Under the pieces are notes generated by a model, which did no database searches, was not told where the DNA came from, and saw nothing but the letters and a program-made list of their open reading frames with translations. Both the position numbers and the translations under genes were made by a program. Below, in pieces: positions 1 to 64,000 of a DNA stretch of 64,000 nucleotides (position 1 is its first letter; every line of letters starts with the position of its first letter). Origin of the DNA: Acidobacteriota bacterium (GTDB lineage Bacteria > Acidobacteriota > Thermoanaerobaculia > UBA5066 > Gp7-AA6); NCBI GenBank assembly GCA_027307335.1, contig DAHUXD010000003.1:167740-231739 (forward strand), written 5' to 3'.

Positions 1-868
1 ACGTCGAGCCGGGCTCGTAGCTGTCGGCGATCGCGTGATTGCGGCGCGCGTCGGGCGCGTAGCGCGCGAAGTCGTTCGGGTCGAAGTCGGGCCACGAGGC
101 CATCGCCAGGATCTCGCCGTTCCAGGGATCGAGGACGACGACGCTGCCCGACTTCGCGCGGTGCTCGGCCATCGAGGCGGCGAGCTCGTTCTCCGCCGCG
201 AACTGGATGCCCGAGTCGATCGAGAGGACGAGCGAGGCGCCCTCCTGCGCGGGACGGCTGCTCGCGGTCTCCGCCTCGCCGTAGCGGCTCCGCCGCGCGT
301 CCGTCAGCGCGATGATCTCGCCGGGCTTGCCCCGGATCGTCTTGTCGTAGAGGTGCTCCAGTCCCGCGAGACCCGCGTCGTCGGTGCCGACGAAGCCGAG
401 CACCGCCGCGCCGAGGTGTCCCTTGGGATAGAAGCGCCGCGGCTCGGCCACGAGATGGACGCCGGCGAGCTTCAGCGCGCGGACGCGCTCGCCCGTGGCG
501 GCGTCGATCTGGCGCTTCACCCACGTGAACCCGCGCTCCGAAGTCAGCTTCTCCTGCACCTCGGGCGCCGGCATGCCGAGGAGCGGCGAGAGCGCCTGCG
601 CCGCGGCGCGCGGACTCTCGATCTCGTCGGGAATCGCGTACACCGACGCCGCCTCGACGGAGACCGCGAGCTCGCGACCCTCGCGGTCGAGGATCGAGCC
701 GCGTGAGCCCTTGATCTCGATCCGGCGCTCCTGCTGCCGCGCGGCTCGCGCGCGATACCTCGAACCCTGAGCAATCTGCACCTGCGCGAGACGGGCGACC
801 ACCACGGCGGCCCACAGCGCGAGAAACAGCATGAACAGCCGCGTGCGGCCGCGACGGACGGCGTTCAC
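1..868 (-). CDS. ftsI: Peptidoglycan transpeptidase FtsI / PBP2-3 family (N-terminal part; runs off window start)
   Basis: Minus-strand translation from GTG at 868: VNAVRRGRTRLFMLFLALWAAVVVARLAQVQIAQGSRYRARAARQQERRIEIKGSRGSILDREGRELAVSVEAASVYAIPDE...; TM segment plus 'GSRGSILDREGRELA' PBP dimerisation-domain motif; follows ftsL in a dcw cluster. Not in the ORF track because it is open at the window edge. Confidence 0.93.
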   Translation of the reverse strand, partial: MNAVRRGRTRLFMLFLALWAAVVVARLAQVQIAQGSRYRARAARQQERRIEIKGSRGSILDREGRELAVSVEAASVYAIPDEIESPRAAAQALSPLLGMPAPEVQEKLTSERGFTWVKRQIDAATGERVRALKLAGVHLVAEPRRFYPKGHLGAAVLGFVGTDDAGLAGLEHLYDKTIRGKPGEIIALTDARRSRYGEAETASSRPAQEGASLVLSIDSGIQFAAENELAASMAEHRAKSGSVVVLDPWNGEILAMASWPDFDPNDFARYAPDARRNHAIADSYEPGST

Positions 869-1269
869 GGTCTGCTCCCTCTCCCTCCGGGAGAGGGCGG
901 GGGTGAGGGGGCGTCTGCCGCCGAAGCACTCGTCGGCGCCTCGACGTACTGGATCTGCCCCGGGTGCGGCGGACGGAGTCCCTTGCGCTGCGCGAGCGAC
1001 GCGACGCGATCGGGGGCTGACGCCCGCCCGAGCTCGGCGCGGAGCCGGCGATTCTCCTCGTTCAGATCCGAAATCGTCGCCTGCCGCGCCTCACGCAGGT
1101 AGCCGACACGCACCGTCTCGATGTGGAGGGCCGCGTAGCCGAGGAGCGCGCAGGCGACCGGCAGGCCGGCGAGCACGAACGTCGCGAGCTCGCGGCCGCG
1201 GCGCCGGTCCCGCTCCCGCGTGAGGTGCAGGTTCTCGACTCGCTTGGAGTGGGCGTACAGGGCGCTCAT
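865..1269 (-). CDS. ftsL: Cell division protein FtsL-like (single TM + coiled coil)
   Basis: 134 aa between rsmH and ftsI; one TM helix then a leucine-rich coiled coil (ISDLNEENRRLRAELGR...). The C-terminus is encoded by a palindromic repeat. Stop overlaps the ftsI GTG (GTGA). Confidence 0.8.
   Translation of the reverse strand: MSALYAHSKRVENLHLTRERDRRRGRELATFVLAGLPVACALLGYAALHIETVRVGYLREARQATISDLNEENRRLRAELGRASAPDRVASLAQRKGLRPPHPGQIQYVEAPTSASAADAPSPPPSPGGRGSRP
873..911. repeat. REP-like palindromic element, copy A (CCCTCTCCC-N3-GGGAGAGGG followed by GGGGGTGAGGGGG)
   Basis: 9-bp perfect arms at 877-885 and 889-897; same arms and flank recur at 40840-40875 and 48971-49013. Confidence 0.85.
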
Positions 1270-1291
1270 GGACGGACCGTGACTCCCTGGA

Positions 1292-2215
1292 TCAGACCGC
1301 GATCTTCTCGGCGGCCCTCAAACGCGCGCTGCGCGAGCGCGGATTGCGCTGGATCTCCGCGTCGGAGGGGCGGATCGCCCGGCGGGTCAGGACCTCGAGC
1401 GCCTTGCGCGCCCCGCAGACACACGCCGGCAGGCGCGGCGGGCACAGGCAGACGCCCGATTCGCGGCGGAACGCGTCCTTGACGATCCGGTCCTCGAGCG
1501 AGTGATACGAGATGACGGCGAGGCGGCCGCCCTGCTGCATGCGGGCGACGGCCGCGGCGAGAAACCGGGCGAGCGCGACGAGCTCCTGGTTCACCTCGAT
1601 GCGGAGCGCCTGAAAGACCCGGGTCGCCGGATCGATCTTCTCGCGGCTGCCTTTCTGCTCCGCGACCACCCGCGCCAGGTGCCGGGTGGTGGTGATGGGA
1701 CCTCGAGTCCGCTCTGCCACGATTCCGCGCGCGATCTTTCCCGCCATTCGCTCCTCCCCAAATTCACGGAAAATCCGTGTCAGCTCCTCCACCGAAGCGG
1801 TCGCCACGACGTCGGCCGCGCTCCGTCCGCTCTGCCCCATCCGCATGTCGAGCGGCCCGTCGCGGCGGAACGAGAAGCCCCGCTCCGCGCGATCGAGCTG
1901 CATCGACGAGACGCCGAGGTCGGCGAGGACGCCGGCCGGCGCCGGAGAATCCGGGAGGACGGCATCGAGATCGCCGAAGTCCGCGCGGCGCAGCTCGACG
2001 CGCTCCCCGAAGCGCGCGAGGCGAACGCGAGCCGACGCGAGCGCGTCCGGATCGCGGTCGAGACCGAGGAGGTGCACGCGCGGCCCCGCGTCGAGCAGCG
2101 CCTCCGCGTGGCCTCCCGCTCCGACCGTCGCGTCGACGAAGAGGCCGCCGCGCTCCGGCGCGAGCAGGCGCACGACCTCGTCGAGGAGGACCGGAACGTG
2201 CGCGGCGTTCTCAAT
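1292..2215 (-). CDS. rsmH: 16S rRNA (cytosine(1402)-N(4))-methyltransferase RsmH
   Basis: Conserved FVDATVGAGGHAEALL SAM motif. The conserved N-terminal HVPVLLDEVVRLL lies upstream of the track start (2173), so the start is probably the ATT at 2215. Confidence 0.93.
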   Translation of the reverse strand: MENAAHVPVLLDEVVRLLAPERGGLFVDATVGAGGHAEALLDAGPRVHLLGLDRDPDALASARVRLARFGERVELRRADFGDLDAVLPDSPAPAGVLADLGVSSMQLDRAERGFSFRRDGPLDMRMGQSGRSAADVVATASVEELTRIFREFGEERMAGKIARGIVAERTRGPITTTRHLARVVAEQKGSREKIDPATRVFQALRIEVNQELVALARFLAAAVARMQQGGRLAVISYHSLEDRIVKDAFRRESGVCLCPPRLPACVCGARKALEVLTRRAIRPSDAEIQRNPRSRSARLRAAEKIAV

Positions 2216-2224
2216 CGGCCTGGC

Positions 2225-2671
2225 TCACAGGAGCAGCTTCGAGAGCTCGTCGTAGTCCTCGGGACCGAAGTCCTCGGTCGCGAGCTTCTTGGCGAGGCCG
2301 CTCCGGTCGGAGACGACGAGGTGATCGATGTTGCCGGTGACGACGACGTCCGGCGGCAGCTTCGCCGCGTCGCGCAGGATCTGCGGCACGAGCACGCGTC
2401 CCTGCCCGTCCAGGATGGAATCCTGGCCGTAGAAGTTGACGCGTTCGAGAAACTTCGTCTTCGCGCGGTGGATCGCCGGCTGCTGCGCGAGCTTCTCCTC
2501 GAGCGCCCGCCAGATCGGCATCGGATACAGAAGGAAGTTGCGCCCGTGCAGCGACGTCACGAAGAGGTCGCGACCGAAGGCTTCTTCGATCTGCTGCCGA
2601 AAGAGGTTCGGCACCTTCAGCCGGCCCTTCTCGTCGAGACGGGCCGGTGCGCTCCCACGAAAGCGATCCAT
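2225..2671 (-). CDS. mraZ: Transcriptional regulator MraZ
   Basis: FRGSAPARLDEKGRLKVPNLFRQQIEEAFGRDLFVTSLHGRNFLLYPMPIWRALEEKL... ; first gene of dcw cluster. Confidence 0.95.
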   Translation of the reverse strand: MDRFRGSAPARLDEKGRLKVPNLFRQQIEEAFGRDLFVTSLHGRNFLLYPMPIWRALEEKLAQQPAIHRAKTKFLERVNFYGQDSILDGQGRVLVPQILRDAAKLPPDVVVTGNIDHLVVSDRSGLAKKLATEDFGPEDYDELSKLLL

Positions 2672-2707
2672 CCTTCAAAAATGTCGTCCCGCCACGCGAT
2701 GCCGGGA

Positions 2708-2778
2708 CCACTTTCTCCCACTTTTGGCCAATTTTGGCCACTGGGCGGATGTTAGGAGCGCCGTGGTTTATTAGTCAA
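2708..2778 (-). promoter_or_regulatory. mraZ promoter (-35 TTGACT, 18-bp spacer, -10 TAACAT) with four 10-bp-phased MraZ boxes
   Basis: Minus strand TTGACT (2778-2773) and TAACAT (2754-2749); GTGG/TTGG/GTGG/GTGG beginning every 10 bp (2741, 2731, 2721, 2711). Confidence 0.75.
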
Positions 2779-2914
2779 GGAAAGTTATTTGCCTAAAAAA
2801 ATTAGGAGCGTAAAGGGGGCGTAACACGCGGAGAGAGAAGCGAGCGGCATACCGCCCAACCCGTTGTGCATCGCCCGCCGCGAGCCGCGAGCGGTCGCGT
2901 TTCGCGGACGTCTT

Positions 2915-3784
2915 CTACGGGGATTTCTCCCCTCCATCCCAGGACGGAACGTCTCCCTCGTGCCAGTCGCGCGTCAGGTCGAGCCACAGGGCGAGGCCGC
3001 GATAGTTGCCGAAGCGCGCGTAGCGGCGCGCGATCGCGCGCTCGACCTTCGCGCGCCCCGGGTACATCCGGCGGTACTTCATCCGCACCCACGAGTCGAC
3101 CGCGAAGAACTCGTGGCGGCCGAGAATGCGCAGCAGTCCCTCGGCCGCATAGGGGCCGAACCCGTGTTCGCCGATGATGGCCTCGCGCACGCGCTCCGCG
3201 GGCGTGTCGCCGTCTTCCCAGACGGAGAGGTCGAGGCGACCCGAGTCGACGCGGCGCGCGAAGCGCGAGAGCGCCGGAGCGCGGTAGCCGCACCGCACGC
3301 GCGAACGCAGGGTCGCGGGTCGGATCCGGGCGATGGCGGCGGGCGTCGGGAAGGCGCCCCCCTCGCCCGCCACTTCGATGAGCCGCACCACCATGCCCTG
3401 CGTCGCGGCCCAGGAGCAGTTCGTCGTGAGCAGCATCTTCACGGCGTCTTCGAAGAGCGTCGGCGCCCGCAGCATCCGGCCGCCGCCCCTCGCGAGGGCG
3501 CGTCGGAGCGCCGGCGCGTCGACGAGCCGCGCGTCGAAGGCGGCGAGATCCAGGTCGAGCGAGAAGACGCGGCGAGCGACCCGCGCGAGCGCCGCGCGTC
3601 CTCCCGGACCCGACACCTCGAGCCGTCCTCGAGCGTCGCGAAAGGTGATCGCACCGCGGGAACCGGCAATCGCGAGGACGCCGCGCCGTCGGTCGTACGA
3701 GAACGGCGGCAGGTCGTACCAGCCGTGCGAGCGCACGACCGCGTCGAAGGAGAAGCCCGGAGGCAGCGAAAGGGCGAAGCGCAA
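2915..3784 (-). CDS. HhH-GPD family DNA glycosylase (OGG/AlkA-like)
   Basis: HhH-GPD pattern '...AEGLLRILGRHEFFAVDSWVRMKYRRMY' with catalytic Asp; 289 aa; TTG start. Confidence 0.85.
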   Translation of the reverse strand: MRFALSLPPGFSFDAVVRSHGWYDLPPFSYDRRRGVLAIAGSRGAITFRDARGRLEVSGPGGRAALARVARRVFSLDLDLAAFDARLVDAPALRRALARGGGRMLRAPTLFEDAVKMLLTTNCSWAATQGMVVRLIEVAGEGGAFPTPAAIARIRPATLRSRVRCGYRAPALSRFARRVDSGRLDLSVWEDGDTPAERVREAIIGEHGFGPYAAEGLLRILGRHEFFAVDSWVRMKYRRMYPGRAKVERAIARRYARFGNYRGLALWLDLTRDWHEGDVPSWDGGEKSP

Positions 3785-3794
3785 GCGGTCCGGT

Positions 3795-4787
3795 CTAGCC
3801 GCCCGCCTTCTTCTCGTCGAGCTTCGCGAGCTCCGGCACGTAGATCTTCACGAAGGCGTCACGACGCAGCTTGTCCATGTACTCGCCGAACCGCTTCTCG
3901 TAGAGGTCGTCCTGGATCCGCTTGCGCAGGTCGTCCTTGACCTCCGTGAACGGCTTGAAGCCCGCGCCCTTGCGGTCCGTCACGCGGAAGAGGTGGACCG
4001 AGTCGGACATCAACGCGGGCGCGGGGTACTCGTCCGGCGGCGTCACGAAGATGGCGACGTCCAGCGCCTCGACGAGCTCGCCCTTCGACACCGTCCCGAG
4101 ATCGCCGCCGCGGTCCTTCGTCGAGCCCTCGGAGTCCTGCTTCGCGATCTCGGCGAACGAGACCGTGCCGCCCGCCTTCAATCCGCCGCGGATCGCCTCG
4201 ATCTTCTCGACCGCCTTCTGCCGCGCCTCGGCGTCGCCCGGCGGAAACTTCAGAACGATCTCCGCCACGTGCGCCGATTCCGGGACGGCATAGTACTGGT
4301 CCTTCTTGCGCTCGTACTCGAGCCGGAGCTGATCGTCGGTCAGCTGGAGCTGCGAGGCGACGTCGCGGCCGACGACCTTCTGCAGCGTGATCGACTGGCG
4401 CATCTGGCGTTTCAGCTCGTCGCGCGTCATCCCGGACTGGGCGAGCGCCGCATCGAACTCGGCGTCGGTGGTCAGGTTGTACTGAGCCTTGACGCGGGCG
4501 ACGGCGGCGTCCACCTCCTCGTCGGTGGCGCCGACGGACATTTCCTTGGCGCGCTCCTCGAGGAGCTTCTCCTTGATCAGGTCCTCGAGCACGTTGCGCT
4601 CGAGCTCGGCCGCATCGATCGGATGGTTCGGCGCCCTGGCGGCGATGGCGAGCCGCTTGTCGAACTCGGACTGGGTGATCAGGCGGTCGTTGACGCGCAC
4701 GACGATCTGCTCGACGAGCTCGGCGCCGAGAGCGGCGGACGCGGGCACCGCGACCGCGAGGACGATGGGGACGAACACCTTGTTCAT
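3795..4787 (-). CDS. SurA-like periplasmic peptidyl-prolyl cis-trans isomerase
   Basis: Signal peptide, SurA_N region (VRVNDRLITQSEFDKRLA), parvulin domain (AEIVLKFPPGDAEARQKAVEKIEAIR...GGDLGTVSKGELVEALD). Confidence 0.88.
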   Translation of the reverse strand: MNKVFVPIVLAVAVPASAALGAELVEQIVVRVNDRLITQSEFDKRLAIAARAPNHPIDAAELERNVLEDLIKEKLLEERAKEMSVGATDEEVDAAVARVKAQYNLTTDAEFDAALAQSGMTRDELKRQMRQSITLQKVVGRDVASQLQLTDDQLRLEYERKKDQYYAVPESAHVAEIVLKFPPGDAEARQKAVEKIEAIRGGLKAGGTVSFAEIAKQDSEGSTKDRGGDLGTVSKGELVEALDVAIFVTPPDEYPAPALMSDSVHLFRVTDRKGAGFKPFTEVKDDLRKRIQDDLYEKRFGEYMDKLRRDAFVKIYVPELAKLDEKKAGG

Positions 4788-4865
4788 CGAAGCCCTTTTA
4801 ACACCCTTTGGGGTTCAGAATTCCTGGATCCCGCCTCCGGCATCCCCGGGGGGAGGCTAGAGCCC

Positions 4866-4889
4866 GGGGTCAGGCTGAAGCCTGACCCC
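4866..4889. repeat. Perfect hairpin GGGGTCAGGCT-GA-AGCCTGACCCC in mfd-surA intergenic space
   Basis: 11-bp perfect inverted repeat with 2-nt centre; no T-tract on the transcribed (minus) side. Confidence 0.7.
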
Positions 4890-4900
4890 GCTTCTTCTTT

Positions 4901-7900
4901 TCACGCCGCGTCCCTCCGCTCGAGGGACGGCAGGAGCTCGACGAGCCCGGCGATGAGGGCGTCGCCCGCCGGGGACGGCAGCGTGAGCACTCCGTTGGGC
5001 GACAGGCTCGCCCCGGGCGTCGCGCCGACGAACTCGAGCACGCGGTCGGGATCGACGGCGGCGTCCTCCGCGAAGCGCAGGTGGACCTTCCCGGCCTGCC
5101 GGGTGATCGCGGTGACGCCGAGCCGCTCCGCCCGGCTCCGCAGGCGGGCGTACTCGACGAGGCGGCGCACGACGGGCGGCGGCTCGCCGAAGCGGTCGGC
5201 GATTTCGCGGGCGGTCTCCGCGAGCGCCGCGTCGTCGCCGGCCCGGGCGATCTTCTTGTAGACCATCATCCGCCAGTTCTCGTCCTCGATGTAGGACGGC
5301 GGAATCGCGAGGTCGACGCCGAGCGAGAGGGTGACCGCGCGCTCGGGAATCGGCTCCTCGCCCCGGATCTCCCGGATCGCCTCCTCGAGGAGCGAGAGGT
5401 ACGTCTCGAAGCCGACCGCGGCGATGTGGCCCGACTGCTCGCCGCCGAGCATGTTCCCGGACCCGCGGATCTCGAGGTCGCGCGCGGCGATGCGGAAGCC
5501 GGCGCCGAGGTCGCAGAACTCGCGGATCGACGCGAGGCGCTGCCGCGCGACGTCCGAGAGCGCGGATGTCTCGGACACGAGCAGGTACGCGTACGCCGGC
5601 TTGTCGCTCCGGCCGACGCGCCCGCGCAGCTGGTAGAGCTGGGCGAGACCGAACGTGTCCGCGCGGTCGATCAGGATCGTGTTGGCCGACGGAATGTCGA
5701 GGCCGTTCTCGACGATCGCGGTCGCCAGCAGAACGTCCGCCTCGCGCGTGACGAAGCGCAGCATCGCCTTCTCGAGCTCCGCCTCCGGCATCTGTCCGTG
5801 CGCGGTGGTGATCCGGACCGACGGAAGCAGCTCCTCGAGCGCCCGCTTCACGCGCCCGATCGACTCGACGCGGTTGTGCACGAAGAAGACCTGGCCGCCG
5901 CGGCCGATCTCGGCCTCGATCGCCTCGCGGATGATCTCGGGCTTCGAGGGCACGACCTGCGTCTCGATCGCGAGGCGGTCGCGCGGCGGCGTTTCGATGA
6001 TCGAGAGGTCGCGCAGGCCGGAGAGCGAGAGGTGGAGCGATCGGGGAATCGGCGTCGCGGACATCGCGAGCACGTCGATCGAGGCCTTCCACTCCTTCAG
6101 GCGCTCCTTCTGCGCGACGCCGAAGCGCTGCTCCTCGTCGACGATCAGGAGGCCGAGGTCGCGAAACGCGAGGTCGCGGCCGAGCATGCGGTGGGTCGCG
6201 ATCAGGATGTCCACCGTGCCCTCCGCGACGCGGGCGATGACGTCCTTCTGCTCGTTCCGCGTGCGGAAGCGCGACAGGAGCTCGATCGTCACCGGGAACG
6301 CGGCGAACCGGCGGCGAAACGTGCGGAAGTGCTGGTCCGCGAGGATCGTCGTCGGCGCGAGCACCGCGACCTGCTTGCCGTCGAGCACCGCCTTGAACGC
6401 CGCGCGCATCGCGACCTCGGTCTTGCCGTACCCGACGTCGCCGCAGAGGAGCCGGTCCATCGGCTTGGCCGACTGCATGTCGCGCTTGACGTCGGCGATC
6501 GCCTGGGCCTGGTCGGGTGTCTCGGTGTACTCGAAGGCGTCCTCGAACTCCTTCTGCCACGGCGAGTCCTTCGAGAACGCGAAGCCGTCCGCGAGGCTGC
6601 GGCGCGCGTACAGCTTCAACAGCTGATCGGTCATGTCGCGCATCGCCTTGCGCACGGACGCCTTGCGCCGCGCCCAGCCCGCGCCGCCGAGCCGGTCGAG
6701 CACGGGCTCGACGCCCTCGACGCCGGAGTACTTCTGCACGAGATCGAGCCGCTCGACCGGCAGGAGGAGAGACTTCGCCTCGGCGTATTCGATCTCCATG
6801 AACTCGCGCTCCTCGCCCTCGACCGGCACGCGCTTCAGCCCCTTGAAGCGGCCGATGCCGTAGTCGGCGTGGACCACCGCGTCGCCGAGCTTCAGGTCGC
6901 GCAGGTCGGAGAGGAACGCCTCCGAGGGCCGGCGGCGCGCCGCGGAGGAGCGGCGCTCCTCGCCGAAGATCTCCTCCTCGGAGTAGACGGCGAGGCGCGG
7001 CTCGCGCAGGCGGAACCCGGCCGAGATCTCCGCCGGCACGGCGACCACCGCGCCCGGCCGCCGCTCGGAGGACACGTGGAACCCGTACTCGACCGCGAGG
7101 CGCTTGAGGTTCTCCGCGCCGCCGGTCGGCCGGGCCGCGACGAAGACCTCCTCGCCCGATTCGAGCGCGCGCGTCAGGTCGGCCGCCGCCTCCTTCGCCC
7201 GCCCGCCGTGACCGGCGATCGCCTCCGCGGGCAGGCGCACCGCGCGCGCGCCTTCGCCATCGAGGCCGAGGCGGTCGAAGCGCAGGCACACTCCCGCGAG
7301 CGCCTCGCGGATCCGCCCCGCGCCGTGCATGAGCTCCTCGGGAGCGAACGCGTCGCGGTCCGGATCCCGGTCGGCCGCGAGCCGCTCGGCGAAGCCCGCG
7401 ACCTCCTCCTCGACCGCGGCTGGCTCGACGAGCACGACGAGGGCGCCGTCCGCGTAGTCGAGCCAGCCGGCGGGCATCGCCTCGACCGCCGGCGCGAAGA
7501 CGCTCCGCTCCGCCTCCGACGGCGGCCGCCCGATGCGCTCGGTCAGGAGGCGGCGCGCCTCCTCGGATTCCTCCGCGGCCGCGAACGGTGGCAGCGCCAC
7601 CTCCTCGAGCCGCTCGCGCGAGCGCTGCGTGTCCGGATCGAAGAGACGGAGCGACGCGATCCGATCGCCGTCGAGCTCGACGCGCACGGCGAAATCGCGG
7701 TCGGGCGGAAACACGTCGAACAGCCCGCCGCGCACCGCGAGGTCGCCGGTCTCGATCACGAGATCGCCGCGGCGATACCCCCGCCGAGTCAGCGTGGCGA
7801 CGGTCGACGACAGCGAGATCTCCGCGCCGACGGCGAGGCGGAGCACCATTCCCGAGAAGGCGGAGGGATCCGGCAGCCGCGTGAAGAGGGCCCGCGCCGG

Positions 7901-8251
7901 AAGCACCGCGGCCGGAGCGGCGCCACCCGCGAGCGCCGTCAGCAGCGCGTGCTCGTCGCGCCGCGCCTTGAGCGAAGCCGGGATCCGCTGGTACGGCGTG
8001 AGCGTCGGGGCGGGCGCGTGGAACGCCTCCCCCGCGCCGGCCGCCGCGAGGTCCTCGAGCATCCGCTCGGCGTCCTTCTCGTTGCCGACCACCGCGACCA
8101 GGGGCCGCCCGAGGTCCTCCGCCAGCGCGGCGGCGAGCAGGGCGGGCAGCGCGCCGACGCCGCCCGAGACGACGAGACGGTCCTCTCCCGTCCGGGCCTC
8201 CTCGAGGAGGCCCGCGTAGAGGGGCAGACCGCGAACGAGATCCCTGAGCAC
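4901..8251 (-). CDS. mfd: Transcription-repair coupling factor Mfd
   Basis: 1116 aa; CarD-interaction domain (KLGDAVVHADYGIGRFKGLKRV), helicase motifs (CGDVGYGKTEVAMRAAF, LLIVDEEQRFGVAQKE, ATAIVENGLDIPSANTILID). Confidence 0.98.
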   Translation of the reverse strand: MLRDLVRGLPLYAGLLEEARTGEDRLVVSGGVGALPALLAAALAEDLGRPLVAVVGNEKDAERMLEDLAAAGAGEAFHAPAPTLTPYQRIPASLKARRDEHALLTALAGGAAPAAVLPARALFTRLPDPSAFSGMVLRLAVGAEISLSSTVATLTRRGYRRGDLVIETGDLAVRGGLFDVFPPDRDFAVRVELDGDRIASLRLFDPDTQRSRERLEEVALPPFAAAEESEEARRLLTERIGRPPSEAERSVFAPAVEAMPAGWLDYADGALVVLVEPAAVEEEVAGFAERLAADRDPDRDAFAPEELMHGAGRIREALAGVCLRFDRLGLDGEGARAVRLPAEAIAGHGGRAKEAAADLTRALESGEEVFVAARPTGGAENLKRLAVEYGFHVSSERRPGAVVAVPAEISAGFRLREPRLAVYSEEEIFGEERRSSAARRRPSEAFLSDLRDLKLGDAVVHADYGIGRFKGLKRVPVEGEEREFMEIEYAEAKSLLLPVERLDLVQKYSGVEGVEPVLDRLGGAGWARRKASVRKAMRDMTDQLLKLYARRSLADGFAFSKDSPWQKEFEDAFEYTETPDQAQAIADVKRDMQSAKPMDRLLCGDVGYGKTEVAMRAAFKAVLDGKQVAVLAPTTILADQHFRTFRRRFAAFPVTIELLSRFRTRNEQKDVIARVAEGTVDILIATHRMLGRDLAFRDLGLLIVDEEQRFGVAQKERLKEWKASIDVLAMSATPIPRSLHLSLSGLRDLSIIETPPRDRLAIETQVVPSKPEIIREAIEAEIGRGGQVFFVHNRVESIGRVKRALEELLPSVRITTAHGQMPEAELEKAMLRFVTREADVLLATAIVENGLDIPSANTILIDRADTFGLAQLYQLRGRVGRSDKPAYAYLLVSETSALSDVARQRLASIREFCDLGAGFRIAARDLEIRGSGNMLGGEQSGHIAAVGFETYLSLLEEAIREIRGEEPIPERAVTLSLGVDLAIPPSYIEDENWRMMVYKKIARAGDDAALAETAREIADRFGEPPPVVRRLVEYARLRSRAERLGVTAITRQAGKVHLRFAEDAAVDPDRVLEFVGATPGASLSPNGVLTLPSPAGDALIAGLVELLPSLERRDAA

Positions 8252-8321
8252 CGAGCTTCCGGTTGTTCTGCCGCCGACACCGCGTCCGGCGGGGAGCGGG
8301 CCGGCGGCCCGCGGACGAAGC

Positions 8322-9542
8322 CTATCGCGAATGGGCGAGCGGCGACTTCTCCCTCAACCGCTCGACGGTCCGCACCGCCGCCTCCGCGGCGAAGTCCACC
8401 TCATCGGCCGCCGTGGACCGGCCCAGGCCGTAGCGGATCGACGCGTGCGCGAGGTCGGCGGGCACGCCGATCGCGGTCAGCACCGGCGAGGGCTCGAGCG
8501 ACGCCGAGGTGCAGGCCGAACCCGTCGAGACCGCCACCTCCTTCATCCCGACGAGGAGCGCCTCGCCGTCGACGCCGGCGAAGGAGACGTTGAGGTTGCC
8601 CGGGAGCCGCGTCTCGACCTCTCCGGGCGCGAGCTCCCCGTCCCGGCCGATCGCCGGCAGCGCGGGACCGTTCAGCGTGACCCCGGAAAGGCGGCCGGCG
8701 AGCGCGTCGTGCAGCCGCCCGCGGAGAAGGCGCAGGCGGCGGCTCTCTTCGGACCTCTCCTCGACCGCGATCTCGGCCGCGCGCGCGAGGCCGACGATGC
8801 CGGGCACGTTCAGCGTGCCCGAGCGAACGCCGCGCTCCTGTCCGCCGCCATGGAGCATGGGCTCGAGGCGGACGCGGGGATGCCGCGCGCGCACGAATAG
8901 GGCTCCGACGCCCTTCGGCCCGTAGATCTTGTGCGCGGAGAAGGACGCCAGGTCGACCGGCAGCGCCCCGAGGTCGAAGGGGACCTTGCCGAACGCCTGG
9001 ACCGCGTCGGTGTGGAACAGCACGCCCCGCTCGCGGCAGACGGCGCCGATCCCGGCGACGTCGTGGAGGACGCCGATCTCGTTGTTGGCCGTCATGAGGG
9101 ACACGAGGAAGGTCCGGTCGGTGATGACCTCGCGCACGCGCTCGGGGGCGATCCTGCCCGTGCCCTTCTCCGGCATCAGGAACGTGACGGCGAACCCCTC
9201 CCTCTCGAGCCGGCGGCACGCGTCGAGGACCGCGGGATGCTCGGTCGCGGCGGTGACGATGTGGCCGCCCTCGCGGCCCGGGAGGCGCGCGACGCCGAAG
9301 ATCGCGAGGTTGTCGGCCTCGGTGGCGCCGCTCGTGAAGACGATCTCCTTCGGCGAGACGCCCAGAAGCCCGGCGAGCGTCTCGCGGGCGCCGTCGACCG
9401 CCGCCTCCGCCTCCCAGCCGAAGACGTGGCCGCGCGAGGACGGGTTGCCGAACACGCGCGAGAAGAACGGCATCATCGCCTCGAGCACGCGCGGATCGAC
9501 CGGCGTCGTCGCGTGGTGGTCGAGGTAGACGGGCAGCTGCAT
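8322..9542 (-). CDS. Cysteine desulfurase (NifS/IscS family)
   Basis: VYLDHHATTPVDPRVLEAM, SAHKIYGPKGVGALFVR (PLP Lys), STGSACTSASLEPSPVL. Confidence 0.96.
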   Translation of the reverse strand: MQLPVYLDHHATTPVDPRVLEAMMPFFSRVFGNPSSRGHVFGWEAEAAVDGARETLAGLLGVSPKEIVFTSGATEADNLAIFGVARLPGREGGHIVTAATEHPAVLDACRRLEREGFAVTFLMPEKGTGRIAPERVREVITDRTFLVSLMTANNEIGVLHDVAGIGAVCRERGVLFHTDAVQAFGKVPFDLGALPVDLASFSAHKIYGPKGVGALFVRARHPRVRLEPMLHGGGQERGVRSGTLNVPGIVGLARAAEIAVEERSEESRRLRLLRGRLHDALAGRLSGVTLNGPALPAIGRDGELAPGEVETRLPGNLNVSFAGVDGEALLVGMKEVAVSTGSACTSASLEPSPVLTAIGVPADLAHASIRYGLGRSTAADEVDFAAEAAVRTVERLREKSPLAHSR

Positions 9543-9611
9543 GGCCGCCCTAATTATGGTCCGACGGGGCGTCCCGGTTCGCCGTGCGAAGGACGTATCG
9601 AGGCGCCCGGG

Positions 9612-11987
9612 CTATTGCAGGTGGAACGTCTTCGTCAGGAAGACCGCCATCTGGCCTCGGGTGTTCGGGTTCGAGGGGCAGTAGTTGCCGCCGCCGCAGC
9701 CTCCCGTGATGCTCTCGTTGGCGAGCTGTTCGATCCAGTTGGCGAACGTCGAGGGACAGGGAACGTCCGCGAACATCCCGGTGCACGCCGGCGGCACGTA
9801 AGACGATCCGTGCTCGCCCTTCAGGAGAAACACCGCCATCTGGTCGCGGCGGACCGGATTCTGCGGGCAGAACTTGCCGCCGCCGCACCCGCCCGTGATG
9901 CCTTCGTTCGCCATGGCCTCGATCCAGTTGGCGAAGGTCGAGGGGCAGGGCACGTCGGCGAACATGCCGGTGCAGGGGGGCGGCGTGTAGCAGAGGCCGT
10001 GCTTGCCCTTCAGGATGAAGACCGCCATCTGCTGGCGCAGCGTGTCGTCGTTGACGCCGTACAGGCCTCCGCCGATGCCGGCGGTGATGGCGTTGGACAC
10101 CAGCGTCGTCACGTAGGAATAGAACTGCTGCCCGTTCGGCACGTCGAGGAAGTCGGCGACGAAGCCTTTGATCAGGGTCCCCGTCGTCGCGTCGGTGTTG
10201 GTCACGACCAGGTCGTTGGCGGTTCCGGCAGCGAGGGCGGGAGTCGTGGCGGAGATCGACGTGTACGAGTTGACCGCGACGCCGGTGGCCGAGATGCCGC
10301 CGATGGTCACCGCCGCTCCCGCGAGGAAGTTCGTGCCGGCGATCATCAGCGCCGTGCCACCCGCCGCGGGTCCCGACTTGACGTTGACCGAGAACGGCAG
10401 GCGCTGCGAGAACTCCGACGTGTTCCCGGACGGATCGGTCGCCGTCACGGAGATCTTTGAACCGGCCGCCACGGGCGGCAGCGTCGAGACCGTGAATGGA
10501 GCGTTGCCGGAACCGTCGGTCGTCACCTGCGAAGAACCCAGGTAGGTCTCGCCCTGGACGTAATCTCGGGGGAAGTTGGAACACGCCGAATTGGCGTAGA
10601 AGTCGAGGTCGAAGGTCGTGCCGGGCGTCGAGTTCAGCAGGCCGGACACCGTCGTGTTCGCCCCTCCGTACGTCACGGACGAGACGACCGGGAAGTTCTG
10701 CAGGTCGTTGGTTCCGCTGTCGCCGTCGCCGAGGTCGTTCGGGGTCGGGGCATTCAAACCGAAGGAAAGCGAGATCCCGAGCGTCGCATTGTCGTGAATG
10801 GAGTTTCCGCGCATCGTGTGACGCGTACCGCTCCGCACGACCAGTCCCTCGCCGCCGTTGAACGCGATGACATTGCCGCCCGGTCCTCCCGGCGTCGACG
10901 ATCCGATGATGCTCGGAGAGGCGGGCGTCGCCGTCGCGGACTGAACGCTCACGCCGACGCCCCCGTTCGGCAGCGGGAGGAGGTGCGAATCGTCGACGCC
11001 GATGAAGTTGCCCTGGATGAGCGCGCCGTCGGCCTGGATGTTCATGCCCGTCGTCGTGTTGCCGGAGAGGAGGTTCCCCTCGCCGGCTCCGGTCCCGCCG
11101 ATCACGAGGCCGGTTGGGGAGGGAGCCACGGTCACGATGCCGGCAGCGTTGGGAAGCGCGACGGTCCCGTTGACGTCCGTCCCGATGAGGTTGCCCTGGA
11201 TCGTCACGTCGACGGCGAAGAAGCCGACGTCGAGGCCGTCGCCTGTGTTGCCCGAGATCAGGTTCCCCGTGCCCGCTCCCCCGACCAGAATCCCCGACCC
11301 GCTTCCCCCCTGGATGTTGACGCCGATTCCGTTCGGGAACGCGACCGTCCCCGAAACGTCCGTCCCGATGTAGTTGTTCTGGATCGTGCCCCCCGTGAAG
11401 GACCCGATGAAGATTCCCCAGTCCGAGTTGCCCGAGATGATGTTGCGATCCGCGGCCGCGGGACCGCCGATCAGAAACGCACTCTCCGCCAGTGAAATCC
11501 CCTGGGTATTCGGCGTCACGGTCGTTCCGGCCGCGTCCACTCCGAGGTGGCAGGCCTGAACCGTGGTCGACGCGTTGCCGTTGGCGCTGACCGCCACTCC
11601 GCAGTTGCCGATGGCGAGTCCCTTGATGGTCCCACCCGAACCCCCGAGCTGAAACACAATCACGCTCGCGCTGCCGCAGTCGATGGCAATGAGTGGCGAC
11701 CCGGCGTAGCCCGGCTGCGTCGTTCCGTCGACCGTCACGCCGCCGCTCGAAACGTCGAGTATCGGGAGCGCACTCGCCAACGTGATCGTCTGGACGCTCG
11801 ATCCGGGAATGTCGAAGGCGATCGTGTGCGGGCCTGCACCGGCGCCATTGGCATCGGTGATCGCCTGGCGCAACGACCCGACTCCCGAATCGTTCGTATT
11901 CGTGACTGTGAAGGTCGCGGCAACGAGGAGAGGAGCCGCGATCCCGAGGACCAACGACGCGATGAAAACGCCAACGCGGTGGACCAT
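9612..11987 (-). CDS. Secreted beta-helix / IPT-TIG protein with three C-terminal Cys-type SLH-like repeats (SLH protein 1)
   Basis: Signal peptide; [22 protein letters not shown] motif; repeated NxISGNxxxGxxI rungs; IPT/TIG-like segment; C-terminal [53 protein letters not shown]. Confidence 0.9.
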
Positions 11988-12036
11988 GGCGCCCTCCGGA
12001 TGACGCGGGAGCTTACACCCGATCTACAATGAGGCG

Positions 12037-13626
12037 GTGTCGAGCCTTCCCCGTCCCGCCGCGGCGGCCTCCGGCTTTCTCTCCGCGCCTCCGGCGGTGC
12101 GCCTCGTCCACGCGTTCGACCGGCCCTACGAGAACGTCGTCGCGACGGCGCGCACCTGCTACTCCGCGAAGGGCATCGTGTCGGAGGACCAGGCGTCCGC
12201 GCGGCCGGAACGGCGGGACGCGCTCGCGAAGTCGATCTACGAGGCCGGCCACCACACGACCTTCCAGCACGCGCACTTCCAGTTCGCGCTCGAGAACGTC
12301 TCCCGGCAGTTCCTCTGGACGTTCCTGCACTCGCATCCTTTCTACAACTCGGAGCAGGTCTCGCAGCGGTACGTGGAGGTCGGACGCGGCCAGTACGCGA
12401 TCCCGCCGCTCGGACCGGCCGAGCGCGATCTGTACGAGAAGACGGCGCGGCGCCAGCAGGAGGCGTACGCGAGGCTGACCGAGCTCCTGACGCCGCTCGC
12501 CGCCGAGCGCTACTTCGGCCTCTTCCCGGGGCGGACGCGCGGCGACGGGGGCACTCGGTTCAAAGGTGCGATCCAGAAACGCGCCCAGGAGATCGCGCGC
12601 TACGTCCTGCCGGTGGCCACGTTCTCGTACCTGTACCACACGATCTCGGGCATCACGCTCTTCCGCTACTGGCGGCTCTGCGAGTCGATGGACGCGCCCG
12701 CCGAGCAGCGCGAGGTCGTCGGCAAGATGGTCGAGGAGGTGCTGCGGCACGACCCCCTGTACGCCTCCGTCCTCCAGGACCCGCTGCCGCTCGAGGAGAC
12801 GCCGGAATGGGCCGCGTTCCAGAGCCTCCCCCGGACGCGCTCGGCCGGCCGCGAGTTCCGCGACGAGTTCGACCGCGAGCTCGGCGGCCGCGTGTCGCGG
12901 CTCGTCGACTGGAAGGCCAACAACGAGGAGGTCCTCGCGTCGGCGGTGCGCGAGATCCTCGGCGTGCCGCGGGCCGCGCTCTCCGACGACGACGCGATCC
13001 GCCGGGTGCTCGACCCGTCGCAGAACCGCATCCTCGGCGAGACGCTGACGCTGACCACCCTCGACAAGCTCTCGCGGGCGCTCTTCCACCCGGGGTACAC
13101 GTTCCGCAAGAGGATCTCGCACACGGCCGACAGCCAGGACCAGCGGCACCGCATGACGCCGGCGTCGCGGCCCGCGCTCCCGGCGTACCTCTCGGAGGAG
13201 CCCGACTTCGTCCGGCCGATGCTCGTCGCGGACGTGCCCGAGGCGGACGACCTCTATCGCGCGACGATGGAGGAGACGTGGTCGGCGATCGGCGAGCTGC
13301 GCGCGCGGGGCGTCGCGGACGAGTTCGCCGCCTACCTCCTGCCGAACGCCGTCGCGATCCGCTTCACGGAATCGGCGGATCTCCTGAACCTCCATCACAA
13401 GTTCGCGATGCGCCTCTGCTACAACGCGCAGGAGGAGATCTGGCGCGCCTCCCTCGACGAGGCGCTGCAGATCCGCGAGGTCAATCCCCGGATCGGGCCG
13501 TGGCTGTTGCCGCCGTGCACGCTGCGCCACCACGCGGGCGTGCGCCCCGTCTGCCCCGAGGGCGATCGGTTCTGCGGCGTCACGGTCTGGAGACAGGAAC
13601 CGAAGGATTACGTTCGAGCGCTCTGA
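12037..13626 (+). CDS. Tandem (double-domain) FAD-dependent thymidylate synthase-like protein (ThyX family)
   Basis: 529 aa with two ThyX-like halves: first AGHHTTFQHAHFQFALENVSRQFLWTFLHSHPFYNSEQVSQRYVEV; central DSQDQRHRMTPASRP; second AIRFTESADLLNLHHKFAMRLCYNAQEEIW. Confidence 0.85.
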   Translation: MSSLPRPAAAASGFLSAPPAVRLVHAFDRPYENVVATARTCYSAKGIVSEDQASARPERRDALAKSIYEAGHHTTFQHAHFQFALENVSRQFLWTFLHSHPFYNSEQVSQRYVEVGRGQYAIPPLGPAERDLYEKTARRQQEAYARLTELLTPLAAERYFGLFPGRTRGDGGTRFKGAIQKRAQEIARYVLPVATFSYLYHTISGITLFRYWRLCESMDAPAEQREVVGKMVEEVLRHDPLYASVLQDPLPLEETPEWAAFQSLPRTRSAGREFRDEFDRELGGRVSRLVDWKANNEEVLASAVREILGVPRAALSDDDAIRRVLDPSQNRILGETLTLTTLDKLSRALFHPGYTFRKRISHTADSQDQRHRMTPASRPALPAYLSEEPDFVRPMLVADVPEADDLYRATMEETWSAIGELRARGVADEFAAYLLPNAVAIRFTESADLLNLHHKFAMRLCYNAQEEIWRASLDEALQIREVNPRIGPWLLPPCTLRHHAGVRPVCPEGDRFCGVTVWRQEPKDYVRAL

Positions 13627-13667
13627 GAGCGCTTCCCACGGGGACGGGCGCACGCCGCTCGCGTCGC

Positions 13668-14948
13668 CTAAGGCGCCGCCTTCCGGGCGAGCTCCCGGCC
13701 GGGCGCGTTCTCGTCGGAGACGGCAACGGGCGCGCCCAGCACGCCCTCCCAGCGGGCGACGACGACCGACGCGACGCAGTTGCCCATCACGTTGATCGAC
13801 GTCCGGGCCATGTCCATCAGCTCGTCGACGGCGAGGATCATCGCGACCCCCGCCTCGCCGGGGAGGCCGAACGACGCGCAGCCCGCCGCGATGATGACGA
13901 GCGAGGCGCGGGGCACGCCGGCGACGCCCTTCGAAGTCATCAGGAACGTCAGCATCATCACGAGCTCGGTCGAGAGCGGCAGCCGGATGCCGGCCGCCTG
14001 GGCGATCGTCAGCGACGCGAGCGAAATGTAGAGGGTCGAGCCGTCCAGGTTGAACGAGTATCCGGCGGGAATGACGAAGCCCGCCACCGATTCGGGCACG
14101 CCGAACTCGACCATTTTCTCGAGCGCGCGCGGGAGCGCCGCCTCCGAGGACGCCGTCGAGAACGCGAGCAGGAACGGCTCGCGGATCTTCCGGAAGAAGA
14201 GCCGGACGTTCGCCCGCGCGATCGTGAGCGCGGGCACGAGCACGAGGAGAGCGAAGAGCAGCAGCGCGCCGTAGAGCGAGGCGACGAGCTTCGCGTACGA
14301 GCCGAGCACCGCGAGACCGTGGTGGGCCACCGAGCCCGCCATCGCGCCGAAGACGCCGAGCGGCGTCAGCGCCATGACGTAATCGGTCAGCTGAAACATC
14401 ACGGCGACGACCGAGTTCATGACCTTCAGAAAAGGCTCCGACTTCGCCCCGATGTGCGCCGCGGCCACGCCGACGAGCGTCGCGAAGACGACGACCTGCA
14501 GCACGTCCTGCTTCGCCATCGCGTCGACGACGTTCGAGGGGAAGAGGTGGAGCAGGGTTTCGACGAGCGTCTTCGGCTTCGACAGCGCCTCGCCGGACGG
14601 CGGCAGCCTCAGCCCCTCGCCCGGCCGGACGACGTGCGCGATCGTCAGCCCCAAAGCGAGCGCCGCCGTCGTCGCGATCTCGAAGTAGACGATCGCCTTG
14701 ACGCCCATGCGGCCGACGGCCTTGATGTCCCCCGTCTTGCCGATGCCGACGACGATCGTCGAGAAGATGAGCGGCACGATCAGGAGCTTGATCAGGCTGA
14801 TGAAGGCGCGCGAGAGGAACCGGAAGGTCTCGTAGGCGGCGGGGTGCGTCTCGGCCGGGAAGGCGAAGCCGCACGCGACGCCAAGGACGAGGGCGTAGAA
14901 GATGAGGGCCGTCGAGGACAGCCAGGCCGGCCGGCTCGAACGTCTCAT
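13668..14948 (-). CDS. Dicarboxylate/amino acid:cation symporter (DAACS/GltP family)
   Basis: AFISLIKLLIVPLIFSTIVVGIGKTGD, PAGYSFNLDGSTLYISLASLTIAQA, NVMGNCVASVVVARWEG. Confidence 0.95.
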   Translation of the reverse strand: MRRSSRPAWLSSTALIFYALVLGVACGFAFPAETHPAAYETFRFLSRAFISLIKLLIVPLIFSTIVVGIGKTGDIKAVGRMGVKAIVYFEIATTAALALGLTIAHVVRPGEGLRLPPSGEALSKPKTLVETLLHLFPSNVVDAMAKQDVLQVVVFATLVGVAAAHIGAKSEPFLKVMNSVVAVMFQLTDYVMALTPLGVFGAMAGSVAHHGLAVLGSYAKLVASLYGALLLFALLVLVPALTIARANVRLFFRKIREPFLLAFSTASSEAALPRALEKMVEFGVPESVAGFVIPAGYSFNLDGSTLYISLASLTIAQAAGIRLPLSTELVMMLTFLMTSKGVAGVPRASLVIIAAGCASFGLPGEAGVAMILAVDELMDMARTSINVMGNCVASVVVARWEGVLGAPVAVSDENAPGRELARKAAP

Positions 14949-15049
14949 GAGGAGCGTTCCGTCACTGCCGCGGAAGTCTAACCTCCCGCGCCGCGACGGG
15001 CCTCGCTGGACGACGAGCGATTACCGTGCCGCGCGGTGCCGCTTCGGGC

Positions 15050-15412
15050 TCATCGCGCGCGAGGCGCGAGCGAAGGCGGATTGATCCTCGCGCCGACCGC
15101 ATGGCGGACGGCGACGATGCGGTTGATCTCCTCGACGAGTGCCTCGAGGTTCTCGAGGAACTCGAACACCATGCCGTTCCCGTCCACCGTGCGGCACGAG
15201 AACCGCACCGCCGAGTGGGCCGGGTCCATCTCGTAGCGGCGGTGCGCGGGTGTCTCCGCCTGCCGGCCCCGAAACTCCGCGAGCCACTCGTCCCCGGGCG
15301 CTTCCTCGAGCCCGACGGTGTAGCGCGTGCTCGTGGCGAGCGACTCCCCGTGAAGGCGGGAGAGGTCCAGCTTCACGTCCGCCGGAGGGCCCGTGATCCA
15401 CAGATCTTTCAT
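15050..15412 (-). CDS. Small conserved-looking hypothetical protein
   Basis: MKDLWITGPPADVKLDLSRLHGESLATSTRYTVGLEEAPGDEWLAEFRGRQ...; preceded by a sigma54-type promoter; amino-acid composition plausible, unlike the opposing frames. Confidence 0.65.
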   Translation of the reverse strand: MKDLWITGPPADVKLDLSRLHGESLATSTRYTVGLEEAPGDEWLAEFRGRQAETPAHRRYEMDPAHSAVRFSCRTVDGNGMVFEFLENLEALVEEINRIVAVRHAVGARINPPSLAPRAR

Positions 15413-15434
15413 GGCTGTCCTGTCCCTCTCCATC

Positions 15435-15551
15435 GCAAACCCGACGCCAGACCCTCAAGTGATTGAAAAAGGGGGGTTTCGGATCTGGCCCTCGCCGAAG
15501 GGGCGCCGAAATCGTCACCATCGGTAACAGTGCCCTGTCCGATGGGACAGG
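15435..15551 (-). promoter_or_regulatory. Putative sigma54 (-24/-12) promoter TGGCGTCGGGTTTGC with upstream palindrome CCTGTCC-N4-GGACAGG
   Basis: Minus-strand -24 GG and -12 GC exactly 10 nt apart (15449-15435); 7-bp inverted repeat at 15534-15551 about 110 bp upstream of the predicted TSS. Confidence 0.5.
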
Positions 15552-15569
15552 AATCGCGAGCCCGCGGCT

Positions 15570-16031
15570 CTAGTCGCGCCGTTTGAGCGACAGCGTCAGG
15601 ACGAACTCCGCCACGGGCTCCGCGGCGGAATCGCCCGGCACGCGCGCGACGATGGCGACGGGAAGCTCCTCGCGCTCGCCGCTCTCGATCGCGCGCGAGA
15701 CCAGCCGCGCGACCGCCGCGCCGTCCTCGCAGGCGAAGAGGACGTCCCCCTCCGCGCGCCGGAGGAAGTGCGCGCGCACGTCCTTGAAGATCAGCGAAAC
15801 GCGCCGGCCGCTGGCCTCGATCCGGCGCATCGCGGTCAGCGCGCCGGCGAGATCCGCGCCCGCGCAGAGCGCGCCGAAGTACATCGAGCCCAAGTGATTG
15901 CGGGAGCGGCGCGTCAGCGGGATGCGGACGACCGTGCGCTCCGGCGAGGCCTCGACGACCGACGGGCGCAGGAAGAAGAGCAGGGGAATGCGGAAGAGGG
16001 TCCAGAGCCGCAGCCGCATCGTCTCGGTCAT
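15570..16031 (-). CDS. DUF4442/hotdog-fold thioesterase-like protein
   Basis: MTETMRLRLWTLFRIPLLFFLRPSVVEASPERTVVRIPLTRRSRNHLGSMYFGALCAGADLAGALTAM typical of DUF4442/PaaI-like proteins. Confidence 0.8.
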   Translation of the reverse strand: MTETMRLRLWTLFRIPLLFFLRPSVVEASPERTVVRIPLTRRSRNHLGSMYFGALCAGADLAGALTAMRRIEASGRRVSLIFKDVRAHFLRRAEGDVLFACEDGAAVARLVSRAIESGEREELPVAIVARVPGDSAAEPVAEFVLTLSLKRRD

Positions 16032-16177
16032 CGGAGGGCCGGCGGCGACGCTATCACCTGTCCTTCGCCCGCGTTTTCCCGTTTCGTCGCGGCGCACCTG
16101 CCCGAACGGACGGCTGACATCGTCCGAAAAGGGCGCGAAAATGGGGGGTGCCCCTCTCGACAAGAAGGAGTCTCGTA

Positions 16178-18724
16178 ATGAGCCTGCGGTCCCTCTCCGC
16201 CACGGTCCTTCTCTGCCTCGCCGCCGTGCCGGCGGCCGAGGCGACGGTGCGCTGCGTCCAGCCGGTCCCGAGCGGCACCGGGTGCTGGGCGCCCGGAACC
16301 GCGTTCACGGATCTGCAGCCGGCGCTCGCCGCCTCGGGCTCGGGCGACGAGATCTGGGTCGCCGCGGCGACGTACAAGCCGACCGCGACCTCGGATCGGA
16401 CGATCAGCTTCGCGCTGAAGAACGGCGTCGGCGTCTACGGCGGCTTCGTCGGCAACGAGACGCAGCGCAGCCAGCGCAAACCCGAGGTCAACGTGACGAT
16501 CCTCTCCGGCGACATCGGAACGCCCGGTTCCGCCGCCGACAACAGCTACCACGTCGTCACGACGGACGCCTCCGTCACGTCGTCCGGGGTCCTCGACGGG
16601 TTCACGATCACGCTGGGCCAGGCCGACGGGAATCCCGCCTCCAACCAGGACCGCGGCGCGGGCGTCTGGGTCAACGGCGGCAGCCCGTCGCTCTCCCAGC
16701 TCGTCATCGCGTCGAACTTCGCGTCCGGGCAGGGCGCGGGCATCCGCGTCACGTCGGCGTCGCCGACGATCCTCAACTCGTCCTTTCTCACCAACTCCGT
16801 GAGCTTCGGCGGCGCCGGCGCAGGCCTCTACTCGGGCGGCGGCAGCACCGTGTATCTCCAGAACTGCGTGTTTCGCTCCAACCAGATCTCGGGCGCTTCG
16901 ACGGGCGGCGGCGGCATCGACACGTCCGGCAACACCACGCTCGTCAACTGCGTCGTCGCTCAGAACAGCCCCAACGGCATCCAGACGAACGTCGCGGGCG
17001 GCAACAACAACACGATCAAGGACTCGACGTTCACGGCCAACAGCCCGGGGTATGGCCTGGCGCTGTTCAACAGCACGGGCAACGTGGTGCAGAACTCGAT
17101 CTTCTGGGGCGACGCGTCGGGCGAGATCTTCAACGACGGGCTCTCGTCGTTTTCCGCGGAGTACTCGGACTTCCAGGGCGGCGGCGTCGCGGGAACGGGC
17201 AACATCGGCGCCGACCCGCTCTTTCTCTCTCCCCCGGCCGACCTGCGGCTCGGCCCCGGCTCGCCGGCCGTCGATGCCGGCAAGAACCTCGACGTGCCGG
17301 GCGGCGTGACCCTCGATCTCGCGGGGCTGCCGCGCTTCTTCGACGACCCGAGCGTCCCGGACACGGGCGCCGGAATCCCCCCGATCGTCGACATGGGCGC
17401 GTACGAGCGCATCCCGATCACGGTCACGGCGCCGGGCGACCTCACGGTCTGCGCGGGCGCTCCGGCGGTCTTCAGCGTCACGGCGACGGGCCAGCCGACC
17501 CTGACGTATCAGTGGCGCAAGAACGGCACCCCGTTGTCCGACGGCGGCTCGATCTCCGGCTCGACGACCGACACGCTGACCATCAACCCGACGGTGACCG
17601 GCGACTCGGGCACGTACGACGTCGTGGTCACCGACGGGTTCGGACAGAACCTCACGTCCGCCTCGGCGCAGCTGACCGTCAACGCGCGGCCGATGGCGGC
17701 CGCTTCCGGATCGGCCACCGTGTGCGCCGGCACCTCGACGCCGCTGTCGGGCTCGGGCGGCATCTCCTGCTCGTGGACGCCGGCGAGCGGCCTCGACGAC
17801 GCCTCGAGCTGCGCGCCGAACGCGACGCCGGGCATCACCACGGTCTACACGCTCACGGTCACCGCGGCGAACTCCTGTCCGTCGACGAACAACCCGACGG
17901 TCACGGTCACGGTCAATCCGGTGCCCCCGCTGCCCCAGATCGCCTCGCCGCTGTCCGTTCCCGTCGGGGCATCCGGAGCCTCCGCCAGCGCGCCGAACCA
18001 CACGGGCTCGACGTACCAGTGGACGCTCTCGGGCGGCACGATCACGGCCGGCCAGACGACCCATCAGATCGTGTTCGATGCGGGCTCGCCCGGTACGACC
18101 ATGGTGTGCACGGTCGTCGAGACGAATGCGGGATGCGCCTCGCCGATGGCGGCGAAGAACATCCAGGTGGACTTCCTCGACGTGCCGCCCTCGAACACGT
18201 TCCACGACTACGTCGACGCCGTCGCGCGCAACGGCGTCACGGCCGGCTGCGGCGGCGGGAACTACTGCGGCACCAACCAGGTCACCCGCGCGCAGATGGC
18301 GGTCTTCCTGCTGAAGGCCGAGCACGGCTCGACGTTCGTCCCGCCCTCGTGCGCCGGCATCTTCACCGACGTGGCCTGCCCCGGCGGCTTCGCCGTCGAC
18401 TGGATCGAGCAGCTCTTCAACGAGGGGATCACCGGCGGATGCGGCACCGGCACTTACTGCCCCAGCGCCCCCGTCCGGCGCGACCAGATGTCCGTCTTCC
18501 TGCTGAAGACTTCTCAGGGATCCTCCTACGTCCCGCCGCCGGCGACCGGCACGGTCTTCGCCGACGTTCCGGTGTCGGCGTTCGCGGCCGCCTGGATCGA
18601 GGACCTCTATGCGCGCAACGTCACCGGAGGCTGCCTCACCAATCCGCTGCGCTACTGCCCGACCAACACGAACAACCGGCAACAGATGGCGGTGTTCCTC
18701 ACGAAGATGTTCGGGTTGCAGTAG
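16178..18724 (+). CDS. Secreted beta-helix / Ig-like protein with three C-terminal Cys-type SLH-like repeats (SLH protein 2)
   Basis: AAGGAG RBS; signal peptide MSLRSLSATVLLCLAAVPAAEA; beta-helix region; Ig-like segments (VCAGAPAVFSVTATGQPTLTYQWRKNG); terminal [55 protein letters not shown]. Confidence 0.88.
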   Translation: MSLRSLSATVLLCLAAVPAAEATVRCVQPVPSGTGCWAPGTAFTDLQPALAASGSGDEIWVAAATYKPTATSDRTISFALKNGVGVYGGFVGNETQRSQRKPEVNVTILSGDIGTPGSAADNSYHVVTTDASVTSSGVLDGFTITLGQADGNPASNQDRGAGVWVNGGSPSLSQLVIASNFASGQGAGIRVTSASPTILNSSFLTNSVSFGGAGAGLYSGGGSTVYLQNCVFRSNQISGASTGGGGIDTSGNTTLVNCVVAQNSPNGIQTNVAGGNNNTIKDSTFTANSPGYGLALFNSTGNVVQNSIFWGDASGEIFNDGLSSFSAEYSDFQGGGVAGTGNIGADPLFLSPPADLRLGPGSPAVDAGKNLDVPGGVTLDLAGLPRFFDDPSVPDTGAGIPPIVDMGAYERIPITVTAPGDLTVCAGAPAVFSVTATGQPTLTYQWRKNGTPLSDGGSISGSTTDTLTINPTVTGDSGTYDVVVTDGFGQNLTSASAQLTVNARPMAAASGSATVCAGTSTPLSGSGGISCSWTPASGLDDASSCAPNATPGITTVYTLTVTAANSCPSTNNPTVTVTVNPVPPLPQIASPLSVPVGASGASASAPNHTGSTYQWTLSGGTITAGQTTHQIVFDAGSPGTTMVCTVVETNAGCASPMAAKNIQVDFLDVPPSNTFHDYVDAVARNGVTAGCGGGNYCGTNQVTRAQMAVFLLKAEHGSTFVPPSCAGIFTDVACPGGFAVDWIEQLFNEGITGGCGTGTYCPSAPVRRDQMSVFLLKTSQGSSYVPPPATGTVFADVPVSAFAAAWIEDLYARNVTGGCLTNPLRYCPTNTNNRQQMAVFLTKMFGLQ

Positions 18725-18833
18725 GAGCCGTCCGGTCCGCTGGCTTCATTCGAGTAAACGCCGAGCGACGCGGCCTGCCGTCCGCGCCGGCTCGACGTTG
18801 CCTACTGCCGGGGGTCTTCCTCTGGTGGTCGGC

Positions 18834-18862
18834 TCCTCACGAAGATGTTCGGGTTGCAGTAG
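18834..18862 (+). repeat. Orphan 29-bp duplicate of the 3' end of SLH protein 2 (copy of 18696-18724)
   Basis: TCCTCACGAAGATGTTCGGGTTGCAGTAG is present identically at both positions. Confidence 0.9.
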
Positions 18863-18893
18863 CGGCTCGGTCTGCCCTCTCGGTTCGAGAACG

Positions 18894-18921
18894 ACGCCGG
18901 CGAGCGCCGGCGTTCTTCTTT
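18894..18921 (+). terminator. Rho-independent-like terminator ACGCCGGC-GAGC-GCCGGCGT-TCTTCTTT
   Basis: 8-bp perfect stem, 4-nt loop, T-rich tail. Confidence 0.65.
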
Positions 18922-18972
18922 GGGGCAATCGGGGCATAATCGCCCGACTCCCCCGATAAGGAGACGACATCC

Positions 18973-21582
18973 ATGCGGTCGCGCCCCGGGTTGCCCCTGT
19001 CGCTCGCCCTCGGCCTCGTCCTCGCCGCCGTCACGGCCGTCGCATCCGAATCGCATCCGAAGGTCGATCCCTGGGTCCTCGACACCGCGGCGCGCGGCGA
19101 CACGGAGTTCCTCGTGATGCTGCGCGAGCAGGCGGATCTCCGCGGCGCGAAGGCGCTGCGGACGAAGACCGAGAAGGGCGCCTTCGTCGCCGACGCGCTC
19201 GCTGCCGTCGCCGCCCGTTCCCAGGCGCCGATCCTCCGTCTCCTCGAGGCGCGCGGCACGCCGCACCGCGCGTACTGGGTCGCGAACGCGATCTGGGTGC
19301 GCGGGGGTCTCGCCCTCGTCGAGGAGCTCGCTTCGCGGGACGACGTCGTGCGGGTCGATGCCAATCCGGAAGTTCGCCTGAGCCTTCCTCCCGCCCCCAC
19401 CGGTCCGGCGCAGCCCGACGCCATCGAGTGGAACGTCTCGCAGGTGCATGCGCCCCAGATGTGGGCCCTCGGCTACAACGGCTCCGGAGTCGTCGTCTCC
19501 GGCGGGGACACCGGCTATCAGTGGGACCATCCGGCGTTGAAGCCGCACTACCGCGGCTGGAACGGCTCGGTCGCCGACCACAATTACAACTGGCACGACG
19601 CCATTCACGACTCCAGCAATCCCTGCGGCGCCGATTCGCCGTTTCCCTGCGACGACTTCGGCCACGGAACCCACACCATGGGCACCATGGCGGGCAGCGA
19701 CGGCGGGGCGAACCAGATCGGCGTGGCGCCGGGAGCCAAATGGATCGGCTGCCGCAACATGGAAAACGGCAACGGAACGCCGGCGCGCTACACGGAGTGC
19801 TTCCAGTGGTTCATCGCGCCGACGGACCTCTCCGGCCAGAACCCGGACCCCACCAAGGCGCCCGACGTGATCAACAACTCGTGGACGTGCCCGAGCTCCG
19901 AGGGTTGCACGGACCCGACGATCCTCCAGTCGGTCGTCGAGAGCGTGAGGGCTGCCGGCATCGAGGTCGTCGCCTCGGCGGGCAACAGCGGGCCGGCCTG
20001 CAGCACCGTCTCCGACCCGCCCGCCATCTATGCGGCCGCCTTCAGCGTCGGCGCGACCGACTCGTCCGACAACATCGCGGATTTCTCGAGCCGCGGTCCC
20101 GTGACGTCCGACGGCAGCGGCCGCCTGAAACCCGACATCTCGGGTCCGGGCGTCAACGTGCGCTCCTCGGTGCCGACCAACTCCTACGAGGCGCTGAGCG
20201 GCACGAGCATGGCGGGACCCCACGTCGTCGGTGTGTCGGCCCTCGCGATGTCGGCGCTCCCCGGACTCGTCGGCGACCCGGACGGCATCGAGGCGCTGCT
20301 GACCACGACGGCCCTCGCCCGCACGACCTCCGAGAGCTGCGGCGGCGTGCCGGGCGACACGATCCCCAACAACACCTACGGCTGGGGCCGCGCCGACGCG
20401 CTCTCGACGATCACGGGAGACGTCGCCGTCACCCAGACCGCCTCGCCCGATCCGAGCCTCGTCGGCGTTCCGGTGACCTACACGATCACGGTCACGAACC
20501 TCGGGCCCGGCATCCAGCCCGACGTCGCTGCGTCGGAAGGGCTGACGATCTCCGCCACCGTCGACTCCGCGACGCCGAGCCAGGGATCCTGCACGCTCCT
20601 CTCGCACGGAGCGAGCTGCGACCTCGGGGCGATGGCGACCGGCGCCGTGGCCACGGTCACGATCGTCGCCACCCCGACCGCCGTCGGCACGCTCACGAGC
20701 AACGCGCTCGCGTCGCCGAAGGGACCCGATCCGAACCCCGGCAACGACGCGGCGCCGATCCAGACCTCGGTGGCGGCCTGTCCCTTTCCCGCGCCGGCGA
20801 TCTCCGTCGCGGTCTCCGTCCCGTCCGCGACCGGAAGCCTGACCGCGACCTCGTCCTCGGGCCCGGGCCACACCGACACGTGGACGCTCACGGGCGGATC
20901 GGTCGACACGGGACAGGGGACCAGCGCGATCTCGTTCACGTCGGGAGCTCCCGGCACGACGATGCGGCTCCAGCTCGTGGATTCGCTGTCCGGCTGCGAG
21001 GTTCCGGCGCCCGACGCGCTCGTCTCGGTCGACTTCCTCGACGTGCCGCCGGCGCAGATCTTCCACGACTTCGTCAACACCGTCGCGCGCAACGGAATCA
21101 CGGCGGGATGCGGCGGCGGGAACTACTGTCCCGACGCCTCGGTCACGCGCGCCCAGATGGCCGTCTTCCTCCTCAAGAGCGAGCACGGCGCCGCGTATGC
21201 GCCGCCCGCGTGCGCCGGCGTCTTCGCCGACGTCCCGTGCCCGGCCGGATTCGCGGTCGACTGGATCGAGCAGCTGTATGCCGAGGGCGTCACCTCCGGT
21301 TGCGGCGGCGGCAACTACTGTCCCGATGCCCCGGTGACCCGCGCGCAGATGGCCGTCTTCCTGCTGAAAACCCTGCTCGGCGCCTCCTACGTGCCGCCCG
21401 CCGCCACCGGCGTGTTCGGCGACGTGCCGCCGGGCTCCTTCGCGGCCGACTGGATCGAGGACCTCCATGCCCGCGGAGTCACGGGCGGCTGCCAGGCGTC
21501 CCCGCTCCTCTACTGCCCCAACAACCCGAACACCCGCGGGCAGATGGGTGTCTTCCTCACGAAGACGTTCGGACTGCAATAG
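18973..21582 (+). CDS. Secreted S8 subtilisin-like serine protease with DUF11-like domain and three C-terminal Cys-type SLH-like repeats (SLH protein 3)
   Basis: Catalytic motifs SGGDTGYQWDHPAL, DFGHGTHTMGTMAG, LSGTSMAGPHV; DUF11-like VTYTITVTNLGP; three SLH-like repeats. Confidence 0.95.
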   Translation: MRSRPGLPLSLALGLVLAAVTAVASESHPKVDPWVLDTAARGDTEFLVMLREQADLRGAKALRTKTEKGAFVADALAAVAARSQAPILRLLEARGTPHRAYWVANAIWVRGGLALVEELASRDDVVRVDANPEVRLSLPPAPTGPAQPDAIEWNVSQVHAPQMWALGYNGSGVVVSGGDTGYQWDHPALKPHYRGWNGSVADHNYNWHDAIHDSSNPCGADSPFPCDDFGHGTHTMGTMAGSDGGANQIGVAPGAKWIGCRNMENGNGTPARYTECFQWFIAPTDLSGQNPDPTKAPDVINNSWTCPSSEGCTDPTILQSVVESVRAAGIEVVASAGNSGPACSTVSDPPAIYAAAFSVGATDSSDNIADFSSRGPVTSDGSGRLKPDISGPGVNVRSSVPTNSYEALSGTSMAGPHVVGVSALAMSALPGLVGDPDGIEALLTTTALARTTSESCGGVPGDTIPNNTYGWGRADALSTITGDVAVTQTASPDPSLVGVPVTYTITVTNLGPGIQPDVAASEGLTISATVDSATPSQGSCTLLSHGASCDLGAMATGAVATVTIVATPTAVGTLTSNALASPKGPDPNPGNDAAPIQTSVAACPFPAPAISVAVSVPSATGSLTATSSSGPGHTDTWTLTGGSVDTGQGTSAISFTSGAPGTTMRLQLVDSLSGCEVPAPDALVSVDFLDVPPAQIFHDFVNTVARNGITAGCGGGNYCPDASVTRAQMAVFLLKSEHGAAYAPPACAGVFADVPCPAGFAVDWIEQLYAEGVTSGCGGGNYCPDAPVTRAQMAVFLLKTLLGASYVPPAATGVFGDVPPGSFAADWIEDLHARGVTGGCQASPLLYCPNNPNTRGQMGVFLTKTFGLQ

Positions 21583-21662
21583 ACCGTCGGCTCGCTGGCC
21601 CCATCTGGGTCTGAAATCTGCCCCCTGAATCCCGCGCCCCGAAGGTGTACGATGAGGCCTCG

Positions 21663-22118
21663 ATGACGAAGAGCCTCCGCGCGGTCGCGCTTTCCGTCGG
21701 CCTGGTCCTCACGGGTTCGGTGCTCTGCGCCCAGACGCCGGCGTTCGGACCGAAGCTCCAGCCTCTCTGCGTCGCGGACGAGCACACGCTGTGCCTCGAC
21801 TCGGGCCGCTTCTCCGTCACCGCCGATTATCGGCAGACGCCGGAGGGTCCCTCGGTCCCGGCGACCGCCGTGACGCTGACCGACGCCACCGGGTACTTCT
21901 GGTTCTTCGATTCCTCGAACGTCGAGCTGATCGTGAAGGTCTTGAACGGTTGCGCCATCAACAGCCACTACTGGGTGTTCGCCGCCGGGCTCACGAACGT
22001 GGGCGTGCACATGACCGTCACCGACTTGCGGACGGGGATGCAGCAGCCCTACGACAACCCCGTCGGCACTCCCTTCGCCCCCATCCAGGACACGACCGCG
22101 TTCGCGACCTGCCCGTAA
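21663..22118 (+). CDS. Secreted small protein made of one 'NVEL' domain (unnamed family)
   Basis: Signal peptide MTKSLRAVALSVGLVLTGSVLCAQ; TGYFWFFDSSNVELIVKVLNGCAINSHYWVFAAGLTNVGVHMTVTDLRTG, homologous to two domains in 32241-34622. Confidence 0.8.
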   Translation: MTKSLRAVALSVGLVLTGSVLCAQTPAFGPKLQPLCVADEHTLCLDSGRFSVTADYRQTPEGPSVPATAVTLTDATGYFWFFDSSNVELIVKVLNGCAINSHYWVFAAGLTNVGVHMTVTDLRTGMQQPYDNPVGTPFAPIQDTTAFATCP

Positions 22119-22189
22119 GCTCGATCCCTGTGAGCCGGGTCACCGGCGATCGCGCACCCGTCCGCTAGCGTTGGGGCTCTGCGGCCCCC

Positions 22190-24355
22190 ATGCTGACCGA
22201 GCTCGCTCCTCTTCTCCTCGCCCTCGTCCTTCAGGCGCCCGCGGTGACCGTGAGCGTCGCGGTGGATCCCTCCGCCAACCGCCACGCGATCAGTCCGCTG
22301 ATCTACGGCGTCAGCTTCGGCGACGACGCGCAGGCCGCGGCGCTCCACTGGCCCTCGCGGCGCTGGGGCGGCAACTCGACGACGCGCTACTCGTGGCAGG
22401 ACGACATCGCGAACCACGCGAGCGACTGGTTCTTCTACAACATCGAGTCGCAGCCCGACCCGGGAACGCTCCCCGACGGCTCGACCGCCGACCTCTTCGT
22501 CGACGCGACGAAGGCCGCGGGGGGCGAGACCGTGCTCACCGTGCCGATCATCGGCTGGACGCCGACCGACCGCGTGCGCCGCTGGGGCTTCTCGGTCGCG
22601 AAGTACGGCGCGCAGCAGCAGACCGAGTGCACGGTCACGGGCTACCCGTCGTGGTGCCAGCCGGACGCGGGCAACGGCCTTCACACGGACGGCTCGCCGA
22701 TCACGGGCAACGATCCCCACGACACCTCGCGCGAGATCGGCCCCGACTTCGTGACCGGGTGGATGCAGCACCTCGAGGGCCGCGTCGGCGCCGCCGGCTC
22801 CGGCGGCGTGCGCTTCTTCGCCCTCGACAACGAGCCGGACCTCTGGAACTCGACGCACCGCGACGTCCATCCGGCGCCGCTCTCCTACGACGAGATCTGG
22901 CAGCGCACCGTCGACTACGCCTCGGCCATCAAGACGCAGGACCCGAACGCGCTCGTGCTCGGCCCGGTGCCGTGGGGCTGGTGCGCATACTTCTGGTCCG
23001 CGCTCGACGGCTGCGGAGACGGCGGTCCCGACCTCGCGGCGCACGGCGGCGTGCACTACCTCGAGTGGTACCTGCAGCAGGCGCACGATCACGAGACGGC
23101 GAACGGCGTTCGGCTCGTGGACTATCTCGACATTCACTACTACCCGCAGGCGAACGGCGTCGCGCTCACCGACGACGAGAGCGTCGCGGCGCTGCGGCTT
23201 CGGACGCTCAAGAGCCTGTACGATCCGGATTACATCGACGAGTCCTGGATCGGCACGTGCTGCGGCCCGACCGCGGTGAACCTCATCCCGCGGATGAAGG
23301 GCTGGATCGCGGCGCGCTATCCCGGAACGAAGCTCGCGATCTCCGAATACAACTGGGGCGGCGACACCGGCATCAGCTCGGCGCTCGCCCAGGCCGAGGT
23401 GCTCGCGATCTTCGGACGCGAGGGCGTCGACCTCGCGACGCGGTGGGTCGCTCCCGACCCCGGCAGCCGCGTCGAGGACGCGTTCCGCCTCTACCTCGAC
23501 TACGACGGCGCGGGAGCGGCGGTCTCCGGCGACAGCGTGGAGGCGGTCAGCGACAACGTCGACGACGTGGGCGCCTACGCGGTCGCCGGCGCGGGCACGC
23601 GCCTCTTCCTCCTTCTCTTCAACAAGGCCACCGGCGACCGCGACGCGGCCGTGGCGCTGCCGGCGCCCCTCCACTGGCGCGCGCGCCTGTGGCGCTTCGA
23701 CGGCGCGAATTCCCTCGGCGGCGCCGGCGCCGTCGAGCCCGCGGCCGGCGCGTTGACGCTCCCCCTGCCGGCGCGCTCGGCGACGCTCGCGGCGACCCTC
23801 CTCGACTTCGGCGACGTTCCCCTCGCGCATCCGTTCTACGACTTCGTGATGACGATCGCGGACGACGGCGTGACGGCCGGCTGCAGCGGCGGGAACTACT
23901 GCCCCGACGCGCCCGCCACGCGCGCGCAGATGGCGGTGTTCCTCCTCAAGAGCCGGTATGGCGCGTCCTACGCGCCTCCGCCGGCGACCGGGACCGTCTT
24001 CGCCGACGTCCCCGCGGGCTCGTTCGCGGCCGACTGGATCGAGGACCTCGCCGGGCTCGGCGTCACGGGAGGCTGCGGCGGCGCGAATTATTGTCCCGGC
24101 GCGCCGGTCACTCGGGCGCAGATGGCCGTCTTCCTGCTGAAGACGCTGCTCGGCGCCTCGTACGTGCCACCCGCCGCGACGGGCATCTTCGGCGACGTGC
24201 CCGTGGGCGCGTTCGCGGCCGACTGGATCGAGGACCTCTACGGACGCGGCATCACGGGCGGCTGCCAGGCGTCCCCGCTCCTCTACTGCCCGGACAACCC
24301 CAATACCCGCGGCCAGATGGGTGTTTTTCTCACGAAGACGTTCGGACTGCCGTAG
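22190..24355 (+). CDS. Glycoside hydrolase family 44-like enzyme with three C-terminal Cys-type SLH-like repeats (SLH protein 4)
   Basis: ISPLIYGVSFG...RRWGGNSTTRYSW, acid/base-type LDNEPDLWNSTH, nucleophile-type ISEYNWGGDTGISSALAQAEVLAIFGREGVDLATRW; three SLH-like repeats. Confidence 0.9.
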   Translation: MLTELAPLLLALVLQAPAVTVSVAVDPSANRHAISPLIYGVSFGDDAQAAALHWPSRRWGGNSTTRYSWQDDIANHASDWFFYNIESQPDPGTLPDGSTADLFVDATKAAGGETVLTVPIIGWTPTDRVRRWGFSVAKYGAQQQTECTVTGYPSWCQPDAGNGLHTDGSPITGNDPHDTSREIGPDFVTGWMQHLEGRVGAAGSGGVRFFALDNEPDLWNSTHRDVHPAPLSYDEIWQRTVDYASAIKTQDPNALVLGPVPWGWCAYFWSALDGCGDGGPDLAAHGGVHYLEWYLQQAHDHETANGVRLVDYLDIHYYPQANGVALTDDESVAALRLRTLKSLYDPDYIDESWIGTCCGPTAVNLIPRMKGWIAARYPGTKLAISEYNWGGDTGISSALAQAEVLAIFGREGVDLATRWVAPDPGSRVEDAFRLYLDYDGAGAAVSGDSVEAVSDNVDDVGAYAVAGAGTRLFLLLFNKATGDRDAAVALPAPLHWRARLWRFDGANSLGGAGAVEPAAGALTLPLPARSATLAATLLDFGDVPLAHPFYDFVMTIADDGVTAGCSGGNYCPDAPATRAQMAVFLLKSRYGASYAPPPATGTVFADVPAGSFAADWIEDLAGLGVTGGCGGANYCPGAPVTRAQMAVFLLKTLLGASYVPPAATGIFGDVPVGAFAADWIEDLYGRGITGGCQASPLLYCPDNPNTRGQMGVFLTKTFGLP

Positions 24356-24397
24356 ATCGGCCGGCCCGCTGGCCTGATCCGAGTTTGCGACCGGAGG

Positions 24398-26104
24398 TCA
24401 GGGCGTGAACCCCGTCGCCCGATAGACCTCCTTTCCGTCGAGCAGCGTCCAGAGGACCTTCGCCTCGTGGATCTGCGACGGCGGGATCTCGAAGAGGTTG
24501 CGGTCGAGGACGACGAGGTCGGCCGCCTTGCCGACCTCGATCGATCCGGTCTCCCTCTCGGTGAAGTCGAGGTACGCGCCGCGGATCGTGTAGCCGGCGA
24601 TCGCGTCGGGCAGCGTGATCCGCTCCTCGGGAAGCCAGGCGGGACCCGGTCCCTTCGACGGCTCGCGGTGCGTGATGGCGACCTCGATGCCGTCCAGGGG
24701 ATTCATCGACGAGACGTTCCAATCGCTGCCGAACGCCGTCACTCCTCCCGCAGCCTCGACGCTCGCGATCGGATAGATCCACCTCGAACGCGCCGGGCCG
24801 AGCTCGGGCTCGGTCATCTTCGTGATGTATTCGTCGCCGTTGGCCCAGAACGGCTGGAAGTTCGCGATGACGCCGAGGGTTCGGAAGCGCGGGATGTCGG
24901 CCGGATCGACGAGCTCGAGATGCGCGATGTGGTGGCGCGAGTCGCGGACGCCGTTCGTCTTCTGCGCTGCCTCGAGGGCGTCCAGCGTGTCGCGAACGGC
25001 ACGATCCCCGATGGCGTGTACGTGGATTTGGAAGCCCTCGTGGTCGAGGGCCGTCGCGAGCGCGCGGAAGTCGGCCGGGTCGAGGTTCGTCTTTCCGCGT
25101 TCGGTCCCGTAGCCGATGTAGGGCTCGATCACCGCGGCAGTTCGCGTCTCGAGGACGCCGTCGGCGAAGATCTTCACGGCGTCGGCGTGGAAGCGCTTGC
25201 CCCGATACCGCGCGCGCAGGTCGCGAATTCGCGGCAGGTCGGCGAGGGCCTGGTCTGTATGGGCGGTGATCGCCGCCGAAACGCGCGCGGTCAGAGTTCC
25301 CGCAGCGTCGAGCGCCGCATAGGCGGTCAGATCTCCCTCCGACGCGCTCGCCTCCTGCAGGGACGTCAGGCCGAATCCGTTCGCGACCGTGAGCCCCTGA
25401 CGCAGCCCGTCTTCCCGATCCTTCGCGGTGCTCTTCGGCACGACACGCGCGACGAGCCCGACCGCCTCCTCGCGCAACGCTCCCGACGGCTCGCCCGACG
25501 CGTCGCGCTCGATGCGTCCGTGGGCCGGGTCCTGCGTGGCCCTCGTTATGCCCGCGATCGCGAGCGCCTTCGAGTTGGCCCACGCCGAGTGACCGTCGCT
25601 CGCATCGAGCAACGCCGGTCGGTCGGGCACGACGGAATCGAGGAGCTTCTTCGACGGATTGGCGTTCGGGAAGAGCGGCAGGTCCCATCCGCCGCCTACG
25701 ATCCACTTCGCATCAGGGTGCTTCGCGGCATACGTCCGGATCGCGGAGAGCACGCTGTCGGCCGAGTCGAGTCCGTGGAGATCGCACTGCAGCGCCTCGA
25801 TGCCGCCCGAGACCGGGTGCACGTGCGAATCGTGGAAAGCGGGCAGCAGCATCTTTCCCGCGAGACCGACGACCCTCGTGGCGGTGCCGATCCAGGGCTT
25901 CGCATTCGCCGCCGTTCCGACGAACACGATGCGTCCGCCGGAGACCGCGACCGCCTCGGCCCAGCTCCGCGCGCCGTCCACGGTGTAGACCGCACCTCCG
26001 GTCAGCACCAGGTCCGCCGGCGCGGGACCGCCCTCGCCGCCCGCGCCCCGCGAGGCGAACGCGATGACGAGCGCCGCGGCGGCGACGAACAGGCGGCGCG
26101 TCAC
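24398..26104 (-). CDS. Amidohydrolase family protein (YtcJ-like, metal-dependent)
   Basis: ADLVLTGGAVYTVDGARSWAEAVAVSGGRIVFVG, FHDSHVHPVSGG, HVHAIGDRAVRDTLDALEAA; GTG start overlaps upstream stop (GTGA). Confidence 0.9.
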   Translation of the reverse strand: MTRRLFVAAAALVIAFASRGAGGEGGPAPADLVLTGGAVYTVDGARSWAEAVAVSGGRIVFVGTAANAKPWIGTATRVVGLAGKMLLPAFHDSHVHPVSGGIEALQCDLHGLDSADSVLSAIRTYAAKHPDAKWIVGGGWDLPLFPNANPSKKLLDSVVPDRPALLDASDGHSAWANSKALAIAGITRATQDPAHGRIERDASGEPSGALREEAVGLVARVVPKSTAKDREDGLRQGLTVANGFGLTSLQEASASEGDLTAYAALDAAGTLTARVSAAITAHTDQALADLPRIRDLRARYRGKRFHADAVKIFADGVLETRTAAVIEPYIGYGTERGKTNLDPADFRALATALDHEGFQIHVHAIGDRAVRDTLDALEAAQKTNGVRDSRHHIAHLELVDPADIPRFRTLGVIANFQPFWANGDEYITKMTEPELGPARSRWIYPIASVEAAGGVTAFGSDWNVSSMNPLDGIEVAITHREPSKGPGPAWLPEERITLPDAIAGYTIRGAYLDFTERETGSIEVGKAADLVVLDRNLFEIPPSQIHEAKVLWTLLDGKEVYRATGFTP

Positions 26105-26607
26105 GGCTTCTTCCTTCCCGCCGGCACCCGCTCGTACTCCTCGATGCGCTTCTTGAACTCGTCGGTCAGCGCGTTCGGAATCGGGATCGACAGGTTGTAC
26201 TGCGCGATCCTCCAGCCGTCCTTCGTCGCGACGAGGACCCCCGAGCCGCGGCACGGCCCGAGGTTCGGCGTGTCGAGCGACTCGTCGAACCAGGCGACGG
26301 TGTGGTCCGGCGCGAGCGTGATCCGTCGCGACGTCGCCCTGAAGCTCCAGGCCTTCCCCTTCGCGAAGTGGGGATGCGCCCATGCGCGGAACTCGTCCCG
26401 GGTCCAGCGCTCGCCCGGATCGGTGCCGAGAAAGACGGCGTCGGGCGCGAAGTAGGAGAAGTACCTCTCCTCGTCGGCGGCCGCGGCCGCCGCGTGCCAC
26501 GCGTCGAGGACGCCGGCGACCGCGCCCGTCGCGAGGGCGCCGTCAACCTGCGCACGGGTCGCGGCCGAGAGGACCGAGAGGCCCAGCGCGAGCAGGATCC
26601 TTTTCAT
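26101..26607 (-). CDS. SnoaL/NTF2-like (YybH-type) secreted protein
   Basis: MKRILLALGLSVLSAATRAQ signal peptide; VLDAWHAAAAAADEERYFSYFAPDAVFLGTDPGERWTRDEFRAWAHPHF. Confidence 0.85.
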   Translation of the reverse strand: MKRILLALGLSVLSAATRAQVDGALATGAVAGVLDAWHAAAAAADEERYFSYFAPDAVFLGTDPGERWTRDEFRAWAHPHFAKGKAWSFRATSRRITLAPDHTVAWFDESLDTPNLGPCRGSGVLVATKDGWRIAQYNLSIPIPNALTDEFKKRIEEYERVPAGRKKP

Positions 26608-26662
26608 GGCCGCCCTCCCTCCGGAATCCGAGCCGGCGCGCATCATAGCCGCCATCGCGGCC

Positions 26663-29128
26663 TCATCGGTGCGCGCAGAGCGCGAGGCGTTCCCTCGCGA
26701 CGGCGAGCTGCTCCCGCCGCTTCGACGGGAGCCCGCCGGCCGCCGCGATCGGTTCGAAGAGGCGGACGGCCCCCGCGTACAGCGCGCACGCCTCCTCGCG
26801 ATCCTCCGATCGCTCGAGCTCCGCGATCTGGACGTAGAGGGAACCGAGCATCCCCGCCGCCCACGCGCCGGACGGCGACGCGGCCACGACCGGCTCGTAA
26901 GCGGCGCGCGCGCGGCCGTACTCCTGGAGCGCCTCGGCGGGCCGCGCCAGCCGGGCGAGCACCGAGCCGCAGTTGTGATGGCTCATGGCCACGCCGAGCG
27001 CCGCGTCGGTGCTCTTGCGGTCCGCGGCCGCCATCGCCTCGAAGGTGGCGAGGGCCTGGCGATGCGCGTCGAGGGCCGCCCCGAAGTCGGCGAGCGCCTC
27101 CTCGGTGTTGCCGATCGCCATGTAGGAATACGCGAGGTCGCGGTGAAACGTCACGCTGGAGGAATCCTCGCGGAGGAGCGCCTCCTGCATCCCGGCGGCG
27201 GAGCGGTAGCGCTCGAGCGCTCCGGCGAGATCCTGCGCGTTGCTCGAGGCGTCGCCCGTCAGGTAGAGGTTCTGCGCGAGGCTCCGGCGGACCACCCGGT
27301 CGTCCGGACGGGCGCGGCTCTGCTCCTCCAGGATCGCCGCCTGACTCGCCAGCGCCGCCCGGGCCTCGACGTTCTTCCCCGCCGCCGTCGCATCGAAGGC
27401 GACGTACTGCCATGCCTGCGCGAGATCCATCTGCCGCTCGGGCGTCGGGCTCTCCGCGGAGAGCCGCGCCCGGAGCGCGAGTCCCCGCTTCGCTTCGGCG
27501 AGCGCCTCCGGCGCCTTCCCGCGAATGAGGGAAAGCCCGGAGTCGACGAGGTACGTCGTCGCGAGCGCGGTCCGCTCCGCATCGGTCGCGCCCGGCGAGG
27601 AGACCGCCGGCTCGAGCAGGCGGATCGACTTGCGGTAGCTCGCGGCGGCGCCGTCGACGTCGCCGAGGTTCGCGGTGAAGGCGTGGCCCTGCACGTCGCC
27701 GACGCGGCGATACGCCTCGGCGAGCTCGCGGCGCAGGGCGCGGTCGCCGCTCGACTCGGCGGCGAGCGAGTCGAGGTATTCGAGCGCGCGGCGCACGACC
27801 AGGGCGCGAGCGGCGGTCGCCCCCGGGAGGTCCTGGATCGCGTCGTGAAACTCGAAGAGAAACGAGTTCGCGAGCTTGCGCACGTCGTTGAATCGACGCT
27901 CGGCGCGGGCCTCCGCGGCGCGGGCGCGGCGCGCCTCCAGGAGCGTCGCGAGGATCCCGCCGGCGAGCGCGACGAGAACGAGGGCGGTCGCCGCCGCACC
28001 GACGCGGTGCCGCCGCACGAACTTGCGCGCGCGGTAGGCGGTCGATCCGCGGCGCGCCTCCACCGGCTGGCCGTCCAGATAGCGGCCCACGTCCTCCGAC
28101 AGGGCCGCCGCCGACGCATACCGCCGCTCCGGCTCCTTGCGCATCGCCTTGAGAACGATCGCGTCGAGATCGCTCGAAATGCCGGCGGTCCGGGTGCTCG
28201 GACGGTCCGGATCCTGCTCGCAGACGAGACGCAGGAGATCCGCCGGGTCGCCGGTCTCGATCCGATAGGGCTTCTCGTCCGCGATCAGCTCGTACAGGAT
28301 CACGCCGAGCGAGTACACGTCGCTCGCCGTCGTCACCGGCTGTCCGCGGACCTGCTCGGGGCTCGCGTACTCGGGTGTCAGCATCCGCTCGAGCGTGGCG
28401 GTCGGCTCCGCAGTTTCCGCCCCGTCTCCCTGGGAGAGGAGCTTCGCGATGCCGAAGTCGAGGAGGCGCACCGAACCCTCCGGCGTCACGAGAATGTTGC
28501 CGGGCTTCAGATCGCGGTGGACCACCAGGTGCTGGTGCGCGTACTGGACCGTGCCGCAGATCTCCCGGAAGAGGCCGAGGCGCTGCGGCAGCGATACGCC
28601 GTTCGCGCGGCAGTGCTCGAGGAGCGGCCGTCCCTCGACGTACTCCATGACGAAGTAGGGCTCCCCCGCCGCGCCCGTGCCGCCGTCGAGCAGACGCGCG
28701 ATGTTCGGGTGGTCGAGCGCCGCGACGATCTGACGCTCGCTGCGGAAGCGCCGCACGTCGAGCTCGGTGAAGAGACCGGAGCGCATCAGCTTGATCGCCA
28801 CGTTCTTCTGGAACTCGTCGTCGGCACGGCGCGCGAGGTAGACGACCCCCATGCCGCCGCGGGCGATCTCGGCGACGAGCTCGTAGGCGCCCACGCGCTC
28901 GCCCGCCCGGGTCGGGGCCTCCGGAACCTCGACGCCTCCGGCGACGGCGTTCGTCGCGTCGAGGAGCCCGGCGTCGCCCTCCGCGGCCCGCACGAGCGAC
29001 TCGACGCTCTCGCGGAGCGCGGCGTCGCCGCCGCAGGCCGCCGCCACGAAGTCCGGGCGCTCGCTCGCCGGCCGCTCGAGCGCGGCGTCGAGGATCTCCT
29101 TGACGCGCCGCCACTCCTCCGGCGTCAT
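26663..29128 (-). CDS. Serine/threonine protein kinase with TPR-rich C-terminal region
   Basis: GMGVVYLARRADDEFQKNVAIKLM, VVHRDLKPGNILVTPEGSVRLLDFGIAKL, TPEYASPEQVRG; TM then TPR-like repeats. Confidence 0.95.
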   Translation of the reverse strand: MTPEEWRRVKEILDAALERPASERPDFVAAACGGDAALRESVESLVRAAEGDAGLLDATNAVAGGVEVPEAPTRAGERVGAYELVAEIARGGMGVVYLARRADDEFQKNVAIKLMRSGLFTELDVRRFRSERQIVAALDHPNIARLLDGGTGAAGEPYFVMEYVEGRPLLEHCRANGVSLPQRLGLFREICGTVQYAHQHLVVHRDLKPGNILVTPEGSVRLLDFGIAKLLSQGDGAETAEPTATLERMLTPEYASPEQVRGQPVTTASDVYSLGVILYELIADEKPYRIETGDPADLLRLVCEQDPDRPSTRTAGISSDLDAIVLKAMRKEPERRYASAAALSEDVGRYLDGQPVEARRGSTAYRARKFVRRHRVGAAATALVLVALAGGILATLLEARRARAAEARAERRFNDVRKLANSFLFEFHDAIQDLPGATAARALVVRRALEYLDSLAAESSGDRALRRELAEAYRRVGDVQGHAFTANLGDVDGAAASYRKSIRLLEPAVSSPGATDAERTALATTYLVDSGLSLIRGKAPEALAEAKRGLALRARLSAESPTPERQMDLAQAWQYVAFDATAAGKNVEARAALASQAAILEEQSRARPDDRVVRRSLAQNLYLTGDASSNAQDLAGALERYRSAAGMQEALLREDSSSVTFHRDLAYSYMAIGNTEEALADFGAALDAHRQALATFEAMAAADRKSTDAALGVAMSHHNCGSVLARLARPAEALQEYGRARAAYEPVVAASPSGAWAAGMLGSLYVQIAELERSEDREEACALYAGAVRLFEPIAAAGGLPSKRREQLAVARERLALCAHR

Positions 29129-29141
29129 GCTCGGGCCGCGC

Positions 29142-29726
29142 TCAGGCCCACGGCGCGGCGTCGAGCCCGATCTCGTGCCGCAGGAACGCGCGCGCCGTTC
29201 TCCACTCGCGCTTGACCGTGGCGGTCGAGACGCCCGCCACCTCGGCCGTCTCCTCGACCGAGAGGCCGGCGAAGAAGCGCAGCTCGACCACGCGCGCCTG
29301 GCGCGGGTCGAGCCGCTCGAGCTCGGTCAGGGCCCGGTCGAGCGCCAGCAGCTCCGGCGCCCGGTCTGGGGCGGCGGCGGTCTCCTCGCCGAGGTCGATG
29401 CGCAGGGTCCCCGGCGAGCGCTTGGCCGCGAGGCGCCGGCGGGCGTGATCGACCAGGACCCGCCGCATCATCTGGGCCGCGATCCCGAAGAAGTGCGCCC
29501 GGTTCGCCCACGAGACGGATCTCTGGCCGACGAGGCGCAGGTAGGCTTCGTGGACGAGGGCCGTCGGCTGCAGGGTGTGGTCGCCGCGCTCCGAGCGCAG
29601 GTGGGATGCCGCCAGCTTTCGCAGCTCCCCGTAAACGAGCGGCATGAGGCGCTCGAGGGCGCCGCGATCCCCGGCGCTCCACTCGCGCAGGAGAGCCGTA
29701 ACTTCCTGTCCCGAGGGCTTTTCCAT
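29142..29726 (-). CDS. ECF-type RNA polymerase sigma factor
   Basis: MEKPSGQEVTALLREWSAGDRGALERLMPLVYGELRKLAASHLRSERGDHTLQPTALVHEAYLRLV...LSVEETAEVAGVSTATVKREWRTARAFL; ends 13 nt before the kinase start. Confidence 0.93.
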   Translation of the reverse strand: MEKPSGQEVTALLREWSAGDRGALERLMPLVYGELRKLAASHLRSERGDHTLQPTALVHEAYLRLVGQRSVSWANRAHFFGIAAQMMRRVLVDHARRRLAAKRSPGTLRIDLGEETAAAPDRAPELLALDRALTELERLDPRQARVVELRFFAGLSVEETAEVAGVSTATVKREWRTARAFLRHEIGLDAAPWA

Positions 29727-29819
29727 GAATGTCCCGGGTCGGCGGCGATTAAACCACAGCTGAGGGAGGATGATCCCGGAGCGCGGGGGTTCCCGCGTAT
29801 GGAGAGGAGGCCGACCCTC

Positions 29820-32144
29820 ATGACAAACCGTATCGTTCGCCGTGCCCTCGCTCTGATCGCCGCGTTCCTCGCCCCGGGCGTCGTGACCGCCACCCTCACG
29901 GTCACGAACACGAACGACTCCGGCGGCGGCTCGCTGCGCCAGGCGATCCTGGACGCCAACGCCGGCGCGGGAAGCGACACGATCGTGTTCAACATCGCCG
30001 GCGGCGGCCCGTACGTGATCCTGCCGCTCGCGCCCGGGCTCCCGGCGGTCCTCAAGCCGACGACGATCGACGGCACGACGCAGCCCGGGTACGCGGGCAC
30101 GCCGATCATCGAGATCGCCAACTTCAGCGGAAGCGGCTTGAAGCTCCAGGGCGGCGGGAGCACGGTCCGCGGGCTCGTCGTCCGTGGATTCAACACCGGC
30201 ATCTCGATGGAGAGCAGCAATAACGTCGTCGAGGGTTGCTACGTCGGGACCGACGTGACGGGCACGATCGCGGCCCTCAATGGCACGGGGATCGTCGTCC
30301 AGTCCGGCAGCGTCGGCAACGTGATCGGCGGCTCCACCGCGGCCCAGCGGAATCTGATCAGCGGCAACACCGTGGGCATCGCACTCATCAATGCCTCGAA
30401 CGCGGTCATCCAGGGCAACTACATCGGCACGACCGCCGACGGCGCGGCCCCGCTCGGCAACGCCCAGGGCGTCAAGGCCACCGCCACGACGAACCTCGTC
30501 TTCGGCGGATCGGGCGCGGGCGAGGGGAACGTCGTCGCCGCGAGCGCGCAGGAGGGGATCTTCTTCACGGGCGGGAGCGGCGCGCTCCTCCAGGGTAACC
30601 GGATCGGGACGAACGCGGCCGGGTCCGAAGCCCTCGGCAACGACGTCGGCGTGAGCGCGTCCAACCATACCGGACTCATTCTCGGCGGCAACTTCAACGC
30701 GGGCGAAGGCAACCTGATCTCCGGCAACACGCTGCAGGCGGTCCTGCTGTCGAGCGTCGGCGCGATCGTCAAGGGCAACACGATCGGCCTGGATGTCACG
30801 GGCCAGCTGCTCCTCGGCAACGGGACGGGCATCCAGATGAACGTCACCGCGACCGACTGCGTCATCGGCAGCATCACCAACGGAGAGGGCAACGCGATCG
30901 CCTGGAACGGCGTCGGGATCTACAACTACGGAGTGCGCAACTCGATCCGCGGCAATCCGATCTTCTTCAACGGCTCGATCGGCATCGACAACGACCCGCC
31001 CGGCGTCACGCCGAACGATCCCCTGGACGCCGACTCGGGCGCGAACATGCTGCAGAACTTCCCGTTCGTCTCGTCCGTCGACTATGGAACCACCTCGCTC
31101 ACCGTGCACGGCATCCTGCAGTCCACCCCCAACGTGACCTTCGACCTCGACTTCTACGAGAGCCCCTCCTGCACGCCGCACCCGCGGGACCTGCTCCAGA
31201 GCGCGTACTACATCGGATCGACGCAGGTCACCACGGACGGCTCGGGCAACGTCAACTTCGACACGCTCCTGAGCGACCCCAACGCCGCGAGCATGCCGAT
31301 CATCACGACCACCGCCACGGACCCGTCCGGGAACACCTCCGAGTTCTCGCAGGCCGTGATCTATGCCTCGAGCCCGCGCTCGGGGCCGCCCGCAGGCGGC
31401 GTGACGGTCACGCTGACCGGCGTGCACTTCGTCTCCGGTGCGGCGGTCACCTTCGGCGGCGTTCCCGGAACGAACGTCACGGTCACGAACGTGACGAGCA
31501 TGACCGCGGACGCGCCCGCGCTCCCGGCGGCGACCGTCAACGACATCGTCGTGACGAACACGGACGGCACGGCGGGAACGCTCAAGAAGGCGTGGATCGT
31601 GGATTTCCTCGACGTGCCGCCCTCCCAGCAGTTCTACACGTGGGTCACGACGCTCGTGTCGAACGCGATCACGGTCGGCATCGGCGGCGGCAACTACGGG
31701 GTCGCGGATCCGACGCTGCGGCAGCAGATGGCGGTCTTCCTGCTGAAGGGCCGCCACGGCCTCTGCTACACGCCGCCGCCGTGCTCGGGCACCTTCGGCG
31801 ACGTCCCCTGTCCCTCGACGTTCGCGAACTGGATCGAGGCCCTCGCGGCCGAAGGCATCACGGGCGGCTGCGGCGGCGGCAACTACTGCCCGACCAATCC
31901 GGTGCGCCGCGACCAGATGGCGGTCTTCCTGCTGAAGGCCGAGCACGGCTCGGCCTACGTCCCGCCGGCGTGCCTCGGGATTTTCGGCGACGTCCCGTGC
32001 CCGTCACAGTTCGCCAACTGGATCGAGCAGCTGAGCCACGAAGGCATCACCGGCGGCTGCGGCGGCGGCAACTACTGCCCGCAGAATCCGAACACCCGGG
32101 GCCAGATGGCGGTGTTCCTGGTGAAGACCTTCGGGCTGCAGTAG
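29820..32144 (+). CDS. Secreted beta-helix / IPT-TIG protein with three C-terminal Cys-type SLH-like repeats (SLH protein 5)
   Basis: MTNRIVRRALALIAAFLAPGVVTA signal; [22 protein letters not shown]; close full-length similarity to 9612-11987; RBS-like AGGAGG upstream. Confidence 0.92.
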   Translation: MTNRIVRRALALIAAFLAPGVVTATLTVTNTNDSGGGSLRQAILDANAGAGSDTIVFNIAGGGPYVILPLAPGLPAVLKPTTIDGTTQPGYAGTPIIEIANFSGSGLKLQGGGSTVRGLVVRGFNTGISMESSNNVVEGCYVGTDVTGTIAALNGTGIVVQSGSVGNVIGGSTAAQRNLISGNTVGIALINASNAVIQGNYIGTTADGAAPLGNAQGVKATATTNLVFGGSGAGEGNVVAASAQEGIFFTGGSGALLQGNRIGTNAAGSEALGNDVGVSASNHTGLILGGNFNAGEGNLISGNTLQAVLLSSVGAIVKGNTIGLDVTGQLLLGNGTGIQMNVTATDCVIGSITNGEGNAIAWNGVGIYNYGVRNSIRGNPIFFNGSIGIDNDPPGVTPNDPLDADSGANMLQNFPFVSSVDYGTTSLTVHGILQSTPNVTFDLDFYESPSCTPHPRDLLQSAYYIGSTQVTTDGSGNVNFDTLLSDPNAASMPIITTTATDPSGNTSEFSQAVIYASSPRSGPPAGGVTVTLTGVHFVSGAAVTFGGVPGTNVTVTNVTSMTADAPALPAATVNDIVVTNTDGTAGTLKKAWIVDFLDVPPSQQFYTWVTTLVSNAITVGIGGGNYGVADPTLRQQMAVFLLKGRHGLCYTPPPCSGTFGDVPCPSTFANWIEALAAEGITGGCGGGNYCPTNPVRRDQMAVFLLKAEHGSAYVPPACLGIFGDVPCPSQFANWIEQLSHEGITGGCGGGNYCPQNPNTRGQMAVFLVKTFGLQ

Positions 32145-32158
32145 GCAGATCTTCCCTC

Positions 32159-32190
32159 GAGGGGAGAGGCACCCGCCTCTCCCCTCTTTT
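32159..32190 (+). terminator. Rho-independent terminator GAGGGGAGAGGC-ACCC-GCCTCTCCCCTC-TTTT
   Basis: 12-bp perfect stem, tetraloop and T-tract directly downstream of the SLH protein 5 stop. Confidence 0.85.
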
Positions 32191-32240
32191 CTCGATCCCT
32201 CGTCCCGGCTTCCTGCGCGTGATGTTCAGAGGTACACGCC

Positions 32241-34622
32241 ATGCGCAAGACCCTGGTCTCGCTCGCGGGTCTCCTCCTCCTCGCCGCGGCGGCTTCTGCC
32301 GCGCCGCCCTGCGCGCCCTCGACGACGTCGCTCTGCCTCTCCGGAGGCCGCTTCGAGGTATCGGTCGCCTGGAGCGCCCAGAACAAGACCGGGGACGGTC
32401 AGGCGGTATCGCTGACGGCCGACACGGGCTACTTCTGGTTCTTCAGCGACTCGAACGTCGAGCTGATCGTGAAGGTCCTCGATGCCACGGCGATCAACGG
32501 CAAGTTCTGGGTTTTCTTCGGCGCGCTCTCGAACGTCGAGTACACGCTGACGGTTCGGGACAGCGTGACGGGAACCAGGAAGCAGTACCAGAATCCTTCG
32601 GGCCAGTTCGCGTCGGTCGGCGACACGCAGGCGTTTTCGGGAAGCGTCGACGCGCCACCGACGTCGGAGCGAGTCGTCGCGCGCGGGACGGGCACGTCGC
32701 CCGAGTCGATCGGCGGAATCCAGGAATTCATCGACCGCTCGGCCACGCGAGCCTCAAGAAAGGCTGCCACCGATTTCACGCCCTGCAACGCCGGCCCGAC
32801 GCAGCTCTTCCTGAGCGGCTGCCGCTTCAAGGTCGAGGCCACCTGGCAGGACTCGCAGGGACACTCGGGCTACGGACAGGCGGTCCAACTGACGAGCGAC
32901 ACCGGCTACCTCTGGTTCTTCAGCGCCACGAACGTCGAGCTGATGGTGAAGGTGCTCGACGCCCGTGCGATCAACGGGAACTTCTGGGTCTTCTTTGGAG
33001 CCCTTTCGAACGTTCAATATCGAATCACCGTGTACGACACTCTTTCCGGGGACGTGAAGGTATACACGAACGCCCAGGGGACGTTCGCGTCCCTCGGCGA
33101 CACAGCCGCATTCCAACCCGGGCCTTCGGTGACGGTCTCCTGGGACGATGCTCATGCCGCCTCCGACCGTTTCGATGAGGCAGGCGGAACGCTGACGGCC
33201 ACGGGCGGCGACGGCACACAGTTCGTCCTGACGATCCCGCCGGGGGCGATCGTCTTTCCCGTGCGCGTCACGATGACCCCGGTCTCCCAGATCACGGGCC
33301 TTCCCATCGGCGGACCTGTCGTCGGCGCGGTGCAGATCGAGCCCGACGGACTGCTTCTCATGGAGGCCGCGGACCTCAAGATCCTGCCGGCGACGGCTCC
33401 GAGCCTCGCTGGCCTCACGTATTTCCGTTACCGAGGACCCGGCGAGAGCTACACGCCGTATCCCGGCGTTCCGCAGTCAACGGAAATCGACATGCCGGTG
33501 ACCTATCTCGGGGGGTATGGTGCGGCGAACGGCGCCCCGTCGGGGGCGCTCACTCGGAGGACAATACGGCCCAAGGCGGCCGGAGCCCTGGCCCCCTATA
33601 TCGCCCGGGCCGCGGATCTATACCGTCAACATCTTGCGCAGCAGCTTTCGTACGAGGACTATCTCGCGCAGGTTTATCCCATCTGGTCGGATGCGTGGGG
33701 AGAGGTCGTCTCGCCGGCGCTGGAAGGGCTCTCTGACAGCTGCGACCTCAGTGTTCTCGAATCCGTCTTCCAGATGGCACTCGAGTTCCGCAACCTCGAT
33801 CCCCAAACAGACCCGCACTGGATGACCTACAGTGACGGGATCTTCAGTGTTATGCATGAGAAGGTCCTGACCTGCATCGACGAGGCTTATCAACGTTGCA
33901 AGGCGAACAACGATCCATCCGAGGTCATGCTGATCGAGAAGCTCTCCACCCTGCTCCAACGCATCGGACTGATGACCGATGGGGATCAGGCGGCCATTCG
34001 AGACAAGATCGACCGCTGTCTGCGTTTCGAGCTGGACTTCGAGTCGGGACTGACCGTCGGATCATCGTTCGGCAGCGCTTCCCTCACGGAGCAATTGAAA
34101 GTCCGCGCGATCACCCCGCTTCAGCTGGAGGCGAGCGGTGCGGGATTCGTCCTCAGCGGGAGCTCCCAGATCTCCCACGAGTTCGTGAGCATCGTGGGCC
34201 CGCCCTGCACCTATTCGGTGGCGACGAAGCCCGACACCTTCGCCGTGTCGCGCCTGGACATCGGCCTGTTCACACAGGTCGATACCTGGCCTCTCAATCT
34301 GACTTTCGTGGTTCCCACTCCGAGGGATCAGATGTCGGTGGACATGATCTATTCGCCGGGCGATCCGCAGGAACAGATGACGCAGGCATGCCCTTATCCC
34401 GGCACCACCACCACGGGCCCTTTCCAGGGAGTCTTCGCTCCGATCTACGCCCTGCTCCACCAGAACGAGGCCGTCGCGCAAGGCGACTACATCGTCACCA
34501 AATGGGACCCGATCCGGTCGGGAAGCATCTTCGCGAAGCTCGAGTACAACAGAACGATGGGGCTGGCCGGGGTGAGCACCTCGGAGGACACGTTCATCAC
34601 GCTCAAGCACACGCCCCAGTGA
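32241..34622 (+). CDS. Large secreted protein: two 'NVEL' domains, ZU5-like segment, uncharacterised C-terminal region
   Basis: Signal MRKTLVSLAGLLLLAAAASAAP; two copies of DTGYxWFFSxxNVELxVKVLDAxAINGxFWVFFGALSNVxY; then GGDGTQFVLTIPPGAIVFPVRVTMTPVSQI. Confidence 0.88.
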   Translation: MRKTLVSLAGLLLLAAAASAAPPCAPSTTSLCLSGGRFEVSVAWSAQNKTGDGQAVSLTADTGYFWFFSDSNVELIVKVLDATAINGKFWVFFGALSNVEYTLTVRDSVTGTRKQYQNPSGQFASVGDTQAFSGSVDAPPTSERVVARGTGTSPESIGGIQEFIDRSATRASRKAATDFTPCNAGPTQLFLSGCRFKVEATWQDSQGHSGYGQAVQLTSDTGYLWFFSATNVELMVKVLDARAINGNFWVFFGALSNVQYRITVYDTLSGDVKVYTNAQGTFASLGDTAAFQPGPSVTVSWDDAHAASDRFDEAGGTLTATGGDGTQFVLTIPPGAIVFPVRVTMTPVSQITGLPIGGPVVGAVQIEPDGLLLMEAADLKILPATAPSLAGLTYFRYRGPGESYTPYPGVPQSTEIDMPVTYLGGYGAANGAPSGALTRRTIRPKAAGALAPYIARAADLYRQHLAQQLSYEDYLAQVYPIWSDAWGEVVSPALEGLSDSCDLSVLESVFQMALEFRNLDPQTDPHWMTYSDGIFSVMHEKVLTCIDEAYQRCKANNDPSEVMLIEKLSTLLQRIGLMTDGDQAAIRDKIDRCLRFELDFESGLTVGSSFGSASLTEQLKVRAITPLQLEASGAGFVLSGSSQISHEFVSIVGPPCTYSVATKPDTFAVSRLDIGLFTQVDTWPLNLTFVVPTPRDQMSVDMIYSPGDPQEQMTQACPYPGTTTTGPFQGVFAPIYALLHQNEAVAQGDYIVTKWDPIRSGSIFAKLEYNRTMGLAGVSTSEDTFITLKHTPQ

Positions 34623-34641
34623 GGTCGCGGCGCGGCCGCCC

Positions 34642-36087
34642 TTACGACGCCGGGATCGCTTGCGCGGGCGCGACGGGCGAGACCCGCTGCGCCTCCTCGT
34701 GCTCCTTCAGGTACGCCTGCGCCTTCATCATGCGCTGCGTGCGGGCGAGGACGCGGGTGAGATACGGGATCTGCGACGGCTTGATCTGCCGCATCCAGTC
34801 GAGCCAGCTCTTCTCGCCCGAGGTGTTCAAGATCGAGCGCCGCCAGGTTTCGGCGTAGAGCTCGAAGAATCGCTTCGCGCCGAGGCGCGGCTCCCACAGC
34901 ACGTGGTGCATGTCGTACTTCCACCACGGCTGGCCCTCGAGGACCGGCGCGAGCTTCTGGAAGAGCTCGGTGCCGGGCAAGGGCGTCAAGATCGTGTAGC
35001 CCGCGCGCTGGAACCCGTTCGCCGCGACGAAGTCCCAGAGCTCCCGGAAGCGCGCCTCGTCCCAGTCGGGGTCGACGAGGAAGTTGCCGGTGACGCCGTA
35101 GTGGAGCTCCCGCGCGATCCGCGCCGCCTCGAGCGACGCGAAGACGCCCGCGTCCTTGGTCACGCTCGCGAGGCCCGCGTCGGAGGCCGCCTCGAGGCCG
35201 AAGAAGATGTCGAAGTCCTTCGCGATCGGCCGCCATTCCGCGAGGAGATCCGCGTGCCGGCTGACGAGGTCCGTTCGCGTCTGCACGAGGATCCAGCGCT
35301 TGCGGATCCCCTTCGCGAGGAGGGCGCGCGCGAGCTCGCGGCTGCGCTCGGGATGGTTCCAGAAGAGGTCGTCCGCCACGAAGATCGCGTCGCCGACCCG
35401 CTCGAAGTCCTCGACGACCGCGCCGATCGAGCGCTCTCGGAACGAGCGGCCGTAGAGCTGCCAGACCGAACAGAAGCTGCACCGGAACGGACATCCCCGC
35501 GCGGTCTCGACCAGCCACACGGGCTTGAAGAGGAGACAGTGGTAGGAATTCCGATGGCGCTCGACGAGGTCGCGCGCCGGCAGCGGCACCGAGTCGAGAC
35601 CGGTGCGGTCCTCGAAGGGCCGCGTCGCCGACCACGCCTCGCCGTCGCGGACGAGCAGCGCCGGCACGTCGCCGAGCCCGCGGCGCGCCGCGAGCGCGTC
35701 CGCCACGGCCGGGACGACCTCCTCGCCGTCGTCGACGCAGATGGCGTCGACCTCGGGAGCCTGGAGCGGGGAGGGGTACGCCGCCGCGGCGTGGCCGCCG
35801 ACCAGGATCGTCGTCCCGGGGCTCGCCCGGCGGATCTCGCGCGCCGTCTCGAGCACGCGCCCGTACTCGAGCGCGTGCATGCACGAGATCCCGACGAGGG
35901 CCGGCCGCGTGCGCCGGACCCAGCGCGCCGCCGAGTCGCCGAAGCGCAGGTCGACGATCGTGGGCGCGTGGCCGCGCGCGCGCAGGGCCGCCGCGACGTA
36001 CTCGAGGCCGAGCGGCTCGACCCGGAAAAAGGGCCCGAGCCCGAACCGCTCGTTGCCCGGATCGGGACGCAGGAGCAGGACGTTCAT
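34642..36087 (-). CDS. Cobalamin-binding radical SAM protein (HpnR-like / class B methylase-like)
   Basis: EPLGLEYVAAALRARGHAPTIVDLRFG B12-binding-like N-terminus; ETARGCPFRCSFCSVWQLYGRSFRERS CxxxCxxC cluster; DPDWDEARFRELWDFV. Confidence 0.88.
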   Translation of the reverse strand: MNVLLLRPDPGNERFGLGPFFRVEPLGLEYVAAALRARGHAPTIVDLRFGDSAARWVRRTRPALVGISCMHALEYGRVLETAREIRRASPGTTILVGGHAAAAYPSPLQAPEVDAICVDDGEEVVPAVADALAARRGLGDVPALLVRDGEAWSATRPFEDRTGLDSVPLPARDLVERHRNSYHCLLFKPVWLVETARGCPFRCSFCSVWQLYGRSFRERSIGAVVEDFERVGDAIFVADDLFWNHPERSRELARALLAKGIRKRWILVQTRTDLVSRHADLLAEWRPIAKDFDIFFGLEAASDAGLASVTKDAGVFASLEAARIARELHYGVTGNFLVDPDWDEARFRELWDFVAANGFQRAGYTILTPLPGTELFQKLAPVLEGQPWWKYDMHHVLWEPRLGAKRFFELYAETWRRSILNTSGEKSWLDWMRQIKPSQIPYLTRVLARTQRMMKAQAYLKEHEEAQRVSPVAPAQAIPAS

Positions 36088-36122
36088 CGCGTGCAGGGCG
36101 GATTGTAGACTGGAGCGTCGCG

Positions 36123-37076
36123 ATGGGAGAAGCCGAGGCGATCCACGGGTTTCGCAGCGAACCGCCGCCGGAACGGCGCGGTCGCAAGAAGTGGGTCAGC
36201 CACGGCCTCTCGAACCGCGTCGTCTACGGCGGGCTCCACTACGGCGCGCGCTGGCTGCCGATGGCGGCGCTGAACGCGATCAACGTCGTCGGCAACAGCC
36301 TCGCGGTCACGTTCCTCCGCCGGACGAAGGCCGGCATGCGCGACAACTTCCGATGCGCCCTCGGCGTCTCGGAGGAGGAGGCCGAGGCGCTCGCCCGCGC
36401 TCAGTTCTTCGAGTACGGGCGGCACACGATCGACGTGTGGCGCCTGCGGAGCGAGGCCTTCGTGCCGCGGGTGACGACGCTCGCCGAGGACGCCCGCGTC
36501 ATCGCGGCGTCCCGCCGAAACGGGCGCGGCTTCCTGCTGGTCACCGGACACGTGGGGAACTGGGAGATGGGAGCGGTCACCCTGCGGCAGCACGATCTGG
36601 TCCCGGCCGTCGTGGGTCAGGCGGAGCTCGATCCGAACGTGCAGGAGATGCGCCAGCAGCTGCGCGCGCGCCTCGGCGTCGAGTCGATCGACATCGGCTC
36701 CTCGATGGCCACGGCGTTCAAGGTGCGCGCCGCCGTCGACCGCGGACGGGCAGTCGCGCTGCTCGTCGACCGCGCGTATCCGGAGGATCGCGTGGTCGTG
36801 CCCTTCTTCGGCAAACCGACGCCCTTCCTGCGCTCGCCGGCGCTGCTCGCGCGCTTCTGCGGATGCGACCTCCTGCCGGGCTTCTTCCTGCGCAACGGCG
36901 ACGGCTCGTACTTCAACGTGTGGGGCGCGCCGCTGTCGGCCGACCCGTCGCTCGCCCCCGACGAGGACGCGGTGCGGATGATGTCCCGCGTCGCGGCCGA
37001 TCTCGAGGACGTCGTGCGGCGGCACCCGACGCAGTGGTTCAACTTCTACAGGTTCTGGGACGTCTTACGCTCGTAG
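36123..37076 (+). CDS. LpxL/HtrB-family lysophospholipid/lipid A acyltransferase
   Basis: LLVTGHVGNWEMGAVTL catalytic HxxxxE-type motif; VPFFGKPTPFLRSPALLARF. Confidence 0.9.
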   Translation: MGEAEAIHGFRSEPPPERRGRKKWVSHGLSNRVVYGGLHYGARWLPMAALNAINVVGNSLAVTFLRRTKAGMRDNFRCALGVSEEEAEALARAQFFEYGRHTIDVWRLRSEAFVPRVTTLAEDARVIAASRRNGRGFLLVTGHVGNWEMGAVTLRQHDLVPAVVGQAELDPNVQEMRQQLRARLGVESIDIGSSMATAFKVRAAVDRGRAVALLVDRAYPEDRVVVPFFGKPTPFLRSPALLARFCGCDLLPGFFLRNGDGSYFNVWGAPLSADPSLAPDEDAVRMMSRVAADLEDVVRRHPTQWFNFYRFWDVLRS

Positions 37077-37132
37077 GGGCGGCCCTCGCGGCCGCCCGAC
37101 TCGGGCAGGGCGGGGGCAAGCCCCGCCCCTAC
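37073..37132. repeat. 60-bp cruciform-forming repeat (outer 10-bp arms GTAGGGGCGG/CCGCCCCTAC with two internal hairpins)
   Basis: Outer arms 37073-37082 and 37123-37132; inner GGGCGGCC-CTCGC-GGCCGCCC and GGGCGGGG-GCAAG-CCCCGCCC; lies between convergent genes. Confidence 0.85.
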
Positions 37133-37137
37133 ATGTT

Positions 37138-38394
37138 TCAAGTCGTCCCCGGCCGTTCCCACTTCCCGTACACGTAGCTCCCGCAGCAGCGCGCGCAGAT
37201 CGGGAGCGGCTCCTTCGCGAGCTTCGCGCGGAATTTCTGCGCGCGCTCGCCCTTCCAGATCTCCGCGAACGGCTGCCGCCGCACGTTCCCGATGACGTAG
37301 TCGGGAAAGTCGCCGCAGAACGTGACGTCCCCGTCCGGCTCGATCTGCGCGAAGTACCACGCCACCGGGCAGAGCGAGTGGCCGAACGTCTCGCCGAAAT
37401 TCGTGAAGTACTCCGGCACCCGCTCCGCGGGCACCTCGGGCACGAAGGACGTCCACGGCCGGCCGACCGACGAGTCGAGGAAGCGCCGGCGGCGGAGACC
37501 CTTGAGCATCTTGACGAGCTCGGCCATCTGCCGACCGCGCGTCGCGACGATCGAGCCGCCGTCGAAGTCGAAGCCCTTCCACGACGTCGCCGCGACGCCG
37601 AACTCCTCGCGCATCACGCGCTCGTATTCCGCGCCGACCGACGGCGGCACGAACCAGCGCAGCCCGACGTTGATCGTGTCGAGCGGCAGCTCGCGCAGCG
37701 CCTCGAGCGCGGGCCGGATCGCCTCGAGGTTCAGCTCGGTGACCGGCAGGATCGCCATCTGGAACGGGACGGCGGCACCGAGCTCCTTCTGCCACCGCGC
37801 GACCGCCCGGATTCCCGCGGCGGCCTTCTCGAAGCTGTCGGACCGCCCGCGGATCCGATTGTGAACCTCCGGCGGCCCGTCGATCGACACCGCGATCGAG
37901 TCGATGCCGGCCTCGACGAGGTCGCGCGCGAGTGACTCGAGGCGGCCGCCGTTGGTGATCACGGTGCAGGTCAGCCCGCGCGCCTTGATCTCGCGGATCA
38001 GCGGCAGGATGTCCGGGTAGAGGAACGGCTCGCCGCCGAAGAGGCTGACGATCGGCCGCGAAGGCGCGAGCTCGTCGAGCAGGCGCACGTAGTCGGCGAG
38101 CGCGAGCTGGCGCTTCGCGCCGATCAGCTCGACGATGCGCGCGCGCTCGAGCGCGCCGTCGCCCGCGTCCGCCGCCGACTGGGAGCGGAAGATCCCGGTG
38201 TCGCCCCACTGCCCGCACATCTTGCAGCGCAGGTTGCAAAGGTTCGTGACCCGCAGCTGCACGAACGTCGGCATGGGCAGCGTCTCGGGACGCGGGTCCG
38301 CGAGGTGTGCCTCGACGGCCGAGCGCCCCGCGCCCATGCGCCCCAGGTGCCGCCGGGCGAAGCCCGCGAGCCGAATTCCCCGGCGAAAGCTCAT
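37138..38394 (-). CDS. Radical SAM/SPASM domain protein
   Basis: LRVTNLCNLRCKMCGQWG; SLFGGEPFLYPDILPLIREIKARGLTCTVITNGG; C-terminal Cys cluster CPVAWYFAQIEPDGDVTFCGDFPDYVIGN...CARCCGSYVYGKW. Confidence 0.9.
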   Translation of the reverse strand: MSFRRGIRLAGFARRHLGRMGAGRSAVEAHLADPRPETLPMPTFVQLRVTNLCNLRCKMCGQWGDTGIFRSQSAADAGDGALERARIVELIGAKRQLALADYVRLLDELAPSRPIVSLFGGEPFLYPDILPLIREIKARGLTCTVITNGGRLESLARDLVEAGIDSIAVSIDGPPEVHNRIRGRSDSFEKAAAGIRAVARWQKELGAAVPFQMAILPVTELNLEAIRPALEALRELPLDTINVGLRWFVPPSVGAEYERVMREEFGVAATSWKGFDFDGGSIVATRGRQMAELVKMLKGLRRRRFLDSSVGRPWTSFVPEVPAERVPEYFTNFGETFGHSLCPVAWYFAQIEPDGDVTFCGDFPDYVIGNVRRQPFAEIWKGERAQKFRAKLAKEPLPICARCCGSYVYGKWERPGTT

Positions 38395-38411
38395 GGGCGA
38401 CCGCTCAGCGC

Positions 38412-39818
38412 TTAATGGGAGTACAGATCGATCACGCCGGAGATCGCGCGCCGGCACACCGCGCAGAATGGGACCTCGTCCCGCGTGAACATGATGCAGT
38501 CTTCCTGCGGCCGGTAATAGCCGCGCGCTTCGTAGAGCGCGCCCTCGAATGCGCCGACCTTCCCCGAGTGCGCGTCGGTGCCGAGGAGCCGCGTCTCGAG
38601 CGCCTGCTCCTCGCGGAAGAGCGCGTCCATCTCGTCCTCGGGGCGGTTCTCCGCGCGGATCTTCTCGCGCTTGCCCTGCGCCTCGCGCGAGGCCTTCTCG
38701 AACTCTTCCTTCTTCCATGGCGTCGGCAGCGGCGTCCCCGCCGTGACGAGGTCCTTCCACTTGAGGTTCTGCGGATCGAGGAGCGCGGTCGCGTTCGGCT
38801 CCCACGGCTCGACGCGATTCTCCCCCGCCGGCGCGTAGGCGACCGGCGACGTGTAGTACTCGTCGGCGAGCGCCGCGAAGTGGTGGCCGAACTCGTGGAC
38901 GAAGACGTACGGCGCCCAGAGGCTGTCGGCCGCCACGGTCGAGTACTGGCCGAAGATGCCCCCGCCGCCGTACGTCCGCGAGTTCGTGAGGATCTCGACG
39001 AACTCGTAGGGCGCGAACGAGGCGACCTCGCGGAACGAGCTGTTCTCGAACGTCAGGATGTAGCGTTCGACGCCGAACGCGTCGTAGGTCGCGCCGACCC
39101 GGGAGCTCCGGTGCTGCCCGATCGAGGGCCGCGAGATTCCGGAGGCGTCCGCGGGCGGGCAGAGCGCCCAGACGTTGAAGTCGCTCCGGCGCTCCTTGAA
39201 GGGCGACACCTTGAAGAGGAGATCGGCCAGGCGGCGCGCGTCCTTTTCGAACTTGCCGCGCTCGGCGGCCGTGTAGCCGTCGCCGAGAATGAGGAAGTCG
39301 ACCTTGTCCGCAGGGTCGCCGGCCTTCTGGATCTCGACGAGCGGCCCCGGCGACGGCGGCGGCGCCGTGACGATGAAGCGGTCCTTCGGGTCCACTCCCA
39401 CCCGCCAGACCTCGCGGAAGGCATTCGCGGCGTCGCGCTTCTTCACGATCACCTCGACCTTCGCGTCGGGCAGCGGGAAGCGCACCGACTCCGAGAACGT
39501 GCGCCGGAGCGTCTTGGCCTCGTCGGTCGTCTCCCACTCTCCGTACACCGAGGCGAAGCCCCGCGAGTAGAGGACCCGGCCGGACCCCGGGTCGACCACC
39601 TCGAAGAGGTACTTCCCGAGGTTCGTGCCGTCGATGGGCTTTCGGGGGTTTCCGGGCCATGGGAGGGGCTCCAGCACCAGCCGGTCGAAGCTGAAGACCT
39701 CGGCGGAGGCGTTCCCGGTGTGGTAGTAGTCGAGCCGCAGCGTGCGCGGCGCCGCGGCGGCGGTCCCGGATGCGAGCGCGATCGCGCCGAAGACGAACGC
39801 GATGGGCTTTTTGACCAT
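38412..39818 (-). CDS. Secreted M64-family (IgA peptidase M64) metallopeptidase
   Basis: DFLILGDGYTAAERGKFEKDARRLADLLF; VHEFGHHFAALADEYYTSPVAY. Confidence 0.9.
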   Translation of the reverse strand: MVKKPIAFVFGAIALASGTAAAAPRTLRLDYYHTGNASAEVFSFDRLVLEPLPWPGNPRKPIDGTNLGKYLFEVVDPGSGRVLYSRGFASVYGEWETTDEAKTLRRTFSESVRFPLPDAKVEVIVKKRDAANAFREVWRVGVDPKDRFIVTAPPPSPGPLVEIQKAGDPADKVDFLILGDGYTAAERGKFEKDARRLADLLFKVSPFKERRSDFNVWALCPPADASGISRPSIGQHRSSRVGATYDAFGVERYILTFENSSFREVASFAPYEFVEILTNSRTYGGGGIFGQYSTVAADSLWAPYVFVHEFGHHFAALADEYYTSPVAYAPAGENRVEPWEPNATALLDPQNLKWKDLVTAGTPLPTPWKKEEFEKASREAQGKREKIRAENRPEDEMDALFREEQALETRLLGTDAHSGKVGAFEGALYEARGYYRPQEDCIMFTRDEVPFCAVCRRAISGVIDLYSH

Positions 39819-39874
39819 GAACCCGTATCCTAACGCTCCCGTATGAGCGAAATGGGCCGTTGGAGGGGCCGTCC

Positions 39875-40822
39875 ATGATCTACGAAAACATCCTCGGCAC
39901 GATCGGCAACACTCCCGTCGTCAGGATCCACCGCCTCGCGCCCGCCGGCATCACGATGTACGTCAAGTGCGAGGCCTTCAACCCGCTGTCCTCGGTCAAG
40001 GACCGGCTCGCGATCGCGATCATCGAGGACGCCGAGCGCCGCGGCGAGCTGAAGCCCGGCCAGACCGTGATCGAGGCGACGTCCGGCAACACCGGCATCG
40101 CGCTCGCGATGGTCTGCGCGGTGAAGGGCTATCCCTTCGTGGCCCTGATGTCCGACAGCTTCTCGGTCGAGCGGCGCAAGCTCATGCGCATCCTCGGCGC
40201 GAAGGTCATCCTGCACCCGGCCGCGGATCGCGCGACGGGCATGGTCGCGAAGGCCGCGGAGCTCGCGAAGAAGAACGGCTGGTTCCTCGCGCGGCAGTTC
40301 GAGAACCCCGCCAATCCCGAGTACCACCGGCAGACGACGGGCCCGGAGATCCTGCGCGACTTCGCGGGCAAGCGGCTGGACTACTGGGTCTCGGGGTGGG
40401 GAACCGGCGGCACGCTGACCGGCGCCGGCGAGATGCTCAAGAAGGCACGGCCCGAGACGAAGATCGTCGCCGTCGAACCGGAGCAGGCGAACCTCCTCGC
40501 CGGAAAGGAATGGGCGCCGCACAAGATCCAGGGCTGGACGCCCAATTTCGTTCCCGCCGTACTCAATCGCGACGTGTTCGACGAGGTGGTCACGGTGACG
40601 GACGTCGAGGCGCGCGACGCGGCGCGGGACCTCGCCTCCAGGGAGGGCATCTTCTGCGGCGTCTCGTCCGGAGGCACCTTCGCCGGCGCGCGCAAGGTCG
40701 CGATGAAGGCGCCGAAGGGCTCCGTGATCCTGGCGATGCTGCCCGACACGGGCGAGCGCTACCTCTCGACGTTCCTCTTCGAGGGGATCAACGAGGGGAC
40801 GGACGAGGTGGCAGGGGCCTAA
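39875..40822 (+). CDS. cysK: Cysteine synthase A
   Basis: ILGTIGNTPVVRIHRLA, NPLSSVKDRLAIAIIEDAE, EATSGNTGIALAMVCAVKGY, GTGGTLTGAGEMLK. Confidence 0.95.
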   Translation: MIYENILGTIGNTPVVRIHRLAPAGITMYVKCEAFNPLSSVKDRLAIAIIEDAERRGELKPGQTVIEATSGNTGIALAMVCAVKGYPFVALMSDSFSVERRKLMRILGAKVILHPAADRATGMVAKAAELAKKNGWFLARQFENPANPEYHRQTTGPEILRDFAGKRLDYWVSGWGTGGTLTGAGEMLKKARPETKIVAVEPEQANLLAGKEWAPHKIQGWTPNFVPAVLNRDVFDEVVTVTDVEARDAARDLASREGIFCGVSSGGTFAGARKVAMKAPKGSVILAMLPDTGERYLSTFLFEGINEGTDEVAGA

Positions 40823-40839
40823 AGAGCTCGGCGAAGTCG

Positions 40840-40875
40840 ACCCCCTCACCCGCCCTCTCCCGGGGGGAGAGGGGG
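40840..40875. repeat. REP-like palindromic element, copy B
   Basis: CCCTCTCCC (40853-40861) / GGGAGAGGG (40865-40873), flank CCCCCTCACCC; between convergent genes. Confidence 0.85.
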
Positions 40876-40880
40876 CAGGC

Positions 40881-41432
40881 TCACTTCAGCCGCTTGACGT
40901 CCTTGATCGTGCCGGGGCGGCCCTCGTACTGCTCGGCGCGGACGTGTCCCTCCTCGTCGATCGAGAGGGCCGCGCGCGGGTAGATCCGGCCGTCGCCCAT
41001 GCCGAAGCCCGGCACGTTGACCACGAAGACCGAGAAGGGATGGGTCGTCGACGAGGAGCCCGCGTTGACCTCGTCGTAGCTCATCGCGCGGGTCGATACG
41101 ACGTAATAGCGCACGCCGCCGCCGCTCGCGGGCTCGGCGACCACGAGGTCGATCGGATACTCGAACCCGCCGAGCTGGATCCTGCCGCGGCCGGCGCCGC
41201 GGATCGCGTTGGCGAGCGCGTGCTGGCCGCCCTTCGCGAGCACTTCCTTCAGGGGCTGCGCCTCCTCCATCGTCATCGGGCTCGCCACGACGAGGTTGAA
41301 CGGCATGCTGCGGGTGCCGGCCTTCGTCTCGACGGTCGCGGTGGCCGAGAACTGCGCGGGCTTCGTCACGCCCGAAGCGAGGGCGGCCACGGCGACGAGA
41401 CCCGCGCCGAGGAAAACGAGAGGACGTTTCAT
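40881..41432 (-). CDS. Hypothetical secreted protein
   Basis: MKRPLVFLGAGLVAVAALASGVTKPAQFSATATVETKAGTRSMPFNLVVASPMTMEEAQPLKEVL...; start overlaps the SLH protein 6 stop (ATGA). Confidence 0.8.
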   Translation of the reverse strand: MKRPLVFLGAGLVAVAALASGVTKPAQFSATATVETKAGTRSMPFNLVVASPMTMEEAQPLKEVLAKGGQHALANAIRGAGRGRIQLGGFEYPIDLVVAEPASGGGVRYYVVSTRAMSYDEVNAGSSSTTHPFSVFVVNVPGFGMGDGRIYPRAALSIDEEGHVRAEQYEGRPGTIKDVKRLK

Positions 41433-44278
41433 GGACGCAGGATACGCGCGCGGGCCGCGGGATGCGAGATCCGGAAGGCGGGACGCGGCGGCGCCGCGCC
41501 GCCGGCCGGCTCTGGAACGAGCGAGAACGTCTTCGACAGGAACGTCGCCATCTGGCCGCGGTTGACCGGGCTCGTCGGGCAGTAGAGCGGCGGCGACACC
41601 TGACACCCGCCGGTGATCCCCTCCGCGTAGAGCTGCTCGACCCAGTCGGTGAACGGCCCCGGACACGGGACGTCCTGGAACACGCCGGTGCACGCCGGCG
41701 GCGCGTAGGAGGATCCGTGCTCGGTCTTCAGCAGAAACACCGCCATCTGCTGGCGGGTCACCGCCGCGCTCGGACAGTAGTCGCCGCCGCCGCAGCCGGC
41801 CGTGATGCCTTCCGCCGCGAGCTGCTCGATCCAGTCGGTGAACGGCCCCGGGCACGGCACGTCGCCGAAGACGCCGTGACACGCGGGAGGCGCGTACGCC
41901 GAGCCGTGCTCGGCCTTCAGCAGGAACACGGCCATCTGCGCGCGCGTGACCGGCGAGGACGGGCAGTAGTTCCCCGCCCCGCATCCGGCCGTGATCCCGG
42001 CGCGGAAGATCTTCTCGACGTCGCCATGGAAGAGGTTGCCCTGCGGCACGTCCAGGAAGTCCGCGAACCACGCCGCCGGCAGCGTCGCGGAGAGCGTGCT
42101 GGGATTCACGACGGCCACGTCGTAGAGCGCTCCGGGCGGGACGGCCGGAGAGACCGCGTCCACCTCGCCGCCGCTCGCGACGAGCACCATCGAGGCCGGC
42201 GCGCTCCCGAAGCGCACGATCGCCGGGGACTGGAAGTTCGACCCGAAGATCGCGACCGGCGTCCCGCCGGCGGCCAGCCCCGACGTCGGCATCATGCCGG
42301 TCGCCTGCGGCGCCGGCACCGCGAAGCAGGCCGAGAACTCCGACGTGTCGTTCGCCGGGTCCGTCGCCGTGGCGGTGATCCACGGCCCGAGCGCCGGACC
42401 GTTGATCGTGGCGGCGAACGCGACGTGGCCGCCGCCGTCGGTCATGGCGTCCACGGCGCCGAGCGGCCTCTGGCCCTGGCCGTTCCCAGACGAGTCGCAG
42501 GCGAGCGACGCGAAGAGCTCGATCCGGAACGTGAGCGAGGCGAGGCTGTCGAGCGTGCCGTCGATCTCCGTCGAGGTCGGCGACAGCGCGACGGCGCTCA
42601 GCACCGGAAAGTTCTGGAGGAGGTTCGGCCCGACGTCGGGGTCGCCCGGGTCGTTCGGGGTGACGCCGATCGGGGCGAGGTCGATGCCGAGGGCGCCGTT
42701 GTACGAGATCGTGTTGCCGAGGATCGCGTTGCCGGTGCCGGACTCCACGAAGACGCCGCGCAGGGCGTTTCCCGCGATCACGTTCTTCGTGCCGGCGACG
42801 GTGCCGCCGATCGTGTTCTGGCTGGACCCCTGGATGTCGATCCCGTTGGCCGCGTTCGGCAGCGCCGCCGACGCGGTGGCGTTGGTGCCGATGAAATTGC
42901 TCTGGAGGACGTTGCCTTTCGTCGTGGCGTCGGCGAGGAGCACGCCGTTGTCGCCGTTGCCGGAGATGACGTTGCGATCCGCCAGCGCGCCGCCGATGGT
43001 GTTGTCGTGCGCGCCGTCGTTGATCTGCACGCCCTCGAGAGTGTTCGGGATGGCGATGGTGATGGCGGCGTCGGCCCCGATGACGTTGCCGCGCACCGTG
43101 TTGCCCGACGCGCTCGTCCGGATGCGCACCCCGTTCGTCCCGTTGCCGGAGATCACGTTGTTCGGGCCGACGGTGTTGCCGGTCGTGCCGTTGCCGGTCA
43201 GGAGGACTCCGTTCAGCGTGTTGCCGATCGCCGCCGTGCCCGCCGCGTTCGTGCCCACGAAGTTGCCGCCGATCGACGCCCCGGTCGACCCGTTGCCGGC
43301 GAGGATTCCGGACATCACGTTGCCCGACACGACGTTTCCCGGGCCCACGACCGTGCCGGAGGAGGCACCGCCGATGTCGACGCCCTGACCGCCGTTGCCG
43401 AGCGCGGCCGTCCCTGCCGCGTTGACGCCGACGTAGGCGTTGCGCACCGTGGTGCCCGAGGCGAAGCTGCTGATCGTGATCCCGTCCCCGAGGTTGCCCG
43501 AGACGAGCAGCTCGCCCGCCGTGTCCGTCCCCACGACGTTGTCGACGCCCCCGTTGAACGCGATGCCGCTCAAGCCGTTGGCGACGGCGGCGGTGCCCGC
43601 CGGGTTCGTCCCGATCCGGTTCTCCCCGATCGTGTTGCCCGTCGCGTTCGCGCCGGTCACGTGCACGCCGTTCTGGACGTTGCCCGAGACGACGTTCCGC
43701 ACGCCCGTCGCGCCGGAGCGCCCGATCAGGTTGTCCGGCGAGCCGCTGATGAAGATTCCGTCTCCCTGGTTCGGCGCCGCCGCGGTGCCGGTCGCGTTGG
43801 TCCCGATGTAGCACGCGCGCACGGAGTTCCCGCCGCCGGTTTCGAGCAGAACGCCGTTGCCGCCCCCGCTGGGGAACTGGGCCGGGAATCGGTTGATCAC
43901 GAAGCCCGCGACGACGCTCGATCCCGCGTCGATGCGTAAGCCGTTCGCGCCCGGACCGGCGCCCGAGCCGTCGAGCTCGATCAGCGGGGTGCCCGAGTAG
44001 CCGGGCTGCGTCGTCGCGTCGAGCGTGACCGGATCCGTGATCGTCGGCAGCGGCGACAGGAGTGCGATCGTCTTCGCGCCCGAGCCGATCGCGAAGTGGA
44101 TGATGTCGGGACCCGGCGCCGCGTTCGCGGCCTCGATCGCCTCGCGGAGGGTGCAGTTGGCGGCATTGCAGACGCCATCGTCGGTGTCCGCGGTCGAGTT
44201 GACGGTGAAGGTCGCGCCTTCGGCGACGCCCGCACCGCCCGCGAGAACACCGAGAACCAGGGCGAGGCGCCGGAGCAT
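41429..44278 (-). CDS. CSLREA-type secreted beta-helix / IPT protein with three C-terminal Cys-type SLH-like repeats and a tail (SLH protein 6)
   Basis: ATFTVNSTADTDDGVCNAANCTLREAIEAANA; beta-helix rungs; IPT-like segment; three SLH-like repeats; 31-aa tail SLVPEPAGGAAPPRPAFRISHPAARARILRP. Confidence 0.9.
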   Translation of the reverse strand: MLRRLALVLGVLAGGAGVAEGATFTVNSTADTDDGVCNAANCTLREAIEAANAAPGPDIIHFAIGSGAKTIALLSPLPTITDPVTLDATTQPGYSGTPLIELDGSGAGPGANGLRIDAGSSVVAGFVINRFPAQFPSGGGNGVLLETGGGNSVRACYIGTNATGTAAAPNQGDGIFISGSPDNLIGRSGATGVRNVVSGNVQNGVHVTGANATGNTIGENRIGTNPAGTAAVANGLSGIAFNGGVDNVVGTDTAGELLVSGNLGDGITISSFASGTTVRNAYVGVNAAGTAALGNGGQGVDIGGASSGTVVGPGNVVSGNVMSGILAGNGSTGASIGGNFVGTNAAGTAAIGNTLNGVLLTGNGTTGNTVGPNNVISGNGTNGVRIRTSASGNTVRGNVIGADAAITIAIPNTLEGVQINDGAHDNTIGGALADRNVISGNGDNGVLLADATTKGNVLQSNFIGTNATASAALPNAANGIDIQGSSQNTIGGTVAGTKNVIAGNALRGVFVESGTGNAILGNTISYNGALGIDLAPIGVTPNDPGDPDVGPNLLQNFPVLSAVALSPTSTEIDGTLDSLASLTFRIELFASLACDSSGNGQGQRPLGAVDAMTDGGGHVAFAATINGPALGPWITATATDPANDTSEFSACFAVPAPQATGMMPTSGLAAGGTPVAIFGSNFQSPAIVRFGSAPASMVLVASGGEVDAVSPAVPPGALYDVAVVNPSTLSATLPAAWFADFLDVPQGNLFHGDVEKIFRAGITAGCGAGNYCPSSPVTRAQMAVFLLKAEHGSAYAPPACHGVFGDVPCPGPFTDWIEQLAAEGITAGCGGGDYCPSAAVTRQQMAVFLLKTEHGSSYAPPACTGVFQDVPCPGPFTDWVEQLYAEGITGGCQVSPPLYCPTSPVNRGQMATFLSKTFSLVPEPAGGAAPPRPAFRISHPAARARILRP

Positions 44279-44347
44279 GGCGGCAGTCTATTCGCAGGAT
44301 GCGGCGTGGTCACCTGTTCCGAGGAACAGAGCCGCGGGTTCGGGACT

Positions 44348-46237
44348 CTAGCGGCGCGCGGCCCGGGGCGCCTCGGAGGCGCCTTCCCCGGTCTCGTCGG
44401 CGACCACCAGCGGCGCCATTCCCCGCTCCAGCCACAGGTGCTCGCCGTCGAGGACGCGCATGGCGGTCGCGTATTTCGCGACGTCGTCGTTCGACCGGAT
44501 CGCGCGGAAGTGCTCTCCGATCCGCCGGCGCATCGTGCGGCAGAAGACGCGCGCGAGCTCGGCGGCGCGATCGGCCTCCGCGGCGCCGCGGCGGCGCAGC
44601 GCGGCCGCGCGCGACAGCGTCGCCGCCATCGCGAACAGGTCGGCGCCGACGTCGACGGCCCGGAAGAGAAGCGCCTGCCGCTTCTCGAGCTTCGGCCCGT
44701 GCACGAGCATCAGGTGAAAGAGCGTCCGCGAGAGCCGGCGCGTGGTGCGGTCCACCCAGCGGACCTCGCCCGCGAGCGGCCCGAAGTCCGAGAAGCGCGG
44801 CCAGCGACCCCAGCCCGCCCAGCGCGACGGGTACCACCAGCCGTAGTGCGCCGCCATCCGCGGCAGCGCCGCCCAGCGCTTCGACCGCGGAGCCTTCGGG
44901 TCCGCGAACGCGCCGGCGACCGCGAGGTGCCGGTCGACCGCCTCGCGCGCGATGAAGAGCCGCATGATCTCCGACGAGCCCTCGAAGATGAGGTTGATGC
45001 GGAAGTCGCGCATCATCCGCTCGACCGGAATCGGCGGCTCGCCGCGCGAGCGGAGCGAATCCGCGGTCTCGTAGCCGCGGCCGCCGCGGATCTGCATCGT
45101 GCGGTCGACGAGCCGCCAGCCCTCCTCCGAGTTCCACATCTTCGCGACGGCGGCCTCGAGCCGGATGTCGCGGTCGCCCATGTCGGCCATCGCGGACGCG
45201 AGGTCGGTGACCGCCTCCATGGCGAAGGTGGTCGCGGCCATCTCGGCGAGGAGCTGGGCGATCGCATCGTGCCGGCCCACCGGCTCTCCCCACTGCACGC
45301 GTTCGGCCGCCCACGTCCGCGCGATCTCGACGCAACGCTTGCCGACGACCGCGCAGGAGGCCGGCAGCGTGAGCCGCCCCGTGTTCAGCGTGATCAGGGC
45401 GAGCTTCAGCCCCTTGCCCTCGCCCCAGAGAAGGTTCTCCTTCGGCACCCGCACGTCGTGCAAGCGGATCACGCCGTTCTCGATCGCCTTCAGCCCCATG
45501 AAGTGGCAGCGCGTCGCGATCTCGACGCCGGGGAACGCCTTCTCGACGATGAAGGCGGAGATCTTCTTCGTGTCGGGATGGCGCGCCATGACGACGAAGA
45601 GGCTCGCCACCGTGCCGTTCGTGCACCAGAGCTTCTCGCCGCTTAAGACGTAGTCGCCCTCGGGGGTCCGGACGGCGGTCGTCGCGAGGCTCGACGGGTC
45701 GGAGCCGACCTGCGGTTCCGTCAGCGCGAAGGCGGAGATCTCCCCCTTCGCCAGACGCGGCAGGTACTTCTTCTTCTGCTCCGGAGTGCCGAACGTCTTC
45801 AGGGGCTGGGGAACTCCGATCGACTGGTGGGCCGAGAGGAGCACGACGAGGTTGCCGTCCCGGCTCGTGATCAGCTTCATCGCCTCGCCGTACTCGCGCT
45901 GCGTGAAGCCGAGGCCGCCGTACTCCTTCGGGATCTTCATGCCGAACGCGCCGAGCTCGGCCAGGCGCTGCACGACGCGGGACGGAATCTTGCCGTCGCG
46001 GTCGATCGCGTCGGGATCCACCTCGTCGACCAGGAACCGCTCGAGGCGGCCCATGAACTCGCGGAACTCCGGCCGCTCCGGGGGCGGCTCGGGGTACGGG
46101 TGGATCAGGTCGAGACGCAGGTTGCCGAGGAAGATCTGCTTGAGGAACGACGGCGCCTTCCACTCGGCCTCCCGCGCCTCCTCGGCGACCCGGCGCGACT
46201 CGGCGGCGCGGGCGGCTCCCTGTTTCGTCTCGGCCAT
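44348..46237 (-). CDS. Acyl-CoA dehydrogenase family protein (long form)
   Basis: FGMKIPKEYGGLGFTQREYGEAMKLI, FALTEPQVGSDPSSLATTAVRTPEGDYVLSGEKLWCTNG, IRGGRGYETADSLRSRGEPPIPVERMMRDFRINLIFEGSSEIMR. Confidence 0.94.
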   Translation of the reverse strand: MAETKQGAARAAESRRVAEEAREAEWKAPSFLKQIFLGNLRLDLIHPYPEPPPERPEFREFMGRLERFLVDEVDPDAIDRDGKIPSRVVQRLAELGAFGMKIPKEYGGLGFTQREYGEAMKLITSRDGNLVVLLSAHQSIGVPQPLKTFGTPEQKKKYLPRLAKGEISAFALTEPQVGSDPSSLATTAVRTPEGDYVLSGEKLWCTNGTVASLFVVMARHPDTKKISAFIVEKAFPGVEIATRCHFMGLKAIENGVIRLHDVRVPKENLLWGEGKGLKLALITLNTGRLTLPASCAVVGKRCVEIARTWAAERVQWGEPVGRHDAIAQLLAEMAATTFAMEAVTDLASAMADMGDRDIRLEAAVAKMWNSEEGWRLVDRTMQIRGGRGYETADSLRSRGEPPIPVERMMRDFRINLIFEGSSEIMRLFIAREAVDRHLAVAGAFADPKAPRSKRWAALPRMAAHYGWWYPSRWAGWGRWPRFSDFGPLAGEVRWVDRTTRRLSRTLFHLMLVHGPKLEKRQALLFRAVDVGADLFAMAATLSRAAALRRRGAAEADRAAELARVFCRTMRRRIGEHFRAIRSNDDVAKYATAMRVLDGEHLWLERGMAPLVVADETGEGASEAPRAARR

Positions 46238-46265
46238 GAACTCTCAAGCGTACAACAGGCGACTT

Positions 46266-46399
46266 CGCGGCGGGGGAACGCCGCGTCGAAGCCGGAGCCG
46301 AACGGAGCGAGGGCCCGGCTTCGAAGAGGGATCGCGGCGGGGGAACGCCGCGTCGAAGCCGGAGCCGAGCGGAGCGAGGGCCCGGCTTCGAAGAGGGAT
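46266..46399. repeat. 67-bp tandem repeat x2 (cgcggcgggggaacgccgcgtcgaagccggagccgarcggagcgagggcccggcttcgaagagggat)
   Basis: Two copies at 67-bp period with one mismatch; related to repeats at 50375-50512 and 50957-51018. Confidence 0.92.
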
Positions 46400-46455
46400 C
46401 GCATCGGGGGGCGCCCCGACGGGGATTCGCGGCTCCCTCGGGCGCCCGTCCTATA

Positions 46456-47256
46456 GTGGAATCGGTGGACAACAAGTACCTGTCGCACGGGCCGGATCGG
46501 GCCTCCCGCGTGCGCGAGATGTTCTCGCGCGTCGCGTGGCGGTACGACCTCGTCAACGACGTCATGAGCTTCGGGCTCCACCGCGGCTGGAAGCGGCAGA
46601 CGGTGGACATCGCGCTCGCCGGCACCGCGGGAAAGAGTCCCCGCGTGCTCGACCTCTGCTGCGGCAGCGGCGATCTCTGTTTTCTCGAGGAGAGGCGCGG
46701 GGCCGGGACGGTGGTCGGCACCGATTTCACGATGCCCATGCTCGCGGTGGCGCGGCGGCGCCAGCGCGAAAGCGCGAGCCGCTCATCCGGCCGCGAAGAC
46801 GGCCGGCGGGGACCGCAACCCGGGCGCGAAGGCGGCCGGCGGGGACCGCAGTTCGTTCAGGCGGACGCGCTCTCGCTGCCCTTCCCCGACGCGTCGTTCG
46901 ACGCGATCACGATCTCGTACGGGCTCCGCAACATTGCCGACCTGCCGGTGGCGCTCGCCGAGATGCGACGCGTGCTCGCGCCGGGGGGTCGTGCGGTCGT
47001 GCTCGACTTCGGCAAACCCGACAACTGGGTCGTCGCCGCGCTCTACCGGGCGTTCCTGCGCGCGACGATGCCGGTCATCGGCTGGCTCTTTCATGGCGAC
47101 CCGGAGACCTACCTCTACATTCCCGCGTCGCTCCAGCAGTTCCCGGCGCAGCGCGGCGTGAAGGCGCTGATGCGGGAGGCCGGCTTCTCGCGCGTGCGCT
47201 ACGAGAACCGGCTGCTCGGCACGATGGGCATCAACGTCGGGGAGGCCGGCTCCTGA
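46456..47256 (+). CDS. ubiE: Demethylmenaquinone/ubiquinone methyltransferase (MenG/UbiE)
   Basis: VREMFSRVAWRYDLVNDVMSFGLHRGWKRQ, VLDLCCGSGDLCF, ADALSLPFPDASFDAITISYGLRNIAD; carries an internal repeat insertion. Confidence 0.95.
   Translation: MESVDNKYLSHGPDRASRVREMFSRVAWRYDLVNDVMSFGLHRGWKRQTVDIALAGTAGKSPRVLDLCCGSGDLCFLEERRGAGTVVGTDFTMPMLAVARRRQRESASRSSGREDGRRGPQPGREGGRRGPQFVQADALSLPFPDASFDAITISYGLRNIADLPVALAEMRRVLAPGGRAVVLDFGKPDNWVVAALYRAFLRATMPVIGWLFHGDPETYLYIPASLQQFPAQRGVKALMREAGFSRVRYENRLLGTMGINVGEAGS
46793..46858 (+). repeat. 33-bp tandem repeat x2 inside ubiE, encoding GREDGRRGPQP/GREGGRRGPQF
   Basis: gcgaagacggccggcggggaccgcaacccgggc / gcgaaggcggccggcggggaccgca...; in frame. Confidence 0.88.
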
Positions 47257-47276
47257 TGTAGACTGCGCGGCTCTTT

Positions 47277-48959
<1,683 letters not shown>

Positions 48960-48970
48960 GCGGCCGAAGT

Positions 48971-49013
48971 CCCCTCTCCCCCCAGCGGGGGGAGAGGGCA
49001 AGGGTGAGGGGGG
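48971..49013. repeat. REP-like palindromic element, copy C
   Basis: CCCTCTCCC (48972-48980) / GGGAGAGGG (48990-48998) followed by CAAGGGTGAGGGGGG; between convergent genes. Confidence 0.85.
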
Positions 49014-49015
49014 CG

Positions 49016-49423
49016 CTACTCCCTCGTCAGCAGCGCGATCCCGACTCCGGCGATCCCGAGGACGAGAAGGAGCTTGCCCCAGCCGAACCGGCGGCGAGGC
49101 CGGGTGCGCTCCATCCAGTCGTCGGCCACCTTCGATCCGCGATCGGCCAGGTCCTCCAGGAACTCCGCGCCCTTCTTGCGCAGGTCGTCGTAGAGGTCGG
49201 TGCCGCGGTCGCTCAACTCGTCTTTCAGGTCCTCGAGCTGCGGCCGGCTCTTCTTGTACCCGTCGGCCAGGCTCTCCCGGGCCTCCTTGTAGAAGCGGTC
49301 GGAATCGAACTTGCCGCGCCGCAGGCTCTCGATCGCGATGGGGATCGCGACCTTGGTCACCAGGGGCACGACGAGGGGGCCGATGGCCTCGGCGGTGGTC
49401 CGGGAAAGGCTCTTGCGGGACAT
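49016..49423 (-). CDS. Hypothetical membrane-associated protein (charged helical region + C-terminal TM)
   Basis: SDRFYKEARESLADGYKKSRPQLEDLKDELSDRGTDLYDDLRKKGAEFLEDLADRGSKVADDW...WGKLLLVLGIAGVGIALLTRE. Confidence 0.78.
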   Translation of the reverse strand: MSRKSLSRTTAEAIGPLVVPLVTKVAIPIAIESLRRGKFDSDRFYKEARESLADGYKKSRPQLEDLKDELSDRGTDLYDDLRKKGAEFLEDLADRGSKVADDWMERTRPRRRFGWGKLLLVLGIAGVGIALLTRE

Positions 49424-49457
49424 TTTTTCCTCCGAATCGTCAGTCTACAGTAGAGCC

Positions 49458-50522
49458 GTGCTCGCGTTCCTCTCGCTCGCCCTCGCGCTCGCAATCTCCG
49501 TGCCGCCGCCTCCGGCCGCCTCTGCCGCCGTCCCCGAGGCAATCGTGCTCGGCATCGCGCAGGACGGCGGCGTGCCGCACGCCGGCTGCCGCCAGCCCGT
49601 CTGCGTCGCCGCGCGGTCGGACCCGTCGCGCCGCCGGCTCGTCGCCGCGCTCGGCCTCGTCGATCCGGCGGCCGGCAAGCGCTTCCTGATCGACGCGACG
49701 CCCGACTTCCCCGCGCAGATGGAGGCCCTCGGGGGACTGCCCGACGCCATCCTGCTGACCCACGCGCACGTCGGGCACTACCTCGGTCTCGCGGAGCTCG
49801 GCCGCGAGGTCCTCGACACGCACGGCGTGCCGGTCTACGCGACGCCCTCGATGGCACGGTTCCTGCGCGGAAACCGTCCCTGGAGCCGTCTCGTGGCGTT
49901 CGGAAACATCGACGTGCGGGAGATTTCGGGCGAGGTCGCGCTGACGCCGGCGCTGTCGGTGTCCGCGATTCCCGTGCCGCACCGCGACGAGGACTCCGAC
50001 ACGGTCGCCTACCTCGTCCGCGGTCCCACGCGAAGGATTCTCTGGCTGCCCGACATCGACAAGTGGCAGAAGTGGGACCGCGACCTCGCGGAGTTCCTGC
50101 GCGATCCGGCGCTGACGGCCTTCGTCGACGGGACCTTCTACGACGCGGACGAGATCCCGGGCCGATCGATCGCCGACATTCCGCACCCGCTGGTTCCCGA
50201 GACGATGGCGCGCGTCGAGGCGATGACGCCGCCCGCGCGCGGACGCGTCGTGTTCGTCCATCTCAACCACACGAACCGCCTGCTCCGCGACGCCGACGCG
50301 GTCGCCGCGCTCGAGCGGCGCGGCTTCGCGGTCGCGCGCGAGGGACAGCGCATCCCGCTCGCCGGATCCGCCGGCGCGGCGGGGGACCGCCGCGTCGCCG
50401 TTCGGGCCGCGCGAAGCGAGGGCCGGACGGCGAAGAAGAGAATCGCGGCGGGGGAACGCCGCGTCGAAGACGGGGCCGAGCGAAGCGAGGGCCCGGCTTC
50501 GAAAAGAATTGTCGCGGAGTAA
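49458..50522 (+). CDS. MBL-fold metallohydrolase (PqqB-like), with repeat-encoded C-terminal tail
   Basis: AIVLGIAQDGGVPHAGCRQPVCVAARSDPSRRRLVAALGLVDPAAGKRFLIDATPDFPAQ, DAILLTHAHVGHYLGLAELGRE, VFVHLNHTNRLLRD. Confidence 0.88.
   Translation: MLAFLSLALALAISVPPPPAASAAVPEAIVLGIAQDGGVPHAGCRQPVCVAARSDPSRRRLVAALGLVDPAAGKRFLIDATPDFPAQMEALGGLPDAILLTHAHVGHYLGLAELGREVLDTHGVPVYATPSMARFLRGNRPWSRLVAFGNIDVREISGEVALTPALSVSAIPVPHRDEDSDTVAYLVRGPTRRILWLPDIDKWQKWDRDLAEFLRDPALTAFVDGTFYDADEIPGRSIADIPHPLVPETMARVEAMTPPARGRVVFVHLNHTNRLLRDADAVAALERRGFAVAREGQRIPLAGSAGAAGDRRVAVRAARSEGRTAKKRIAAGERRVEDGAERSEGPASKRIVAE
50375..50512. repeat. 69-bp tandem repeat x2 (same family as 46266-46399) in the 3' end of the MBL gene
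   Basis: cgcggcggggga(c/a)cgccgcgtcg... starts at 50375 and 50444. Confidence 0.9.
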
Positions 50523-50534
50523 GATCGAATTCCC

Positions 50535-50954
50535 ATGTCGTCGCCCGCTCCGGATCCTCCTCCCGTTCTCCCCTGGCGCGGCTCGACGGCGCGGCGCCAC
50601 TCGGGATGGCCGGCCGGATACTGGCGGGTCGTGGTGCTGCGGGGGCTGCGGCTGCGCTGCCCGGTGTGCGGACGCGGACGACTCTTCGCGACGTACTTCC
50701 GCATGAACGCGAGCTGCTCGTGCTGCGGCGTCGGCTTCGCGCGCGAGCACGGGCAGTGGGTGGGATCTCTCGACATCAACACGTTCGTCGTCGCCTTCGG
50801 CCTGATGATCGCGTCGGCCTTCGCACCCGACTGGCCGCTCCCGATCACGCTCGTCGTGTGGGGCGCGGCCGCGATCCTTGTGCCGCTCGTGACGTTTCGT
50901 TTTTCGCGCGGTCTCTGGACCGCGATCGTGTACCTTTCGGGTGGGGTGTACTAA
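50535..50954 (+). CDS. DUF983 family protein
   Basis: LRCPVCGRGRLFATYFRMNASCSCCGVGFAREHGQWVGSLDINTFVVAFGLMIAS; two CxxC plus TM helices. Confidence 0.92.
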   Translation: MSSPAPDPPPVLPWRGSTARRHSGWPAGYWRVVVLRGLRLRCPVCGRGRLFATYFRMNASCSCCGVGFAREHGQWVGSLDINTFVVAFGLMIASAFAPDWPLPITLVVWGAAAILVPLVTFRFSRGLWTAIVYLSGGVY

Positions 50955-50956
50955 CC

Positions 50957-51018
50957 CGCGGCGGGGAAACGCCGCGAAGAAGAGAAGCGCGGCGAGAGAG
51001 AGCCGCGAAAAAGAGCAG
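50957..51018. repeat. 31-bp tandem repeat x2, truncated variant of the same repeat family
   Basis: cgcggcggggaaacgccgcgaagaagagaag / cgcggcgagagagagccgcgaaaaagagcag. Confidence 0.75.
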
Positions 51019-51073
51019 CGCTCCGCGCGGAATGGCCGCGACGAGGAACGTGTTCGAACCCCGGGGAGACCTG

Positions 51074-51253
51074 ATGACGAAGAAGAAGACGACGGGATCG
51101 CACGCTCACGACCACGGCAAAACGGCTTCCCGTCAGGACCGCAGAACCACGGAGGACCGTCGCGCCGACGACCGTCGTGCCCATGCCCGTTTCTCGCCGG
51201 CGGAGGCGCGCACGGACCGGCGTCAGGGCGAGCGCCGGGGCCCGCGAACCTAG
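51074..51253 (+). CDS. Small highly charged, probably disordered protein (59 aa)
   Basis: GGGGAGA upstream then ATG: MTKKKTTGSHAHDHGKTASRQDRRTTEDRRADDRRAHARFSPAEARTDRRQGERRGPRT. Confidence 0.4.
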   Translation: MTKKKTTGSHAHDHGKTASRQDRRTTEDRRADDRRAHARFSPAEARTDRRQGERRGPRT

Positions 51254-51312
51254 CTCCCCCACCGCGCCGCGTCGAACGCCGGCGAGGCGCCGGGGTATCC
51301 TACGCGGTCGAC

Positions 51313-52518
51313 ATGCCGCTGACCCGCCGCCGCTGGATGACCGCCACCGGGGCTGCCGCCGCGGCTCTTGCCGCGCCGCGCGCGGCCGGCGGGGCCTCGG
51401 CGCCGCCGCCTTCTCCGCTGCCGCCGCCGCTCCCCGCGGACGCGTTCCGCGAGCGCCAGGCGCGCCTCCGGGCCGCCGCGCGGACCGCCGGCCTCGCCGC
51501 CCTCTTCGCGACACCGTCGACGAATCTGACCTATGCGACCAACCTCTCGATCGGCCGCAGCGAGCGCCTGACGGCCCTGCTGCTCTTCACCGACGGACCC
51601 GCCGTTCTCGTGACGCCCTTCTTCGAGGAGGAGAACCACCGCCGGGACGTCGTCGCCGACGACGTCGTCACCTGGAAGGAAGACGAGGATCCGATGCCGG
51701 TCGTCGCGCGGCTCCTCGGGAGCGGCCCCGTCGGCATCGAGGGCTCGACCGCGTACGACACGGTCGCGCGCCTGTCGGCCGCCGCCTCGGTCGGCCCGCG
51801 CGACGCGAGCGACGTCTTCGAAGGCCTGCGCCGCGTCAAGAGTCCGCAGGAGCAGGCGTTCATCCGGGAGGCGGCGCGGCGCACGATCCTCGCGATCGAG
51901 GCCACGCACCGGAGCCTCGCCGCCGGCAAGACCGAGGGCGAGATCGCGCGGGCGCTCGAGGCGGCATTCCAGGCGCAGGGCGTCTCCGGCGGCGGTCTCG
52001 TCCAGTTCGGTCCGTCCGCGGCGTATCCGCACGGCGGCCCGGGCGAGCGGCGTCTCGCGAAGGGCGACGTCGTACTGATCGACGCGGGCTGCAAGGTGCG
52101 CGGTTACACGTCGGACGTCACGCGCACCGTCGCCTTCGGCCCGCCGTCCGACGACGTGCGGCGCGTCTACGCCGCCGTGGACCGCGGCCAGCGGGCGGGC
52201 ATCGACGCGCTCCGGGCCGGCGCGACCGGCGCCGAGGTCGATCGGGCCGCGCGCCAGGTGATCGCGGAGGCCGGATGGGGCGACGCCTTCACGCACCGGC
52301 TCGGCCAAGGCCTCGGTCTCGACGGTCACGAATCGCCGTACCTCGTCCGTGGGAACGCCACGCCGCTCGCCGCCGGCAACACGGTCACGGTCGAGCCCGG
52401 CATCTACCTGCCCGGGAAGTTCGGGGTCCGCATCGAAGACGATTACGCCGTGCGCGACGCGGCGCCGGCGGCCGGGCTCTCGGTCCGGCCGGCGGAGCTC
52501 GTCGTTCTGCGCGCCTGA
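51313..52518 (+). CDS. Exported M24-family (Xaa-Pro) peptidase with Tat-like signal
   Basis: MPLTRRRWMTATGAAAAALAAPRAAGGA; DAGCKVRGYTSDVTRTVAFG, HRLGQGLGLDGHESPY, VEPGIYLPGKFGVRIEDDYAV. Confidence 0.93.
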   Translation: MPLTRRRWMTATGAAAAALAAPRAAGGASAPPPSPLPPPLPADAFRERQARLRAAARTAGLAALFATPSTNLTYATNLSIGRSERLTALLLFTDGPAVLVTPFFEEENHRRDVVADDVVTWKEDEDPMPVVARLLGSGPVGIEGSTAYDTVARLSAAASVGPRDASDVFEGLRRVKSPQEQAFIREAARRTILAIEATHRSLAAGKTEGEIARALEAAFQAQGVSGGGLVQFGPSAAYPHGGPGERRLAKGDVVLIDAGCKVRGYTSDVTRTVAFGPPSDDVRRVYAAVDRGQRAGIDALRAGATGAEVDRAARQVIAEAGWGDAFTHRLGQGLGLDGHESPYLVRGNATPLAAGNTVTVEPGIYLPGKFGVRIEDDYAVRDAAPAAGLSVRPAELVVLRA

Positions 52519-52538
52519 TGCTTTAGGAGAACGACCGC

Positions 52539-53897
52539 ATGCTGCACGCCGCGTTGACGGCGCTTCTCGCCCTCCAGTCCGCATCGGGCTCGCCGAACGT
52601 CGCGCCGCCGTCGAGCTCGGGCGCCGGCGCCACCCAGACGAATCCTCCGTCGAGCTCCGGGAGCGGTGGCGTCACCTACGCGAATCCGCCGTCGAGCGGG
52701 TCCGCTCCCCCGGCCGAGGCGCCCCCCGCGGCGCCCGAGACCACGGCAGGCGACACGGCCGCTCCCGGGCCCGCGCCGACACCCCCCCCGCCGCCGACTC
52801 CCACCCCGTCGCCGCGCCGCGCCGCGCCGGCGCCGGCCCAGCGCGGAGGCGCCGACGGTCTCCTGGTCGTGAACAAGACGGACTCGACCGTCTCGATCCT
52901 CGATCCGTTCTCGGGAAAGGCGCGCGCGACCCTTCAGGTCGATCCCGGGGCGCACGAGGTCGAAATGCTCGCCGACGGGCAGGTGGCCGCGGTCGCGAGC
53001 TACGGCACGAAGACCGAGCCCGGCCGCTACGTGTCGATGATCGACGTCTCCGCCGGCAAGGTGATCTCACGCATCGATCTCGGCGAGGGCACGCGCCCGC
53101 ACGGCCTCGCCGCCCTGCGCAACGGGCACCTCCTCGTCACGGCCGAGGGAAAGCGCGAGCTCGTCGTCGTCGACCCGCGCGCGGGCAAGGTCCTCGCACG
53201 CATCCCGACCGGCAAGGACGTGTCGCACATGGTCGCGGCGACGCCCGACGGCAAGCGCGCATTCGTGACGTCGCTCACGGGCGGGTCCGTGACGGCCATC
53301 GACCTCGCGACCAACAAGGTCTTGAAGGACATTCCGACCGGCAAGGGCGCCGAGGGCCTCGACGTGACGCCGGACGGCCGGGAGGTCTGGGTGGCCAACC
53401 GCGAGGCGAACACGATCGTCGTCATCGACATCGCGACGCTCGCGCCGGTGTTCACGATCCAGGCGCCGGGCTTCCCGATCCGCGTGAAGATCACCCCGGA
53501 CGGCCGCCGCGCGCTCGCGACCTTCACGGGCGCCGGCGAGGTCCGCGTCTTCGACACCGCGACGCGCGTCGAGACGGGACGCATTCCCCTCGGGCGCGAC
53601 GCCGTCGCGGGGAGCGAGAACCGCGTCTTCCAGAAGCGCTTCGGGACGAGCCCCGCTCCCGTCGGACTCCTCATCACGCCGGACGGCAAGCGCGCCTTCG
53701 TGGCGGCGAGCCACGCCGACGTCGTGACGGTGATCGACCTCGAGAAGAACCGCGTCGACGACGCCTGGACGGCCGGCCGCGAGCCGGACGGGCTCGCGGG
53801 TCACTTCGTGCCGAAGCAGCCCACTCCCGCTCCGACGGCGCCGCGCACGGCGCCGGCCCCCCGCGGGATGAACCCGCTGCGGAAGCCCCCCGGTTAG
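52539..53897 (+). CDS. YncE-like / YVTN-type beta-propeller protein
   Basis: LLVVNKTDSTVSILDPFSGKARATLQV, VTPDGREVWVANREANTIVVIDIATL, TPDGKRAFVAASHADVVTVIDLEKNR. Confidence 0.92.
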   Translation: MLHAALTALLALQSASGSPNVAPPSSSGAGATQTNPPSSSGSGGVTYANPPSSGSAPPAEAPPAAPETTAGDTAAPGPAPTPPPPPTPTPSPRRAAPAPAQRGGADGLLVVNKTDSTVSILDPFSGKARATLQVDPGAHEVEMLADGQVAAVASYGTKTEPGRYVSMIDVSAGKVISRIDLGEGTRPHGLAALRNGHLLVTAEGKRELVVVDPRAGKVLARIPTGKDVSHMVAATPDGKRAFVTSLTGGSVTAIDLATNKVLKDIPTGKGAEGLDVTPDGREVWVANREANTIVVIDIATLAPVFTIQAPGFPIRVKITPDGRRALATFTGAGEVRVFDTATRVETGRIPLGRDAVAGSENRVFQKRFGTSPAPVGLLITPDGKRAFVAASHADVVTVIDLEKNRVDDAWTAGREPDGLAGHFVPKQPTPAPTAPRTAPAPRGMNPLRKPPG

Positions 53898-53900
53898 GAA

Positions 53901-55127
53901 GTGGCGGCGGAAGCACCGCCTCCCGCGGCCGCCTCGTCGAGGTCCTCGAGCGTCCGATCGCCGCGCGACCGCTTTGCCGTCCCGGCGCCGTCCGACCGCG
54001 GCGGCCGTCTCGAATCGGTCGACGTCCTTCGGGGCATCACGATCGCGGGAATGATCGTCGTCAACGACCCGGGCACGTGGGCGGCCGTGTATCCGCCGCT
54101 GCGGCACGCCGAGTGGCACGGCTGGACGTACACGGACACGATCTTCCCGTTCTTCCTCTTCCTCGCGGGCGTGTCGATGGCGCTCTCGTTTTCCCGTCGA
54201 CGCGACGCGGGGGCGTCGCCGCGCGACCTCGCGCGGCACGCGCTCGTCCGCGGCGCGCTCGTCGCGGCGATCGGCCTGGCTCTGAACGTTCTGTCGTATC
54301 TGCTCCTCCACGGCGAGCGCCTCCGCTTCCCCGGAGTCCTGCAGCGGATCGGCGTCTGCATCGCGATCGCGGGCCCGATCGTCGCGGCGGGGCGGGCGCG
54401 GGCGGCGGCGCTCGCGGCCGCGGTCCTCCTCGGCGGCTACGCGGCCATCCTCTCGTTCGGTCCGCTCGATCCGGGCGGCAGCATTCCGGCGCGGGTCGAT
54501 CGCGCGGTGTTCGGTTCGCACACCTGGAAGCCGGAGTTCGACCCCGAGGGCCTCCTCTCGACGCTTCCCGCGGCGGCCACGACGCTCCTCGGCGCGATCG
54601 CGGGCGAGCGCCTGCGCCGCGTCGCGGGAGGAGTCAACGGGAACCGGAGCCTCCTCCCGCGAGCAGACGTCTCGACGGGACGTGCGGCGCGCGAGCTCGC
54701 GGCTGCCGGCGCCGCGGCGGCGGCCGCCGGATGGGCGTGGGGACTCGCGTTGCCGGTCAACAAGAGCCTGTGGACGCCGTCGTACGCGCTGCTCACCGCC
54801 GGCCTCGCCGCGCTCGCGCTCGCCGCGGCGATCGGCGTCGTGGACCTCCTCGGCGCGCGGCGCTGGGCGGCGCCCTTCCTCTGGCTCGGCCGCAACGCGA
54901 TCGCGGCGTTCGTCTTATCGACCCTCGGCGCCATCCTCCTCCTCGCCGTGAAGATCGACGGCGGCGGCGGACGGCGGCGGAGCCTGTGGAATGCGATCTA
55001 CCGCGGCGGCTTCGACCACTTCGCCGACCCGCGCCTCGCCTCGCTTTTCTTCGCCCTGGCCTACCTCGCGGTGTGGATCGCGGCCTGCGGCGTCCTCTAC
55101 CGGCGCCGCATCTTCATCAAGATCTGA
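53901..55127 (+). CDS. Heparan-alpha-glucosaminide N-acetyltransferase-like (DUF1624/acyltransferase 5) membrane protein
   Basis: RLESVDVLRGITIAGMIVVNDPGTWAAVYPPLRHAEWHGWTYTDTIFPFFLFLAGVSMALSF. Confidence 0.9.
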   Translation: MAAEAPPPAAASSRSSSVRSPRDRFAVPAPSDRGGRLESVDVLRGITIAGMIVVNDPGTWAAVYPPLRHAEWHGWTYTDTIFPFFLFLAGVSMALSFSRRRDAGASPRDLARHALVRGALVAAIGLALNVLSYLLLHGERLRFPGVLQRIGVCIAIAGPIVAAGRARAAALAAAVLLGGYAAILSFGPLDPGGSIPARVDRAVFGSHTWKPEFDPEGLLSTLPAAATTLLGAIAGERLRRVAGGVNGNRSLLPRADVSTGRAARELAAAGAAAAAAGWAWGLALPVNKSLWTPSYALLTAGLAALALAAAIGVVDLLGARRWAAPFLWLGRNAIAAFVLSTLGAILLLAVKIDGGGGRRRSLWNAIYRGGFDHFADPRLASLFFALAYLAVWIAACGVLYRRRIFIKI

Positions 55128-55163
55128 CACCGTTCGCGCCGACGTGGGCCGAGAACGCCGACG

Positions 55164-55937
55164 CTACGCCGGCTGAAAGATCGAGAAGCTCGCGCCCTGC
55201 GGGTCCTGGATCACCGCGAACCGGCCGACCTTCTCGATGTCCTTCGGGCCGAAGAGGACCGCGCCGCCGAGGGACTTCGCCCTGTCGGCCGACGCGTCGC
55301 AGCTCGTGACCATGAAGTAGACGCTCCAGTGCGGCGGGACGCCCCGCATCTCGGGCGGCATGGTCATGATGCCGCCGATCGGGGTGCCGCCTCGGGTGAT
55401 CTCGCTGTACTCGGGGTCCGGCTTGAGCCCCCAGTCGAAGACGCCCGTGTAGAAGCGGCCGGCCTTCTCGGCGTCGTTGGTCGAGAGCTCGAGCCAGCAG
55501 ATCGCGCCCGGCTCGCCGACGCGCTCGGCGCCGCTGTGCGTGCCCGGCTGCCAGACGGCGAGGGTCGCGCCGGTCGGGTCCTGCAGGATCGCCATCCGGC
55601 CGTAGTCCATGACGTCGAACGGATCGGCGCAGACCTTGCCGCCGAGGTCGCGCGTCCGCTTCGCGGCCTCGTCCGCGTTCGCGACCGTCACGTAGGCGAG
55701 CCAGAACGGCGGCGCGCCCTGGGCGCGCTGCTCCTGCATCATCGGGTAGAGCGCGCCGACGTCCTTTCCGCCGAGCTGCAGGCGCGTGTAGATGTCCTCG
55801 GGTCCGGGCCCCATGGGTCCGTCGACGAACGTCCACCCGAACAGTGCCGTGTAGAAGGCCTTGGCTGCCTTCGTGTCGGTCGAAGCGAGCTCGGCCCACG
55901 AGAAGGACCCGGGCGGATGCCGCGTCACCTCGGTCAT
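55164..55937 (-). CDS. VOC family protein, two glyoxalase-like domains
   Basis: GSFSWAELASTDTKAAKAFYTALFGWTF ... AICWLELSTNDAEKAGRFYTGVFDWGL ... FAVIQDPQGASFSIFQPA. Confidence 0.93.
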   Translation of the reverse strand: MTEVTRHPPGSFSWAELASTDTKAAKAFYTALFGWTFVDGPMGPGPEDIYTRLQLGGKDVGALYPMMQEQRAQGAPPFWLAYVTVANADEAAKRTRDLGGKVCADPFDVMDYGRMAILQDPTGATLAVWQPGTHSGAERVGEPGAICWLELSTNDAEKAGRFYTGVFDWGLKPDPEYSEITRGGTPIGGIMTMPPEMRGVPPHWSVYFMVTSCDASADRAKSLGGAVLFGPKDIEKVGRFAVIQDPQGASFSIFQPA

Positions 55938-56067
55938 GAAGCCTCCCTGGAACGGCGGAGAGCCCGCCCCTTCCCGTGTATTCGTAACACGGGCGGCCGA
56001 GGTTTTGCATGCAGGGCGCTGCTGGAGGAAGGCCTGAGTCGGCGCCGATGCTAGGATCGCGCGCCTC

Positions 56068-56871
56068 ATGGAGGGAGGAGCCTTGAAACTGCATCCTCGA
56101 TTGATCGTGATCGCGCTCCTGGCGGCCCCGTTGACCGCCCTGGCCCAAACCGCGGACTGTCCCTGCCCGGTCCCGCCGGGCCCTCCGCCGATCTGGTTCG
56201 GGAATGCGAACCTGTCCTTCCTCTCCACCTCGGGCAACACCGACACGACGTCGATCGGCGGCGGCCTCGAGTTGAACTACAACCCCAAGCCCTGGCTCTT
56301 CACGCTCAAGGGCGCGGCGCTGCACGCCGCCACCGACGGCGTCACGACCGCGGAGACGTTCACCGCATCGTTCAGGGCCTCGCGCGACCTGACCGAGCAC
56401 ATCGATGTCTTCGCCGGAGGCGGTTGGCTGCGCAACCAGTTCTCGGGCATCAATAACATCTGGAACTTCGACGGCGGCGCGGGCTACAAGATCCTGAACT
56501 CGGACACGCAATTCCTGCGTCTCGAGGGCGGCGTCGGGTATACCAGCGAGCAGGACATCGTCCTCGGACTCATCGCTCCCTACCGCAATTACGCGAACCT
56601 CCGAGCCGGCCTCGGCTACAAGTGGACCATCACCAAGACGGCGACGTTCACGAACGACTTCTCTTATCTTTACGACCTGTCGGATTCGAAGAACTGGTTC
56701 ATCACCGACAAGGCCGCCGTCACCGTATCGATCTCGAAGATCTTCGCGCTCCAGGCGTCCTGGACGCTGCTCTTCCGCAACGAGCCGCCCTTCAAGGATC
56801 CGGGGCCGCCCCCGGTGCGTTACGACCACACGGACACGGCGACCGCGGTGGGGCTCGTGGCGAAGTTCTAG
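56068..56871 (+). CDS. DUF481 outer-membrane beta-barrel-like protein
   Basis: ANLSFLSTSGNTDTTSIGGGLELNYNPKPWLFTLKG ... NWFITDKAAVTVSISKIFALQASWTLLFRNEPP. Confidence 0.88.
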   Translation: MEGGALKLHPRLIVIALLAAPLTALAQTADCPCPVPPGPPPIWFGNANLSFLSTSGNTDTTSIGGGLELNYNPKPWLFTLKGAALHAATDGVTTAETFTASFRASRDLTEHIDVFAGGGWLRNQFSGINNIWNFDGGAGYKILNSDTQFLRLEGGVGYTSEQDIVLGLIAPYRNYANLRAGLGYKWTITKTATFTNDFSYLYDLSDSKNWFITDKAAVTVSISKIFALQASWTLLFRNEPPFKDPGPPPVRYDHTDTATAVGLVAKF

Positions 56872-56926
56872 CGACTCGACGCGGAGCGCGCCGATCGCGG
56901 CGCGAGGCGCCGGAAGCGGCGGCGCA

Positions 56927-62777
<5,851 letters not shown>

Positions 62778-62857
62778 CGTTTGCCACCGGGAGTCTACTC
62801 CCCTTCCGCACGGACGAGGTTTGTCCGGCGATTGGGATAACAATTCGGGGCGATTCA

Positions 62858-64000
62858 TGCGACGGAAAAACGACCAGCCGCTGCTGCCGTTCGGCGAACC
62901 GCTCGACACGCGTCCGCCGGATCTCGACCTGCCGCCGCCCGACGGCTCGCCGCTGATCGGCGCGCTGGCCCGCGCCTGCGCGCGCGCTCCCCTGACGGAG
63001 AAGATCCTCGTCGCACCGTCTCTCTTCGTCGGCCACGCCCTCGTCGAGCGCCTGGCGCGCGAGGGGCATCCCTGGATGAACCTGCGGGTCGAGACGATCC
63101 GCTCCCTCGCCCTGCGTCTCGTGGAGGGAGACCTCGCCCGCGAGGGCCTCCGCGTGCTCTCCCGCGCCCAGGCGCTCGCGCTCGTCGAGCAGGCCTGCGG
63201 CGAGTTCCTGAAGGCGGACGGTTACTTCGCCGCGCTGCGCGACCGACCCGGGTTCCATCGGGCGCTCCAGCGCACCTTCGATGAGCTCCGCGACGCCGGG
63301 ATTCCGGCCGCGAACCTTCCCGCGAAGGCCTTTTCCGATCGGCGCAAGCGCGAGGAGCTTCGCGGGATCCTCGCGCGATACGAAGAGGCGCTCGCCGCGT
63401 CTTCGTGGATCGATCGGGCGGACGTGGCCCGGCGCGCCCTCGAGGCCTCCCGCTCGGGGCGCCGCCTTCCGGGCGAGGCCCTGTACCTCGCGCCCCGCGG
63501 ACTCGAGCACTCCGCGGTCGAGAGCGCCCTGCTCGCGGAGCTGTCCGGCGGCCGGCTCGAGACCCTCGAGACCGAGCCGGCGGACTCCTGGATCGCGAAG
63601 GCCGCGGGCGCTTCGCTCTTCCGCGCGACCGGAGAGGAGAACGAGATTCGCGAGGTGTTCCGGCGCGTGCTCTCGAGCCGGATCCCCTTAGACGAGGTCG
63701 AGATCGTCGCGACGGACTCGCGGCTCTACGCGGCCCTCGCATGGGAGCTCTCGCGCGAGCACGGCCTCCCCTGCACGTTCTCGGACGGCGTCGGCGCCGC
63801 GTTCACGCGCCCTGGTCAGTCGGCCCTCGCCTTCCTCGACTGGATCGCCGACGGTTTCGGCGCGGACTCGCTCCGTCGGGTCCTCGCCTCGGGAGCCCTG
63901 ACGCTCGCTCGCCTGCCCGGCGGCGGCCCCGACGCGCCCGGCGCCCGCGCCGCCGGCCGCGCCCTCCGTGAGGCGCGCATCGGCTGGGGCGCCGCGCGGC
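62858..64000 (+). CDS. AddB/RexB-like nuclease-helicase subunit (PD-(D/E)XK family), N-terminal part, runs off window end
   Basis: ATG at 62858: MRRKNDQPLLPFGEPLDTRPPDLDLPPPDGSPLIGALARACARAPLTEKILVAPSLFVGHALVERLAREGHPWMNLRVETIRSLALRLVEGDLAREGLRVLSRAQALALVEQACGEFL...; open frame to the window end. Confidence 0.75.

Follow-up and report, generated by a model that had tools for sequence, protein, structure and literature searches.

Cysteine-paired SLH triplets as candidate anchoring tails on diverse exported proteins of an LPS-bearing Acidobacteriota-type diderm

We found that six secreted proteins encoded in a 64,000-nucleotide stretch of an Acidobacteriota genome (the window, taken at its full length) carry a triplet of SLH repeats at or close to the C-terminus. 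The triplet, with its predicted disulfide staples, is probably a non-covalent anchor by which this LPS-bearing diderm holds exported proteins to a glycan that CsaB pyruvylates. In the mechanism that we propose, the triplet would fold into a three-lobed spindle and be stiffened by disulfides: in every repeat a bond across the hairpin loop, and from each linker a bond to the start of the repeat that follows. Dozens of unrelated secreted proteins (proteases, glycosidases, beta-helices, and propellers) would thereby be held non-covalently to an envelope glycan, the pyruvate ketals of which would be added by a CsaB-like, usually glycosyltransferase-fused, pyruvyltransferase.

Tailed proteins in the window and in the genome

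Each of the six genes has exactly three repeats, 18 in total, and the positions and strands given in an earlier note on this DNA were borne out. Five of the proteins end at the last repeat, while gene 41429 continues for about 21 residues. A Pfam scan recovered the N-terminal classes that the note had assigned, with TIG/IPT and beta-helix-type N-termini in genes 9612, 29820, and 41429. The tail of gene 18973, which follows a peptidase S8 domain, was found to be 79% identical in protein sequence to that of its unrelated GH44 neighbour 22190, and near-alike tails on unrelated neighbours fit an interchangeable module. The tails of genes 29820 and 9612 share 83% protein identity. Two other secreted proteins of the window (21663-22118 and 32241-34622), neither with any Pfam match, have a common region with the motif LCL..GRF.V. 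A peptidase M64 gene (IgA-peptidase family; 38412-39818) adjoins the gene of a radical SAM/SPASM protein (37138-38394).

Table 1 Tailed genes, their SLH triplets, and diderm-related genes in the window.
Feature	Position	Strand	Evidence or remark
Secreted beta-helix + TIG protein, 791 aa, C-terminal SLH triplet	9612..11987	-	Pfam SLH 49.7 bits, TIG 32.9 bits
SLH triplet of gene 9612	9615..10154	-	C26-C32 pair missing from first repeat
Secreted beta-helix + Ig/PKD protein, 848 aa, C-terminal SLH triplet	16178..18724	+	Pfam
SLH triplet of gene 16178	18170..18721	+	
Secreted subtilase (peptidase S8) + DUF11 protein, 869 aa, C-terminal SLH triplet	18973..21582	+	Pfam S8 153.9 bits, SLH 53.7 bits
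SLH triplet of gene 18973	21031..21579	+	
Secreted GH44 glycosidase, 721 aa, C-terminal SLH triplet	22190..24355	+	Pfam GH44 240.1 bits, SLH 43.7 bits
SLH triplet of gene 22190	23804..24352	+	
Secreted beta-helix-like + TIG protein, 774 aa, C-terminal SLH triplet	29820..32144	+	Pfam
SLH triplet of gene 29820	31602..32141	+	
Lipid A biosynthesis acyltransferase (diderm marker)	36123..37076	+	PF03279 119.6 bits
Secreted CSLREA/beta-helix + TIG protein, 949 aa, SLH triplet and short C-terminal extension	41429..44278	-	
SLH triplet of gene 41429	41516..42061	-	All five Cys pairs kept; modelled stretch 41489-42067
DUF481 protein	56107..56871	+	PF04338 149.2 bits

We searched the whole genome (4.37 Mb, 65 contigs) with a profile of the tail. 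This search uncovered 78 matches and placed the six genes within a set of 72 repeat-bearing proteins, with three repeats in 54 proteins, one in 14, and other numbers in 4. The triplet lies at the C-terminus in 50 of the 54 triplet proteins. Most repeat-bearing proteins start with a signal-peptide-like stretch, as judged, like the gene calls, by a simple procedure (a simple gene caller and a hydrophobicity rule rather than a trained predictor). When 53 N-terminal parts were scanned, 42 Pfam families were matched; TIG was the commonest (27 of 53), and beta-helix, Ig, Vgb lyase, GSDH, reprolysin, GH44, S8, FG-GAP, sortilin, and other families followed. The variety of these families and the position of the triplets support the view of the earlier note that the tail is an interchangeable C-terminal module on diverse secreted proteins. 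Spread of the tail by plasmid or phage was rejected as an explanation, the search giving one weak plasmid match only (32.6% identity) and no phage match.

Repeats were also located inside the chain in six proteins, RHS-type proteins among them. Three RHS-type proteins (on L174, L162, and L163) have SLH repeats mid-chain, directly before the C-terminal RHS core. In two other proteins (L154:3-1694 and L161:2741-4501), TIG is followed by an SLH triplet and then by a long C-terminal domain, which resembles DUF1800 on visual inspection. Besides these, about 12 small secreted proteins consist of a beta-sandwich N-domain of about 140 aa and a single Cys-type SLH repeat (loci L165:2752-6383, L166:2170-3762, L177:1762-2442, L164:2272-2979, L168:1000-1767, L190:5981-6598, and L167:1924-2673). 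Their N-domain had no Pfam match and gave a low-confidence jelly-roll model. Trimerisation of these small proteins may complete an SLH spindle.

SLH fold, ligand-contact residues, and cysteine pairs

All six window proteins scored above the Pfam gathering cut-off for SLH (PF00395; 28.6-53.7 bits against 20.8), which excludes a chance match. With 95 related tails as input, AlphaFold modelled the tail of gene 41429 as a confident triplet (pLDDT 95.2), in which three tandem repeats form the spindle with a three-helix bundle. Foldseek returned 15 significant PDB matches to this model, all of them Sap or SpaA SLH triplets; the best figures were obtained for 3pyw (TM-score on target 0.84, E 4e-10), and several of the 15 are SLH structures in complex with pyruvylated ManNAc. 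A sequence search with the tail likewise matched only S-layer SLH proteins. By sequence and modelled fold, the tail repeats are thus genuine SLH domains and not merely SLH-like. The earlier note had called the repeats SLH-like; they score within Pfam SLH, and their modelled fold is the SLH spindle. A distinct non-SLH family is rejected by the same Pfam scores and Foldseek matches.

To characterize the putative ligand site, we compared the repeats with SpaA, in which pyruvate is contacted by Arg43 of the TRAE motif and by Gly29 of GIIxG, and the sugar stacks on SLH-Trp13 (PMC6081394). Arg43 is kept in 180 of 184 repeats and Gly29 in 182 of 184, and Glu45 of TRAE is replaced by Gln in 180 of 184. 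The column of Trp13 (column 9) is occupied by P, Q, L, T, or F, mostly non-aromatic, so that the usual stacking Trp is missing there. A Phe follows one column later in 144 of 184 repeats (column 10), and column 13 holds W, Y, or F in 165 of 184; these aromatic residues may substitute for Trp13. Trp13 is common in the family without being universal, and one of the two SpaA sites does without it (PMC6081394), so its loss does not exclude SLH membership.

Two pairs of cysteines were found to co-vary almost perfectly (numbering from F1 of the F.DV motif), although p-values overstate the evidence because paralogues and genomes are not independent. In the genome of the window, C26 and C32 of the hairpin are both present in 170 repeats and both absent in 12, with one mismatch. 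The linker pair, Cys60 and Cys6 of the next repeat, is complete at 84 junctions and wholly absent at 24, with no mismatch. The control pairing of Cys60 with Cys6 of the same repeat was not significant (p=0.15). Thirteen triplet proteins have the linker pair in one junction and lack it in the other, which shows repeated switching of this pair as a unit. The losses of C26-C32, most of which affect first repeats within a single beta-helix group, may represent few events. The same pattern was observed in the window, where 16 of the 18 repeats keep the hairpin pair, both cysteines are gone from the first repeats of genes 9612 and 29820, and the linker cysteines of VPC and PPAC are again either both there or both missing. 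First repeats without C26-C32, including those of these two genes, often gained a Cys at position 54, and the genome has 10 such repeats. Tails of other genomes (79 compared) keep the hairpin pair in 234 of 237 repeats and mostly lack the linker pair. Because the two pairs co-vary so closely, we predict that both form disulfides. Their separate variation in an exported domain favours disulfides over a four-Cys metal site.

CsaB, the envelope, and the route to the ligand

The genome encodes a CsaB-like pyruvyltransferase that scores 203.8 bits against TIGR03609, just below the cut-off of 213.1, and 135.6 bits against PF04230, well above the cut-off of 25.3. Its gene (L169:4779-8642) lies near tailed genes and encodes a 1287-aa protein that combines pyruvyltransferase, GT2, and GT group 1 domains. 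The glycosyltransferase fusion was found in five of six CsaB proteins scanned, and in two relatives (G013 and G057) CsaB passes the TIGR03609 cut-off. The earlier note had allowed for an unclear ligand and a distinct anchoring system. That claim is weakened, and a probable departure from the classical ligand is not supported, as the repeats lie within Pfam SLH and a CsaB-like enzyme, though just under the TIGR03609 cut-off, tracks the tails and often neighbours them; this is largely the outcome that the note had named as contrary to its view.

We then analyzed the distribution of tails (E<=1e-10) and CsaB (TIGR03609, E<1e-30) in 61 genomes of the class. Tails were present in 18 genomes and a CsaB-like protein in 14, all of them tail-bearing. 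CsaB was found in none of the 43 tail-negative genomes (Fisher p=1.4e-10, an optimistic value as the genomes are related), and four tail-positive genomes, with one or two tail matches each, had no strong CsaB. The tailed gene nearest to CsaB was 0.15-10 kb away in 10 of the 14 genomes (combined p ~5e-7, likewise among related genomes). A csaB-tagA-tagO-slhA-spaA cluster in P. alvei is a precedent for such linkage (PMC6801904). In an even sample of the phylum (217 genomes), CsaB was present in 7 of 8 tail-positive genomes, and 5 genomes were CsaB-positive and tail-negative at the threshold used. Tail similarity was also used to choose 20 tail-bearing genomes, the majority from Chloroflexi and Acidobacteriota, and 14 of these had CsaB at E<1e-27; two of the CsaB-negative ones are incomplete MAGs (0.9 and 1.3 Mb). 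A CsaB tree of 18 sequences gave poorly resolved deep nodes and no clear cross-phylum transfer.

Other steps of a ligand pathway were searched for by profile. UDP-GlcNAc 2-epimerase (PF02350), for the supply of UDP-ManNAc, is present in a single copy (347.6 bits) and adjoins CsaB in G013. ABC-2 exporter genes are close to CsaB in several relatives. TagA/WecG (PF03808), the ManNAc transferase with which P. alvei makes its ligand, was absent from the genome and was found in 6 of 61 class genomes without tracking the tails; the canonical TagA route to the ligand is therefore not supported. LptD scored above its cut-off, and the genome has seven OmpA-family domains. Together with the lipid A acyltransferase, these indicate an LPS-bearing diderm, in agreement with the earlier note, which had cited the acyltransferase and the DUF481 protein of the window. 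None of the 72 repeat-bearing proteins has an N-terminal SLH followed by a C-terminal barrel, and an OmpM-like barrel tether was rejected on this ground.

Relation to known anchors and alternative readings

The Gram-positive SLH triplets of B. anthracis Sap (3PYW/6BT4) and P. alvei SpaA (6CWC-6CWR) belong to the same Pfam family as the tails and share the spindle, the three tandem repeats, Arg43, Gly29, and a CsaB-like gene often near SLH genes. In contrast to them, the tails described here have two co-varying Cys pairs, Gln for Glu in TRAE, and a replaced Trp13 column, and they are borne at the C-terminus of about 50 diverse exoproteins in a diderm with LPS machinery, where CsaB is mostly glycosyltransferase-fused and TagA is missing. 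LPXTG, PEP-CTERM, and T9SS C-terminal domains are other anchoring tails that are reused across many exoproteins, but here the fold and chemistry differ, with a non-covalent SLH spindle proposed. The OmpM/SlpA outer-membrane tethers of diderm Terrabacteria also place an SLH domain in a diderm; OmpM, with N-terminal SLH and C-terminal beta-barrel, was reported missing from Gracilicutes (PMC10628300), and the tailed proteins lack that order, OmpA-family domains being present in the genome instead. We found no description of this SLH variant in the open-access literature (subscription papers lay outside the search), nor, in the openly searchable literature, of a route for SLH display on the outer-membrane surface in Gracilicutes.

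The spindle could have been kept while binding something else in the envelope, for example an O-antigen or capsule free of pyruvate, or peptidoglycan, with CsaB co-occurring for other reasons. The absence of TagA, the unconserved Trp13 column, the LPS-bearing outer membrane signalled by LptD, and the genomes with only tails or only CsaB all lean this way. We nevertheless consider it unlikely, as the pyruvate-contacting Arg43 and Gly29 are almost invariant and the class-level co-occurrence of CsaB and tails is near-perfect, with repeated gene linkage. It seems quite improbable that the tail chiefly serves as a signal to an export machine, for secretion or sorting, and is perhaps cleaved, like type 9 secretion C-terminal domains. 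Such a signal would explain its place at the extreme C-terminus of many unrelated proteins of a diderm, but not an SLH spindle with close matches to SLH structures only, the mid-chain repeats of the RHS-type and other proteins, or the tails in MAGs labelled Chloroflexi. We give very little credence to the idea that the proteins are freely secreted and that the tail is a rigid module which stabilises or oligomerises them without anchoring them; predicted disulfides would suit stabilisation and typical exoenzymes are among the many N-termini, yet the conserved pyruvate-contact residues and the association with CsaB would be left unexplained.

Under the preferred reading of anchoring to a CsaB-pyruvylated glycan, we tentatively suggest, as a possibility, that the glycan is exposed at the outer-membrane surface as an O-antigen- or capsule-like polymer rather than borne on peptidoglycan, and that the ABC-2 genes export it. 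The tailed proteins would then be located at the surface rather than in the periplasm. If this is true, a large exoproteome is held on the outside of the outer membrane by SLH tails with disulfide staples.

Work on SLH anchoring has so far dealt with Gram-positives and, in diderm Terrabacteria, with its use as an outer-membrane tether. In the genome described here, SLH reuse is massive, with about 72 genes in 4.4 Mb of an LPS-bearing Acidobacteriota-type diderm, and a predicted disulfide-stapled SLH domain occurs together with a glycosyltransferase-fused CsaB. One may ask how an SLH ligand is displayed by a cell whose outer membrane carries LPS. The results also provide a testable rule for the annotation of surface proteins in poorly cultured phyla: where CsaB is present, tails are expected.
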